From assembly GCA_028753945.1 (NCBI GenBank), contig JAPNXP010000005.1:4960001-5024000 (forward strand): DNA of 64,000 nucleotides, read 5' to 3'. This DNA comes from Hexactinellida sp. DTS-2022. Lineage: Eukaryota; Porifera; Hexactinellida. The translations under genes and the position numbers were made by a program. This document shows positions 1-64,000 of this stretch, in pieces (the stretch's first letter is position 1; each line of letters starts with the position of its first letter). The notes beneath the pieces were generated by a model. That model ran no database searches and had not been told where the DNA came from. It worked only from the letters and a program-made list of their open reading frames with translations.

Positions 1-85
1 ACCTCGGGACCAGGTTGTTTTGACCCGATTAGGCGGAGAAATCAATTAACCGGTGGCTCTATTATGCGGAGTTGACTATATTATG
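1..85. mobile_element. pogo/Tigger-like MITE, family B, cut by the window edge
   Basis: The right end of a short inverted-repeat element. The same end, reading ggtggctctatta followed by gcggagttgact, occurs in the complete copies at 19649-19836 and 26426-26612. The left part lies outside the window. The TIR beginning CAGTCAACTCCGC and the TA flanks are what pogo/Tigger-type non-autonomous elements show. No coding capacity is seen. Confidence 0.75.
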
Positions 86-142
86 ATCGATTAAATTAGT
101 TAATAAGATAGGCAAATTATAGTGATATGTGGGTATAATAAG

Positions 143-943
143 CTACTTCCAAATATGATAGAAAGTAGTTAAGTGCTTTCTAACTGGGTCGATAATAGCA
201 TAGCACACGTTCTGTGGGTGGGAATGGCTGCTCGGAAACGTAAGCTTATCCTGCTTGTAACCATTAACGCTGTATACAAGGGAGTTAGTGTGTATTAGCT
301 CAGTAACGGGATCTTTAACGACGGAAATAAGATTCCGGTATAACTGCAATACAACTTCAAGATAAGGCTGTAGTTTGTCTTCGTATTGATTGATGGGTCC
401 GCCTAGACATACCAGTTTCAATAGGTTATAAATAAACTCATTCATTTCTGTTTCAGAGAATATCCCTAAGTGTTCTGACTCATCAGAAACAAACATTTTC
501 CTCAGTTCATCTCCAATGAACATTTCATAGAAAACATCCTCAAAACAACCACAAATATGGTCACTTTTCCTGACCAGGCCAGGGCCGTCTAAACTAGACT
601 CTACATAGAGTCTATCGAAGAAATCCATGCTAGTAACAGTGCATGGAATAGGGGAAATTCTAAAACTATCTATATTCAGATTGATAGATACCCCAGGTGG
701 AGATTTGAAATAAATACTGTTATTAGGATCAGTGAAGAAATCTCTAACAATCTTCTCGGCTTGATACTCTCTAAAAGGTCTGTCCATAGAAAATGTAGAT
801 TTGAACAGACTATGTGCTAGGCCCCATTTATCCAATAGCTCAGCTGTGTTCTTGTCGCTGAAAATATCTTCACAAGGTGCAGTTATAGGTGTGAAGATAA
901 ATGGCTTGTCTGGGGTTATTTCACTTGAGGTGTTACTTGCCAT
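143..943 (-). CDS. CFAP300: CFAP300, axonemal dynein assembly-associated ciliary protein
   Basis: Single-exon gene for about 266 residues, close to the roughly 267 of human CFAP300 (C11orf70). Recognised from family blocks: a TSMDFFDRLY segment, a GDELRKMF segment, the very conserved LKLVCLGGPINQYED stretch, and the C-terminal IIDPVRKHLTTFYH. In animals CFAP300 is needed for outer and inner dynein arm assembly in motile cilia, so it implies a ciliated organism. The frame stays open 13 codons upstream to another ATG at 982. I prefer the ATG at 943 (MASNTSSE) because the extra residues do not resemble the family. It lies downstream of the MVB12-like gene on the same strand. There is no intron. 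Confidence 0.93.
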   Translation of the reverse strand: MASNTSSEITPDKPFIFTPITAPCEDIFSDKNTAELLDKWGLAHSLFKSTFSMDRPFREYQAEKIVRDFFTDPNNSIYFKSPPGVSINLNIDSFRISPIPCTVTSMDFFDRLYVESSLDGPGLVRKSDHICGCFEDVFYEMFIGDELRKMFVSDESEHLGIFSETEMNEFIYNLLKLVCLGGPINQYEDKLQPYLEVVLQLYRNLISVVKDPVTELIHTNSLVYSVNGYKQDKLTFPSSHSHPQNVCYAIIDPVRKHLTTFYHIWK

Positions 944-1009
944 TTTGCTATTATTTTGTGACACAATTATATATGTTAGCAAATATGAATAAATAGGAAT
1001 TTTATATAT

Positions 1010-1128
1010 CAGCCAACACCTTTATAATGTAATTTTAAGGCACTGGCAAGGTCATTTATTTACATACATATTACACTTGCGAAGCCGGGTTTTATCCTGA
1101 AAAGGTGCTGGCCGATATAAGTAAGTCC
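1010..1128. mobile_element. short inverted-repeat element, family E
   Basis: About 120 bp bounded by inverted copies of aacaccttt and aaaaggtgctggccgatata. Related copies sit at 21497-21590 (sharing the aaacccggcttcgc block, in inverted order) and 25266-25376. It is non-coding and lies between CFAP300 and the MVB12-like gene. The family cannot be assigned to a superfamily from the ends alone. Confidence 0.6.
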
Positions 1129-1240
1129 AAATAAATATATCATAGTAAAACACACACATGGGAGCAATAAACAATAAGTAATTACATATCACATCAAGAC
1201 AATCTTAGTGAGTACACTATGCAGTACATAGAAACGCGGG

Positions 1241-3328
1241 TCATTGGTTAGCTTCCAGATAGCGGAGCTCTTGGCCAAAGTCGTATGCGTATTTGCTCTT
1301 AATCTCAGATTCTGTCAATACTTGTATCTTGTTGTTAGAGATTGCATTATATTCAGACAGGCCTTTGAAATTAAGCAGCTCGCTAGTCCTGAAAGGCAGT
1401 CTCTCTATAAACTGCATTGGGTTTTCAGGCTCAGTAGGTACAGACTGTTTCTTAGCTGCTGGGCTATTCGAGTTCATCTCGAGTTCCTATTCCAACAGCA
1501 ATAATAATATACTACAGAAAACTCAGCAATGTCAAGGTATTATCCAGGAGCGCGAGACGCTCTTTTTGTTTTTGGAGCATGATTTTGGAAAATTTGAATT
1601 TAGGAGCGCGAAAATTTGGAATCCTCTCCTATACCGTAACATTAATTTGTGATTTAGGCGTATTAAAATTGGATCAGAACAGGATTATGAGCGTATTTAC
1701 AATTGGCTGTATAATACACTGATTAGCATATATAGTACCTTGAGCTGGTCCTCTACTGACTTGAGATTTCCCTTCTGTTCCACTGACGCACTGTTGTTAA
1801 GCGGAGACAGCATGTAGCAGAGACTGTACCCGTTAATGCTAGGTAGAATGTTGAATTTAGGCGGCACCTAAAGTATAATAGAACATAACCATTGACCCAT
1901 TTTAAGTGTAGAGTTTTGTTAATACGGACACCATGGGCCCGTTGAAATTTGTTCATATTATCCGGAAATTCGTTAACCAGAGCCACTTGCATGCATTTGC
2001 ATAGGAGGGGATTAAACCTTGTACTCCTTAATTAACCGATATTCGCCTTATCCGTGTTATATTAACGGAGTCTACTGTAATAACACGTACACTTCCTAGC
2101 TGTGAAGAGTCTACGAATATTAACTGCGTCACTGCCTGCTTCACCAAGACTCTTTTGCTATACTTAAGAAGCAAATTGTGTTTCTTTAGCGTTTGCTGTC
2201 CATCATCCAATGTTTGGTCGACATGAGTGAATCCCTCTACCATGGGCGTATTAGTATTCTGTATCTTTATATCTGTGATAACCACTTGCTTTTCCATAGG
2301 AGGGTTGTCTTCTACAAGCGTGAAGCTCTCATTGCTCCCACTCTCAACACAACCTAAGCGAAATGATTATACCACTATCTAATGTAGTTAGGAAATTAGA
2401 GTAGATAATAATTTTCTTCAATAACTAAATAGAATCGTTAACAACGAAATTTACCAAAAGTATTACTAAAAATAGCTAGGAAGAGAGAGTTATTATTTAT
2501 TGTGCAAGAGTCGCTTCTTCGTAAGTAGGCGGGAATTCTGAATCTGCAATCGAGATTGGAAAGTTTTGTTCCAACCTGGTTACTCCCTGATCATAGGAGC
2601 GCATGGGATAGCTTTCACGAAGAAATTCCAAATGTATATCTTCTAATTCGGGCGGTGTGGTAATATTAATTGTATATTGCTCTTCTATCCCGAGACAAGT
2701 TAAACATCTATCGTAGAACTGGTAAACTACGCAACATATGAAAGTTGAGAGAGGTATGATAAAGCAGACAACAAATAAATTCAGAAAGAATACTAGCCAC
2801 ACAATAAGATCTGCCATTATATGCTAATCCTTACACAGGTGTTAGATCTCGCGGATAAGAGAGTTGTAAACTAGTCAGACCTTGAAAGGTTGTGAAATAC
2901 ATATTTGTGATAAATCTTGCAAATGGTTGGATAAAATTATAAGCAATGATTTATAAAAAGAAATAACTTATATGTAGACCGTCTAGAAATTAAATATTAT
3001 CACCCATAGATGGCAGGGGCTTTGGTCTACATAATTTATTTACGGTCTACAAATTTCTGCTTATTTCGTATGGGCTTTTGTAGACCGTCTACATATAAGG
3101 AAGCTCTTATAAAATTATCATTTACACACACGACATACCAATATCGAAGTTCTGCCTGGAGTAGCAGAGGAATCGCTTGCTAACACTAAGGTAGTATCTG
3201 CCCTCCCACAGCTGCACCTTCTGTCCGTCAGCTGAGTGCTCCAACAGCTGGTACCCAGCTGGGAGCTCGGACTTGTTGGAGAGCACCTTTATGTCTGTGA
3301 TGGGCTTAGAGCTGGATAAATAGCTCAT
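1241..3328 (-). CDS. MVB12: MVB12A/B-like ESCRT-I subunit (MABP + UMA domains)
   Basis: Four exons, all phases closing, 261 residues: 3139-3328, 2091-2311, 1739-1867 and 1241-1486. Exon 1 gives the first MABP repeat (PITDIKVLSNKSELPAGY, then a strand ending RFLCYSRQ). Exon 2 gives the second (VVITDIKIQN, VEGFTHVDQTLDDG). Exon 3 completes MABP with VPPKFNILPSINGYSLCYM. Exon 4 carries the UMA box (ERLPF, then ESEIKSKYAYDFGQEL), the segment that anchors MVB12/UBAP1 to ESCRT-I. MABP binds membrane and the complex sorts ubiquitinated cargo into multivesicular bodies. Intron 1 (827 nt) holds a separate same-strand reading frame and a hairpin element; introns 2 and 3 each hold a MITE. MVB12A versus MVB12B cannot be resolved. 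Confidence 0.88.
1524..1720. mobile_element. dispersed non-coding element, family F
   Basis: Fills intron 3 of the MVB12-like gene. An inverted copy lies at 42092-42245 in an LZTR1 intron. Shared blocks include attatccaggagcgcgagac, gaggagattccaaattt-like sequence, and attaatttgtgatttaggcg. Copies differ by indels and substitutions, so it is old. No reading frame is seen. Each copy sits inside an intron. Confidence 0.65.
1910..2079. mobile_element. pogo/Tigger-like MITE, family A (diverged)
   Basis: Occupies most of intron 2 of the MVB12-like gene. The right end, aacggagtctactgta, is the family A terminus; the left end (gttaatacggacacc) is its inverted counterpart. The right end lies only 11 nt from the exon 2 donor site. 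It is non-coding and more diverged than the other copies. Confidence 0.6.
2497..2817 (-). CDS. small transmembrane protein with a C-terminal PPxY motif, inside MVB12 intron 1
   Basis: An uninterrupted 106-codon frame lying wholly inside intron 1 of the MVB12-like gene, on the same strand. The N-terminus is one long hydrophobic segment (residues about 4-33, rich in V, F, L and C) followed by cysteines that could be acylated. The tail ends FPPTYEEATLAQ, a textbook PPxY ligand for WW domains of NEDD4-family ubiquitin ligases, as in NDFIP- and ARRDC-type adaptors. I do not recognise the family. It may be a nested gene with its own promoter or an alternative first exon. A hydrophobic segment joined to an exact PPxY tail argues against chance, but no homology or start context confirms expression. 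Confidence 0.5.
   Translation of the reverse strand: MADLIVWLVFFLNLFVVCFIIPLSTFICCVVYQFYDRCLTCLGIEEQYTINITTPPELEDIHLEFLRESYPMRSYDQGVTRLEQNFPISIADSEFPPTYEEATLAQ
2967..3100. mobile_element. palindromic MITE, family G
   Basis: A near-perfect hairpin. The left arm begins cttatatgtagaccgtctag and the right arm ends ctacatataagg, with an internal second pair around ggtctacataa and ttacggtctac. It lies in intron 1 of the MVB12-like gene just inside the exon 1 donor. There is no coding content. Only one copy is seen here. Confidence 0.65.
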
Positions 3329-3348
3329 CTCGCTAGATGCTAAGGAAA

Positions 3349-3494
3349 TACAGTAGACCCGTTTGTACGAACACGGTTAATACGAATACCCGGATAAGAG
3401 TTCCACAAAATCAGGTTCCTACAATGGATATTCAATGGGTGAACAGATTTTACCGTCCGTTGGTGTTCGTATTAATTAACGAGGTTCTACTGTA
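3349..3494. mobile_element. pogo/Tigger-like MITE, family A
   Basis: TA-flanked element with TIRs cagtagacccgtttgtacga and, inverted, attaacgaggttctactg. It fills the gap between the MVB12-like start codon (3328) and the first recognisable METTL16 exon (3531), exactly where METTL16 upstream exons or a promoter would be expected. Confidence 0.8.
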
Positions 3495-3530
3495 GTTATG
3501 TAACTTATATAACTACGTATATCTTATTAG

Positions 3531-4527
3531 ATCCCGAGGACAGGACGCTACACCGCCCTGGCAACAGCACATCGCAGCAGGAATGCAAACTAGAGGAGTG
3601 CGTCACAGAGGGAGGTGAGCTGCAGTTCGTTAAACAGATAATAGCGGAGAGCTTACAGCTGAGAAACAGAGTCACCTGGTTCACATCCATGGTTGGCAAG
3701 AAGTGCCACGTCAGCGTACTGCTACGGACGCTACAGACGGAGAGAGTGCCAAAGATTGCGCAGACGCAGTTCGTCCAGGGAAAGACGAGACGCTGGGGAA
3801 TAGCTTGGTCATTCGATCTCCACAGCAACAGCTGGGTGTCTCTTATAACTCCAGTGATACAGAAACCGTTGTTTCTTCCTATACACAGCCATAAGGTAAG
3901 CCAATTGATTTCCTTATACAGTAGGACACCAGGGGACTGTTAAAATTCGCTTTATCCACAATTCGTATTAACTAACATAAATTGTATTGAAAGGCTTTGA
4001 ATGGGATTGAAATAGTGTTCGTATTAACCATGTGGTACAAACGAGGTTTCCTTATATGGCAATTAATAACAATTGTGTTGTAGGACGCAGCATCAGTTAA
4101 GATCGATACAGAGCTGATGTCTGTGTTGGAGAGTTTGCAATTGGAAGTTGAAGTGTACGAGGGAAGCAAGTACATCTGCACTGCGTACAGAAACACCTGG
4201 GCTAACCAGAGGAAGAAACGGAGAATGGACAAGATAAACAAACAAACAAATGAAGCATTCAATGAAGAAGATATAGTTGTTGGGAAAAAGAGAAGATTGA
4301 GTGCTAATGAGCCTACTGAAGATAAAGCTGTGAAACTGGACGAAGAGAGAGACTCGTGTCTAATAGAGTTTCTCGTGGAGGTGAAGAGGGGAAGTGAGAT
4401 CGAGAGAGGAGAGATTAAGAAGGGACTGGATGAGGAACTTGTTTATCTGAGACTTGAAGCTTTGGAAACGAGCGATAAAGAACTGCTGCATCAAATAACG
4501 CAATATATCAAAAACAATATTATATAA
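3531..4527 (+). CDS. METTL16: METTL16 homologue, C-terminal part only (m6A methyltransferase family)
   Basis: Two exons, 3531-3895 and 4084-4527, joined in phase 0. The first encodes the block after the methyltransferase core: EGGELQFVKQII, WFTSMVGKKC, then FVQGKTRRWGIAWSF, which is diagnostic for METTL16. The second encodes the vertebrate-conserved-region-like C-terminus ending ELLHQITQYIKNNII, equivalent to the U6/MAT2A-binding module. The SAM-binding half, including the NPPF catalytic motif (about 200 residues), is not found upstream. The acceptor at 3529-3530 shows that a 5' exon should exist, but the space back to the divergent MVB12 start holds only a MITE. The fragment is open and well conserved, so it is not an obvious pseudogene. 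It converges on PEX11 with 74 nt between stops. Confidence 0.85.
3917..4058. mobile_element. pogo/Tigger-like MITE, family A
   Basis: Sits in the METTL16 intron (3896-4083). Ends are tacagtaggacaccagggga and, inverted, gtacaaacgaggtttcctta. Removing it leaves a host intron of about 46 nt. Confidence 0.7.
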
Positions 4528-4601
4528 ACAATTATGCATTTATTACCGAAAAATCAATTCAAAATCTAAAATAATTAGTTAGAATCCCGTTAGTAACCGT
4601 G

Positions 4602-5378
4602 CTATGAATATGGCAGCTTATAGGTTGGGGAAATAATAGCCACGAGTCTCAGTATAGAGGTGGTGAGTCCGATGAGTCCAATGATGTGCTCTGGTATGCG
4701 GACATGTCCCAGCTTGCTGAGGGGTATAAATAGGTCCAATACGTTGGTTACTGAGTCCATGGCTAGATCTTGATGCTGTGAGCATAAGCCGAAGAGACGG
4801 GAGTAGAGAGGCTTAGCTTGTAACGGATTAACTTCGCGAATTCTCTCAATTCCTGTTCGTTCGCATTCGTACTTTGCTAATGAACACCATTCATATAAAT
4901 CCCGCAGGCAGTTAAGTGTAAGCTGTGCGGTCCAGAATCTGTATTCAAGTTTCTTGTATTTCTCAGAATTTATCTTTATAACATTGACACTATCAGCCCA
5001 CACCAAATTGTCTGTGAACAAATATAAAGCAGAGTTTAGTTTAGCCGCGAAAATTATAATTCTCTTCAAAGGATCTATCAGAGACAGAGCAGTTGCAGCG
5101 CTACGCAACTGTTCGATAAAGCCGAACAGACGGAACACCTTACGCGCACTCCCAGCACTAGAAGACATCTTACGAATATTATCACTCAAAGTAAGGTTTA
5201 CACTAAATAATCTCTTTGCTAGGCGGAAAATGAGCCAATGCGGCATTTGGTACTTCTCGATTAGCCATGCTAGGAACAGTCCCCCGTACTGTATGATACG
5301 CGCTAGCTTGTCTCTGCCAGAGGTACGCTGCAGAACGCTTATAACGGTGTGTATCACTCCTCTGCTAACAGTATCCAT
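4602..5378 (-). CDS. PEX11: PEX11 peroxisomal membrane elongation factor
   Basis: Single exon, 258 residues, close to the 259 of PEX11B. The N-terminus MDTVSRGVIHTVISVL with SGRDKLARIIQYGG is the PEX11 signature helix that inserts into and tubulates the peroxisomal membrane before fission. Family hydrophobic stretches follow (FLAWLIEKYQ, then GLTTSILRLVAII at the C-terminus). The frame is open for another 32 codons upstream, but those codons lie in a MITE, so the ATG at 5378 is the start. It is convergent with METTL16. Confidence 0.92.
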   Translation of the reverse strand: MDTVSRGVIHTVISVLQRTSGRDKLARIIQYGGLFLAWLIEKYQMPHWLIFRLAKRLFSVNLTLSDNIRKMSSSAGSARKVFRLFGFIEQLRSAATALSLIDPLKRIIIFAAKLNSALYLFTDNLVWADSVNVIKINSEKYKKLEYRFWTAQLTLNCLRDLYEWCSLAKYECERTGIERIREVNPLQAKPLYSRLFGLCSQHQDLAMDSVTNVLDLFIPLSKLGHVRIPEHIIGLIGLTTSILRLVAIISPTYKLPYS

Positions 5379-5399
5379 GCTAGGAGAAACTAATAGATA

Positions 5400-5548
5400 T
5401 ACAGTATGCCAACACCAGGGGATTGTCAAAATATTTCGTATTATCCAGAAATAAATTGTAATAACCGAATTCACTGCATGAATTGTATAGCCTAGGGAAA
5501 TTAAAACTTGTACTTCTTAACCATGTTCGTATTAACGAGGCTACTGTA
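5400..5548. mobile_element. pogo/Tigger-like MITE, family A
   Basis: Begins tacagtatgccaacaccagg and ends cgtattaacgaggctactgt. It lies about 20 bp upstream of the PEX11 start codon, between PEX11 and RNase H1, so it occupies the likely PEX11 promoter. It adds an apparent in-frame N-terminal extension to PEX11 that should not be annotated. Confidence 0.75.
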
Positions 5549-5638
5549 AGTTAATTAATTCTGGGAATAGCAAATATACTAGAAATAAACTCTTGAAATA
5601 ATTGAATAAAATCAACAAAACTGAGACTGAATTAAGTT

Positions 5639-6507
5639 CTAAGCTGTAGCGCCTTTCTTGGCTAGTTTGTCAGCCATTTCGTTACCGAAGTATCCTTTGT
5701 GTGCCGGTATATGAGTCCAGTGGAGCCTCTCGTACTTAGGAATTAGGTCACGTATCTTCAAGAGAACGTCTTTGTGACACACGTCATGTTTGTTTGCTTG
5801 TTTCCAGCCATTAACGCACCACTTGCTAAGCCATTTGCTGCAGCATTTTAGTGCATAATCACTATCGCTTCTAACTTCAAGACACCGCACTCCCTGTAGA
5901 CAGAATTAGAAATAAGTTAATATTAACTATGTTAATGCGATTAGCTATTATCCATGGCATGGTGTGTACCCACCTTGTCTATTCCCTGTTCAAGTGCAAT
6001 TTCAATAGCAAGCAGCTCTGCTCTTGCATTGGTTTGTTCTCCGTTCTCAAGCTTTCTACTGCTGTTATCCCCCGACTCCTCGCCCCAGTACACGCCCATC
6101 CCAGCCCTGGCCGCCCCGCTGACTCCGTTTGAGAGACAGGAGCCGTCTGTGTACACAAACGCAGTGCAGCCAGCCACCGGGGGAGGGTCAGGGGTTATAA
6201 CACGCTTCTTTGGAACCTTAGGGCTAGGCTCCGGGTGAGCTGAAGCACCGGAACATTCAGAACGGACCACGGATGCGGAAGGGAGGTGCTCATATGGAGA
6301 AGAATGGATGCTAGATTTCGAGGCTATTTGAATTCGTTTGGGTTGTTTGTATGAATAAGTTGGCCGGTCGATAAATCCTTTAGCCTCACTCATGGTACTA
6401 AACTTCTTGTAGGTAGCTTTGGGGAATTTGTGTACTTGTTTAGCACAATCATCCCAACTCCGATAAACACCAGGAGACCTGCCCACCTTAACCGCATAGA
6501 ATGACAT
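5639..6507 (-). CDS. RNASEH1: Ribonuclease H1 (hybrid-binding domain + RNase H domain)
   Basis: Two exons, 5974-6507 and 5639-5893, phase 0, 262 residues. Residues 1-46 are the hybrid-binding domain (MSFYAVKVGRSPGVYRSWDD, then YKKFSTMSEAKGFI). A basic, proline-rich linker follows. The catalytic domain starts near residue 116 with FVYTDGSC (Asp121), then NARAELLAIE (Glu164), RSDSDYAL (Asp188), HIPAHKGYFGN, and NEMADKLA (Asp253), so all metal-binding residues are present. The enzyme cuts RNA in RNA:DNA hybrids in nucleus and mitochondria. The frame continues 8 codons upstream of MSFY, possibly as a short alternative start, but no clear mitochondrial presequence is seen. The intron is 80 nt. Confidence 0.95.
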
Positions 6508-7817
6508 TGTATTCAATATCACTACGTGCATAAATAATGGTTTGTGTAAACAACTAATGGATAAGTGGATTTTAAGAAGAGTTCAATAACTAATTAAAGT
6601 ACATATTGGATTGTAATTGTCGTTTTAGATATTAAACTATTAAATTCTACTTTATTTATTGAGTGCAAGGTTAAATTGTAGAGACGATAAACAAACTTTT
6701 CCCTGAATCTAAGAAAACATTTAGTCTGAAAAGTAATTGGAAATTATTGTTATTACAGAGTATTGTTATTACACAGTATTGTTATTTCTAAGATATTAAG
6801 TAGAGCTTTAATGCATTTTACGGCGTACTCTGATCTAACAAATATCTGTTTAGTATAGAACGGATAATTAGGTCGAGTCTCTAATGTAATAAGTTCAGAG
6901 TTGTGTACTGTGGCGAAATATCAAAAAAATGGAAGATTGACTCTGTTAAAACATAATTTAATCTAATTAGAGGTAGATCTGTAGTCAGTTTGAAGATGAA
7001 GTCATAATCAATAAATTACTATTCAGAAATTGGCGATTATAGTGTAAGCTAGTTGATTATTCTACAGAACATATGGAGTCCTTACTCTCTGCAGATGTAA
7101 CAAACCAAAATCGTGTGCAGAATATAATAAAGAGATGGTACAATTAACTACTCAGATCAAGTTCGCTAATTTAAGAAAATAAATCAGCTTCGATCACTGT
7201 GACTATGCGAATAGGAATGAGTAAAACCAGATGTGATACAAAAACTGTACTATTAGACTTAGTGAAATGCAGATTTTTGGCTGGGTTAATATTATTATAT
7301 TAATGCTAGATCCAGTACGTAATTGGTAATATCCATTTCATAAACTATAATGACGTATCAGTTAAGTATGTAGTTTTATTGGATAATTATTTGAAATTTT
7401 TTGCTCACATATCGCTTATAAATGTTATGCAAAAGAGGATACAGCAACGCCAGCGTTACTGTAGTTAATGATAAGCAGTTTGTCAGCAAATAGCGTTTAT
7501 TTTATGTCACCATATCTATGATTAACATCATTTGTTGAAAATTGTCATGGTTGTTCAAGGTATTTAAGAGGTAATAAGATTATGCACTTTGTAACAGGTA
7601 ATGTACATTTATCAATGATTTAATTAGATTATTGCAATAGCCCTGTTAAAAACAAATTAGTGTGTAAATCAAATTAATAATTTAAAATGTAGAAAAACAA
7701 ATTTGTGCGTATATCCAATAGTATACAATTATTGAGTGAGGAGAGCATAGTGAATGCATTGAACTTAGTAAATTGCTCTATTGGATTCAGTATACTGAAA
7801 GGATAGGTTCTCGCGTG
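6508..7817. other. AT-rich gene-free stretch
   Basis: No reading frame of note on either strand, no recognised RNA gene, and no inverted-repeat element with clear ends. The upstream part is the RNase H1 5' flank. The right end is the promoter region of the coiled-coil gene at 7885. A short direct repeat of cagtattgttatt occurs near 6755-6785. Confidence 0.5.
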
Positions 7818-7825
7818 TATAAATA
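7818..7825 (+). promoter_or_regulatory. TATA box of the orphan coiled-coil gene
   Basis: TATAAATA in the context cgtgtataaatagagc, 60 nt upstream of the ATG at 7885. If transcription starts about 30 nt downstream, the 5' leader would be about 35-40 nt, A-rich and free of ATG. This is the clearest core promoter in the window. Most other genes here lack an obvious TATA box. Confidence 0.6.
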
Positions 7826-7884
7826 GAGCTTAGAACACAGCTAAACAAATTACATTCAAACAACAATCAATATACAACTCCGAA

Positions 7885-8655
7885 ATGTCTGATTCAGCTT
7901 ACCAACAATGTTTCCTAACCAAACAAAATGTTGAAATTCGAAAATATCAAACAAACCTAGAAAAAAATAAACGAGAAATCATATACCTCCAAAAACAAGC
8001 GAGTATCCTACAGAATGCCCTGAAAAAAGATGCTGAATTGGCTCAATTGAAAAGGTCTCCTAGCATGAGCGTTTCCAAACCCATACGATCAAGAAATACA
8101 CTCACAAGACAAACTTCTTTCCAAATAACTTCCACAAAAACGAGATCATCCTTATCGCAAGAAGACATTGAATTTTCTATCATAAATCTTGAGAGTTTAA
8201 CCGTTGGCTTAAAATGCGAAATATTGGATTTACAGGAAAAGTACACTGGGCTAGAAATAACAAAGGAGCTAAACAAGAGTTTCATCAAGCATTTCATGTT
8301 TCTCTGGAGGAGAATCGATGAGCTAGAAGGTAAATACCAGAACCTATTCAGTGAAATACCCAGCAGACATGAGTATGCACAGAGCTATACAAACATAAAT
8401 AACTGGTTGGGTTCACTTCGCAAACAATTATGGGTACAGAGGGAACAAACAGTGGAAAACAACCGTTTATACGAACTGAGACGAAAAGAAGAGGAACAAG
8501 AGAGGCTATTGGAACAATACTTCGCGAAATACAGAGGGAAAGAAATAAGATATAGCACAAGTCGAAACTACGTAACTAGCCCTGTGGATTCAGAACTCGG
8601 CTCAGAAATAAGCAGTTATTCAACTGAGAGTTCCTACTCGAGTACCTCCAGCTAA
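7885..8655 (+). CDS. orphan coiled-coil protein with Ser/Tyr-rich tail
   Basis: Intronless, 256 residues; family not recognised. Residues about 10-60 and 105-135 have heptad-like spacing with many K, E, Q and L, predicting coiled coils, and a third helical charged segment spans about 180-215 (RRKEEEQERLLEQYF). Between them is a basic Ser/Thr-rich linker (about 58-100). The last 25 residues are almost all S, T, E and Y, a low-complexity tail that could be phosphorylated. No signal peptide or membrane segment is seen. The nearby TATA box, ordinary codon use and uninterrupted frame support a real gene, possibly lineage-specific. It is isolated by more than 1.3 kb on either side. Confidence 0.72.
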   Translation: MSDSAYQQCFLTKQNVEIRKYQTNLEKNKREIIYLQKQASILQNALKKDAELAQLKRSPSMSVSKPIRSRNTLTRQTSFQITSTKTRSSLSQEDIEFSIINLESLTVGLKCEILDLQEKYTGLEITKELNKSFIKHFMFLWRRIDELEGKYQNLFSEIPSRHEYAQSYTNINNWLGSLRKQLWVQREQTVENNRLYELRRKEEEQERLLEQYFAKYRGKEIRYSTSRNYVTSPVDSELGSEISSYSTESSYSSTSS

Positions 8656-10287
8656 ACACACAGGAACTGTTCTGCAAACAACACTTGTATTGTATATTTT
8701 CACGAATATTTCTCAACCACGAATCATGAAACTTTATGTAATGTAAATAGAATTATCTGATTAAAAATAACACTCAAAATTTACTCATTAATTAATTAAA
8801 AAGGGAGTTAATAAAAAAGGGAATTAATAAAAAAGGGAATTAATAAAGTGATCAACTTGGCTAATAATTCGCGGAATTAGTAAATAATTTAAATAATTTA
8901 AAGCCGTTTATAGTAAAAATTCAATAAAGAAGCGAGGTTAAAGGGAAAGTTGCAGCAAAATAATGAAGCTCTTTATCTAATTCTAAGTTCGTGGAAGCAG
9001 ACAGTCTAACAAGCATAGTGCGAACAGATAGAGAGTTATCAGCCGTCAACAGTAATGACAAGTTACGAGAAAACACACAAAGCAGGGAAACTATGCCAAA
9101 CGTAAATGGCACAAACTCGATAATAACATTATCAATATGAAAACGGACATATAAACTAGACATATAGTTTGTAATTAATTAATTACGTGAGTGTCAGAGG
9201 TAATACGTTAAATTACGTATAACAGTGCCTCAAATATTATCTAGGTTTAATGTATAAGTTGCATACGCTGTACTGCAAGGCGTAGCGCTAAAAGGAAGAA
9301 CAACTATAGAAAATGGTGTAGTGATAAGAATTTGACAAGATGTATTTGTAAGACTAATTAAATTGCTCAAAGCATTTATCAAAATTAATATAGTTGCCCA
9401 CGTAATTTGGAAGTAATATTATAGGAGGGACAACCTTTATCAATTTTACATAAGTTCTAAGCATAGGGAATGCTCTGTAAGACATTCAAGGACTTTGGGA
9501 AATTTTGAAAAGAAAAGTTCAAGATATCGCCACTGTAATAAACAATATTTTGATCTAGTGAATCCAGATGTTCGAATAATTGAACTATAATAAAAGTGCT
9601 TCATATACGATTACCAATTACTATACATCTGTATTAAAGGTCAACAGGTGTAATGTTATAAGATTGTTGAGAACAAATTGAAATCCACTAATTAATACAA
9701 AAATACAAGTGTCAGTTCACTGAAAACAAGTTGGTAATTATTAATTCAGAAAATAACCTACACTTTATCGATACTAAAGTTTCCAATTACCATAAGATAC
9801 TAATCATGAGTAGATAATCATCCCAAATTATAAATAAATATTTTTTTGTTAGGAAAATTAGTGCACGTGCAGGGTTTAACATTGAAAGTAGTAAGCAAAC
9901 TAAAATCTTAAAGTAGTCGTTTCCCTTGGTAATATAAAATACAATTTGGTAAATTAAAATAAAATGCTGTTTTACTTTTCTGAATAATGAAAAGATTTCA
10001 TTGAATTATCGCAACTTCACAACCTACTGCTAATGTCTACTTAGAGGATGTGAACTGAGAATTTTGGTTAGTTTATTGTGCAATAATGTAATACAAATTA
10101 TAAGGGTGAACTAATAAATTTTAGTTACAATTCAAGCCAGGGGTCAGCTAACAATATTCTGTGAAATATACAGTAATTAATTGAATCAAGTCAAATGAAC
10201 AGTTTAACAGCTAAACTATGAATCAAATAAATTCCGTATTAATCCAAAGCGCGATAACTAAAGTTACAGCCCCTCTATCTGTATTAG
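8656..10287. other. AT-rich gene-free stretch with a small tandem repeat
   Basis: No supported gene. At about 8790-8850 an 18-bp unit (close to aaagggaattaataaaa) is repeated about four times and contains several AATAAA-like hexamers. It may provide or flank polyadenylation of the coiled-coil gene. The remainder up to the PRPF39 stop codon at 10288 is AT-rich without recognisable elements. Confidence 0.45.
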
Positions 10288-13200
10288 CTACTGTTGATAT
10301 TGATGTTGGTATTGGTGTTGCCAATCTTGCTGATAATTATACTAAATAGGAAAATATATAACAGAGCATCAAAATATTCTACAAATAGTGAAACTCTAAG
10401 ACACTAAGGTACAATGTACAGACGTCATCCCTATAACTGACACTTTGTTAATTATATATTTAAATGCATATACAGGTCATGTACGTTACATAAATTAGTA
10501 AAATAAACTCCATTTTTCAGTGAAATCCACACAACATTCGAGTGTTAATCGAATGGATTTAAGAGAATACGAATAATAAGCAAAAGGTCAAATAACTTTT
10601 CGGACGAGTTTAAACGGTATTGGATAGATAGTTTTAAAACACATAAAACAATATAATACAATAAAGAGAATATGTAGGATCAGTTCGAGCACGAGATTCA
10701 ATAAACTTACACTATGAATGAACTTATATAATTTAATTAAGTAATAATAAGGTTATTATCTTACCTGCTGTCCCCATTGTTGGTTGCCAGCATTTCCCAT
10801 CTCGCCTCGCTGTGCAGAAGACTGGTACTGATAGTTATTATTAGTCGCTGTTGGTGCGGAATAGTACTGAGAGTAGGTTTGCTGATTCTGTGCGTAGTTC
10901 CTAAGTAAGAACGTATTGCTCCATAAAGAGAACCATAATCGTAATAGAATATGGTAAGAAACACTATTTAGTGAATAGAGTATTCAAAGAAAGGTTAAAT
11001 AGGGGAGGAGAATCACTGAATGGTTCATGACTTAGTAGTTAGTAATTGGAATTTGCAAACGAGGTATGTATCAGAATGTATCAGAACTAAAACTGCAATG
11101 AAGACAGATAAGGAACAAATTAGGTTGGCGTAGAGCTAAACTTGTTCATCTGTGTCAAATTGCAAGTAGGAGAGAAGAATATTTCAAAAGAACAATTAGC
11201 AACGAGATCGTCAATTCATATGCTATGTGTATGTACATTAAGAATTAATATTGTATAGCAGAATGTATTGACAAAATTATCCTAAATAAGCTATTATTTG
11301 GTTAACGGATAGGGTGATAGCAAGATTTAATAGTCTTACTGAGACGCAAAAATACTAAAATACTGGCATAAAAAACACTGAATTAAAGTACAAAACAAAT
11401 TGCAATTAAAGGAAAGATTACGAATCTAATGAACAGCCACGTAAACTTTATAATTAATAAAAACAGAATATCGTAATAAGGCACCAAATTCAATCAATTA
11501 GAGCAGATTTAGTCAGAAATATGGCGTGTGCGTCATTTCAGAATGCACATATCAAGATAAATTAACCGAATATAGATGATTATTATTAAAATAGCATTTA
11601 ATTTCACACATAATAGATTTATTAATCATTGTTGTAATAATTTCAGAAAATTAATTAATAAAAACCATTTGTACAGGGAAATAAAAGGTCCACCTACAAA
11701 TAAATTACAATTGAGTTTTAATAAATGACCAAGCCACAAATCGATTACTATTAAGAAAGACCTTAGGGATATTTTCTGATGGATAACTAATGGATAAAAG
11801 GGAGAATTAAGTTAAACAAGAAACTGGGTACATAAGCAGGAGTAGGTATTCAAATTTAATTATTGATCTAGTAAAGAATGATCGTGCTATATTTTGTTTT
11901 GTTTTAAGTCATAACTTAAGCCATAACTTGTGTAATTGTGTTTTAAAGTCGTTGTAATCAAATTGTTGGTAAATCAATGATAAATTAAGAGACCCGAAAA
12001 AAGCAATCAAATAGTCTGGAATGCGGTTGTTAATTTTATAAATTAAATTAACAACTTAAACACCTGGAAAATAAATTAATTTTAAAGTGTATACTTTTGC
12101 ACTCGATGAAATAACAATAGAGGCTATGTACGGTTGTCTCAGATTATTGTCTATGGAACAGATTATCGTATTATCAGGTCGAATAGTTCAGTCACAAGGA
12201 ATTAGTATATGCTAATTATAGTAAAAATACTCGTTAATAAAGCTATGCAATAGATAAATTAATAGCGAATAGAGAAATGCAGTAAATGTAAATGCACATG
12301 AACTTACATAGGATATTGAGCCTGCTCGCCAGCGTATACACTGGAATCCAATCTGGATTGTTTTGCGTAAATATCACTAAATAATAATTGCATCGAAATA
12401 AGTGGCAAAATTATTAATTAAATAACAATATCAATGACTCGTAGTAGCTATAAATAAAAACTAATTAATTTGTCCCCCTTACCAAAAGGTTAAAAGTCTC
12501 AACTAATAAATTTGAGATTATAAGGTACCTTTCATAGTCGTTTGGTCTCTTCCTCGAAGCGTGGGAAGACTGTTGGTAAGCTGCCTGTTTTATTGACTTA
12601 TCGTATAGTGTTTTTAGATCATTCATTCTATCAAGAGATAAGGATAATTAACGTATTCAGTAAAATATAAATATATACTGTTACATTGCGTGGGCAATTT
12701 GTGTTGATTTATTAACGAGCTAGTTATTGCCTTCTAACAAATATCAAATCATGCAAATTTACGCTACGCTCTATAATTAAGCTTTTAGTCAGGTGCAGTG
12801 CTTCTTGTAGGAACAAATGGATCGTGAGAGATTAGAGAGATTGGAAATATCAATTGTTATAAGTTATAGGAAGCTTATGGTAATGAAGTAGAATGTTCAA
12901 AGAAATTTTTGTGTAGTTAGCATGTATTTGAGGGATGTTAACATGGATTCAATATCTATGAATTCTAAAATATGAATAGTGCACATTTCAGATATGTCTA
13001 ATCAGATGAATTGAGCTAATTATTTCCCATTAAGCGATATATGAAATATTCGAGTAGATAAAAACTAGACAGAGATCTAGTAATGTCCTGTAGAGACGAA
13101 TAAGTGATTAGAAAGTGTACCATAAATATTCTTACATATCTAATTCCATGACGCGAAGATAAGCAATTTATTCGAGACAGGCAGTAGTTCAAAAGTTGAA

Positions 13201-16200
13201 ACACTGCAGCAAATGTGAAATAAATGAGGCGAGTTTATACTGAAGTTAATACGATATTATCTCATGGGAATTAGATAATAACTATCTTTCAGATATTAAG
13301 GAGAGATAGAACAAGGGCAAATGGTACCTGGCACTGCAGTTATAACTTATGAGCAGTAAACAAAGCTATCGTTTTACAATCAAGAGTAGGAGGTTCGTAA
13401 AGAGAGATTGCATCAATAAGTCCAAAGGACATTGGTCTTTTAAGCAAAGAAGTATGCAAATAAATTAGTAAGAGCGAGTAGGTTGAATAACTTGAGTTGT
13501 GGAATAAATTAAATATACAATTAATTAAACATTAGCAAACGTTAGATAGGTCATATGAGCTTCGAGGTGCGCAAATATAATTTGAAACTTTATTAAACAT
13601 TGCTAATTTCGTATTTACATGAGAAAATAAAACAACAACAACAACAACAACAACAACAATTACAACAACAACATAATAATTTGTTTGTTTGGATAAGCAT
13701 AGTCAAGCGTAGTCGCCAATAACAATCAGATAATAATAAAATCCGTATATATTATTCATCGTTAAATAAATGCACTATTTACACTTAGCAAATCCCTGAA
13801 ATCAGTAGTAAATGCTACGAATCAGCAATGTAAGGAAATTATTAGTATAATTTTTAATGTATAGCCTAAAACCTCACAACCTGGTGTAAATTATCTTTAC
13901 ACATAGAAAACGTTTCTTTGGGAAGAGCTATACTACAATAAGTTTGTTACGTCTACAAAATCTAATAATATCGTGCTAATGGATCAATTCGAGCAAACAT
14001 TGTACGTATAATTGATATAAGTGTGCTTGAATAATTTAATGGGATAATTAGGCACGTGGACAGCTATGGAGTACGATTGAGTCTCAGTTTAAAACGGATT
14101 GAATTTATTGGAATTAATTACAGAATTTAGCACCGATTCAGTATATTGCATAACAGTACATACATATTAGCAGCGATATTAACGTAGTTAATCTGATCCC
14201 TACGCTCATTTGTAACTATTTTAATGTTCATTTCGTTAATTGGTAATATTATTGCACTCCGAAATTGGTAGAAAGACAAGTAAACTGCTGAAATAGCATT
14301 TTCAATGTGAATTATAGTCCTTTAATTCATAAATAAAATTAGAAGATAATCAAATTAATCGATTAACAATTTCAACTTGATTGGTTACGTATGTATAGAT
14401 TTACTGCCAAATTATCGAAAAAGGTACAAATGTATAAATGTACTGCAAAGCTTTAATCGGATAAAATACGTCAAAAGGAAATTGTATCATATATTATTTC
14501 GAATTTAGCCAAATTTAGTGTTTGAAACCAAAACATAAACTATATTATAGGAAAAGGAAGGAAGTTCTAACTTAGTGCAGATAGTATATAAAATAATTGA
14601 GTAATTACATCCACATACAAATAAAGTAAACAATATAATAATATTAAATTAATAATTAATAATTATTGCTTTGATATATCTCACATCATTGTTTACTGTA
14701 TAGTGAGCATTTACAAGAATTGTATTGTACAAAATGCTGGGAAATTTGATTTGTACCAAGCTAAAATAATCGCTAGCTCATGGTTTATAATAGAAAATAA
14801 TAATAATGATACTTACACTCTGTAGTCTAACTGAATACCCATAGCTTGAGCCCAGTTTAATTTTCGGAGAGAAAAAAGTTCCTTTATTTCTTGTGGCACC
14901 GGCGCGTGAATGCCCTTATTCAGAACTGACATGACTTTATCTTTGTCCAGGGGCTGATGGTGTAACTCGAGATCCGCGAGATGGAAGTAGAGTGTTGGGT
15001 TGTTCTAACATAATTAGCAAATAAATGAAGAGGAAAAGGTCTAGCATATGGGAAGGCTATGCAAAATGATAAACAACAGAGGTGGTTCTAATACAAAATC
15101 GATAGCATTTTCCAGAAGTTTCTAATTACTTCAATAGTTTTTGTAGAATAAACAATATATCCTCTAATTAAACATCCTTTAAAATAAGTCCATTGAAAAA
15201 TAAATCTGATAACAGCTAGATTTACAACGTGAAGGTGGGATAGAGGAAAGTTAAATGAATTAGTTAAGCTACCATGGATATTATAAATCAGAATAGAACT
15301 AACCTTGTCCTTCTCTATCGCATCCGCTAACAATTTCTTCGCCACTGGATGTTCATTACGATGCTATAAAGAGGAGAAAACAACAAATGAAAATAACATG
15401 AAAACAGAATAAAAAACCCGATAATTTCAACTTGGCCCAAAAATAAACGACTTTCTCCATAATATTCCAACTTAGACCGAATTCAATTAGTAGACAAATA
15501 TTAGGTTAGAACAATGAATGAAGTTGAAACCGACCAAATACCATACAGTACAGACGCGAAATGCATAAAGCATTGTCTGTTGTAGTTCTTTCCTAAAGGG
15601 ATAAAATAAATTGTCTCCCGTGTGGTGAGAGGAAGCGAGATCCCTTGTAAGGAAAGATAGCAAACATACTTGTCGATACTGCTTCTATCTTTGCAGAGAA
15701 TCTCCTATTGCTAACTGGTTGTTAGATTTCGCATTCATGGATTCTAAGATGTGGATTCAAGCTATAATCTAGAGGGCATTAATCAGAACATTACTAGAGA
15801 AGAGAATCAGTAAAAGCGCTCATATGACATCAAATAATCGATTTGAGCTTTGAAAGAGAACCTTACATGAAGCGGTATACGAATAAGAGTCAAGCAAAGT
15901 TCTGTAGCGAAATATCAGCGATAAACAATAACAAATCAGAGCAATATTAACTCCATAGGAATACTCACTCACCCGAGATAGGAAGAACGCGTATTTAGCC
16001 ACCCAGTAGTTGTAAACGTCGTGGAGCTGGCGTTTGTTCTCGGCATCAGAGTTTTTCTGATACTGCTTAAGAGATTTCTGTAGCACCAGTTTGTACTGCT
16101 CATCCACTCTATCTTTATTGCCGTGACGTAATTCAAAAGATATACAATGAGATTCAATCTCTATTAATCCAGGTACCTAATGGAGAATATTATTTAAAAA

Positions 16201-19200
16201 GTTGTTAATTAAATAGTAATTATGTATAGCAAATTGTCACCTTTTGGTCGATGCTCTGTAACAATTCGCGAGCACTCTCTAACTGGCCAATATTCTCTTC
16301 GAAATAACTCCACTCCATGTGGATAGGCAGGCTATTCGGAATATAGCAAGTTCCCCTCTGGAAGACAGCCCTCGCCTCTTGGCTGTACTCAAATCCGAGA
16401 TACTTTGCATACTAAATTGGAATAAGCAGTTTACAAAGGTAAGATTACATAGGAATGCGAGAGTATGCAACGCTAAGCAAAGGAGGCAGGCTAGTTGATG
16501 TAATAAGGTAAGATTATGTAATAATGCTTGACGAACTAGTTCTACACTACAAAGCGGGAAGTAAATTAAGTGTGAGTGTCAATTAGACCCGAATGCAAAA
16601 TATGAATTCCCGCCTTCCTAACTGGTCTACTCAGCAATTGCAATATTCAATTACACATAGAGTTGCAGACGTAATAATGAGGGAATAGTAGAAATAAATC
16701 AGATAGAAGTACTTGAAATACTTTTATCTGATGTAATTAAGTAGACAAAATACTTCATTAAAATTGCCGGAGCCAAAACATCGGCACTGTTTACCTTTAT
16801 CCACATTTCTTCGTAGAGTGCGCATACAATCATACACCGCTCAAATAAAAACACGATTCTGTCTTTGTATTTTCTAGAAATCTCAAAATCTAAATATGAT
16901 CTCCATGTCTGTAGCTGAGCCTCTTCCAACGGTTGCACGTGAAAATACGGCCGCTTTATCTACAGAATAACAAGTCAGTTGATGTAAGCCGCCTACAAGA
17001 AAGCTAACTTAAGAAGTTTAATAATAGTTGTTTACTCGCAATTCATTTGTGTTGAGCAATCTGTTTGCAAAGATAATCCCATTAAAGAACCAAAGAACTA
17101 TACAGATCAAAACCACTACACAGAAGACAATAGATAGGGACCTTATGAACTACTAACAAGTTTATGTAAGAGTTCAATTGCGATTAAGTTCTAATTGATT
17201 GATAAATGTAATAAGCGAGAGAGTATACTAAAATTCTGATAGTTCGAGTTACAGTTGAATATTATTTACACAAACAAAAAATTGGCAAATCATTTGAAGA
17301 ATCACTGAATATTAGGCGACAACAATTTGTTTGTACCAACAAACTTGCGACTAAATTGTAACAATTCGGAAGTGAAAATATATTTTGGAAGTAAAGTCTA
17401 AGTAAGGGCTTGAAACTGAAAATTAAAATTTTATATCACAAGTGTATTCATAATATTACACAATCATTTAGGTTAATTTGTAGGAGGATCTAAATTACTA
17501 ATTATATCAATTTCACTGTACAAATATCGAAAATAGATTATCCTCTTTGGTAATTTGTTTACAAGAAAAAGTTCATATCTTACTACTACTAATATTGAAC
17601 TGAAATTCAATGAATTATTTGCTGTGCAAGCTACTACACTTTTCTAAAGAAAATCAACCAAACTTTGTTGATTATTGTCAATTTATTACTACTTATTAGG
17701 AGAATTCCAAATTCCAACAAGATATCGTAAACAAAAGCCCTTAAAAGTCAACACTGTTTCTAAAGGTTATCAGGCATAGATAACAAAGTATTCCGTAATA
17801 GTTTGTACAAAAGAGATTAGGCGAATCTAATAGAGATCTCACAGATTCGTATCTAGTCTGGCCGTATCTAACTTGTTAGAAAAGGTTTCGTTCAATTAAA
17901 GTAAGAAAGTTGAGAGAGAAGCCAGTTGCTAACATGTATTTAGAAGGATTTGTGATAAAGTCGCATTACGTAAATAACCTTATCCTCAAATGGTTGTCTC
18001 AGGCTAATCTCTTCCTCTGTCGCTGAATGCACTTGTGTACCCTGATCCAATAAACTATCTCTGACTTTTTCATCCAGGGTCTGACTCTTCTAATTAAATA
18101 GAGTCAACTAATATAATAGAATGCTTACAATTGACACAGTATTGCCCCACACATAAATCTGTAAAAAGACCACAGAAAGTCTACTAAGTTATAATAAAAG
18201 AATCAAAAGGGTTATGATTAGCTGTTTGTAATTATGGAAACTGTGTTAACATCAGATAAAAGATTGATAAATGTTATCGCATTAGATAAAAGTCAGGCAT
18301 GGTTGAAAAATTTGTTTTTAATTAAAGAAGAGTAACTCAATAGATTGAGACAAGAGATTAAAGAACTAATCTACTCGAGAAATTTAAGTGCTTAATATAT
18401 AAGTGTGTCCAATAAATTGGTCACGGAGTAACATCAGAAATTATAAAGAGATAAATTTACATATGAAAGAACAAACAACAAATCAAAAATATTAAATTTC
18501 CTCTGAAAGCATATAATTTATATTAAAAATAAACAAAATACATAGACTAAGTATTATAATAATTACAACGCAGCAGAATGAATTCGTGATTACCCTTTAG
18601 TCAAGTTTAGTGGGATACACAGGTAAATTACCATTTGATTGCATGTAGTATTAATGTAAATATTCAGGTTGGTAGACACAACAGTAGAATACAAACAAAT
18701 CATTTATTTAAAGCAAAGTTAATGTTGAGGAGTGTTTATTTGTATAAACAACTGAGAGGAGAAATTAATTTAAAATGAGTAGGCAGTTTAACTTACTTCA
18801 TCCGCAGATTTTGTGTGTTTAATTTGCTCTTCAATCGTCTTGAATTCCCCCGCACTCAGAAGTTCTCGAATTGGCCGTGTAGATAGAAACGTTTCGTACC
18901 TGAATTGAAATTATGTCTGGTCAGACCAGAATAGTTTAGTTATTATTTGGTAACAATTAACAATTTATAATTTCATAATAAGTTAATGATTTATCTCGAA
19001 ATAATGCATTAAGACAGTTTCATGGATACTGACTATCGAATCAGCGCTAATTAGTGGTGGATCACCTGCTTCGAAGACAAATAATCATGTGTAATATTTC
19101 AGAATAAAATGACGGATTAATAGTTAATCTAATATAGTTCGGATTAGCAAACAAGAATGAATGGTCAGTCAATGCGCAATCGAGGTCATAAAGTTGTGGA

Positions 19201-22200
19201 TGGAATTAAGCAATATTTATAATAATACAATATCAACAACACTACGGAATAATAACGCAAGTAAGTGTAATAATTATACTATAGAAAAAAAATCCCTAGA
19301 TAGTGGTGTTAAATATTTATAAATTTACATTTAATTAGTGTAATTATACAAAACAAAATAACGAATTGTAAGAATATTGATAAGTTTGGGAATATTAATT
19401 AAGCAATTTGGAAGGCAGCAGAAATTATCAAGAATTATTTAAACAATTCACGGTAGAGATAACTTACATAGTGAAATGTCTTTTATAATGTAGTGTTGGA
19501 GTTGCGATTAACTGTCTCAATAACGTGAATACCTTTACAGTCTGATGCTGAGTCTCCTGGTACTGAATGGCGGCCTCCCAGAGCAGGTCAGACCTGTATT
19601 CGTAACCCGCTATCTCGAGACTGCGGTCATACAAGCTACAAATCATATATAGTCAACTCCGCTTAATAGAGCCACCGGTTAATCGGTTTCTCCACTTAAT
19701 CGGGTCAAAATTTCACAGGATTTATAGGGCAGAATTACAGTTTGGCTTACAATATTTTTGGTTAATCGGTTTCTCCGCTTAATCGGGTCAAAACAACCTG
19801 GTCCCGAGGTGGCTCTATTAAGCGGAGTCGACTGTAATAGTGTTATGAAAACCATGGATATATTACGTTATTTAAGGTAGTATAACTCACCCAGTAATAG
19901 TTGTATAATCTAAGCCTTGATTAATACTGAGAATTGCGTAGTGCAGCCATAAATCAATGCTGAGAGGAATTGAATACACAGCAATCTCTAAAATCTACAA
20001 TAAGGAAGATTGGGTCAAGCATAAAGGAAGTTTGAATAATTTGGGTGAATTATAGACACAACTTTTACAATGGAAGGCACTGGAATTTAATTAATGATTG
20101 TCTTTTCTACTGCATTGTGCAAACATAAAAAAATATACCGTTAGGAAAGATAGAATAGCATAAGGTAAAATCGGTGCAAAAGTAAATAATAATATAATTT
20201 TCACTACTAATATTTACGCTAAAATTAATGAGGTGAGAGAGTAGAAAAGAAGTACAAAGTTTATTACTAATATTGAGTCATACAATCAATAAGAAATTGC
20301 AAAGATTGTATTGCAAAAATTACCTAAGTTACCATCAAATAACCAAGTTAATCATGCGAGTAGAAAATTGTGGCCAAGGTCAACTCTGTATACAGGAATT
20401 AATCCTGCACAATAAACAGAATTCAAGCAAGTTGAGTAGAAATGTACATGTAATAATAAACTAAAACTATTGAACTTATTACATAATGTGAGATCAATGG
20501 ATTCGCCTCATTAACATAAGGTAATTAGTGCAAATAGATTTAATAACTTGCATAATCTGGCAACGAAATCACCAGAAGCCCTCAGCTTGGCAACATAAAG
20601 TCGCTACAAGTATTTGTAATGAACAAAGAATTTTGAATTTCTACAAAGAGAGATTGTACTTCTTGATACGTAGGCAGTGGAGGGCTTCGAACCTTGGTAA
20701 GACGTCTTAGTTAATATGCACAGAAACTTACAGAAACACTAATGGCCATAAGAAAAACTTGAGCATAAATTTGCGCTCAGATTCAATTCGCGCAAATAAG
20801 GATAAGAAATCCTTAGGTCACTAAATAACTGCCGCATTCGAAGACGATTTATCCGGTATACAAACAAGAATCACTGAACGAATTTTATAATGAACTGCAA
20901 GGGCTTTTTCGCATTTATGCTTTTCGCTAACATCGCATTAGCTGCACACATCTATATTCCTGGCGACATTAAAGCAATCGAAATTTTCACAGATTCCGGG
21001 GAAATAAATTCGCTGTCAGATCTTGTGATTATTTCCGACAGCGACGAGCCAAAAACCGGAGGAAGAGAGGACTATTACGATCAGGAACAGGATTACGCAA
21101 CGGAAGAGCCAGAATATTATCCGGGAAACCCAGATGAGGAGACACCGGATTATTACGACGATTATTATGACAGTTATTATTACGATGAAAAGCCAAATGG
21201 CTCAAACGAAAATATGTAAACAGAAGCAGAATAATAATTAGCTTTGTATCGAGTGTGCATTAGTTGTAGTATTTTAAATTAATCTCTTTACTATATCATA
21301 GTATGTAATAATAAAACTGCACATTCTTACTTGTTGAGCTGTGGACCAACCCTGCAGGCGTAGAACGAGGTCTGAGAACTTCCTCCAATAGCCGTAGCAG
21401 TAGGGGTACAGCTTCAGAAAACGATCGAATATCTCTCTTATTACAACAATATTCTCCTAATAAATAGAGTCATAATGTCTGAAGGGTTTATTAATTATAA
21501 AAACCCGGCTTCGCAAAGGCAAATTTTTTACCTGGACTTTGCCCAAAATTACATTAGAAAAGGTGTTAGTCAATATATAAGTCCTTGTTTGGAATTGTTT
21601 ATAGCATTACTGCAGTAGTGACTGCCACAAACTCACGTGTTTCTCAGATAAAGCCAACAGCTTAACCCAAGTATCAAAGTCCCCAGGGTGTTCCAACAAG
21701 TCTTTCCAGCATCTGTACTCCTCGTTAGTCATTTGGTCCTGCATTATGACAGTAGGGACCACAGGTTGAGGGTGACTGAGTAGGGGTTCTGTAGTTGATT
21801 TTATTCGGGTTTCCGAACTTTCTTTTTTGATTTGTTGTTGTTGTTGTTGTTGTGGAGGTAAAATTACTTGTTCATCAATTTCTACTTTAACATGCTTAGG
21901 TAATCCAGTGGTTTGTTGATCCATCAATTCTATGAAAAGAATAGTAAATATTGAATTAGTATAGCCATTGTAATTTTTTTGAGATCAGCATATGATTAAC
22001 GTCTATAGATGCACAATTTCACTGTATAGATTTAATGGTCACCTGATATAACATGTTCCTCGTGTGTAGGCTTTATAGACCCATTCTGTGTCTGAGAATC
22101 GATTGTGTCTGAATCGAACTGATCGCTACCTACATGCTTTGATGCCGGAATTTCCGCCGGAGACATTTCCACATCAGATTGCTGTTCCTTAGTCTGATCA

Positions 22201-23756
22201 GGTTGGGTATCTTCCATAGGTTCATCTCTGGAATCCAGAGAGAGACCTTGAGGTGATGACTTCTCTATGAGTTCGTCACTACATTCCTGAGCAATAGCGG
22301 TGTTGTTAGGGGAATCGTGTACCTGTGGAGTTAATTGTGATTCATCAGCTGGTTCATCTGGAATCACACTTAGTTGCTGAGAGCATTCCTGGGTGACAGA
22401 AGAGTTGTCAAGTAACTCACTGAATCTCTGAGCAGATTCCGGAATATCAGTCACGTTGTCACAAAGCTCGCTATTTGGTGATTCTAGATTTCGCGATGAA
22501 TCCTGATAATCTTGTGTTGGGTCGACTTTAGGGAATTCACTCAGTTGCTGACGACATTCTTGAACCTCAGAACGGTTGTCATCGAAAGGATGACTGTGAG
22601 AAGGATCAATACTATCAGCTGGGTGAGTTGGTGTGTTTTCTCCAGGAGAGTACTCGCTATTCTCTGCTGTGATACTAGTTTCTGCGCTTAGTTTCGGACT
22701 AAATTCTTGAGCATCAAGAGGGTTGTCAGCTAACTCAAGGACTTGCGAATTTATAGGGCTATCAACTGGGAAAGTTGGTGTGTTTTCTCCAGGAGAGTAC
22801 TCACTATTCTCTACTGTGATGTCAGGTTCTGCGCTTAGTTGTGGACTAAATTCCTGATTACCAATAGTGTTGTCAGTTCCCTCAAGCACCTGCGAATTTA
22901 CAGGGCTATTAGCTGAGTAATTTGGTGTATCTTCTCGAGGAGAATAGTCGCTATTCTTTGCTCTGATGTCAGGTTCTGCGCTTAGTCGCGGACTAAATTT
23001 CTGAACATCAAGAGGGTTGTCAGTTAACACAAGCATTCTAGAAGCTACAGGGCTATCAGCTGAGTAAGTTGGTGTATTTTCTCCCAGAGAGTACTCGCTA
23101 TTATCTGCTGTGATGCCAGGTTCTGCGCTTAGCTGTGGGTCAAATTCCTGATTACCAATAGTGTTGTCAGTTAACTCCAGCACCTGGGAATTTACAGGGC
23201 TATTAGTCTGATAAGTTGGTGTATCTTCTCCTTGAGAATAGTCGTTACTCTCTTCCGTGTTGTCAGGTTCTGCCTGTAATTGCGAACTCCATTCCTGAGC
23301 ATCAATAGGGTTGTCAGTTAACACAAGCTTCCTAGAAGCTACAGGGCTATTAGCCGATTTATTTTCTCCAGGAAAGTAGTCGCTATTCCCCTCGCTTAGT
23401 TCCTGACTACATTCCTGAATACCAATAGGGTTGTCAGGTAACTCGTTCGATGAATCTCCTTGTACATCAGTATCAGATTGAATTTGGGGTGTTCCCTCAT
23501 TTTCGTTGGTAGAGACCATCTCTTCTAAATCTAAACGCAACGATAAACTACTATATAAATGTACCATGGATATCTCACCAGTAAGTTTATCCTCCACAGA
23601 CTCGTCTCTGTACTCAGGCGGGGTCTCAGCTCTCTGAAATGGAAGGAAACTGGTGGTTTGCTCTGCCGCTTCCTCCGAGGACCAGGGGTTGGATGTGGAT
23701 GTGCTAGAAAAGTCGTATACGATTGGATTCGATGCAGCCTCTGCTTGCTTATCCAT
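10288..23756 (-). CDS. PRPF39: PRPF39-like U1 snRNP splicing factor with a long repeat-rich N-terminal extension
   Basis: Sixteen exons, 1254 residues, all phases closing: 22043-23756, 21637-21929, 21331-21456, 19891-19994, 19468-19635, 18797-18899, 17979-18089, 16795-16959, 16241-16411, 15973-16176, 15304-15363, 14817-15004, 12529-12627, 12308-12376, 10765-10900, 10288-10341. The HAT-repeat core is unmistakable: [71 protein letters not shown]. The C-terminus is Q/Y/N-rich as in PRPF39. The protein stabilises U1 snRNP at 5' splice sites. Exon 1 adds about 571 acidic, disordered residues with six or seven roughly 45-residue repeats ([21 protein letters not shown]). The exon 7 donor (GTTATT) is weak. 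A possible 48-nt in-frame intron (about 23524-23571) in exon 1 is unresolved. Several introns exceed 500 nt. Confidence 0.88.
12628..14816. other. 2.2-kb AT-rich intron 12 of PRPF39 with a CAA microsatellite
   Basis: The largest PRPF39 intron. It has no supported coding sequence on either strand. It contains an (AAC/CAA)n tract at about 13630-13672. Other PRPF39 introns of more than 300 nt (10342-10764, 10901-12307, 15364-15972, 16412-16794, 16960-17978, 18090-18796, 18900-19467) are similarly AT-rich; I see no genes or intact elements in them. Confidence 0.5.
13630..13672. repeat. (CAA)n microsatellite
   Basis: About eight uninterrupted aac/caa units followed by an interrupted continuation (ttacaacaacaacat). 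It lies in a PRPF39 intron. Confidence 0.85.
19649..19836. mobile_element. pogo/Tigger-like MITE, family B
   Basis: Complete TA-flanked element beginning tagtcaactccgcttaatag and ending ttaagcggagtcgactgta. Inside, the block cggtttctccgcttaatcgg is repeated near both ends. It lies in PRPF39 intron 4, with its left end 13 nt from the exon 5 acceptor. Removing it leaves an intron of about 67 nt. Confidence 0.85.
20890..21219 (+). CDS. small secreted acidic tyrosine-rich protein nested in a PRPF39 intron
   Basis: 109 codons on the strand opposite PRPF39, wholly inside its third intron (19995-21330). The N-terminus [19 protein letters not shown] is a good signal peptide with likely cleavage after ALAA. 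The mature part is strongly acidic with D/E/Y-rich runs ([20 protein letters not shown]) and no cysteines, so it has no disulfide-folded domain. AATAAA-type signals follow at about 21309. A/T-rich 5' flank without a clear TATA box. I do not recognise a family. Acidic Asp/Tyr-rich secreted proteins are often matrix- or mineral-associated, but that is only a suggestion. Signal peptide plus biased but clean frame makes it a plausible nested gene. Confidence 0.58.
   Translation: MNCKGFFAFMLFANIALAAHIYIPGDIKAIEIFTDSGEINSLSDLVIISDSDEPKTGGREDYYDQEQDYATEEPEYYPGNPDEETPDYYDDYYDSYYYDEKPNGSNENM
21497..21590. mobile_element. short inverted-repeat element, family E
   Basis: Lies in PRPF39 intron 2. It shares aaacccggcttcgc with the copy at 1010-1128 and the end agaaaaggtgtt with the copy at 25266-25376. 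Without it the intron would be about 86 nt. Confidence 0.55.
22590..23470 (-). repeat. tandem coding repeats in the PRPF39 N-terminal extension
   Basis: Six to seven imperfect copies of a unit of about 135 bp (about 45 residues) within PRPF39 exon 1. On the plus strand the recurring block is tctccaggagagtactcgct, with gttctgcgcttag nearby. In protein terms each unit carries DNP/Txxx[23 protein letters not shown] and SPVNSQVLE. Copies differ by in-frame substitutions, which suggests selection for a repeated acidic SP-rich segment. Confidence 0.8.
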
Positions 23757-23908
23757 ATCAATTGCTAATCTCCAACAATAGAGAGTTATTTCAATAAATC
23801 TATAAGGGGACTGTATTGGTAGAAATTGTATAAAACATAAATTTAACTGAAAAAATAAAGTGATAAGTATAAAAATATAGTTTTAAATGGAAGTGAGCCT
23901 CGTATATA

Positions 23909-26900
23909 TTAATACTCCGTCTTCAGTTCACCACTGATATTTGGCACCGCGATGTTAAAGTGTGCGCCGAGTTGTCTCCCCTCTTCATAGAAGCGGTCCT
24001 CTTGGACGTTAAGGAACGCCCAATTTACTCTTTCGTGTTGGCGAGTCACGAGACGCATCTCGTAGTCTGCTACGGTTATGAAGTCTGGAATTGAGTGTTT
24101 GGGCTTTAGAAAATGGCCTGCGTTTTTCTTTGTCAACTAGATACACTCATTATAATAAGAGTTCGATTTGGAGTAATATACAGTAGAATTGCATTAGTAC
24201 GAACACGGTTAATACTATTTCTGTCCCCTTCAAAGCCTATTCAATACAAATGACACCGGTTAATGCGAATTCTGGATAAGGCGAACGCATTTTCACGATC
24301 CCCTGGTGTTCGTACTAACGAGGTTCTACTGTACTCTGTATAGAGACTTACAAAGGAAATAATCCCTGTATAGTAGGTCAATAGGAAAACTGAGGTCAGA
24401 AGCGCGAATAGGAACGACACGCCCGCGAATACAACTCCGTTATACGCGGTAGAAAGGAAAGAGTAGTGTAGGCCTATAAGGTAGACCTGTAAGCAACAAG
24501 GGATTATGTCGGAGGAGATCTGAGAGAAGGAGAGCTTCTTGTTGATGAGAGGAGGCTTTGACTCGTCAGTGTCCGATTTTGGATCGAAAAAAGAGTGTAG
24601 AAATATAGGAACACTCAAGATGACTTGTGTTAGCTAGAAAAGTATGAGTGACTAATCAGTTGGTTAGTACAGTAGATGTCGGATATAAGCACACCGGTTA
24701 TAAGAACATATCGGATATAAGAACACTATGTTGGAAAACGGTTGCCATATATGATATACCGTATATAATTTACGTCGGTTATAAGAACATGCCGGTTATA
24801 ATCTTATTAAGTGCAGTTCCCGACGATGTGCTTATAACCGGCATCCACTGTTATACAGTAGGTAGGTACCATTAGTGGTATGGCACTGCTGATCAGCTGT
24901 GAGGTGGGGAAGGCGTTAGTCCGCGCAGAGACCCAGCAGTAGAGGTACCGGCACTGAGAGGGAGTGGGAGAGGCCAACACCCCGAACAGGTCGATGTCAA
25001 TCAAGGAGACAACAACCAGACACAGCGAAATAGCTAGGGAGTAGGTCTTATAAAGTATAAGTTTATGGGATTACTTATACAGGTAAACCTCCCAAAGCGG
25101 CACCCATCGGGAGAATGATTTTGTGCCGCTTCTCGGAGGTTGCCGCTTTGGGAGGTTGCTCATAAGGCTAAACTCCCAAAGCGGCACCCATCGGGAGAAT
25201 GATTTTGTGCCGCTTCTCGGAGGTTGCCGCTACTCGGAGGTGCCGCTTTGGGAGGTTTACCTGTATATGGACCACACCTTTTCAATATAATCCCCGCAAA
25301 GTGGATTTTGATGGAAAAAAATTAACTTTGATTGTCGGGAAATTGCATTAGAAAAGGTGTTGACCGATATAAGCAATTCACAGATTTATACTAAATGTGG
25401 TATAATTACCATAGCCAAAGAAGAATAGCGGTATCGAGCACTTGTTGATGAGTGCCTCCTTCTTTGGAAAGAGTATGTGTAGCAGTTGGAATAGGGAGAA
25501 AGTCAGTAGCCAACAAAACACAAACACAAACAAAACGTGTGTTAGGATGCTTATAACATAACACACACTGTCGAATGGCACTATGAATATTCCTAGGAAG
25601 TTGCTAATCTCAGCCAGCAGCAGGAAGAACAGCACATGCAGCTTGAAGAATAGCTGGGGGTCCTTGTAGCGCTCGCGTGAGACATAAACAAGCCAAGTTA
25701 TGGAGACTATAATAGATACGAGCAGCATAACAGAGCTGAGTATGAATAGAATGAACGCAGCTATATCAGGCAGGGGGAAGCAGTTAGGATGCACTACCTA
25801 CAGAAATAGAATTCGGCTATTAATGCATAGGCACTATTAGGCAGATAAGGGAGGGTGCAACTCACAGGGGGCGTGGTTCCAATAACTCCTACAACCCCCA
25901 CTCCTGTACAGCTGCACACGATTCCTGCCTTCTGGAAATCTGTAAGACAAGCGTCCGGATTCCAGGACCCATGGTATCCTGTAGTGAACTCCCAAATGGC
26001 ACACATGTGATCTTCCTATATAACATAAAGCGAAGAAATAAGCGCTAATTTCACAGTTATTAGTCAATAACTCACAGTCCCTTCTTTCGTAGCAAACGTT
26101 ATATTTAGCAAGCATTCCTGTCCATTGTCCTGGTACCCAGTTGAGAACACCCCCACATACCCGGTGCTTACGCCGCTCCTGAGCTTCCCCTCGGGCCCCA
26201 CGTGAGGCGGCAGGTAGCGGAGCAGGAATGTGGCTGTGTCGTTGAGGTACGTGAGTCCCAGCTCTGTGGATACGGACTGCAGATAGCAGCTGTAGAATAG
26301 TATCGTGGTGGAGAGGTCGGGGCTGCCGGAGAACAGGTATGGACTCTGGATAGAACTGGTCGGGTTGGGATGCAGCTCAGTCGCTAAACAAGGAAATAAA
26401 CTCGCAGAAGGGCTATGGATACAAGTACAGTCAACTCCGCTTAATAGAGTCACCTCGGGACCAGGTTGCTTTGACCCGATTAAGCGGAGAAATCTATTAA
26501 GCGAAAATATTTTAAGCCAAAATGTAATTCCGTCCTATAAATCCTGCGAATTTTGACCCGATTAAGCACTGAAATCTATTAACCGGTGGCTCTATTAAGC
26601 GGAGTTGACTGTGCTTACCGATATTCTGTAGGTAGTTAGAGATTATAAACTGCGTGCTGTTAGCATAGGGTGTATTGAGTCTGTGCGTCAGACTGTTGAG
26701 GAGATACACCAGCTGTGAGGAGACAGCTGGCTGGGCGCCGCCTAGGGTCACCCACGCGTCGGAAAAGTGCGCCTTAGTCAACAGGTCGATTCCCTGCAGA
26801 ATGCTCCCAGCCACTGAATCAAGCGCAGCGCTGCTGATAGGCAGACAGGAGAGCAGCTTCTCGGCGGCGAGGAAATACTCAACACTCAGCTCTATGAAAG

Positions 26901-29900
26901 TATAATAGAAACAGTGTATAGTGAGTATATTAGGTATACAGACTTAAGTCCCCAGCCAGATGTATATTGACCCCGTATGAGTCCGCTATTACGTCTCTGA
27001 TGAACTGTAGCTCAGACAGGTAGAGAGATACGAAGTCGGGAAAGCAGTTATAAGTTGGTACCGCCACTGGGAATACTATTCCTGGCGTGGTGTCTACAGT
27101 GGAGCAGTCTGACAGGTCTGGGTACTGCCAGTCTCCAGCTGAGCTGCACACACGAGTCCCAACTAACAAACGCAACAAAAGTAAGTACAGTAGAACCTCG
27201 TTAGTATGAATCGCCGGGTAAGACGAACAGATATTTACATAAAATCAGGTCCATACAATGGGGCTATTCAATTGGTAATACTCCGGTTAACACGAACTCT
27301 GGATAAGACGAACAAGTTTGTACCGTCCGTTGGTGTTCGTATTAATGAGGTTATACTGTATAATGTATAAAGTACATACAAGCATAAACCTTTTGATTTT
27401 TGGGGACAGAGGACCCGAGCTGTTGCGTTCGGCTCAGTCTGCGGCCAGGTGAAATTGAACTGGTACACGTGCTCACAGGGGAATAGCGAGTGCGGCCTCG
27501 TTTCGATAGGTATAACCGCTCTGTCGAACACAGGGTTGGGCAGGTGTGTCTGGTCCGTACAACGGATGATTAACACGTTAGTGTACTTGGAGTCAAGGAG
27601 CTCTGGGTTTTTGCTAATGTACAGGTAGCCAGTGGAGGGCGTGACGTCGAATATGAGGTGTTGAGTTTCGAGAGAGTATTCAATCTGGTTTGTCTCGGGC
27701 AGATCTGCGTCCACACAGTGCACCTATACAAACAATAAATAATCCTTCTTAAGTCTTAAAGTGTGGTAGAACAGTGCTCACCTGTTGCAGCACTTGATTA
27801 ATGTGATTATCCTGGGCCTCGTTTATGTACACTATAACGGTGTAGTCATCTTTAAACTCGGGCGCATTATCATTAACATCCGTAACTGTAATACTGACAG
27901 ATGCCGTATTACTCGGCAGCATAGAGTGGATATCCACATTAACAGCTGTGATCGTGAAACTGTAGCTGGTTGTCGTCTCAAAGTCAAGTGGAAAGGTTAG
28001 AATAATGTGCTAAGCAAATGTTATTATAATACAGGGTATAGTACAATCTTGTTAACATACCCCATTGCTTGTCCCAACATCAAAGGCTCCTCCGTTAGAA
28101 CTGTAGGTTATAGTGTGTCTCCTCTCGGTCTCTGCTAGCACTGCTCCCACCGTGCTCTGTACAGGAGCACTCTCCGGTACAAACAGTGCGTAGGAGCTCT
28201 GTGAAGAGTATAGGTTAATTGGGCAGTAGAACAATAGTCAGTAGAACCTCGTTAGTACAACACGGTTAATACGATATTCCGATCAATACGAACACTATTT
28301 CAGTCCCCTTTAAAGCCTTTTCGATACAAATTACACCGGTTAATACGAATTCCGGATAAGACGAACACATTTTGACGGTCCCTTGGTGTTCATACTAACG
28401 AGGTTCTACTGTATAACATAGGATAACGAGGTTCTACTGTATAGCATAGGATTACCTCATTGAATACTGGGATGTATTCGCTATCCAACAGCACCACGAC
28501 CACATAGCTAGCTATCTGCTCGTGCAGTGTGTTGCTGCACTGCTCCACCAGATGGTACGTGAGGCGGTACAAGGGCTGTAGCACCTCAATCTCCCCTGAC
28601 ACGCCCTCCATCTCAAAGGGCCAGGAGCTGTGGTTAGCCAGCAGCAGGGAGTACGAGACCGCTAGAGACAGGTCGCTCATGCAGAACTGCAGAGGCAGCT
28701 TTAGCCCGGCCGGGTATGTAATGGGGAGGTACACCAGCTTGGTGAGCTCTGAGAAGTGAATTGACTTTATAACGTCTCTCTCGTAGCGAGCTAGCAGAGG
28801 GGGTGTGGTAAGGTCTCTCCGTCTCCTGCTCACACAGCGTGTTACGTTGAGAGATATAGAGTCCTTATAGCCAGTGCTGTCTTCTATAACCAGAGTATAC
28901 TGGAAGGGGTCAGTGGTGGAGAAGTCATCTGGGTCAACAGCTGATAGCATTACTGCAGAGGGAGTAATACACTGTATTAGTTTGTGTAATAAACTCGATT
29001 GTTGTAACTAACCTTGTGGAGTTGTGTTTGTAAAGATTAAAGGAGGATTTGTGTGGTTGAGGAAGTAGAAACTAACATAATCCTGTCCCATTGTGTTAAG
29101 GTTATTATCAGAGTATGTCAAATTTATAAAAGTATTATTTCCCACACAAAATGTTGAGGACGCTGTAAGGAAGGAAGGTGGATGGTTGACAATAATATCA
29201 ACGGGAACTGTCACAGAGTCTGACGTAGTGAGTTCTATCGCTGTCACCATTACCCGAAATGTAGTCTGGTTAGTAGAGCTGAGAGGAGAAATAACGGAGA
29301 TTGTCCCGTTGAGAAGATCCACAGAGAAGAACAGGTCGCTGGAATTGTATCTGGAAAGTACAAGATAGATACAAAGTATAAATAGTATAAATACCTCCGT
29401 ACCTTATGTCACTTGTAAAGTCCTCGTCGATAGCTGTGACAGAAAACTCCAAAAGACCAAAAGCTGTATAGTTAATGGTGAGATTATAGGGGAGCCCTGT
29501 GAAATTGAGAGGAAATTCTGGCTTGTCTATTATGGTGATGTTAACATCAATAAACAGAGTATGTACTCCATCTGTAATATTTATTCGGGAGAACCGCACG
29601 GTTTGTTTTTCTACTTCCAAGTTGTATTTGAAAATAGTCTGTATTTCGAACTTTCCATCGCCTAAGACGGTAGAGTCGTTAACACAGGGAAGGAGATTGG
29701 TACTGAGGTTGAACAGTGGGTCGTTCGAAATAGCTCTGATTTGTGCACCGAAACAACTGTCATTATCTTTGCATATTATCAAGCCGCCCGGGATCTTAAA
29801 CAGTACATTAGACTCTTCTATTAGCTCCAAAGAAATACTGAATTTGTCGCATGTAGGAGGCTCATCATTGTCATCCTGTATGTCTATAGTAATCAAGTTA

Positions 29901-32900
29901 TTCGAGCCGAATTTCCTGAAACCAGGTTCCCCGTTGTTATCCAATACATCAAGAAATATGTTGATCCTCCCGCCCCCTGTCTGGGCCTTGAGCACCTCCT
30001 TATCCACCTCGCGGACAATAGTGACCAGTCCGGTTTTGTTGTCAACAGCTACGTACTCCAGATTATTGGATCGCAATGTGTCCACGAGATAGAAAATCTG
30101 ACCGAATTTCCCGCAATCCGAGTCTGTGATTGATGTTGCGATGTTGCTAGTTTGATCAATGACTATTGGGAGGCTAGTTACGGTCTGGCTCTCTGAAATT
30201 CCATAATCAAATATTGGAAATATAACAGAGGATTCAACTGGTGCAGTAAGGTTCTCAGGGACTAGATGGATTTGGAAGTCGAATGAACTGAAAAGAGTAG
30301 ATTCGAGAGTGTCCTGGCAATTGAGAGTTAAGTTGTAGACAAGCTCATCGACACAGGGAGGGGGTACTATAGCCATGATAATACAAGCAGGTCCTGACGT
30401 AGTATGAATGAAAACATTGCTACCAGAGTTCATTGGGTTAGTTGATGGGTCGATAGAGCAAGTGAATTGTGTGAATAGGGAGTTGGTATCAGCATCAGAA
30501 CAACTGAGGTTAGCGACTACCCCAGTAGTATGTGACTGCAATATTTCAAAATAAGATTGGTTATTGAAATACTCAATCCTAGGAGGATTGTCATTAGCAT
30601 CTGCCACAGTAACTGTGAAGTTTACAGGACCACTGCTCAATGGAGGGACTCCAGTGTCCGTAACTTCAATAGTGAGTATAATAGTGCGGTGATCTGGATT
30701 CTCAAAGTCGAGAGAGGTGTTGAGGGTGAGCGTACCGTTGTTTGGGTTTAGTGAGAAGGCATAAGGGTATGGCTGTACAAATGAATATATCAAACTTTCA
30801 TTATGGTCAAACTGAAACACTGAGGTACGCACTTCGGCTACCACTCCAACTGGCTGAGACTCGCTTATGGGAATTGAAGTTTGGAAGAGGAAAGGTATAA
30901 ACTCATTCACGCTGAGAACATCAATTGCTATGCTGACTGTTTGGTTGAATTCAGGGCGAGTTGGATCCAAAATAATAATTAGGAGATCATAGTTAGTGAT
31001 CGCTTCATAATCGAGATTAGTGATTGTAAGAACAAGTTGGAATGTGGTATCCAAGATGTGAATCATCCGGACACTGAAATGCGTGCTAAACGAGGCTTGG
31101 CTTAGGAGTGCCGTTATGTTAGTGAAGGAATCTCGGTCAGTGCAGAATATACTGGTTGATATGTTGACTGAGGACATTGCCTCTGGGATAGAGAACGAGT
31201 CATTGGTATTGCAAATAGGTGGGTTGTCATTAAGGTCGGTTATTGTGGCTGTCAAGTGGATAGGAGAGGGGAGGGACATGGGACCTGTTAGCAGGGCATC
31301 TTGCACTTGTATTGCTATTGCCACAATAATCTCAGACTCATAGTCAATAGTCTCATTAACAAACACATCCCCAGACAGAGTATTTATGTCTAAATAGTTG
31401 TGGTCCATTGGATTTTGGTAGAGAATAGAATAGATGTAGGAACCATTCCTGGCACAATCCGGGTCGAACAGGATGGATGATACTAGGAACACAATCGTGT
31501 TAAGGACTTCGTTCTCTTTAATAACTAAAGAAACGTTGTTTGTAGATGCCACTGGGATATTTAAGTTCTGCGAAATTATCGAGGTGTTGAAGATAATTGA
31601 GGATGATAGCGAGTTGGCCGAGCTATCATTACAGACGATTAACAGCTGATACAACAGCTGGTCATTGCATACAACTATCTGATCTAGTACAATAAAGACC
31701 CCCAGCTCTGTGTGGTTGAGTGTGAATAAGGTTGTAACGAGAGGGGGTACGGAGTCAGTGTGTATGTAGCAGGAGAACGTGTCGCCTCTGTCACCATCAG
31801 ACACGCCCACAAACGCCACCACTGTACCGACAGCAGCACCCTGTAGGACGGCGCCAGGGGAGGGGGCGGTTATCTGAGGTGAGAACTCATTGACGTTCTC
31901 AACCGTAATATTAAAGTAGGCCTTTGCCACTTCAGGTGGAGACCCTGAGTCCTGTACTAAAACTCCGAACTGGAATATAAAGTCACTCTCAAAATCAACA
32001 GGAGTCAGCTGTGTGAGCTCTCCCGAGAAGAGACCTACTTCGAATTGGCTCGTATTGCCGACAGACAGGTCTATGGGCGTGAGTGTAGAGTTGTAGACAA
32101 CTGATATCAGGGCGTATGTCAACTGGCCGAATATACCTTTATCGAGATCAGAGGCGGAAATAGTGAATAGGAGAGTGGGAGGGGCATTTTCTGTAACAGA
32201 CAAAGTCGTTGGTATATTGATAAAGACTGGGGAGTTGTCATTTATGTTAACAACTAAAACTGTGACAGTTATCGTTATGTTAAGAGGTGGGCTCCCTCTG
32301 TCTGTTATCGACACCAGTACGGTGTATGACTCTGTGGCCTCGAAGTCCAGTGCCTGAGTGGGAGCTATGGAGATGAGAGAGTGGGAGGAGTTTATGGGGA
32401 AATTGGAGAAGAGGAATAGAGTGCCGTGGTCAGAGGAGAATGTCGTGTTCAGCTCTCCATTGAGAGCGCTGTCGATGTCACTGCAGATTGTAGATAGATT
32501 CATAACTGAGAGAGACCCCTCCTCGATTGAGACTGTAACAGAGCTATATGTGCAAGTGGGCGGGTTGTCGTTAGAGTCTTGGATCATAAACGTGACGTTA
32601 AACTTAATCTCTCTCTGAGGAGAGCCACCAGGGTTGTCCTGCACTAGAATTTCGAGCAGTAGAGAGGGAGGAGACCCGAAGAAAGGATCGTCAAAATCCA
32701 CCGGGCTTATCAAGCTCAAATCGCCCTGTGCAGACAAGCTAACAAAAAGAGAGACATTCGGGAATTGACTGTTAATGGAGAAAGTGAGCTGTCCAAAATT
32801 CTGACAGTCTCCGTCGCTAACGAACTGGCTTATATTCACAAGGTAGGAGGGGGCAGTTGTTGACTCGGATAGGGGGAACTGAATCGGACTAACGGACACA

Positions 32901-35900
32901 AGTGGGTCTTGTAGGTTTACCAAGTTTACAACCACGGTCACACTGAAAGCACTACTCAAGCTGGGTGTGCCTCTGTCAGTACAATTGATAGCTAAGTCGT
33001 GTGAAAGAGCCACCGTACAGTTAGGAACCGGACTTGTGTTAACCGAGAGCTTGCAGACCTGCGACTCAACACTGAAGACGAACAGCTTTGTGTTACCGAA
33101 TACAGGAGAAGTCACGTCGCATAAGAATAGGCTATTGTCTGCCAAGTCTCTGTCAGAGCAGGGAAACGTATGGATCTCGCCGAGTGAAACATTCTGCTGT
33201 ATTTGTATGGGAGAGCTAGGGAGCGTGAGGGTAGGGGGGTTGTCATTGATGTCAGAAACAGTAACTTCAATTGTTTGAGTGGCAGTATGGTTGTGCACCG
33301 GGAGAGTTATTTCTGTTGCCAATACAATAAGTAGATAGGCATCTACCGTCTCTCTGTCTAGACTCGAAGAGAGAGTTATCTCCCCAGTGATATTGTTAAT
33401 TTGGAACTTTTCATCTGGTGTCACTGAGAGCTGGTAAAGTGCACTGTTCTCAGGTGCGTGGTCTAGATCTATGACAGTTGAGTTATGAACAATGTTAGAT
33501 ATGTTAAAGTCCTCGCTCAGAGAGATAGGAACCATTTCACTAGAGAAGAAGGGTCTGTGCTCGTTAACATTAGCTACGTCAATAGTTAATGTTACTATGT
33601 CCTCGCTGTATAAGGGAGGGGTGCCCCCATCAAGCACCTTAACTGTAATAACATACTGAGAAATGTTCTCATAATCGAGAGAGTGGAGAAGACGCATATT
33701 GAGTCTTCGTGTGTTGTCAACTTGGGAATGTATGGTACTGAAAACTTCAAATGTTTGGCTCACCGCAGAATCATTGGAATCGATTTCAAAGTATACCATC
33801 CCGAATGTCTGGTTAGATCTGTCAATGTCGTAGCATAGAACAGAGGTGGGGTACTCTTCGCCGGGGCTGTCTGTCTCAGGGATTGTGAGAAGAGTGGAGT
33901 TAGAAATGCACACAGGACGGTTGTCATTCACATCCAGGATATAGACAAGGTACACATTGAAGCTATCGCCCTGACATGCAGGAAGTAACGCCTCGCAATC
34001 AAAGACTTTCACACGGCTGCGCAGCCTATGATCCGCAGCAATCAAGACATCGTCCCTGTCGTAATCCACGGTCGTGTTCAGTATAATCTTACCCTCAAAC
34101 TTGTCTGAGATGAGATATCCCGGCGGGGAGTGGGATATGCTGAAGAAAGTCTGATTGAAGGGACTGCAATCTTCGTCTATAAAGTTATCCGAAGAAATAT
34201 CAATCAACTTGGGGACGGTCTGGTCCTCGAATAAATTTGTATAAGATGGATAGGAAAAATGGAATGGTTTTGGCCTGGCGAGATTCTCAAACTCAACTTG
34301 TACTTGAAACTGAAAGGACGAACGTGTCCGTCTCGAGATGTCATCACACAAATCTGTGCAGTTAATTTGAAGAGTAAATACAGGCTGACAAACACTATTG
34401 AGTTTTCTATTCAGAATCAAATCACATCCGGACATTAGAAAGAATGGATCACCGCTATCGATCAGAGGACTGGTGCTGGTAACAGAGCAGGCGACAGCGC
34501 CATTATTCCCTGCATCCAGGTCTGAACAGGGAAATGTATGAATAACAACAGCCAGGTTAGTGTAACTGCCTTGTAGTATGCTAGCACTGGGCTGTGTGTG
34601 GTTTATAACAGGTGGGTTATCACATATATCTATAACAGATATAACGGTGGAGATAATACGTAGATTCAGATATGTAGCGTTGTCTACAGCTCGTACGGAG
34701 ATATCGTATTCCCTCACAATCTCAAAATCAATAGTGTCAGACAGTCTCAGCTGTCCCGATACGGAGTCTAAGCTAAACACATCAGCCTGAGACACACTCC
34801 GAATGGAATAGCGGATAGCTAGGTCGGGCTGTGTAGGGGCGTGTAGAGCAGAGAATGTGGCTACCAAAGTGCCAGCGGGGGAGTCCTCTGATAGAGAGGG
34901 GGGAGAGAGAGACTGGAACTCGAATGGGAACCCAGAGTCGCCTAGGAACACATTAAGGATCAAGTTAGAAACTAAGTCCGAGTTATTCTCACCGACCCGA
35001 ATAGGGATTGGGAGGGATACGGGGAAGAGAGGAGTGGAGAGATTATCAAACGAACTAATTGTTTGAATAGTGCCATCACTGTCTATAGAGAAATAAGTAC
35101 TAGCATTACTCGTGTTGTCAATTGAGAATAACAACAGGTCAGTTAGGTTGTCAGGGTCTGAGCACTGCAGTTGATACATAAAGTCTGGAAAGCTATTGTC
35201 AAAGTCGAGATAGAAAGTAGGCAGTGTCCCACATAAGGGACTCTCATCATTCAAGTTAACAACATTTAGAATCAGAGTTGTGGTATTATACTTCTGGGGT
35301 CGCCCATTATCTGTCGCGTTAAACTCTATTATATACTGACGTGTCCGTTCGTAATCGAGGGACGCAATCAGGCTGAAGAGCCCCGTACTGACATTGACAG
35401 CAAACACGTCGTCATCAGTTGACAGGACCCTGTAAGAGATGGTGACGTCACCAGGCGGCCCTACGTCATCGTCTGTTACTAGAATAGTGGTTATGGAAAT
35501 CAGAGTGTAGTTCTCGAGCAGACTGATAGAGAGGTCAGGGTTCAAGAACTGGGGATAGAAGTCGTTCCTTGTAACGTGTAGCCTAACTATAGTGATGGTA
35601 GATAGCGGGCCCGGCTCCACCCCCATATCCGATACAACCACACTCAAGTCATGCAGCCCCAGTGTCAGGCTTCCAATTCCGAATATTCTACCATTAGCAG
35701 TGTCTATTGACAGGTTAGAGAAGCCGGATACCAGAAGGGAGTATGTTATGTTGTTGTTCGGAGATTCTGCGTCGAGATCGGTACAGTTGAGAGGGGGTGA
35801 TAGGAGATGTGGAGTTACAAAAAAGTGTCCTGTTATGTGTCGCTCAGTTGAGTTAACACAGACTGGCGTAACGTCATTCAAATCTAATACAAATATCAAT

Positions 35901-38900
35901 ACATCAGTTCTGGCTCTAATAGAGGAGTTGTACATATCGGATGCAATAACTGGTATTGTGAGCTGAGACTGAGTCTCTCTGTCCAAAGGGGAAGCCAGCA
36001 GCAGTTCTCCAGTCAGGTTATTCAGTTGGAAATAAGTGCTGGGATTTAGGAGGGTGTACAACACATCCTCGGAACTGTTGGTGATAATGTTGGTAGCCTC
36101 AACAGTGAGGATAATTATATCCTTCACATTCTCTGACACATTTCTGGAGTAGGCTGTCGGGAAATATATGTATGTATCATTCACAATAGAGATAGTCAGT
36201 TGGGAACTGGCGATGGTTTGGCTCACAGCTCCGTCCACACTCCTAACCACTGCCGTGGCCCGTACGGCTAGCTGGTACTCATCGCCGCTAGCGCCAATAA
36301 GGAGTGGGTTGTCGAGGGTAATAATACCGGTTGCACTGTCTATAGAGAATACACCATTCGTGGGGTCGGATATGAATGAGAAAGAGAGGGAATTGAACAA
36401 GTGTGATGAGGGAGAGAGTGATACCTAATAAATACCAAATAAATAATCTAACAGGTTCGCGTTTCTAATAATACTTAACATACTTGCTGTATAAAAGTCC
36501 CCATACCAGCGTTCTCCGCTAACTCAGCTGTATATAACGCCAGGACAAACGTTATGACGGGAGTGACTGAGACTGTAACGGTGGAGGAATCGCTTAGAGA
36601 CGGGTTTCCCTGGTCCTCGCAACGGATGTCTAAGGTAAACTCAGAGCTGCTCGTGAAACTAAGCGCACCTTGCAGCGTAATAATACCGTTATTGGGCCCG
36701 ATTCCAATAAAGCCTGAACTGGTGACTAGTGAATACCTACACACCAAATATGCAAGTGTTAATTAATGGTATTAATTAGGCGAATAAAAACTAACGTAAT
36801 TATGCCGTTATTCACAAAGCTGCCATCAGGATCGCTGCATTCCACTCTACCAATAAAATCATCAATATTGCCAGTCTCCAGCACTTCAAACGTGAATGGA
36901 GGGTTAACAAAGAAAGGCAGCTCATTGACGTCATCGACTATAACCAGTATCGCCTGTGTACTGCTCTTGTTCCCCCCGGCGCAGCCTGCCCCCTCAGGGT
37001 CCAGCTTGTCCGTCAGCTGAACGCTCAGAGTGTAGTCGCTAGTGCCCTCGTGGTCCAGCACTTGCGACACGGTAAGGGTGCCGTCCGAAGAGAGGGCGAA
37101 AGGGAGGCTGCCTGAGAACAGAATAGTTTTATACTAAAGCTACGAGATACGGGCACCCTTACTGGTGTAAATCCAAGCTAATTATGGAACAAATTTATAT
37201 CTTAAATTTTCCACAACTCGTTAAAAACAACATTTTTTGATTTTTGAATGATTCTAGAAACTATTGACTAGACACTGGGATTGCATGTGTACTAGCCATT
37301 CTATTTCTGAGATCCGGGAAATACGAGTTACGGGCACCCTCCGGTCGACAGTGCCCGGATAAGGGAGGTTTGAGTATATTGGTCGGGACTTACTATCTGT
37401 GTTTAGAAGCTGGAATATAAATTCCCCATGCAGTCCATGGTCCATGTCACTAGCCAGAAGCGGCACTGGGGGAGGCCCCGCATCGTTCTCTCTGACGTGG
37501 TACTCAGTAGTGGTTAGGACCGGGGTGAACTCGTTTACAGGAAGCACACTGATTGTGACGTCAATGTCAGCTGATAGCTGGGGGTCTGCGGGGTCTGAGA
37601 CTGTAATCTGAAACTGAACGCTTGTAATATCTTCATAGTCAAGCACAGCGTCTAGGATTAGTTGGGAATTCTCTTCCTAGGTAATTAATAAAGTAATGTA
37701 AGAATCAGATTAAGTAGAACGTACTCTGAACCTAGCATCTGCAATAGAGTACTGCAGACTGGATGAATACATATACACTGGGTGGTAGCACGTAATCTCC
37801 GAGATAGCTACGTCTGTCTGGTCCTCACAGAGAGAGACAGAGATTGGCGTCACGCATGTGAGAGCGTTAGGATTTGCAGAAGTTATATTGACTGTGACTG
37901 CTGCGTGAGCTTCTGTTAGGGGAGCTCTAGGGTCGATACAGCTTATTAGGACAGGAACAAAGGGCGTGTCCAGGGCGCTCAGTTCGCTGCTCACTTGAAA
38001 CTGAATACAGTGTTATAACATGAGACTCTACTTATGCACTAATCGACCAAAATTATTTGAATAATAGGAAAAATTTTCCAGACATAATAAGCTTCTTGTA
38101 GCGTATTAACGGCTGTTTACTCTGAAATGGCTTTAAATATCTTGCTATAGTTATAAATATCATAACCCTACGATTTTAAGTCATTTTAGTCCAATATTCA
38201 TGAAGTGGCATATAGTCCATCAAAATGTATAATAATAAAAAATGTTATTTTATTTTGGTTAAAAGATCGTTTTAATATATTAAAACTACTATTCGTGCGC
38301 GAATAAGGTTGTTGTTTTATTGTTAAAGTATAATAATTATATTCGAGCGCGAATAGTAGTTTTTATCAAAACACCTCATCATTTAATGTAAACATCCATA
38401 GTGAAGCATCTACAAATATTATTATGCTGCAAGAAACTTGAATGCATGAGTACAAATTGTTGTTGTTCAAATACTTTTGGCCGGTTAGTTATGTTTTGAC
38501 AAAAATGGTCCTCTCTACAAATTGGTCCGGGTGGACCATTTTTGTAAAAACATGTGTATCTGTCTTTACTAATTATGCTACAGTCAAAGTGTATACTGAA
38601 TGGAGTCTGCTTCGACAGAACGGCCCGTGCTAATCAACGGAGAGTTCCAGAGCGCCAAGACGGCAGGTGTGTCCGTGTGGGACACCACGCTACAGAGAGG
38701 GGACGGGATATTCGACATCATCTGCGTGGAGCGGAGCGAGGAGGGGCGGATCGTGTTGGTGGGGCTGGACCTGCATTTCGTGCGTTTGTTCCGCAGCGCT
38801 GAGCAGACGCAGTACAAGATAGCGCAGAGCAGGGAGCAGCTGGAGGGGTGGATGCGGGAGGTGGCCGAGAGGGGGGGCCCCGGGAAGATAAGGGTTATGT

Positions 38901-41900
38901 TCACGAGAGGGGACATAGAGGACGGTAGCGTGGAGGCCACGCCTCCGCGCGTGATAATACTCTGGCATCCGCGGTCACAGTATAGAGTCCCGGGGGACCT
39001 GCTGCCGCTGGAGTACCCCTGGAGCTGCGACAGGAGCAAGGAGCTAAGCCCGATAAAGTGGATGAGCTACGCGCCCAACATGCTCATGACGAGAATAGCG
39101 AATAAGAGGGGGTTCGAGGACGCGCTGCTGACAACACACGAGGGGTACGTACTGGAGGGACCCACCTTCACAGTGGCATGGCTCAAAAATGGAAATATCT
39201 TCCTTCCTTCTGTGAAAGAGATGAACATACTACCCTCTATCACTACAGCGATTGCGATGACTCTCTTCCATAATCTAGGTTTCAAAATAACCATTGGAAA
39301 GTAAGGAGTTATTATCCCTATTTTCGTACAAGGTTAGATATTGTGTAGATATCTGCTGGAGGAATTGCTGTCAGCTGACGAAGTGTTTGCGAGCTCTGCC
39401 ACGAGGTTACTCATCCCGATAGAGAGGATTGGAGATAGGAAGTTCAGCACAGAGCAAGGAATGAAACTGAGGGAGATTCTTAAGAAGGGCATTAGGGAGC
39501 GGGAGAATTGGATCGGGCATCTTACGTCACCCTACGACTTCCCATTAGACTCATAACCAAGTCTACAGAATGAACATAGAATTAGAAGATTTAGTTTCAA
39601 ACAAAACATTGATTATCCATAGTTTAGTTGTATTCTACCCATTGTATTTGATATCAGCGCACTAGTATGGTATTTCATTTGTTTTCCCATTCATAATCCA
39701 ATTTGAAACCTCAGTCAATATGCTTTAGTCTAGCTTTAGATAATACACGCAGTGACTGTGCCACTCAAAGACAATTAGTGGGCATAGAAAAGTTAATTAA
39801 TTACGCTTCAACATTCTAAGCGGAATATGTATGTACGTATTATAAATGTCTATTGAAATTAGATTAGCTCTACGAGTAATAATTTATGGTTTGCGAGAAG
39901 TGCGAGCAGAAACTAGGAAAGGTGCCGACTCCCGACGTGTGGAAGGACGGAGCTCGAAACACGGTCAGCAGCGGTAAGGTAAAACTCGGCGAGAACAAGC
40001 TACTGAGCGGGAAGAAGAGTCGGTTCTCTCCCTACTCGGTTTTCAAGTCGTGCCGTCTCTGCAAGGAGCAGCTGCACCAGTCCGGCTACAACTACTGCCC
40101 CGCATGCGCGTATAAGAAGGGAATTTGTGGGATGTGTGGGGTCAAAATATTGGACACTTCTAGTTATAAGCAAAGCACCGTGTAAGCAACAAGCTGAATA
40201 ATTATAATTCTAAACAGGAATGATTCCAGTAAACAATATTATTCAAGAAATATTAATTGATTTTCGTAAAACAAAATGATTCAACATTTTACCTACGATT
40301 TCTTTCTTGTTACTAATATATCAAATAATTAATTTGATTCGCAATTATAACTAGAACTATAATCACTTGATAACCATGTTAAAATTCATAACAAGTTCGT
40401 TGAAAATATCTTTCAAAAATTTGTTAATTCTGTTGAAAATTAACAAATAATTAACACTAGCTATGGCGTCATTCGAAGGCAAACCCGGTTTGCCATTCGA
40501 CCATCATCCTAACTTGTACCACGCGATCAACCATAGCTCCCATTCAGAAGACAGGGGCGTGGTGGAAGAAGAGTACGTTAATCTAATGGCTCTGGATTTC
40601 AACCAGAAATGTATAGTCCACAAGTGGCACATGCTGCAGAGCTGCATAGACATTGTACCGGCTAGAAGCAAGCACACGACGGTATCCTGGGACGGAGGCA
40701 TTTACACGTTCGGAGGAGATGATGGGAAGAAAATGCTCAACGACTTGCTGATGTTTAGGATCGATAAGCGCAGCTGGGATCGCGTCTACACCTGGGGCAG
40801 CCCCCCCTCCCCTCGCTACCACCACTCGGCCGTGGTATGCAGAGACAGCATGTTCGTATTCGGGGGCTACACAGGGGACACGAGCGCGCAGCTGAGGAAC
40901 CAGAACGATCTCCTGGAATTCAAGTTAGCTCACGCGGTTATTATACTGCTAACTGTGCACATATTATGCCTACACTTTATAGGTTCATCAACAGACACTG
41001 GGTAGACTGGTCTGACGTAATCAGAGACAGACAGCCGGCCAGCAGATCGGCGCACGGGTCCTGTGTCTACCAAAACTGGCTCTACGTGTTCGCCGGGTAT
41101 GACGGGACCACGCGGCTGAATGACATGTGGCGCATAAACATATCTGTGCACAGTTCCGTGCAGTGGGAGTCTGTCCGCCAGGTGGGAGAGAGCCCCCCTA
41201 CTTGCTGCAACTTCCCCATGACAACCATTAAGGACAATATGTATGTGTTCTCCGGACAGAGCGGGGCTAAGATCACCAACAACCTCTACCAGTTCTCCTT
41301 CACAGAGCAGGTAGGCTGAATAGAGTTACCACAGAGCTGTAGTGAGTCCCCTCTAGACCTGGACGAAGATCCAGACTGAGTACCTGCTCAGGTTCGGGCC
41401 GTACCCCCCGCAGAGGAGATACGGACACACCATGGTGGCGTACGGAGACAGCCTCTACGTGTTCGGGGGGTCAGCTGACGGGACGCTGCCCAACGAGCTG
41501 CACAAGTTCGAAGTGGAGTCCTGCTCCTGGGAGAAGATAGAGCCCGCCCCCGGGTCCCAGATCCCAAACGGGAGACTCTTCCACTCGGCAGCGATACAGG
41601 GCAGCAGGATGTACATATTCGGAGGGATGATTGACTCCTCTCCGATCCGTCTCTCCGACCTGTTCAGCTTCCACATCGCTAACTACCCTAAGTGCACGCT
41701 CCCGGACGACTTCGCCAGCCTGCTCAAGCGGGAGGAGTTCTGCGACCTTAAGTTTATAGTGGGGAAGCATGGCGAGGTGGTGTCAGCTCACGTGGCCATC
41801 GTAGCGGCCAGATCTCCCTATCTGCGGAAGCACCTGCTCAGCACTGGTATGAACAGCAGCCTGTTACGTACAGAGTTATACTGTGGCTCTTAGGTAACTT

Positions 41901-44900
41901 CTCTAACCCGGGTCCGGACGGGATCCAGTCGCACGACGTGTCTACACTGATTCTATCGGACCAGGACCCCGAGGCGTTCAAAATAGCTCTGCACTTCCTA
42001 TACACAGACCACATTATGTGGCCTAGAAGCACGTTGGATGACCAGAGCTCTCGACTAAGGTGAGCAGTGTACCCCCATAGAACCATTCGGTGTAATTTAT
42101 ACAGCCATTTGTAATTACGCTCCTAATCCTAGTCTGATCCAATTTCCATACGCCTAAATCACAAATTAATGTTGCGGTATAGGAGAGGATTCCAAATTTT
42201 GCAAAAATCATACTCCAAAAGGAGCGTCTCGCGCTCCTGGATAATTCATTGGAGCCATTATATATGTGTTGTGTATAGGAGTCTCAAGTGCTTGTTGGAG
42301 CTGACCAAGCTAGCTATCCTGCTGGAGACACAGAAGCTGGAGAAGCTGTGTATCCACTACATAGAGAATGCTGTGTGTGTGGATAACGTGCTAACTCTGC
42401 TCATTTCTGCTAACGAGCTGCATCTGAACCAGCTCAAGGAGTACTGCATTAAGTTCATCGTCAGAGACGGGCCCTACCAACAGGTAGTAATAATACACAG
42501 TGGGTTTCGTATAATTTGCACGAAATTCGCTTGATAATAGGCGAAAATTAGAGGAATATAATTCACATTAGATGCTCGCTTGGGGATGAATAGCAATAGG
42601 GCATTTGATATAAGGCTAACACCACTGTATGTATGGCTCTTATAACCGGGGTTAGGTGGTGATGCTCCCTGAGTTCGACTCGCTGGAGAGCGGGCTGGTG
42701 GTGGAGATAGTGCGTAAGCAGCTGAAACAGTCGCGAGGGGGGCAGTCCTCTCTGGAGCAGTACGGACAGTCAGAGAGCAGCTACAACCCGTCCGCACTGA
42801 CGCCGCAGTTCTACCCCTCCCTCGAGTCGGACCTGAAGGCGTTCCTGCAAGATCTGGGGCTGCAGTTCGCGGATATTCTGCTGCAGATCGGGCCTAAGAG
42901 CTTCCCGGCGCACAAGTGCATTCTAGCCGCCAGATGCAAGTACTTCGAGGCTATGTTCAGGTCATTCATGCCGACAGACGCCAAGGTCAACATAACATTC
43001 GGACAGGTGGGTAGTTATGCTAAGAAGGTTAGGAAATATTGGTATCCTAATCCATATTCAGTCCATGTTCGATAATCCTTATTGAAACCATAAATTATGG
43101 ATTATGGAATGGATTTCCAATTAAAAAGTCTATGACCCATAATCTTTATTGAAACCATAATCTTTATTGAAACCATAAATTATGGATATTGGAATTACAG
43201 TATATGTCGGATATAAGCACACCGGTTATAAGAACATATCGGATATAAGCACACTGTGTTGGAAAACGTTTGCCATCTACCCTGTATTATTTATGTCGGT
43301 TATAAGAACATGCCGGTTATAAGCACCTTAAGTGCAGTTCCCGACGATGTGCTAATAACCGGCATCCACTGTATTTCCTAATCAATTCCAAAGTCCATTA
43401 CCCATAAGGCCGTATGCTCGTGGTTACTGCGTACTGTGCCTATTCTAGATAGAGCCGTCCTGCCAGTCTTTCAGAGCGCTACTCAACTACATATACCAAG
43501 CGGACGTTAAGCTCCTGCCTGAGGACGCTCTCTATATCTTCCAAGCACCAAACTTCTTCGGGTTCAGTAACTCTCGTCTGCAGGTGTTCTGTAAGGAAGC
43601 GCTGGAGCAGAGAATACAGCGCGAAAATGTGATAAATGTGATGCGAATAGCGAGTGAGATAGGCATGGAGGAGGTGAAGAAATACACACTGGATCAGATC
43701 GTGTCTGGTTTCAATAAAGTGTTTGAAATGTCAGAATTCCAAGAGCTCTCTAAGGACCTGCTACTGGACATACTGGAGGCGTTGGCAAAGAATAATACTT
43801 GTTGAAATAGCAAGGAATTAATAGAGTGATAATACAATTATTGTTTCAGAAAGTGTTTCAATTCAATTTCCACTCCGTGATAACTCTTATCAGCAAATAC
43901 GCAAATTGTTAATTGCTTTTATTATTCTATTTCTATTACAGTTTACGTAAATCTTCTTATTAGTATGAATTAGTTGTAAATGAAGGCTTGCAGGAAATCA
44001 GCTTCGTTAACAGAATTTAGGCCAGTATACATTCGATCTGAAATAGAATAAAATACAGTTAACCTCGTTAATACGAATTTCCAGTTAATACATAGACGTA
44101 CTATACGTATACTATTATTTCAGTCCCCTTCAAAGGCTTTTCAACACAAATAATACAGGCTAGTAGGAATTTCAGATAAGGAGTACACATTTTGACGGTC
44201 CCTTGGTCTACGTATTAACGAGGTTCTACTGTAGTCAGTTAATAGATTCATTAATGACTCATGGCTCGCAATTGGATTCAGCGAAAGAAACAGGGGACAC
44301 AATGATATAAGGAACTTCTTAACAACAGTTAAGTAGCATAGGAGCGTGGTGCAAACAAATAGTGGCCTTGTAATAGGTGCGGCTACACAATTATTTACTT
44401 AGATTTCTAATAGCAATAGTATTTAACTGGTAGTTAGACATTATTCTGTGTAGTGAAGTAAGTAATCATTAAATCACAAGTTCGATTGAGTTCGAGAAAT
44501 ATCAGTGAATTATCAAGAACTGGCTATGTTAGAATATCACGGACTTTTGTATTCACAGAATATTAATTATACTAATTATTACTATACGCGTGATTAGTAG
44601 TATTAATGAGAAGTAATATGAGAATCACAAGTACACTGGTAGAACTTATAACTCACATTTCCGTGGTGGGATATATTGAAGAGACCCAGCATCTCAGTGA
44701 GGTAATACTCCACTAAGAAGCTGTGTGAAATGTCGAGCTGTGCTGTGAAATCTGTGCAGACGAAGGTGTATAGCGTGCCGCCTAAGGGGGCTGTCTCTTG
44801 TATCGACAGTTGCACCAGGTCTGGGGTTACGTACGGTCTGTAAGGCTCCTGGTTAGTTACGAAGTAAAGCGATATGTTCAGGGATCCTATTATACAGAGA

Positions 44901-45882
44901 TAGTGAACTCCCGTTATAACCAAGTTGGATATGATAACGAAATAACCGCTTATAACGAAATGGAGATTTTCCCCCCAGAGCACTAAATGCATTAATTATT
45001 ACCGCTATAACGAAGGAATTTACAGGTCCCAAGCACTTCGTTATAACAAGAGACTGTATATACATATGAGAACACAAGGCTACCTGAGATATGGGATATG
45101 TACAGGGAGTACATTGAATCTGATAGCGGTGTTATGAGGAAACGCAACGAATTATCAGCTAGGGTGACCTTATCGCTGTCCCCAGTCTGCAGTAGCGCGT
45201 AAGGCGCGTTGGAAGCGTGTATTAACCGCGGGTCTGAGAGGATGTCTAGATCTCCGATGAGCGCCCCGGGGGAGGAGGGGAGTGGGAAGTACATATCGAT
45301 GCTCTGACCTGAATGGATACATAGTATTAGTCCCATCAGAGATAGTAGTTAGGTAATTGCAAACATTATAGGCCACTGTACTGATAATTAACTGATATAA
45401 ATGGAATAATCATACAAGTGACTATCATACTAAGTATCAATAATAGAAGTAATTACAACATAATAACTTAATAGATTATAATACAATAAGTGAGAATTTG
45501 AACAATTTCTATAAAGAATCATTCTTAAATCAGTTTATAAGAAGAAAATTACAATTATTTCGCATTATTCCGTATATTATTAAGTAAATTAGTTTGTCTA
45601 CAATTTGCATCTAAGTACTATCCATGCCAGGACTCAACTGGTGGTATTCATGATAATCAAGTGTATTGTTCATTGTATTATTAAGCGAATGAGGAGAGGG
45701 GACATTTCTAACTTAAAAAGGCTTTGATTTATTCTCTTTCCTAGCATTATCAATAATTCCCAAACAAAACCTAACAACTGATATTGTAGAGACAGTATTA
45801 TTAGAAGTAACGCAATAATTCTTGTAATTTTAAACCAGAAGAGAACTGGAGTAGAGCATGTTTCGTAGAATTTTATCCACAT
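23909..45882 (-). CDS. giant cadherin-repeat adhesion GPCR (signal peptide - about 30 CA - HormR - GAIN/GPS - 7TM)
   Basis: Twenty-one exons, 4087 residues: 45771-45882, 45084-45308, 44657-44886, 37725-38000, 37394-37676, 36796-37111, 36484-36736, 29403-36424, 29013-29350, 28456-28952, 28061-28198, 27782-28009, 27390-27723, 26944-27162, 26619-26891, 26076-26383, 25866-26015, 25410-25797, 24870-25033, 24352-24633, 23909-24136. Every junction is in phase and reads through cadherin or receptor motifs. Exon 1 (hydrophobic RIIALLLIILSLQYQLLG leader, weak GTTTTG donor) is the least certain. Many D-x-NDN-x-P boundaries mark Ca2+-binding cadherin repeats. HormR, GAIN, GPS and a family-B2-like 7TM follow, as in Flamingo/CELSR, but there are no EGF or laminin-G modules. 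Likely a surface adhesion and signalling receptor. Three opposite-strand genes lie in intron 3. Confidence 0.85.
24179..24333. mobile_element. pogo/Tigger-like MITE, family A
   Basis: TA-flanked, tacagtagaattgcattagt to ctaacgaggttctactgta. It lies in the last intron of the adhesion GPCR. Removing it leaves 60 nt. Confidence 0.85.
24668..24853. mobile_element. pogo/Tigger-like MITE, family C
   Basis: TIRs cagtagatgtcggatataag and ataaccggcatccactg, with internal repeats of ggttataagaaca. A close copy is at 43196-43373. It lies in the GPCR intron 24634-24869, which would be about 50 nt without it. Confidence 0.85.
25078..25265. mobile_element. long-hairpin MITE, family D
   Basis: TA-flanked perfect TIRs: acaggtaaacctcccaaagc at the left, and its exact complement at the right. 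Internally a segment of about 65 bp (ccatcgggagaatgatttt, then gtgccgcttctcggaggttg) is present twice in tandem. It lies in the GPCR intron 25034-25409. Confidence 0.85.
25266..25376. mobile_element. short inverted-repeat element, family E
   Basis: Abuts the family D element. Ends accacaccttttcaatata and aaaaggtgttgaccgatata match the copy at 1010-1128. Both elements share one GPCR intron. Confidence 0.6.
26426..26612. mobile_element. pogo/Tigger-like MITE, family B
   Basis: From tacagtcaactccgcttaat to taagcggagttgactgt. It lies in a GPCR intron (26384-26618), its end only 6 nt inside the donor site of the exon at 26619-26891. Removing it leaves 48 nt. Confidence 0.85.
26619..27723 (-). other. 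last cadherin-like repeat, HormR domain and N-terminal GAIN of the adhesion GPCR
   Basis: Exon 27390-27723 ends a cadherin-like repeat (VHCVDADLPETNQIEYSLE) and opens the hormone-receptor domain with FNFTWPQTEPNATARVLCP. Exon 26944-27162 completes it with VGTRVCSSAGDWQYPDLSDC, the HormR consensus of cysteines and Trp. Exon 26619-26891 is the helical first half of GAIN. No EGF cysteine spacing or laminin-G sequence occurs between the last cadherin and HormR. The donor after exon 26944-27162 is GTCTGT, the same unusual donor as in GAK. Confidence 0.82.
27186..27361. mobile_element. pogo/Tigger-like MITE, family A
   Basis: From tacagtagaacctcgttagt to attaatgaggttatactgta, TA-flanked. It lies in GPCR intron 27163-27389, leaving about 51 nt of host intron. 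Confidence 0.85.
28236..28413. mobile_element. pogo/Tigger-like MITE, family A, with duplicated right end
   Basis: From cagtagaacctcgttagtac to actaacgaggttctactgta. Just after it, a segment of about 24 bp containing the terminus (ataacgaggttctactgtat) is repeated at 28420-28444. It lies in GPCR intron 28199-28455. Confidence 0.8.
29403..36424 (-). other. 7.0-kb single exon encoding about 20 cadherin repeats
   Basis: One uninterrupted exon of 2340 codons, flanked by 52- and 59-nt introns. Canonical boundaries such as LDVNDNRPVC, SDINDNPPTL, QDSNDNPPTC, VNINDNSPVF, TDLNDNPPIC and ADANDNPPRI alternate with degenerate ones (ENLARPKPF, VNLQDPLVS, QNLNIPVAS, PENLTAPVE). Boundary types recur every fourth repeat, pointing to a duplicated four-cadherin module. 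N-glycosylation sequons (N-x-S/T) are very frequent. No EGF, LamG or transmembrane segment lies inside. Confidence 0.88.
37128..37382. mobile_element. inverted-repeat element in an adhesion GPCR intron
   Basis: Intron 37112-37393 is filled by a stretch whose ends resemble each other in inverted orientation: ttatactaaagctacgagat with cgggcaccc at the left, and cgggcaccctccgg then gataagggaggtttgagtat at the right. Probably another pogo-like MITE, single copy here. It would leave about 27-50 nt, so the exact ends are uncertain. Confidence 0.5.
38277..38372. repeat. inverted repeat around gcgcgaata
   Basis: Arms aaactactattcgtgcgcga and its near-complement tcgagcgcgaatagtagttt, separated by about 55 bp of T/A-rich DNA. 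It lies between exon 4 of the adhesion GPCR and the aminotransferase gene, inside GPCR intron 3. It may be a MITE remnant. Confidence 0.5.
38494..38549. promoter_or_regulatory. inverted repeat upstream of the aminotransferase gene
   Basis: Arms gacaaaaatggtcc and ggaccatttttgta, about 20 bp apart, ending about 50 bp before the ATG at 38600. It could be a small transposon relic or a protein-binding palindrome in the promoter. Only the symmetry is seen. Confidence 0.35.
38600..39556 (+). CDS. class-IV (fold-type IV) PLP aminotransferase/lyase-like protein
   Basis: Two exons, 38600-39300 and 39349-39556, with a 48-nt intron in phase 2; 302 residues. Family features: GVSVWDTTLQRGDGIFDI (the substrate and turn region typical of branched-chain/D-amino-acid aminotransferases and aminodeoxychorismate lyase), ELSPIKWMSYAPNMLM with Lys153 as the likely PLP Schiff-base lysine, ANKRGFEDALL, and VLEGPTFTVAW binding cofactor phosphate. 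The N-terminal arginines typical of true BCATs are not obvious, so the substrate is unknown; an aminodeoxychorismate-lyase-like or BCAT-like role is possible. No targeting peptide is seen, suggesting a cytosolic enzyme. The gene lies inside intron 3 of the adhesion GPCR on the opposite strand and is followed by CRIPT on the same strand. Confidence 0.85.
39557..39885. other. intergenic spacer between aminotransferase and CRIPT
   Basis: 329 bp of AT-rich DNA with no recognisable gene, element or RNA. It must contain the 3' end of the aminotransferase gene and the CRIPT promoter. No TATA box stands out. Confidence 0.4.
39886..40185 (+). CDS. CRIPT: CRIPT, cysteine-rich PDZ-binding protein
   Basis: Single exon, 99 residues (human 101). 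It shows MVCEKCEQKLGKVPTPDVWK, a central lysine-rich segment (SGKKSRFSPY), paired CxxC motifs (SCRLC, YCPAC, CGMCG) that bind zinc, and the C-terminal SYKQSTV PDZ ligand, matching the YKQTSV end in vertebrates. CRIPT binds the third PDZ domain of PSD-95-type scaffolds and is also part of the minor spliceosome. The conserved PDZ ligand suggests that interaction is old. Nested, like its neighbours, in adhesion GPCR intron 3. Confidence 0.96.
   Translation: MVCEKCEQKLGKVPTPDVWKDGARNTVSSGKVKLGENKLLSGKKSRFSPYSVFKSCRLCKEQLHQSGYNYCPACAYKKGICGMCGVKILDTSSYKQSTV
40463..43805 (+). CDS. LZTR1: LZTR1, kelch-BTB-BTB adaptor of CUL3 for RAS-family GTPases
   Basis: Seven exons, 785 residues, phases closing: 40463-40923, 40983-41310, 41357-41846, 41894-42059, 42279-42483, 42656-43006, 43449-43805. 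Six kelch blades (HTTVSWDGGIYTFGGDDGKK, PRYHHSAVVC, SAHGSCVYQNWLYVFAGYDG, YGHTMVAYGDSLYVFGGSAD, LFHSAAIQGSRMYIFGG), then two BTB domains with BACK-like segments (CDLKFIVGKHGEVVSAHVAI; FADILLQIGPKSFPAHKCIL then CKYFEAMFRSFMP). Order and sequence match LZTR1 throughout, which targets RIT1 and RAS proteins for CUL3-dependent ubiquitination. The first three introns are 59, 46 and 47 nt; longer ones (42060-42278 and 43007-43448) hold repeats, while 42484-42655 holds nothing recognised. The whole gene lies inside adhesion GPCR intron 3, opposite strand. Confidence 0.95.
42092..42245. mobile_element. dispersed non-coding element, family F
   Basis: Inverted relative to the copy at 1524-1720; shares ctaaatcacaaattaatgtt and gcgcgagacgctcc-type blocks. 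It lies in LZTR1 intron 4, leaving about 65 nt when removed. Confidence 0.65.
43020..43420. mobile_element. older inverted-repeat element interrupted by the family C MITE
   Basis: Flanking the family C copy are inverted arms: attggtatcctaatccatat with tcagtccatg at the left, and tcctaatcaattccaaagtc with cattacccataa at the right. Between them, ttattgaaaccataa is repeated three times. The family C element therefore seems to have inserted into an earlier element inside LZTR1 intron 6. Confidence 0.5.
43196..43373. mobile_element. pogo/Tigger-like MITE, family C
   Basis: Near-identical ends to the copy at 24668-24853 (cagtatatgtcggatataag; taaccggcatccactgta), TA-flanked. Confidence 0.85.
44054..44233. 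mobile_element. pogo/Tigger-like MITE, family A
   Basis: From tacagttaacctcgttaata to attaacgaggttctactgta. It lies between the LZTR1 stop and adhesion GPCR exon 3. The rest of 43806-44656 shows no gene or element. Confidence 0.8.
44657..45882 (-). other. N-terminal exons 1-3 of the adhesion GPCR, upstream of the nested genes
   Basis: Exon 45771-45882 supplies the leader, 45084-45308 and 44657-44886 the first cadherin-like repeats (LSIQETAPLGGTLYTFVCTD; then LFNISHHGN at the donor). Splicing in phase 0 to exon 37725-38000 gives FNISHHGN-FQVSSELSALD followed by FVPVLISCIDP, a continuous cadherin strand order, which is the evidence that these exons belong to the same gene across the 6.7-kb intron. 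Intron 45309-45770 holds nothing recognisable. Confidence 0.72.
44906..45062. mobile_element. pogo/Tigger-like MITE, family I
   Basis: Ends tgaactcccgttataaccaa and cttcgttataacaagagact are inverted partners typical of pogo-like elements, with internal gcttataacgaaa. It fills GPCR intron 44887-45083; removal leaves about 40 nt. Confidence 0.7.
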
Positions 45883-46265
45883 TTGCTACACGTGCAGTGG
45901 GTAAGCTATATTGTACTTTGCACAATAGAGCAGTGCCACTATAAGGAATCTCCAAATTCCATTAATTGTATAGGGATATTAATTCAATTAGAAGAGTTTA
46001 TCAATATTATCACCACAAATGAATATAATCGGAGCGGATAAATCGTGATTTTGAATTTCCAACCTATAATTCCATATAGCGTGGGCCATGGGGTATATTC
46101 ACAGTAAGTTTTAGAAACTCAGCTCAATAGATTTAGTAGTCAGCAGTTGGTAGATATTAGGAATTTGCTTCTCAACTTAAAAAGTTTAATATTTGAAATC
46201 AACATACAAACTATAGTATTTATGATTAAAAATAAATTTGATAGCAGCATAAGAGCGTAGAGGCG
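45883..46265. other. spacer upstream of the adhesion GPCR
   Basis: 383 bp between the GPCR start codon and the stop of the RING-SH2 gene. AT-rich, with no gene or repeat. It must hold the GPCR promoter, or its upstream exons if exon 1 is misassigned. Confidence 0.4.
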
Positions 46266-47255
46266 TTATAACTGGCTGTGGGCAGTGAACACCTGTGAGA
46301 GTTTCGCATTTCTGCCGTCGTGCATGTAAATCGAATTATGCAAATAAAATTCGACCAGTTCCTCTACAGAGGCGAATTTCTTGGAGTAGGACTCTCCGAG
46401 AATGAACGAGTTATCCTGCTTTTTCTGCACGCGGAAATGTAGTATCTGTCTCTCGTACAAAATGGATAGCGAGTAGTTGCCCGAGGTTCTCGTCATAGAG
46501 GGACGCACTACGAACCCGCCCTCAACTCCATGCGTGAGCAGGTGCTGCTCTGCTTCCTTCCGAGACATGCCTTCCCTGTACCATGGATAGTCCAGCGGGG
46601 TTATCGGGTTAGCTTCAGTTTGCTGGGCGATAGGGGAGAGCGCGCGACTCACTTGTACAAATCTAGGGGGCAGGGGAGGGGGGCTTGTGAGCTCCGCTGG
46701 GGTCAGGAGAGTCTCCACTTCCTGGTGCATGTAGTCGTCGTCAAAGCTCAATTGGAGGTGCGCCCTGTTCGGCCTGGGGGGGATGCTTGAGGGGAGCCGC
46801 GGCAAGGTACGGACGGAGGGACGGAGATAGGGGGTGGGGGAGGGGAGAGGAGATAAAGCAGCAGAACTAGCCGTCCTGTATTCACAGGATAATATGTGTT
46901 TCGTAGCACTGTCAAGCTCTCCGACCCACTCGCAGCCCTTCTCATGCAATGTGCACTTGATTTTAAAAGAGTTTATAAGTCGTCGTAAGAACATGTCTTC
47001 CTTAACTTGTAACTTGGAAATGGAGACGTTGTCTAGCGGGCATTTGAGAGAAAACCCGGAGTGAGATATGATGTACCCGATACAGGGCTTACAGAATATG
47101 TGACCGCAATTCGAGATCTGCTGGGGGTCCCTACAGACACCGCTACAAATGGCGCAGAGAAACTGCTCGACATTGTCGATGAACAAATCCCCATCGTAGC
47201 CACCTTTTATTTTCCCAACAATGACCAACAGTTCTGGACATTCTACTTGAGCCAT
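46266..47255 (-). CDS. RING finger + TRAF-type zinc finger + SH2 domain protein (probable phosphotyrosine-directed E3 ligase)
   Basis: Single exon, 329 residues. Residues 34-75 form a TRAF/RNF41-like RING (C34, C37, C50, H52, C55, C58, C72, D75; CGHIFCKPC). Residues about 100-126 form a TRAF-type finger (CTLHEKGCEWVGELDSATKH). A proline-rich linker (about 136-200) contains SH3-ligand-like PPPLPPR. Residues about 225-316 are an SH2 domain beginning WYREGMSRKEAEQHL, with FVVRPS where Arg251 is the phosphotyrosine-binding arginine, then YSLSILYERQILHFRV. The expected role is to ubiquitinate tyrosine-phosphorylated targets. CBL joins the same two functions but with a different fold order, and I know of no common animal family with this exact architecture. 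The intronless form could reflect retroposition. Confidence 0.88.
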   Translation of the reverse strand: MAQVECPELLVIVGKIKGGYDGDLFIDNVEQFLCAICSGVCRDPQQISNCGHIFCKPCIGYIISHSGFSLKCPLDNVSISKLQVKEDMFLRRLINSFKIKCTLHEKGCEWVGELDSATKHILSCEYRTASSAALSPLPSPTPYLRPSVRTLPRLPSSIPPRPNRAHLQLSFDDDYMHQEVETLLTPAELTSPPPLPPRFVQVSRALSPIAQQTEANPITPLDYPWYREGMSRKEAEQHLLTHGVEGGFVVRPSMTRTSGNYSLSILYERQILHFRVQKKQDNSFILGESYSKKFASVEELVEFYLHNSIYMHDGRNAKLSQVFTAHSQL

Positions 47256-48291
47256 TTTGTTTCGTGTTTTTAATTTTGTGTGTTTAAGTTTGTAATTTAG
47301 GTTATTATATATGGCTTTTATACTTGCTAGGCTTATGGATTCCAGTTAGTGCAGGCGGTGCTTTCTATATAGTGAAATGGAACGAATCACTTGATGCCTA
47401 TACACAACCATACAATGTACAATTGTCTGGTTTTTATGCTGAAATATAATTGATTAAGAATAATAGTTCTCTACCACATGATCTTGTAATGTCGGCAAAC
47501 CTGCTGAGTTTATTCAATAAAGTATAAAAGAGAAGAAAACTCTTTATATGGAAATAACCTCAGTAAAAGGATAAATAAATAAAGTGGTTTGTATTTTATT
47601 AGATTATAGCAAGTATATTTACCAACCGGCTAGAGAAGCTAACAACGATTGAAGAACAAGAAAAGGAAAATAATCATGTCAGCACATAAAACGATTAACC
47701 ATTGCAAACGCTGGATGATTGCAATTGAACTCACGATTGTGTAACAGCTTAGAAGATAGGAATTCAATGTAATATTACGTTATATTAATTGTAGCTAATT
47801 AAAGAATGATTAACTGGTGGTTAACATCATATAATGGCAAATAATGTATAAACCACTTACTTACCTTGCGAGCAGAGAGTTGTTGTTACTAATATTATCA
47901 AATGAAAGAGGAGATCCATTTAGCTAGAGTAGATAGACACAAAATAAGCACAGCATTAAATATTAGCAATTTAGCACATAACTATAATAGGAAGTGAGTC
48001 ATAAGAGGCAGTATCTAACTTGATTTACAAGAAAATTTAAATCTAAGTAGATTGCTTAATGTCTCTATATTAACTCTTCCAGCTAATTCTGAGAACCGAT
48101 ATTATGACACAACTACTGTTAATGAATTACGTACAATCTTAATTACCCTATTATGCAATAGGAAAGTTAATAATGGTTAAAGAAAGATAATCTACCATTA
48201 TTAGCACAAGTACAACAACAAATCAACAACAACAAACAAAGTATAGCAATGTACAGAATAATGCTAATTCTCATATTACAGACACAGTTTG
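47256..48291. other. gene-free stretch of about 1 kb
   Basis: Between the RING-SH2 start codon and the KDEL receptor stop. AT-rich, no supported ORF. A short CAA-rich tract occurs near 48211-48240. Otherwise nothing is recognised. Confidence 0.45.
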
Positions 48292-49255
48292 TTAATCTTT
48301 GCTAGGAGTAGGGGTTGTTGTTGGTAATCTTATCTTGGAACCTCTCAGCACTAAACAAGCATACAATTGGTAAGTAATCTATAACCTGTCTATAACGGTC
48401 ACCTAGAATAGGTCCCTACATGACTTCCCATATAAATAATCAACTTATATTTAACGGCCATTTTTGGTCAGCCCCTTGGGTGTCCGTATTAACATAACAA
48501 TTAAGCAGGTAGAATAAATAGAATGTACCTTTGGTGATGTATAGATAGAAGAAATCTATGTACAGCAGAGTCTGTACGATTCCGGCACTTATGGCGATGT
48601 AGTCGGAGAACCCGTCGAAGAAGTATCTGTAGAACCAATTGAGTATGTAGAGCCCGCGGTAGGAGCCCAGAGCGAAGAGGTAGTGGCTTGTTATGGACTC
48701 GGCTTCGCCCGTCTTAGAGATCATAAACAGCTGAGGGAGAACAGCTAGCGACTCCAGGTAGATAGAGAATGTCCATAGGATCTGTGTGGATAGAAAAGGT
48801 AACATAAACGTTTTGTAAATATTAGAATAAGGGTTTTACTCACTTCGATCGGAGAAAATTCATGGTTGACCAATAGAGCTAAGCCAAAGACCGGAATAAC
48901 TATAAACTCGATACGAAAGGTGTCATTCTCCGAATCATAAGAAGACTTGAATTTGAACAGCACCAAGTATATGGTAAGGTATGTTGTAAAGAGGAATAGA
49001 ACCTTCATAAAAGTATTGTAGATGGAAATGTATGTGAAGAACAAGTCCAGGTAGCGAGTAGAAAACACGATGGCAAATAATATCTGGCTCTTTCCGGAAA
49101 TACCTAATAATAAGAATAAGATTGAAACAGAAATAAATTATAGGAAATCCAGTTCAATGCTTACCTGAACAAGACCTTGTTTTCCATATTTTCATAATCA
49201 ATATTATAATAGCTATCACATGTGAGATGTCGCCTGACAGTCTAAACAGATTCAT
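48292..49255 (-). CDS. KDELR: KDEL receptor (ER lumen protein-retaining receptor)
   Basis: Four exons, 220 residues: 49165-49255, 48844-49103, 48529-48781, 48292-48350. N-terminus [20 protein letters not shown] then [16 protein letters not shown], followed by [26 protein letters not shown], and [20 protein letters not shown]: near-identical to animal KDELR. Seven-helix Golgi membrane receptor that retrieves HDEL/KDEL proteins to the ER via COPI. The tail after YLYITK is [19 protein letters not shown], keeping the basic residues used for COPI binding but longer than human. The last intron (48351-48528) contains a degraded family A-like stretch near 48460-48500. Confidence 0.95.
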
Positions 49256-49759
49256 TTTGGGATGAGAGCGAGTCAAGCGAGTACAATTTTATAATTCTGC
49301 AGTGGATTATCGTATAACTATACGGCTAGCTGTACATAACAGAGAATACAGTAACAATAAATTGATAAACGCATTGTCTATAGAGCTGACATAACAATAG
49401 ACCACAAATTAGTTGATGTAATTGTATAGTTTTCGTTTGCTGACTATTTAACTAAGCGATTGACGAACAAACTAATAAATTAGTATACTCTTCCTGTTCG
49501 GTGCATTACATAAATAATGAAATTAATATGCAGCATCACGTGTGATTAAAAATTACCTCGATGTAGTAACAATTACTGATAACTTTTAAAATTACCGTAA
49601 TCGAATGATTCTTTAAAAGGAATCAATTGCCTATTTTCTGAGAAAGTGACATTAACCAATACCAGAAAGACAAACATGTGCGTAGTTTAATCAGAAATTT
49701 ATGTCGCTTACACTTTAATTTATTGTTATTGGAACAGATAAATGCATAAAATTAATTTT
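49256..49759. other. spacer of about 500 bp
   Basis: Between the KDEL receptor start and the E2 stop. AT-rich; no ORF, RNA gene or inverted-repeat element is recognised. Confidence 0.4.
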
Positions 49760-50221
49760 CTAAGAATTAGTAGCAAATTTTAATGTCCAATTTCTCGCGT
49801 GGGTATCATAAAGTTGTTTGTTAGACATGTACAAATCTGCAAATTCCTGCACAAGCGGGTCACTGGCGTTGCATTCTAACAAAACACAATATACTTCTAA
49901 AAGAATATGAGCTACATTCGTTGAGGGATGCCAGTTCTCTAGTGAGTCAGTGCACACCCTGCCTTTACTGTTAACGTTGCAATGGTATATCTTTGTATTG
50001 AACTTAACATGGGGAGGGGCCAATGGGTAGGTGAGAGGGAACTCAATTGTGAGATAGAAAACCCCGCCTTGGTAGGGCGTGTCTGGAGGCCCGTTTAACC
50101 TAACGTTCCAGTGTGATAGGTCTTTTGCTGAGAAGGGGCAGGCGAGTATGTTAACGATAGGATCGGATTGGATTGCTCTGAACTCCTGGAGCAGGCGGTG
50201 CTGGCTCGCTGTATTAAGCAT
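49760..50221 (-). CDS. UBE2D-like ubiquitin-conjugating enzyme (E2), divergent
   Basis: Single exon, 153 residues. UBC fold motifs: WNVRLNGPPDTPYQGGVFYL, FPLTYPLAPPHVKFNTKIYH, then GRVCTDSLENWHP with Cys90 as the catalytic cysteine. The usual HPN tripeptide is HCN (residues 80-82), so the catalytic Asn is kept and Pro is replaced by Cys. The best overall resemblance is to UBE2D/UBE2E, but divergence is high (LLEVYCVLLECNASDPLV). The frame is open 25 codons upstream; the ATG at 50221 fits the family start. It transfers ubiquitin from E1 to RING or HECT ligases. Intronless and divergent, so a retrocopy origin is possible. Confidence 0.88.
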   Translation of the reverse strand: MLNTASQHRLLQEFRAIQSDPIVNILACPFSAKDLSHWNVRLNGPPDTPYQGGVFYLTIEFPLTYPLAPPHVKFNTKIYHCNVNSKGRVCTDSLENWHPSTNVAHILLEVYCVLLECNASDPLVQEFADLYMSNKQLYDTHARNWTLKFATNS

Positions 50222-50474
50222 GGTTAGTGTAATTCTGCTGACTGCTAGACTGCTAATTATTGTATAAGAGGAGTTCCTGGAGATATGATACAGCAATAAT
50301 ATAAATATTAAGCATTAAATAACCTGAAACTTAGTTGGAAATCACGACAGTTGTAACTAGAAATAAAGTTTTCCGAAATTTACCTACAAACAAACAGAGA
50401 ATCATTAGCTTGTGTTTGATTTATAGCATTATCCTAACAAATGTACACACAGATAGTAAAATACACAGGAATAG

Positions 50475-53400
50475 TTAAAACACGCGGTGTTGCAGGTTGC
50501 CCCCGTCCTCGAAGCGAGTGTGTGCCTCGTTCAGTTCTATGACGATGAGTCTAGCTAGGTTCTGGAAGGGAGAGTCTATGTGTTTGTCCGGATGGAAAGC
50601 CAGAGAGGCTCTGAGGTATGATTTCTTAACTTGTGCGGGCTCCATCAAATCGTGCATCCCTATCTGCTTCCACCTGACCCCCTCCCAGGCCATCTCGTGC
50701 AGGGAGGAGAGCAGCCCGCGGATATTCCCCTGCTTAGTCTCTGACCACTCCATCACCTGGATCTTGTCCGGGTCCCCTATCACCTCTAGGAGGTTGGACT
50801 TGTTCAGCTCTCTGAGGGTGTGAGCCTCCTCCTTGTGCTGAGGGAACCCGCTGTCCTTGAGAATCTCGCCGAACACGTCTCCCCTCTTCTGGGCCTGAGG
50901 CTGTGAAAATGCCGCAGACGTATAATTAGGTTTAGGCGAGTGTTGCTGTCTAATGGGCTCTTTGGGTAATGAGGTGTAGTTCTGAACGTTCGGGTTCTCG
51001 AATAACGCACCCTTATTGTTTGATTTAGAAGAGAGAGAGTTCATGTTGAAAGCGTCCCAAGGGTCACTGGATTTTGCAGGCTTTGCAAGCTTTGCACTTG
51101 TTCCATTTGGCTGCATAACGGGGTCAATATTCGCAGTAGAAAGATTAGATGCGAATATATCTGTACCGGTCTGCATAGGGTTTGTGTTGTGTAATGGAAC
51201 AGTGAATAGCTCGTCTATGCCTGAGCCAGACTGTGTGTCGGTGATGATAAGCTCAGATAGACCGGAGATGAGCGGTTCTTGCGACATAGCGGCTGGTGGG
51301 TCCGGTTGTGTGGGAGGACAGTCTGAGAGGTCTAAAATGACTTCATCGTCTCCAGGAGATTTGTTGGATTGCCTTGCTTGTACCTGAGCTGGTTGTAGCA
51401 TTTGCTGTGTAATCAGAGGCTCAGATGGCGCTATGAGATTAACAGAGTCGGCCTGAGGGCTGTCTAGCTGGAAGTGAGGATTGAACTCGTATTCCTGTCC
51501 TATGAGAGACTCATATTCCTGCCTGTCTCGGGGGTCCAGAGGAACTTCGTTACCGGAGCTGTCTGAGCTGTCGGAACTGCTGGAGGAGCTGGAATCTGAC
51601 CCGTCCATAGTGTCTCTGAATTTGGGCTTAGGGGGACGAGAAGGTTTCTCGGGGCGGTGTGTACCCGCCTCTCCGCTTAGCTCTGAGTCGATAGAGATTA
51701 GCGGGACGTCTGCTTCGGGGGGAGAGGGGTGGGGAGGGACAGCTGGAGCAGCTGATCGCTGAGACAAGCTGTCTCGGCTGGCAGCTCTGAGCTCGTAGAG
51801 CTGTTGGAAGGAAATGCACTCCTCTCTGCTGGAGCAACAGGTTGGGAGCTTTGGGAGTTTGGGCAGGACGCTCTCAATGGGGCAGATGAACTCCTGCTCC
51901 AGAACCTCATAGGTCAGCTGCATTTTCAAATCCTGAAGCCGATAAGAGCTGGTGGAAACGGAATCGAAATCCTTCCGCTGGAACTTCATTACCCCTGTCT
52001 CTGGCGGCATGTACCCCGAGTAGAGCTGCAGTGTGCATACGAGGGTTCTGTTGTTGGTGGTGATGGAGAATCCAGTCGCCTTGGGGCTGTGCACCCTAAT
52101 CTGTATATCCGACTCCACCTGTGCGGCAAAGTTAAACTCCACAGCGTTCTCCGCATGCAGCATAGCGCCCCCCTCTCCCTGGCTGGAGTAGACCACTCCG
52201 TCTCTGCAGAGCAGCTCAACCACTATCTCGCAGTCCTCCGCGAAGCTGCAGGGGCTTATCCGGATCTGTCTCACGCAGACCCGCTTCTTGTGGGGGACAT
52301 TCCCGACAGGATCCTTCACCAGGTGAGTAATGTAGTTGTAGTAGCGCCGGAGATTTGGCATGAGCACCAGCTTATGAGGGGTGGGCAGGTGCGTGGTGAG
52401 GTAGGAGCCGACCGCTCTGAGGCTGCTGAACAGTCCGCAGTAGAGCAGGTAGGCAGTGGTGAGGTACACACAGGATACCAGGTCGGGCAGGTCCTGCAAC
52501 ATGACCACGTTACAGGGATCTGCCTTAAGCCAGGCGTCCAGCTGCTTACACATGTCCAGTATCTTTAGGAACTCGGGCGTGTTGCGGGTCCTCGGCCAGA
52601 TCAGATCAGCCACTCGCCCGTGGAAGAGCGTGACGTCATAGTAGACGCCGGACAGGTTAAAGATGAGGTAGGAGTCGTTGTGGTTCTTGTCCAGGAGGTC
52701 TCTGATGAGGGGCCCGCTCCTTTCGTCCGGCACCACGCTTACGAGCACCCGGCTGGTCAGCTGGAGGATCGGGAGCTGGCTACTGCCGCGCAGCAGGGGT
52801 CCCGACTTCTCCTTGATGTTCTTAATGAGACTGTCAGCTCCTCCCTTCACGCGCCCTACAAGCAAGGTAGAATACAGGCATGTATGCTCATGTGAACAAT
52901 TTCTTGTCTGCTTAATATGAAAAAAATCCAAAATTGCAGCCTGTGCCGACGAATTTCCCTTTGGAGGCACTACATTTGGTGGTTGGGTAAGGTAGTGCCT
53001 CCAAAGACAAATACTTTCGGCACAGGCTGCAATTTTGGATTTTTCGCCATGTTATTAATAACGAATTGTATGGCCCTTAACGTTCCTAATATAGAACCAG
53101 CCTATAGGATCTACAACAGACCTAGCAGTGAGTTGAATCCGGAGTAGTAGCTGGAGGGGGAGGGCTCCCTCCTCAGGTCGCCGGGTCTCTCCTCCCTCTG
53201 GGGCGGGGCGGGCTCGGAGGGAGCAGGGGTGAAGTTGTATAGCTTCGGGACCTTGTCGAGAGCCTCCATGTCGAACCCGACCTGCATAGCGTGGTGGTAG
53301 AGACTGGCTATGATCCCGTCGGCGGAGGGCCGCTCCTCGGGGAGGGTCTTGATGAGGGAGCGAATCAGGGACTGCAAGAGGAGGGGGTCCTTGTTGCGAC

Positions 53401-54247
53401 TGTCCTGGGGCGGGAAGGAGTACTGCGCGCTGAGGATGGGGAGCGTGCTGCCCTCCTGGAAGGGGTGTCTCAGGAAGCAGATGTGGTAGAGGAGACAGCC
53501 CAGGGCCCATATGTCGGCTCGGCAGTCGATAGGCTGGTTAGAATACAAGTCCAGCATCTCTGGGGCGCGATAGGAGGGCGTGGTGTACCTGGCCAGCTCC
53601 TCCTGCAAGAGCCCCCTCTGCGTGGCAGACCAGCTGGCGTCTGGCGAGTGGCACTCCGTGGTGGCGGAGCCGAAGTCGCAGAGACGGATGTTCTCCCCCG
53701 AGTCAAGCAGGAGGTTCTCCACCTTGAGGTCCCTGTGCACGATGGGCACCGTTTGGCAGTGCAGGTGGGCCACGGCCTGGACTGTCTGGTAGAAGAACTT
53801 GAGTATGTGCGGCAGAGAGAGATATGTGTTGGTGCCGGGGAGGGGCAGCAGAGAGGAGAGGTTGCCGTAGGGACACAGCTCTGTCTGGATGAGATACACC
53901 AGAGGAGAACTCGCGGAATCTGACGTCTTTTGAGAAACTGCAGTGATGAATGGCAGAATGTGTGGGTGTCCAGTGACGGATTTGTGTATGCTCAGCTCGC
54001 GCTTAATATCCGGTATCTGCTCAGGCGGGGCAATAATGCGCTTAATAGCGAACTCCTGTCCGCTCCTGACTTCCTGCGCCAGGTATATGACCCCGTACCC
54101 CCCCGTGTCCAGGATGCGCTTAAGTCTGAGCTGCTGCGGCTCTTGGCCCCCTCGCATCGGGATTAGCACTGTCGTGCCGACCATGTCCTGAGGGCCGCCC
54201 CCTTGGCTGGACAGGGTGTGTAAGACGTTCTTGAGTAGGTCTACCAT
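50475..54247 (-). CDS. GAK: GAK, cyclin-G-associated kinase / auxilin-2 (kinase - PTEN-like - C2 - J domain)
   Basis: Two exons, 53122-54247 and 50475-52855, phase 1, 1168 residues. The kinase of the NAK family spans about residues 38-320: ILDTGGYGVIYLAQEV, Lys69, HRDLKVEN (171-178), DFG (191-193), RAPEML. After the junction comes the tensin/PTEN-like phosphatase domain (VVPDERSGPLIRDLLDK), a C2 domain, a disordered clathrin/adaptor-binding region with Ser- and DPWDAF-type motifs, and a C-terminal J domain with the HPD motif (LAFHPDKHIDSPFQN). It recruits HSC70 to uncoat clathrin vesicles and phosphorylates adaptor mu subunits. The exon 1 donor is the weak GTCTGT. The intron contains a hairpin MITE. 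The phosphatase P-loop looks degraded. Confidence 0.94.
52918..53045. mobile_element. long-hairpin MITE, family H
   Basis: Almost perfect palindrome: left arm aaaatccaaaattgcagcct, right arm its complement ending attttggatttttcg, with inner pairs tttggaggcactac and gtagtgcctccaaa. It occupies the single GAK intron (52856-53121). Only one copy is seen. Confidence 0.75.
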
Positions 54248-54348
54248 CTAATCAGTTGATACGCACTGTTAGAGACAGCATGAGGATATAAATTGAAATA
54301 TTAAAATTCATATCAATAGCACCATATACACACCACAAGAGCTCTAAC

Positions 54349-55419
54349 TTAGTTTAACAACCTGGACACCTCCCCCGCCCCAGGAGACTCGTCCTCCTCT
54401 CCAGCAGATGTGCTGACGGGGGCGACGGGACGGATGTCGTTACAGATCTCCTCAGTGCTGTTGGTGCCGTTAATAACCGCGGGTCTCCGGGAGAATATGC
54501 CGCTTGCGCTCGTGTCTATTCTCGCGTTCAGTTCGAACTCGTAGCCATTGCCGGGCCTGTTGTCTATAGGGATGAATCCGAGGAAGAGATTGCTTCCGAA
54601 CACGGCCTCCAGGTTCCGTCTCCGGCCTAGGAAGTAGGCGCGCTTGTCCCGTTTGCCCTGCACCAGAGGGGGGTGCGAGGTCTCCATGGTGCTGGAGTTC
54701 TGCATAGCCAGATACAGGTGGAAGAAGCCTAGCATCGCAGTGGAGAAGGAGAAGGCGGCGGAGAGCAGCACTATGACGAGCAGGTTGTACTTCTGGTAGT
54801 TTGAGTCCAGCGGGCTGTCTGTGAATATAAGCACGCAGTAGGGGCCCCCGGACACCGCGATGAAGAGACAGAGAAGGAAGGCGTAGTTGACGAATAGAAT
54901 AAAGTACTTGTAGTTAGAATAAGCGCAGCAGTTGTTAATCCAGGGGCAGTGGTGGTCCATCTTCAGAATGCAGCGGTTGCAGGTGAGGCAGTGGTGCGCT
55001 CGGTCCGGCTTTATCGCGGCGCATTTCTGGCAGTACCGGATGTCGCCTGTCGGGGTTCTCTGGTGCAGAACGAGACTCTCTCTTTCCGCGTGTGCCTCCA
55101 GGCCCTCCTGCAGCGGGGCGGCGCTGTCGGCAGGGTGCGCGTAGCTGTACTTGGGAGGGATGCGCGCGTGCCAGGTGAACACCGCTCTGAAGAACGTGCT
55201 AGCATAGAGCAGCAGCAACATGTGCACTACAATCAGATACACGATGCGCTGTATGTCGCTAGTTAGTAGCTGGACGCAGAGCACGATGACGTAGGCGTAG
55301 TACCCGTATAGGGTGAGGAGCACAATCATAACCACGGGGAACCAGCGGCACAAACAGAAGAAATAGCGGACACAACGGTACCGCCTCGGGTCGTCTGCTT
55401 CCCAAATATCTGCATTCAT
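54349..55419 (-). CDS. ZDHHC2/15/20-type protein S-palmitoyltransferase
   Basis: Single exon, 356 residues. Four predicted membrane helices (about 28-50, 57-79, 171-192, 210-237). The cysteine-rich domain spans about 128-168 with RYCQKCAAIKPDRAHHC, CNRCILKMDHHCPWINNCC; catalytic Cys158 lies in the DHHC tetrad. A TTxE-like element is present as STMETSHPP after TM4. The C-terminal tail contains GSNLFLGFIPI. The enzyme adds palmitate to cytosolic cysteines, in this subfamily usually at Golgi or plasma membrane. Which of ZDHHC2, 15 or 20 it matches cannot be decided. It starts 94 nt after the NSUN2 stop and ends 102 nt before the GAK start. Confidence 0.92.
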   Translation of the reverse strand: MNADIWEADDPRRYRCVRYFFCLCRWFPVVMIVLLTLYGYYAYVIVLCVQLLTSDIQRIVYLIVVHMLLLLYASTFFRAVFTWHARIPPKYSYAHPADSAAPLQEGLEAHAERESLVLHQRTPTGDIRYCQKCAAIKPDRAHHCLTCNRCILKMDHHCPWINNCCAYSNYKYFILFVNYAFLLCLFIAVSGGPYCVLIFTDSPLDSNYQKYNLLVIVLLSAAFSFSTAMLGFFHLYLAMQNSSTMETSHPPLVQGKRDKRAYFLGRRRNLEAVFGSNLFLGFIPIDNRPGNGYEFELNARIDTSASGIFSRRPAVINGTNSTEEICNDIRPVAPVSTSAGEEDESPGAGEVSRLLN

Positions 55420-55512
55420 TTGATACCTAAGTAGTGCTACGGAAGTACAATTATACTGGGAGTACTAGATAGCTATAAAAAGGATAATGTTGAAGTTTAA
55501 TGACAATAACGA

Positions 55513-57813
55513 CTAAAGTTTGTTATCGTCAGAGAGCTCTCCTATACCCTCATCGGAGGGAGGGGCGTGAGAGGAGGTGGGCTCATTAGTGGCACGGTTC
55601 TGACACCTGACGAGTCTAGACAGCTTCTTTTCCTCCAGACAAGCGTCCGAGAGCAGCTCGTACCCCAGCATAACCTGGTAGTGCTGCTTCTCCTCTTTGG
55701 AAACGAACAGACGGGCGGACCAATTGGCCTTCCAGCCAGAAAATATGAGAGGGGAGGTTATGAAGCATTTGTAGTGTTTTTTAATAACACCTTCGTTACT
55801 CGCCTGATCTGGCGATTTAGGTTGCTCAGTAGCAGAAGCAGAGGTGTGATTATTCGCAGAATCGTCTGACGGGTTGCATAGGAATACGACAGGGCCAATG
55901 GACACATCTCTGATTTCATCCAAACCTTCTAAGGAGAAGTCACTGAGACTCACAGACTCACTTGCCAACATTTTGATGAGGTCACTCTCGTGGATACGTA
56001 TCTTCCTCTTAGATATGTAGTCAATAAAGAGGTTGCAGCCGTCCTGTGAGAACCTGAGTCTGTAGGGAGACCCAGCTGAGAGGTCGGAGCGACAGAATAC
56101 TCTCAGACCAGCGTTAACCATCTTAACAACATTCCTATTCGCCTGGTTGGTAGCGAGGATATTGGCTACGAGAGAGTTTGTGATGTAGACGTTGTTCTTT
56201 GCCTTTCCTTCTGACCGGGCGAAGCAGTTCTCCCAAGGGAAGCTCTGGTGCAAGCCGTAGAGGGCGGACAGCCCTGCGACGAGCTCATCGGACCTGTCCA
56301 CGAATATGAAGGGGTCCTCTTTGTACCCCTTGTATCCACAGGGGGCGGAGAACCTCCCGAACACGCTGAAGGGACGGTTTTCTATTTTATCCACTGTCTC
56401 ATCACTAGCTATAGCAGATTCAGTGCTTATGGGGGGATCAGCTGAGAGGGTAGCCTGAGAATCGCGGTTTTTATTATCTTTCGTCCACGGGAGAGGCGCT
56501 TCTTTCTGAATGACAGCTATGAAGAACCCGCCCGTGTTCTGTAGGTGGGGGTACACCCTCATGCACCTCTCGAGGGGGTGCGTCTGCTCTGAGACGGGAG
56601 GGAAGAAGGTCGGATATACTCCGTCCCTGCTCCCCTCTGTCTCCTCCCCCCCCGCCCACACATTCGCGTTGCTCATCACTCTCCAGCTCTTGAGGCCGGG
56701 GCGCTTCTCCAGCCCGGGAAGAGCACTGCTTACGTCCACCAGCTGCAGGGCCCCCTCCCCGAGCTTAAGCAGGGTGTGAATAACCGCCTCGTTCTCAACA
56801 GGGTTCATGGAACAGGTGGAGTATACCAGTCTCCCGCCCACGGCGAGCAGCTCCGCCCCGCGCACCACCAGCCGCAGCTGCAGCCGGTGCAGGCCGTTGC
56901 CCTTGTGCGGGGCCCACTTGGTCCATACCGTGGGGTTCTTGCGGATGGTCCCGTCGCCCGAGCAGGGCACGTCGCAGAGCACACGGTCGTAACGGAGGTG
57001 TGCGCCGGACGCTCGGTCCGCAGCCGAGAGGTGCAGGTTGGGGAATATGGTCCCGTCGTGGTTGGTGACGATGACGTTAGCGCTCTTCTTGCGCTTGGCC
57101 TGGTGCACCAGCAGGTAGCTCCGCTTGTTGTCGGAATCGTTAGCCACTACGAAGCCGGCGGGGATTGGGCTGGGGATCTCGCCAGACTCTGAGGGAGGAT
57201 TAGCTAGTAGCATGTCGGCATGCGACTGGTGTAGAGCCTCGATAATCTGCGTTGTCTTAGAGCCGGGGGCGGCACACAGGTCCAGCACCTTATGGTGCGA
57301 GCGTATGTCCAGGAATAGGGGAGGGATCATGCTCACGGCCTCCTGGCGACTCACGTGTCCCACCTCTGTCTCCCGCATCAGGAAGGCGTGGTACCCGGCC
57401 AGGACTGGGTCGTTCCTAATCTCCTTCTTGGTGTTGTTGATGTGCCAGGCGAGCGCGTCGGGGTACCAGGGGATGGGGGAGGGGGGGCTGATGGGCTCGC
57501 TGTTAGTCGAGAGCCTAGGGAAGCTGCTGATGTAGCGCTGCGTGAGACAGTCTGCGAGGTCGTGAGACACGCGAGTGTCGCTGGTGAGTCTGAAGGTGGC
57601 TGGGAGGGGCAGTCTGGCAGTGGACATAAACCTGTCCCATTCTGAGGGGGAGATGATCTCCTGTTGGGTGTAGAATTCTTCAAATAGTTTATTTTCCATT
57701 TCAATCACTTCGTAATTAATTCGAGGATGCTTGGGACGATCTTGTCTGCGCTTTTTAGCTCTTTTAACGCGACTAATCGGATCAGTCGCACTCACTACTC
57801 GCTTGGTTGCCAT
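55513..57813 (-). CDS. NSUN2: NSUN2 tRNA/mRNA (cytosine-5)-methyltransferase
   Basis: Single exon, 766 residues (human 767). SAM-binding motif I is VLDLCAAPGSKT (about 177-187), motif IV DVPCSGDGT (Cys284, product release), motif VI YSTCSMNPVENE (Cys334, catalytic nucleophile). N-terminal basic nuclear/nucleolar-type segment KRAKKRRQDRPK. NSUN2-specific IRNDPVLAGYHAFLMRETEV-type blocks and PUA-like C-terminal region are recognisable. It methylates C48-50 and C34 of tRNAs and other RNAs. The complete absence of introns over 2.3 kb contrasts with LZTR1 and KDELR. Confidence 0.94.
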   Translation of the reverse strand: MATKRVVSATDPISRVKRAKKRRQDRPKHPRINYEVIEMENKLFEEFYTQQEIISPSEWDRFMSTARLPLPATFRLTSDTRVSHDLADCLTQRYISSFPRLSTNSEPISPPSPIPWYPDALAWHINNTKKEIRNDPVLAGYHAFLMRETEVGHVSRQEAVSMIPPLFLDIRSHHKVLDLCAAPGSKTTQIIEALHQSHADMLLANPPSESGEIPSPIPAGFVVANDSDNKRSYLLVHQAKRKKSANVIVTNHDGTIFPNLHLSAADRASGAHLRYDRVLCDVPCSGDGTIRKNPTVWTKWAPHKGNGLHRLQLRLVVRGAELLAVGGRLVYSTCSMNPVENEAVIHTLLKLGEGALQLVDVSSALPGLEKRPGLKSWRVMSNANVWAGGEETEGSRDGVYPTFFPPVSEQTHPLERCMRVYPHLQNTGGFFIAVIQKEAPLPWTKDNKNRDSQATLSADPPISTESAIASDETVDKIENRPFSVFGRFSAPCGYKGYKEDPFIFVDRSDELVAGLSALYGLHQSFPWENCFARSEGKAKNNVYITNSLVANILATNQANRNVVKMVNAGLRVFCRSDLSAGSPYRLRFSQDGCNLFIDYISKRKIRIHESDLIKMLASESVSLSDFSLEGLDEIRDVSIGPVVFLCNPSDDSANNHTSASATEQPKSPDQASNEGVIKKHYKCFITSPLIFSGWKANWSARLFVSKEEKQHYQVMLGYELLSDACLEEKKLSRLVRCQNRATNEPTSSHAPPSDEGIGELSDDNKL

Positions 57814-57987
57814 ACTGGATAGTAGCAGAATTAGTTAATAGAAATTTATAAAGTTGATAAGTATTTAACAACGAGAAATAACTATTAACTACAACACATA
57901 AACAGGCAATTAGCTGTCATATACCTAGCGTAAGAAGTTAATAAAGCTATAAATAATTCTTATGAGTTAACAGAAACAACTCACAAG

Positions 57988-59722
57988 CTAGTCCGATTGG
58001 GAGGATTGCCTATGTTCCCATTTCTCGCGCGCTCTGGGACGAGGTTTCTCTTCGCTCTCGCAAGACTTGTCTCTCCCCACATCCACAGCCATAGGAGACC
58101 CGTCCCTCTGCCCTCCCGTAGAGCCAGACCTCTCTCTGTCTCTCTCTCTGTATTTATCTCTGTCTCTCTCACGGGAGCGAGACTTCTCTCTCTCCCTCTC
58201 CCTCTCCCGATCCCTGTCTCTATCTCGGGACCTGTCTCTGTCTCTATCTCTCCTCCCATCCCTTTCTCTATCTCTCCTCCCATCCCTTTCTCTTTCCCTA
58301 TTCCTATCTCTATGTCTATCTCTGTCCCTGTCTAAAGAGCGAGAGCTATCCCTGTCCCTGTCCCTATCTCTATACCTGCTTCTATCCATATCTCTAGAGC
58401 GAGAGCTGTCTCTTTCTCTGTCTCTGTCTCTATCCCTATCCATATCTCTGTCTCGATCTCTATCTCTGTCCCTATCTCGATCTCTGTCTCTCGAGCGAGA
58501 TCTGTTTCTGTCTCTCTCTCTAGATCGGGACTTATCCCTGCCCTTATCAATAGACATCTCTGTCGCGTGTTTGCCAGAAGGGGACTTGCTAATCGGTAGT
58601 TCGCTAGAATCTCTCCTGGAGCGGTACTTTATCTCAGATCGGTCCCTATCCTTATCCCTGTCTCTGTCTCTGTCTCTGTCCCGAGAGTGGGAGCGAGAGG
58701 AGGAGTGGCGCCTAGACTTCTTGTGTTTGCTGTGAGAATGAGAGCTCTTGTGCTTGTGTCTGTCTCTATAATAACAACTCATAACACGCGATATTCCAAT
58801 CACATTCCTACCATTACCTGCTGGAATGTCTCTTCTTGCTCTTTCGCTCCTGAGAACCACTTCTGTGTCTGTGTCTGTGTTTGTGTTTGCGACCGGCTGA
58901 GTCATCCTCGCGCCACAACCTACCCTCCTCTCTCGAGATGGGGGTCCCGGCCTTGTCGTGGCGAGAAGAGCCGCGCGAGCGAGGCGATCTCCTCGGAGAG
59001 CGGGACTTGCGTCTCGCTTCTTCGTTCTGTTTCTCCCGCAGTCGCCAGCGGCGCGAGGAGAGCCACACCCTGGGTTTCCCGCTCTCCCGCTTCAGCTCGA
59101 TACACTAGTACAATACACATTGAACAAGCTGTGAGACTCACTAGTCTCTAGGCCTGACAGCAGCAACTGACCAGTCTGGACATGCAATTATGGGTCGAAT
59201 GGACGATTCAATACGGCATTGTGGCACAATATTGTATACGTACTTACTTGAAGTGTGGTAGTATTTGGCAGTGATTAACTTACATATTGAAGCAGTCAGT
59301 GTGAATCAACCAATCAATCAGGCACTCACCTCAAAGGCTTACCTGCGTTGATTAGAATTAAACATAACAATCCTGACCACTACAGACCCCCTACCTACAC
59401 ATAGACACTTGGGAACTCACTTTAACTAGCTCCTGCATCTTGTCCCTTACATTCACGAAGCCCAAGTGTAGTTTCCCTCCGAAATGATCCGCCAGGCGTC
59501 TGTCGTTGTCGTACAGCGAGAGATAGGCGGAGCATACCTCGCACACGCGCAGCTTCTGAGCCTGCTGCGAGGATACGGATACGGACCCCCGGTACTCCTC
59601 CTCGGCGCCCTGCTTCTCCAGCTTAAGCTTCTCCACCTCCTGCATAAGCGCAAGGCACTCGTCAACCTGCCCGCCGCTGCCCAGGGTCTCCGCGAGCGCG
59701 ATCTTCTCTCCGATCTGAGCAG
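57988..59722 (-). CDS. LUC7L: LUC7L-like U1 snRNP-associated protein, C-terminal part only
   Basis: Three exons: 59421-59722, 58818-59104, 57988-58765, phases closing. Exon 1 here encodes AAQIGEKIALAETLG, ECLALMQEVEKLKLEKQGAE (the family coiled coil) and the second zinc finger QKLRVCEVCSAYLSLYDNDRRLADHFGGKLHLGF, essentially identical to LUC7L/LUC7L2. The rest is an RS/RD-rich domain, ending in about 190 residues of Arg-Asp/Arg-Ser dipeptides. LUC7 proteins help U1 snRNP choose 5' splice sites. The N-terminal half with the CCCH finger (about 130-150 residues) is missing: the acceptor at 59723-59724 needs a donor in phase 1, but only 184 bp separate it from the same-strand uridylyltransferase stop, and no coding exon is seen there. 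Confidence 0.85.
58140..58700 (-). repeat. low-complexity (RD/RS) coding tract in LUC7L
   Basis: Plus strand reads as tctctgtctcta-type hexamer runs for more than 500 bp. On the coding strand this is RDRDRD, RERE and RSRS dipeptides. The tract is open in several frames on both strands, so apparent ORFs elsewhere here are artefacts of the repeat. Confidence 0.85.
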
Positions 59723-59905
59723 CTGCAATGAAAGCATTAACTCACAGCGCATAGAATAATACACTTCCATAGTCAAGTAGCAAATAGAAATACATTCAAT
59801 AACAAAGGATAGAATAGAACAATGATATATCCTGATAGTATGAATGGTAATAAAGGTGGTAGGATCATAAGGAGATAGAAAGTTATCCGATCATTCCTAA
59901 GTGTA

Positions 59906-62900
59906 TTACTTGTAGTTAGGTTTCCTGTGGCTCCTGCCCCTGCCCCTGGCAGACCTGCCCGTACCTCTTTGGGGGAGATAGCTCTCAGACATAGGAGGAT
60001 AGCTGCTCATCTGATCAAAGTTATATTCCAGCTGATCGGCGAAGTCTCTCCTAGGCTGTCTATGTTGGGCCCTGTGCCTCGGGGCTCCTCTGGTGTCTGG
60101 CTGTACATAGTGAGCAGTGCTGTGTGGCTTGTAGTGAGCAGGGGAGTTATCTTCTTCGTGGCGAATGGGCGGGGGCCTGATACATCCCCTCCCCATCTTA
60201 AAGCCAGGGGACGTCTGCGGCTGGAAGCCCTTAGCCCCATGGGGTATGTTGCCAACTGGGCTCTGATTCCGAGCTGCAAAGCTGAAAGGCGCATCCTTAT
60301 CTTGCTCCGTGGATATGTGGCTAGACAGCGGGGGGCTCTGCTGGTCCAGGCTGGGTAGAGTCAGGTCTCTGTTGAGTGCGGTCTCCTGTGTGGGGAGAGC
60401 AGGGGGGAAGGGGAGCGAGTGCAGGTCGGAGGGAGTCTGTATGATCTCAAGCTCGGCCTGCGCTACTCGCTTCGTCAGCTCGTCCAGAGACAGGGTGTCT
60501 GACTCGTGGCTCTGCGCGGGGGGAGGGCTAGTGGGCTCGGAGGGTTTGATAAACTGGTCGAATGGGGAAGGTATAACTCCGTTTATGTGGGACTCTGGAG
60601 CAGCCTGGGCAGCTAAGCCGGACAGGAGGAGAATGTCCTCTCTAAGGTTGATGTACCTAATCACAGCGGAGTGAATAACCGTCTGAGGATCTGGGGCCAC
60701 TGCAGCTCGTGCCTGCGAGGAGGGCAAGAGGAGAGTTTGTGACAGCTCTCGGATATCAGAGTCTGGATAGCTAGGCATAATCCTCTGAGTGCAGTAGCTC
60801 TCTAGAGACTTGGACCAAGAGAGGAGCACTGTCTCAGTTCTCGCAGGCGGCTCTAAGGCAGGGGCCTCTGGTTCTGGGTCCGGGGGGTCAACTGGGGGCG
60901 GGGACTTAGATAGTTTCACACTCCTTTTCACATCAAAGTCTAAGCAGTTTAGATAGTCTGTGATATTCCTGGGTTTGTGGTAGAATTCGCGAGCATCTAT
61001 GAAACATCTCCTGAGTTTTACAGCATTTCTAAAAGAGAGTACTGTCCCTAGGTTGTGTTTCAAGTTGAAAGGGTCCTCAATGCCTATTTTCCTGTTGGTC
61101 CAGTCCTTGTCCACCTTGGGTATAGGTTCCAGCTGTCTCAGAGTAATCACATGCTTTTCCCAGTTAAATTTAGAAACGCAGTAGCAGAGGAACTCCAGCC
61201 AGAGCTCAGCCAAGTTCTGATTATTCTGCTTATGTTTCCATATCTGCTTAACCGCCTTAATATCATCGCAGAAGTAGCACTCCCACTCCCCCACCATGAG
61301 CGAGCTCAGCTCGTACCCGGGCGGCCGCACCTGCTGCAGCACTGGTATGATGGGCGGGTCGGTTCTCTGCAGGAAGTGGATGGTGAGCAGGATGTAGGCG
61401 TAGGAGGACAGCCCGCCCACAGAGGCGTCCGCCAGACCTCTAACTTTACCGAAGTGCTTCACCAACAACCCCAGGTCCTGCACTCTCTGATCGAAACACG
61501 CATACGTCGCTAAAAGCCGCGAGTTGTTTAACGCTAGTGAGTTAGAAATACTGATGTCACAGCCGTAGATCTTCTCACCAAGCTTGTATTGGAATCGAAT
61601 TAACGGGACCTTTGCTGGTATAAGGATAATATCACGATACCCTCCCATGTTGCGCAATTCTTTCCTAATCTCATCTAGTTTACTTATCTTCATTAGATAG
61701 ACTGGATCTAGCTCGTCCGTATTTAGAATCTTTTCAGACGGCGGCGGCGCTACAATCGGCGACTCCAGCACCAGACAGAGGTCTACGTCACTCTCGTCAT
61801 TCCCGAATTTGTTGATAGAGGAGCCGAAGAGACAGAGCTCGAATTCACTTTTCAAGAACCCTCTGATGTCATACTCCAGTCTATTCCTGAGCAGCTCTCT
61901 CCGCTCGGACTCCTTAACGCTCATCTTATGCGAGTCCACCAGCTGCAGCAGACCCTCGTTCAGCTCGCGGATCTTTGCGCGCCCCGGCACAGAGACCGGT
62001 AGCACCGGGGGAAGCACTTCCTTTGGACAGTTTACCTTCGTGTGTCCCCTCTCCCTACACAGACCGCAGATGTCAGTGAACGTAGAGCGAATAAAGTTCC
62101 TGCTGTCCCTCTGACGCTCTATTTCATCCTCTGGCACCGTGATGCTGTGAAGCGGGTCCGAAGCATTGTCTTCCTGGGTGAGGGAGTACCTCACGGAGGA
62201 GAGGAGCACTTGGGGGACACTGACTGACGTCATCCTGACGTCACCTGAGAAGGGAGCACACTCCTCTGTCTCAGGAGTGCCTGGCGCGGCGTGATTGATC
62301 CCCTCGCCCTCCGAGTTGGAGCCTGAGTCGTTTGACATTCGCCTCTTTTCAGGTTTGCTTGTCACCTCTTCTGAGGGCACTGACGGCTCTTCGGATAGCC
62401 CTGTCACCTCAGGTGAGGAGTCAGCTGTGGCAGTTGACTCTAGAGCCCCTGAGCTGTCCAGGTTAATGCAGAGTCCCGTGGAGAGATCTGGGGACTCCTC
62501 TGTCCTCGCTAGCTCTGCGTCCACAGAGTGCATCTCAGAATCGGTGCTTTGATCTGTAACTACAATCTCACTGTACAGATCCCCGATTCTGCTCTTCTTA
62601 ACATGGCTGGGGTACATCTGTTGTATCGCGTTACTGTGCTTAACCTTGTACTGGTCTACCTCGCGATGGTAGTAGTTCAGTGTGTCCTTGAAGCAGTCGA
62701 AGTAGTATATCTGAGCGTGGTGCGTCTTCATGGAGAAAGATATATTGCTGGTCCGTCCTCTCAGCGGATGCGCCACAGAGAGACGCGCGTAATCCTTCTC
62801 GAAGTCATCTCTGACTAGCGGGAGGAGAGCGCCGTCCCCCCCGGGCCTCAGCTGCAGACTCACCTTGTGGAAGTAGTTGAAGTCCACCCAGTAGAACTGC

Positions 62901-64000
62901 AGCAGCAGCAGCCACAGCTTCCAGGTCTGCACGGGGGGGAGGTTCCCGAGCTCTCTACGGGCCCTCTCAAACAGGGAAGCGAGCTGAGCGTCGAACACGC
63001 CCGAAGAGTCAGGATTATCGGAGGGCAGTTTGTTCTTGAATTGGTCCAAATCCAGGTTAGGGAACCTAGGGGGAGTGACAGCGTGCTGTAAGAAGTATAT
63101 GACCATGATAGGGAATACGGTAGGATGCAGGTACCCCGAGTCAGGCAGGTCCAGCTTGCAGTGAGAGCTCCAGAAGTTGAACAGCGTGGAGAGAGTGGCC
63201 ACCTCGGAGCTGAGCTCTACGCAGCTCCTGAGCAGCTTGCTTAGCTCGACAGAGGACTCGTGCTTAACGTAGAATATGCAGTCTAGACAAGTCGTGATGT
63301 GCGATGCCTTTACGTTAGGATTCGCATCATTGAAGTCGTCCTTGATATACCGGAAATGCTCTGCGTCCTCGGAGAGAGAGAGCAGCATAGCGTCCAGCAG
63401 CTGCTGGCTCTTGAGAGAGCTGCTCACGTTAATAGTTAGGATGTAGTAGCACTGGCCCATCCCCTCCTCCGACTGGCCGAAGGGAGACAGCTTCAAGTCT
63501 GGGATATGTTTGGATAGCGCCACACGCGCGAATTCTAACACCAGAGACTTGTACTTCGACACGAACTTCCCTATTTCCTCCTGGTCTCTCCAGAGAACAG
63601 CTAGGTTCCTGTTGACAGCACTAGCCAGCGTGGCATCGCTTGTCACAATGCAGTAGTGCAGGTCGTGTAGTTTGCTGCGTAGCTTGGTGTGGTTGTGCAG
63701 AGCGAATGCTCTCGCTCTGTTTACCTGTTTGCAGAGCTGACATACCATCCGGCCGTCCGGCATCTCGATCACATTGTCGCTGATTGTAGGGAACATTTCG
63801 AAAAACTGGCTAGAGGAAACATTCTCATTCATCGCACCTTTTAAATTAATTTCAAAAGTTTCGCGGTTAGTCCATCTTACGAAGGAGGAGAACATGAAGT
63901 ATCCGTTGATCTGAGAGAGCAGACACAGCTCCCCAAACAGACCGGCTAGCTTCTTGTCTGTAGACACACCCAGCGCTCTGAACCTAACCTTGTCTTCCAG
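59906..64000 (-). CDS. TUT4/TUT7-like terminal uridylyltransferase (5' end outside the window)
   Basis: Open from the right edge to a stop at 59906, at least 1364 codons, no intron. From the N-terminus: a diverged first nucleotidyltransferase/PAP-like half with a C2H2-type finger (MVCQLCKQVNRARAFALHNH), an acidic Ser-rich linker, a CCHC knuckle (CGLCRERGHTKVNC), then the catalytic domain with CLFGSSINKFGNDESDVDLCL (metal-binding DxD) and IYGCDISISN (third Asp), and the PAP-associated region (HFLQRTDPPIIPVLQ, IEDPFNLKHNLG). The layout is that of TUT4/TUT7, which add uridines to pre-let-7 and deadenylated mRNAs. The tail is disordered and RG-rich (GRSARGRGRSHRK) and lacks the two C-terminal CCHC knuckles of vertebrate TUT4/7. 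The true start is beyond 64000. Confidence 0.9.
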   Translation of the reverse strand: MEDKVRFRALGVSTDKKLAGLFGELCLLSQINGYFMFSSFVRWTNRETFEINLKGAMNENVSSSQFFEMFPTISDNVIEMPDGRMVCQLCKQVNRARAFALHNHTKLRSKLHDLHYCIVTSDATLASAVNRNLAVLWRDQEEIGKFVSKYKSLVLEFARVALSKHIPDLKLSPFGQSEEGMGQCYYILTINVSSSLKSQQLLDAMLLSLSEDAEHFRYIKDDFNDANPNVKASHITTCLDCIFYVKHESSVELSKLLRSCVELSSEVATLSTLFNFWSSHCKLDLPDSGYLHPTVFPIMVIYFLQHAVTPPRFPNLDLDQFKNKLPSDNPDSSGVFDAQLASLFERARRELGNLPPVQTWKLWLLLLQFYWVDFNYFHKVSLQLRPGGDGALLPLVRDDFEKDYARLSVAHPLRGRTSNISFSMKTHHAQIYYFDCFKDTLNYYHREVDQYKVKHSNAIQQMYPSHVKKSRIGDLYSEIVVTDQSTDSEMHSVDAELARTEESPDLSTGLCINLDSSGALESTATADSSPEVTGLSEEPSVPSEEVTSKPEKRRMSNDSGSNSEGEGINHAAPGTPETEECAPFSGDVRMTSVSVPQVLLSSVRYSLTQEDNASDPLHSITVPEDEIERQRDSRNFIRSTFTDICGLCRERGHTKVNCPKEVLPPVLPVSVPGRAKIRELNEGLLQLVDSHKMSVKESERRELLRNRLEYDIRGFLKSEFELCLFGSSINKFGNDESDVDLCLVLESPIVAPPPSEKILNTDELDPVYLMKISKLDEIRKELRNMGGYRDIILIPAKVPLIRFQYKLGEKIYGCDISISNSLALNNSRLLATYACFDQRVQDLGLLVKHFGKVRGLADASVGGLSSYAYILLTIHFLQRTDPPIIPVLQQVRPPGYELSSLMVGEWECYFCDDIKAVKQIWKHKQNNQNLAELWLEFLCYCVSKFNWEKHVITLRQLEPIPKVDKDWTNRKIGIEDPFNLKHNLGTVLSFRNAVKLRRCFIDAREFYHKPRNITDYLNCLDFDVKRSVKLSKSPPPVDPPDPEPEAPALEPPARTETVLLSWSKSLESYCTQRIMPSYPDSDIRELSQTLLLPSSQARAAVAPDPQTVIHSAVIRYINLREDILLLSGLAAQAAPESHINGVIPSPFDQFIKPSEPTSPPPAQSHESDTLSLDELTKRVAQAELEIIQTPSDLHSLPFPPALPTQETALNRDLTLPSLDQQSPPLSSHISTEQDKDAPFSFAARNQSPVGNIPHGAKGFQPQTSPGFKMGRGCIRPPPIRHEEDNSPAHYKPHSTAHYVQPDTRGAPRHRAQHRQPRRDFADQLEYNFDQMSSYPPMSESYLPQRGTGRSARGRGRSHRKPNYK

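Follow-up and report, generated by a model that had tools for sequence, protein, structure and literature searches.

A probable giant seven-pass cadherin with a four-repeat periodicity and a GPS lacking H-X-S/T in a glass sponge genome

Flamingo, the adhesion receptor at the centre of planar cell polarity, has a cadherin-EGF-LamG-HormR-GAIN-7TM layout for whose origin sponges are a key group. Two other kinds of giant protein bear on the comparison made here: the FAT and Dachsous cadherins, which pass the membrane once and are not known to carry HormR-GAIN-7TM, and ADGRV1 (VLGR1), a giant adhesion GPCR with a long array of Calx-beta repeats. The receptor described below shares giant size, adhesion-GPCR type and a long array of repeats with ADGRV1, but its repeats are cadherins. 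In sponges and their neighbours the available part of PMC4818920 reports a full Flamingo with EGF and LamG in Oscarella and Trichoplax, a reduced Sycon Fmi that has neither GPS nor GAIN and spreads 22 exons over 20 kb, an Amphimedon AqCelsr3 without some domains, and no Flamingo in Ephydatia or two glass sponges. Forty adhesion GPCRs are described in Amphimedon, and the Figure 4 legend, which covers a selection of them, names no cadherin (PMC4302439, in part). The HRM-GAIN-7TM combination is older than animals according to the accessible text of PMC12716839, where the word 'cadherin' appears only among the references, and the transcriptome of the choanoflagellate C. hollandica encodes a protein with Cadherin, GPS and 7tm_2 (PMC6040629, in part).

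The window analysed here, 64,000 nucleotides of contig JAPNXP010000005.1 of the glass sponge Hexactinellida sp. DTS-2022, holds a minus-strand locus (45882-23909) that is probably one gene for a giant seven-pass cadherin, with a signal peptide, about 31 cadherin-like repeats, HormR, GAIN-GPS, 7TM and a short tail. In the predicted gene model it is like Flamingo/Starry night/CELSR1-3 (ADGRC) in having cadherin repeats, HormR, GAIN-GPS and 7TM in the same order. Unlike Flamingo/CELSR, it has about 31 repeats versus 9, a divergent 7TM, a short tail and a period-4 array, and it is without EGF-like or laminin G modules between the cadherins and HormR. Its many exons in about 20 kb resemble Sycon Fmi (available part of PMC4818920), its repeat number is comparable to FAT and Dachsous (34 and 27 in fly; available part of PMC11497213), and the presence of Cadherin, GPS and 7TM in one chain recalls the C. 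hollandica protein as its domains are described in the accessible part of PMC6040629. The cadherin-only layout appears to be new for a receptor of the Flamingo kind, and the period-4 super-repeat and the GPS without H-X-S/T are further features first noted here; no report of a giant seven-pass receptor carrying only cadherins was found in the literature searched, which lay mostly outside subscription journals and does not prove absence.

After hand curation of gene-finder output the predicted gene has 21 exons and 4076 residues (12231 coding bases in 21974); every intron is GT-AG, the phases are consistent and there are no internal stops. The gene finder, a dynamic-programming procedure with an order-4 coding model and splice scores trained on the long frames of the window, was limited to 46000-23850, the span of an earlier sequence-only reading, and 44560-38060 was masked because plus-strand genes lie there. 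Two of three parameter settings gave 21 exons and 4090 aa on the minus strand with no internal stops, and the third gave 23 exons and 4042 aa. Without masking, the first run split the locus, and when it was forced as one gene internal stops appeared in at least three of four models. Curation touched exon 1, the junctions of exons 2/3 and 13/14 and the donor of exon 5 (37325, score -1.9, was dropped in favour of 37394, score 2.0), and one repeat-derived exon was removed. An extra exon proposed by the gene finder (25277-25188) is overlapped by a tandem repeat and breaks TM4, and its removal leaves exons 18 and 19 in phase with each other. The model is least secure at exon 1, whose donor scores -1.7, at the exon 2/3 junction, where several choices exist, and at the donor of exon 14, which scores -1.8. 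The sequence-only reading had counted 21 exons with mutually consistent phases and 4087 residues; exon number and phases are the same here, and the 11-residue difference may be read beside the several choices at the exon 2/3 junction. That reading mentions neither the loss of H-X-S/T, the genes inside intron 3, the super-repeat nor the lone furin-like site. The exons of the curated model are as follows.

45771..45882, minus strand: exon 1, with the start codon and a stretch resembling a signal peptide (19-residue hydropathy 1.52); weak donor, least certain exon
45084..45308, minus strand: exon 2, most of EC1 (tentative; EC1 scores no better than shuffles)
44657..44886, minus strand: exon 3, end of EC1 and first half of EC2 (profile positions 3-54)
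38001..44656, minus strand: intron 3, 6656 bp, host to three plus-strand genes
37725..38000, minus strand: exon 4, second half of EC2 and first half of EC3 (profile positions 63-105)
37676-37394, 37111-36796 and 36736-36484, minus strand: exons 5-7, EC3 to the start of EC6
29403..36424, minus strand: exon 8, 7022 bp, EC6 to the start of EC27 (Pfam Cadherin, E 3e-110)
29350-29013 and 28952-28456, minus strand: exons 9-10, remainder of EC27 plus the tentative EC28 and EC29; domain continuity is weakest here
28198-28061 and 28009-27782, minus strand: exons 11-12, EC30 and the start of EC31
27390..27723, minus strand: exon 13, which completes EC31 and begins HormR (first half) in the same frame
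26944..27162, minus strand: exon 14, remainder of HormR and start of GAIN; weak donor
26891-26619 and 26383-26076, minus strand: exons 15-16, GAIN
25866..26015, minus strand: exon 17, GPS motif with G-V-G (25904-25896) at the H-X-S/T site (Pfam GPS, E 0.0018)
25797-25410, 25033-24870 and 24633-24352, minus strand: exons 18-20, seven transmembrane segments
23909..24103, minus strand: exon 21, short cytoplasmic tail and stop codon, 73 residues after the TM7 stretch

The open frame of exon 8 spans 2384 aa, far beyond chance, as 30 mononucleotide shuffles gave no frame longer than 206 aa. The minus-strand frame at 22035-23882, which directly follows the receptor, encodes 616 aa of degenerate acidic repeats without a Pfam match and may be a separate gene or an alternative tail; its use as the cytoplasmic tail came from the first gene-finder model with an internal stop and stays a possibility rather than a part of the model. 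On the other side, at 46266-47255 (minus strand), a 329-aa frame carries a RING finger near its start (E 7e-6) and SH2 near its end (E 5e-17), an apparently unusual combination in one protein. A dispersed repeat, AGTAGAACCTCGTTARTACGAACACC (up to 3 mismatches), is found in four receptor introns (24305-24330, 27332-27357, 28385-28410 and 44205-44230, minus strand) and in none of 100 shuffles, and translated stretches similar to it occur in the C5 and C13 loci.

Judged from the sequence, the locus is very probably one gene. The critical junction between cadherin and HormR lies within exon 13 and is not a splice: taken by itself, this exon has a Pfam Cadherin match at residues 2-60 (E 0.0025), followed in the same frame by an HRM match at 83-109 (E 0.047), so the last cadherin and the first half of HormR are joined without splicing and leave no room for EGF or LamG. 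The claim that cadherins run straight into HormR-GAIN-7TM as one giant adhesion GPCR is thereby supported in the predicted gene model. For the introns within the array (introns 3-12), a profile was built without the repeat concerned, and the two pieces of that repeat were scored apart and joined. The joined repeat exceeded the sum of its pieces at seven of the ten (introns 3, 5, 6, 7, 8, 11 and 12); at intron 4 it reached 43.4, where one piece gave 41.0 and the two together summed to 48.2, and introns 9 and 10 (EC28; EC29/30 border) were uninformative. No strong membrane segment was found upstream of the receptor core (residues 41-3700), where the best 19-residue hydropathy, 1.71, falls inside cadherin repeats.

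The weakest domain support lies in the EC28/29 stretch, and two genes could have been wrongly joined there, one for a cadherin without a membrane segment, the other for a cadherin-HormR GPCR that begins in exon 10. Exon 10 has an early ATG, exon 9 if unspliced meets a stop just after 29011, and the first gene-finder run divided the locus in the exon 9/10 region. Nevertheless, the 60-bp intron 9 has good splice scores on both sides (3.8 and 3.2), the putative upstream protein would be left without a strong membrane segment, and exon 13 still links cadherin and HormR, which makes such a split very unlikely and means that even then the receptor has cadherins. A start near 38.0 kb, with exons 1-3 belonging to another gene, is also unlikely, if a shade less so. 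The 6.7-kb intron 3 hosts three opposite-strand genes at 38600-43802 (in Pfam terms a class IV aminotransferase, Aminotran_4; a CRIPT-like gene; and an LZTR1-like kelch-BTB-BACK gene), and the joined EC2 taken alone gets no Pfam cadherin match. However, with a profile built without EC1-3, exons 3 and 4 fill complementary positions (3-54 and 63-105), and the EC2 pieces, at 13.8 and 13.7 bits apart, score 36.3 bits when joined.

The array was segmented into 31 cadherin-like repeats, with boundaries set by hand from profile matches, compared with eight to nine in Flamingo/CELSR; Pfam Cadherin stretches numbered 4, 13 and 3 in three slightly overlapping protein pieces. In a leave-one-out test, 27 of the 31 repeats lay more than 5 bits over the best of 100 shuffles, in agreement with the about 30 cadherins claimed earlier. 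EC1 (1.4), EC26 (5.7), EC28 (3.6) and EC29 (1.8) failed; EC26 sits in the duplicated region and was placed by alignment with its block. A Pfam scan of the receptor protein found neither EGF nor LamG at E<=1, which, together with the shared exon, bears out the reported absence of both between the last cadherin and HormR. The array is 25-53% identical to other cadherin frames of the same genome, and the matches of the cadherin block to the PDB are many and generic; CELSR1 as the top match of the array was set aside, since its score adds up six stretches of a chain 2232 aa long. The receptor has 91 N-glycosylation sequons, twice the mean of 45 in shuffles.

All-versus-all alignment of ECs 2-31 revealed a periodicity of four, with mean scores of 52.2 at lag 4 and 49.4 at lag 8, 41.3 at lag 2, and 28-35 at lags 1, 3, 5, 6 and 7. 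In ECs 12-27, a range chosen after inspection, the period-4 statistic was 38.6, a value reached in none of 20000 permutations (maximum 31.1); a period-2 component (24.6) is also present. The four-repeat blocks are located as follows.

33236..34612, minus strand: block 1, EC12-15
31880..33235, minus strand: block 2, EC16-19
30584..31879, minus strand: block 3, EC20-23
29513..30583, minus strand: block 4, EC24-26 (EC26 weak), with EC27 following across intron 8

The super-repeat indicates growth of this stretch by duplication of blocks, and the 26-30% identity of the later blocks to the first indicates that the duplications are old. It also suggests that the growth of the array was lineage-specific and that its size would be a derived trait. 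Each block opens with a cysteine-bearing A repeat. By rough sequence patterns, on which the calcium-motif calls rest, all four A-type repeats are without the LDRE-like and DxND linker patterns, and all four of the following B-type repeats have both. The strict DxND pattern is present in no more than 13 of the 31 linkers, and motif-poor linkers therefore also occur elsewhere than between A and B repeats. In non-classical cadherins completely or partially calcium-free linkers bend (work cited in PMC8325961, available in part), and by analogy a hinge is predicted at the motif-poor linkers here. Within the duplicated region the rod would then hinge at least about every fourth repeat, a clear structural prediction given the regular placing of these linkers. 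An AlphaFold model of the four blocks was too poor to use (pLDDT 41.8).

Behind the array, the HRM match obtained with exons 13 and 14 joined (E 2e-4, 22.0 bits) is below the curated Pfam cut-off of 26.2, and the GPS match (E 0.009, 17.0 bits in a long piece; E 0.0018, 19.2 bits in a separate scan) reaches the cut-off of 22.5 in neither scan. The Pfam GAIN model had no match in the receptor. The GPS is located where expected, before the 7TM, and we judge that GAIN and GPS of an adhesion GPCR are present. In phmmer comparison with human receptor chains, the GAIN-GPS-TM1-4 part matched ADGRG6 (8e-7), G3 (6e-6) and D1 (3e-4), and the 7TM alone gave 0.013 (D1). The 7TM had no Pfam match at E<=10, 7tm_2 included; this may partly reflect the filters of hmmscan, since the C5 receptor (2e-17 in the 7tm_2 profile search) was also unlisted as 7tm_2 by that program. 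A profile of 14 receptors from the same genome aligned TM1-TM5 over exons 18-20 with 19.3 bits, compared with at most 2.0 in 500 block shuffles, and its controls scored below zero (the reversed sequence, a frizzled-like receptor and a neighbouring frame that we take to be DHHC-like). Six of the seven segments pass a hydropathy of 1.6, TM6 being at 1.19, so that TM6 and TM7 are placed by hydropathy, TM6 weakly. The profile and hydropathy together point to a class B2 seven-transmembrane core, and with GAIN-GPS and seven segments the receptor differs from the single-transmembrane FAT/Dachsous type. It has no close paralogue in its own genome: besides itself, only cadherins and, weakly, the HormR domains of C11 receptors match at E<=1.

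The GPS reads CAIWEF...CSCTGVGVVGVI, with G-V-G in place of H-X-S/T, whose histidine and serine/threonine carry out the chemistry of autoproteolysis (PMC13062082, in part). The H-X-S/T motif is kept in all 20 other GPS sites sampled in the same genome, a sample of 18 of the 27 GPS profile matches and two sites beside GAIN matches that is biased to conserved sites and includes near-duplicates. Loss of the motif is not rare, as it is also absent in 10 of 32 human aGPCRs, and CELSR1 and CELSR3 are described as naturally autoproteolysis-resistant (both in the available part of PMC13062082). With its GPS lacking H-X-S/T, the receptor should not cut itself and is most likely autoproteolysis-dead. 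The usual tethered agonist carries a phenylalanine and a methionine, and both are absent here. The ectodomain has one match to R-X-R/K-R:

28816..28827, minus strand: RRRR, between EC28 and EC29

Composition predicts 0.09 such sites, and RRRR occurred in 6 of 2000 shuffles; a furin-type cut at this position is possible.

In outline, the receptor would most likely work like Flamingo, with the cadherin rod binding cadherins on neighbouring cells, and binding or tension would be passed via HormR-GAIN to the 7TM core. If it signals at all, it would do so with the ectodomain still attached or by contacts other than the canonical tethered agonist. Two traits would set it apart: a block-duplicated rod with motif-poor linkers, and a GPS without H-X-S/T. 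The receptor offers a direct test of whether Flamingo can shed its EGF/LamG half and self-cleavage and yet work, or whether seven-pass cadherins arose more than once.

A search of the genome (112.4 Mb, 18 contigs), in which 71 7tm_2, 12 HRM and 27 GPS matches were compared with 27 cadherin clusters, revealed no canonical CELSR. Only C5:262939 lies within 100 kb downstream of a cadherin cluster on the same strand, and this receptor frame has its own signal-like start and EGFs. The C13 locus was considered as the CELSR of this genome and rejected, as it reads FAT-like, with one membrane pass (by eye) and then a separate frame whose description as frizzled-like is a reading of the sequence and not a Pfam result. 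The FAT-like gene of the genome carries EGF and LamG. The clusters were grouped by hand and 150 of 492 cadherin candidates were scored, and PF00002 misses the receptor of the window itself; a divergent CELSR could therefore be overlooked.

Overall, the receptor is most likely a lineage-specific, autoproteolysis-dead seven-pass cadherin. As to its descent, one possible reading, somewhat less likely than not, is an origin separate from Flamingo, in which a giant block-duplicated cadherin array was joined to a HormR-GAIN-7TM core without self-cleavage in an animal without a canonical Flamingo. It may instead be the Flamingo/CELSR orthologue of this animal, which would have lost EGF, LamG and the GPS nucleophile and enlarged its cadherin array, a serious possibility though hardly a probable one. 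Reduced sponge forms such as Sycon Fmi and AqCelsr3 are published (available part of PMC4818920), no canonical CELSR was seen among the receptor matches and cadherin clusters compared, the one cluster-associated frame having its own start and EGFs, and no single place in the genome (39 candidates) reached the cut-off of the Pfam CELSR2 ninth-cadherin model. The only PDB match of HormR was to CELSR1, but at E 0.15 it is not significant, and the GPS part matched ADGRG3, not CELSR1. The PDB matches, in the best 60 of 71, offered no CELSR 7TM for comparison. The last cadherin does match CELSR2_9th (PF23592, E 0.012), yet this is not specific, because a FAT-like protein of the same genome used as control scores higher (E 2e-9, 37.8 bits, over the whole-protein cut-off), and the incomplete scoring of cadherin candidates weakens the argument from absence. 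That the receptor is a cadherin GPCR of ancestral type, older than the acquisition of EGF and LamG, is improbable. The C. hollandica Cadherin-GPS-7tm_2 protein (PMC6040629, in part) and the placing of HRM-GAIN-7TM before animals (PMC12716839, in part) would suit it, but Oscarella and Trichoplax have the full Flamingo with EGF and LamG (available part of PMC4818920), and the super-repeat and the missing GPS motif look derived. The sequence-only reading had left the choice between an ancestral type and a lineage-specific expansion; the period-4 super-repeat of ECs 12-27 favours expansion as far as array size is concerned, whereas the missing EGF/LamG fits primitive absence, loss or independent fusion alike.

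Elsewhere in the genome, at C4:404998-407599 (minus strand), a 7tm_2 match precedes PIP5K on the same strand, probably as parts of a GPCR-PIPK. On C5, two long cadherin frames (3577 and 3587 aa; C5:275975-280648 and C5:1086928-1092234, minus strand) agree in their profile patterns, lie about 0.8 Mb apart and possibly represent a duplication.
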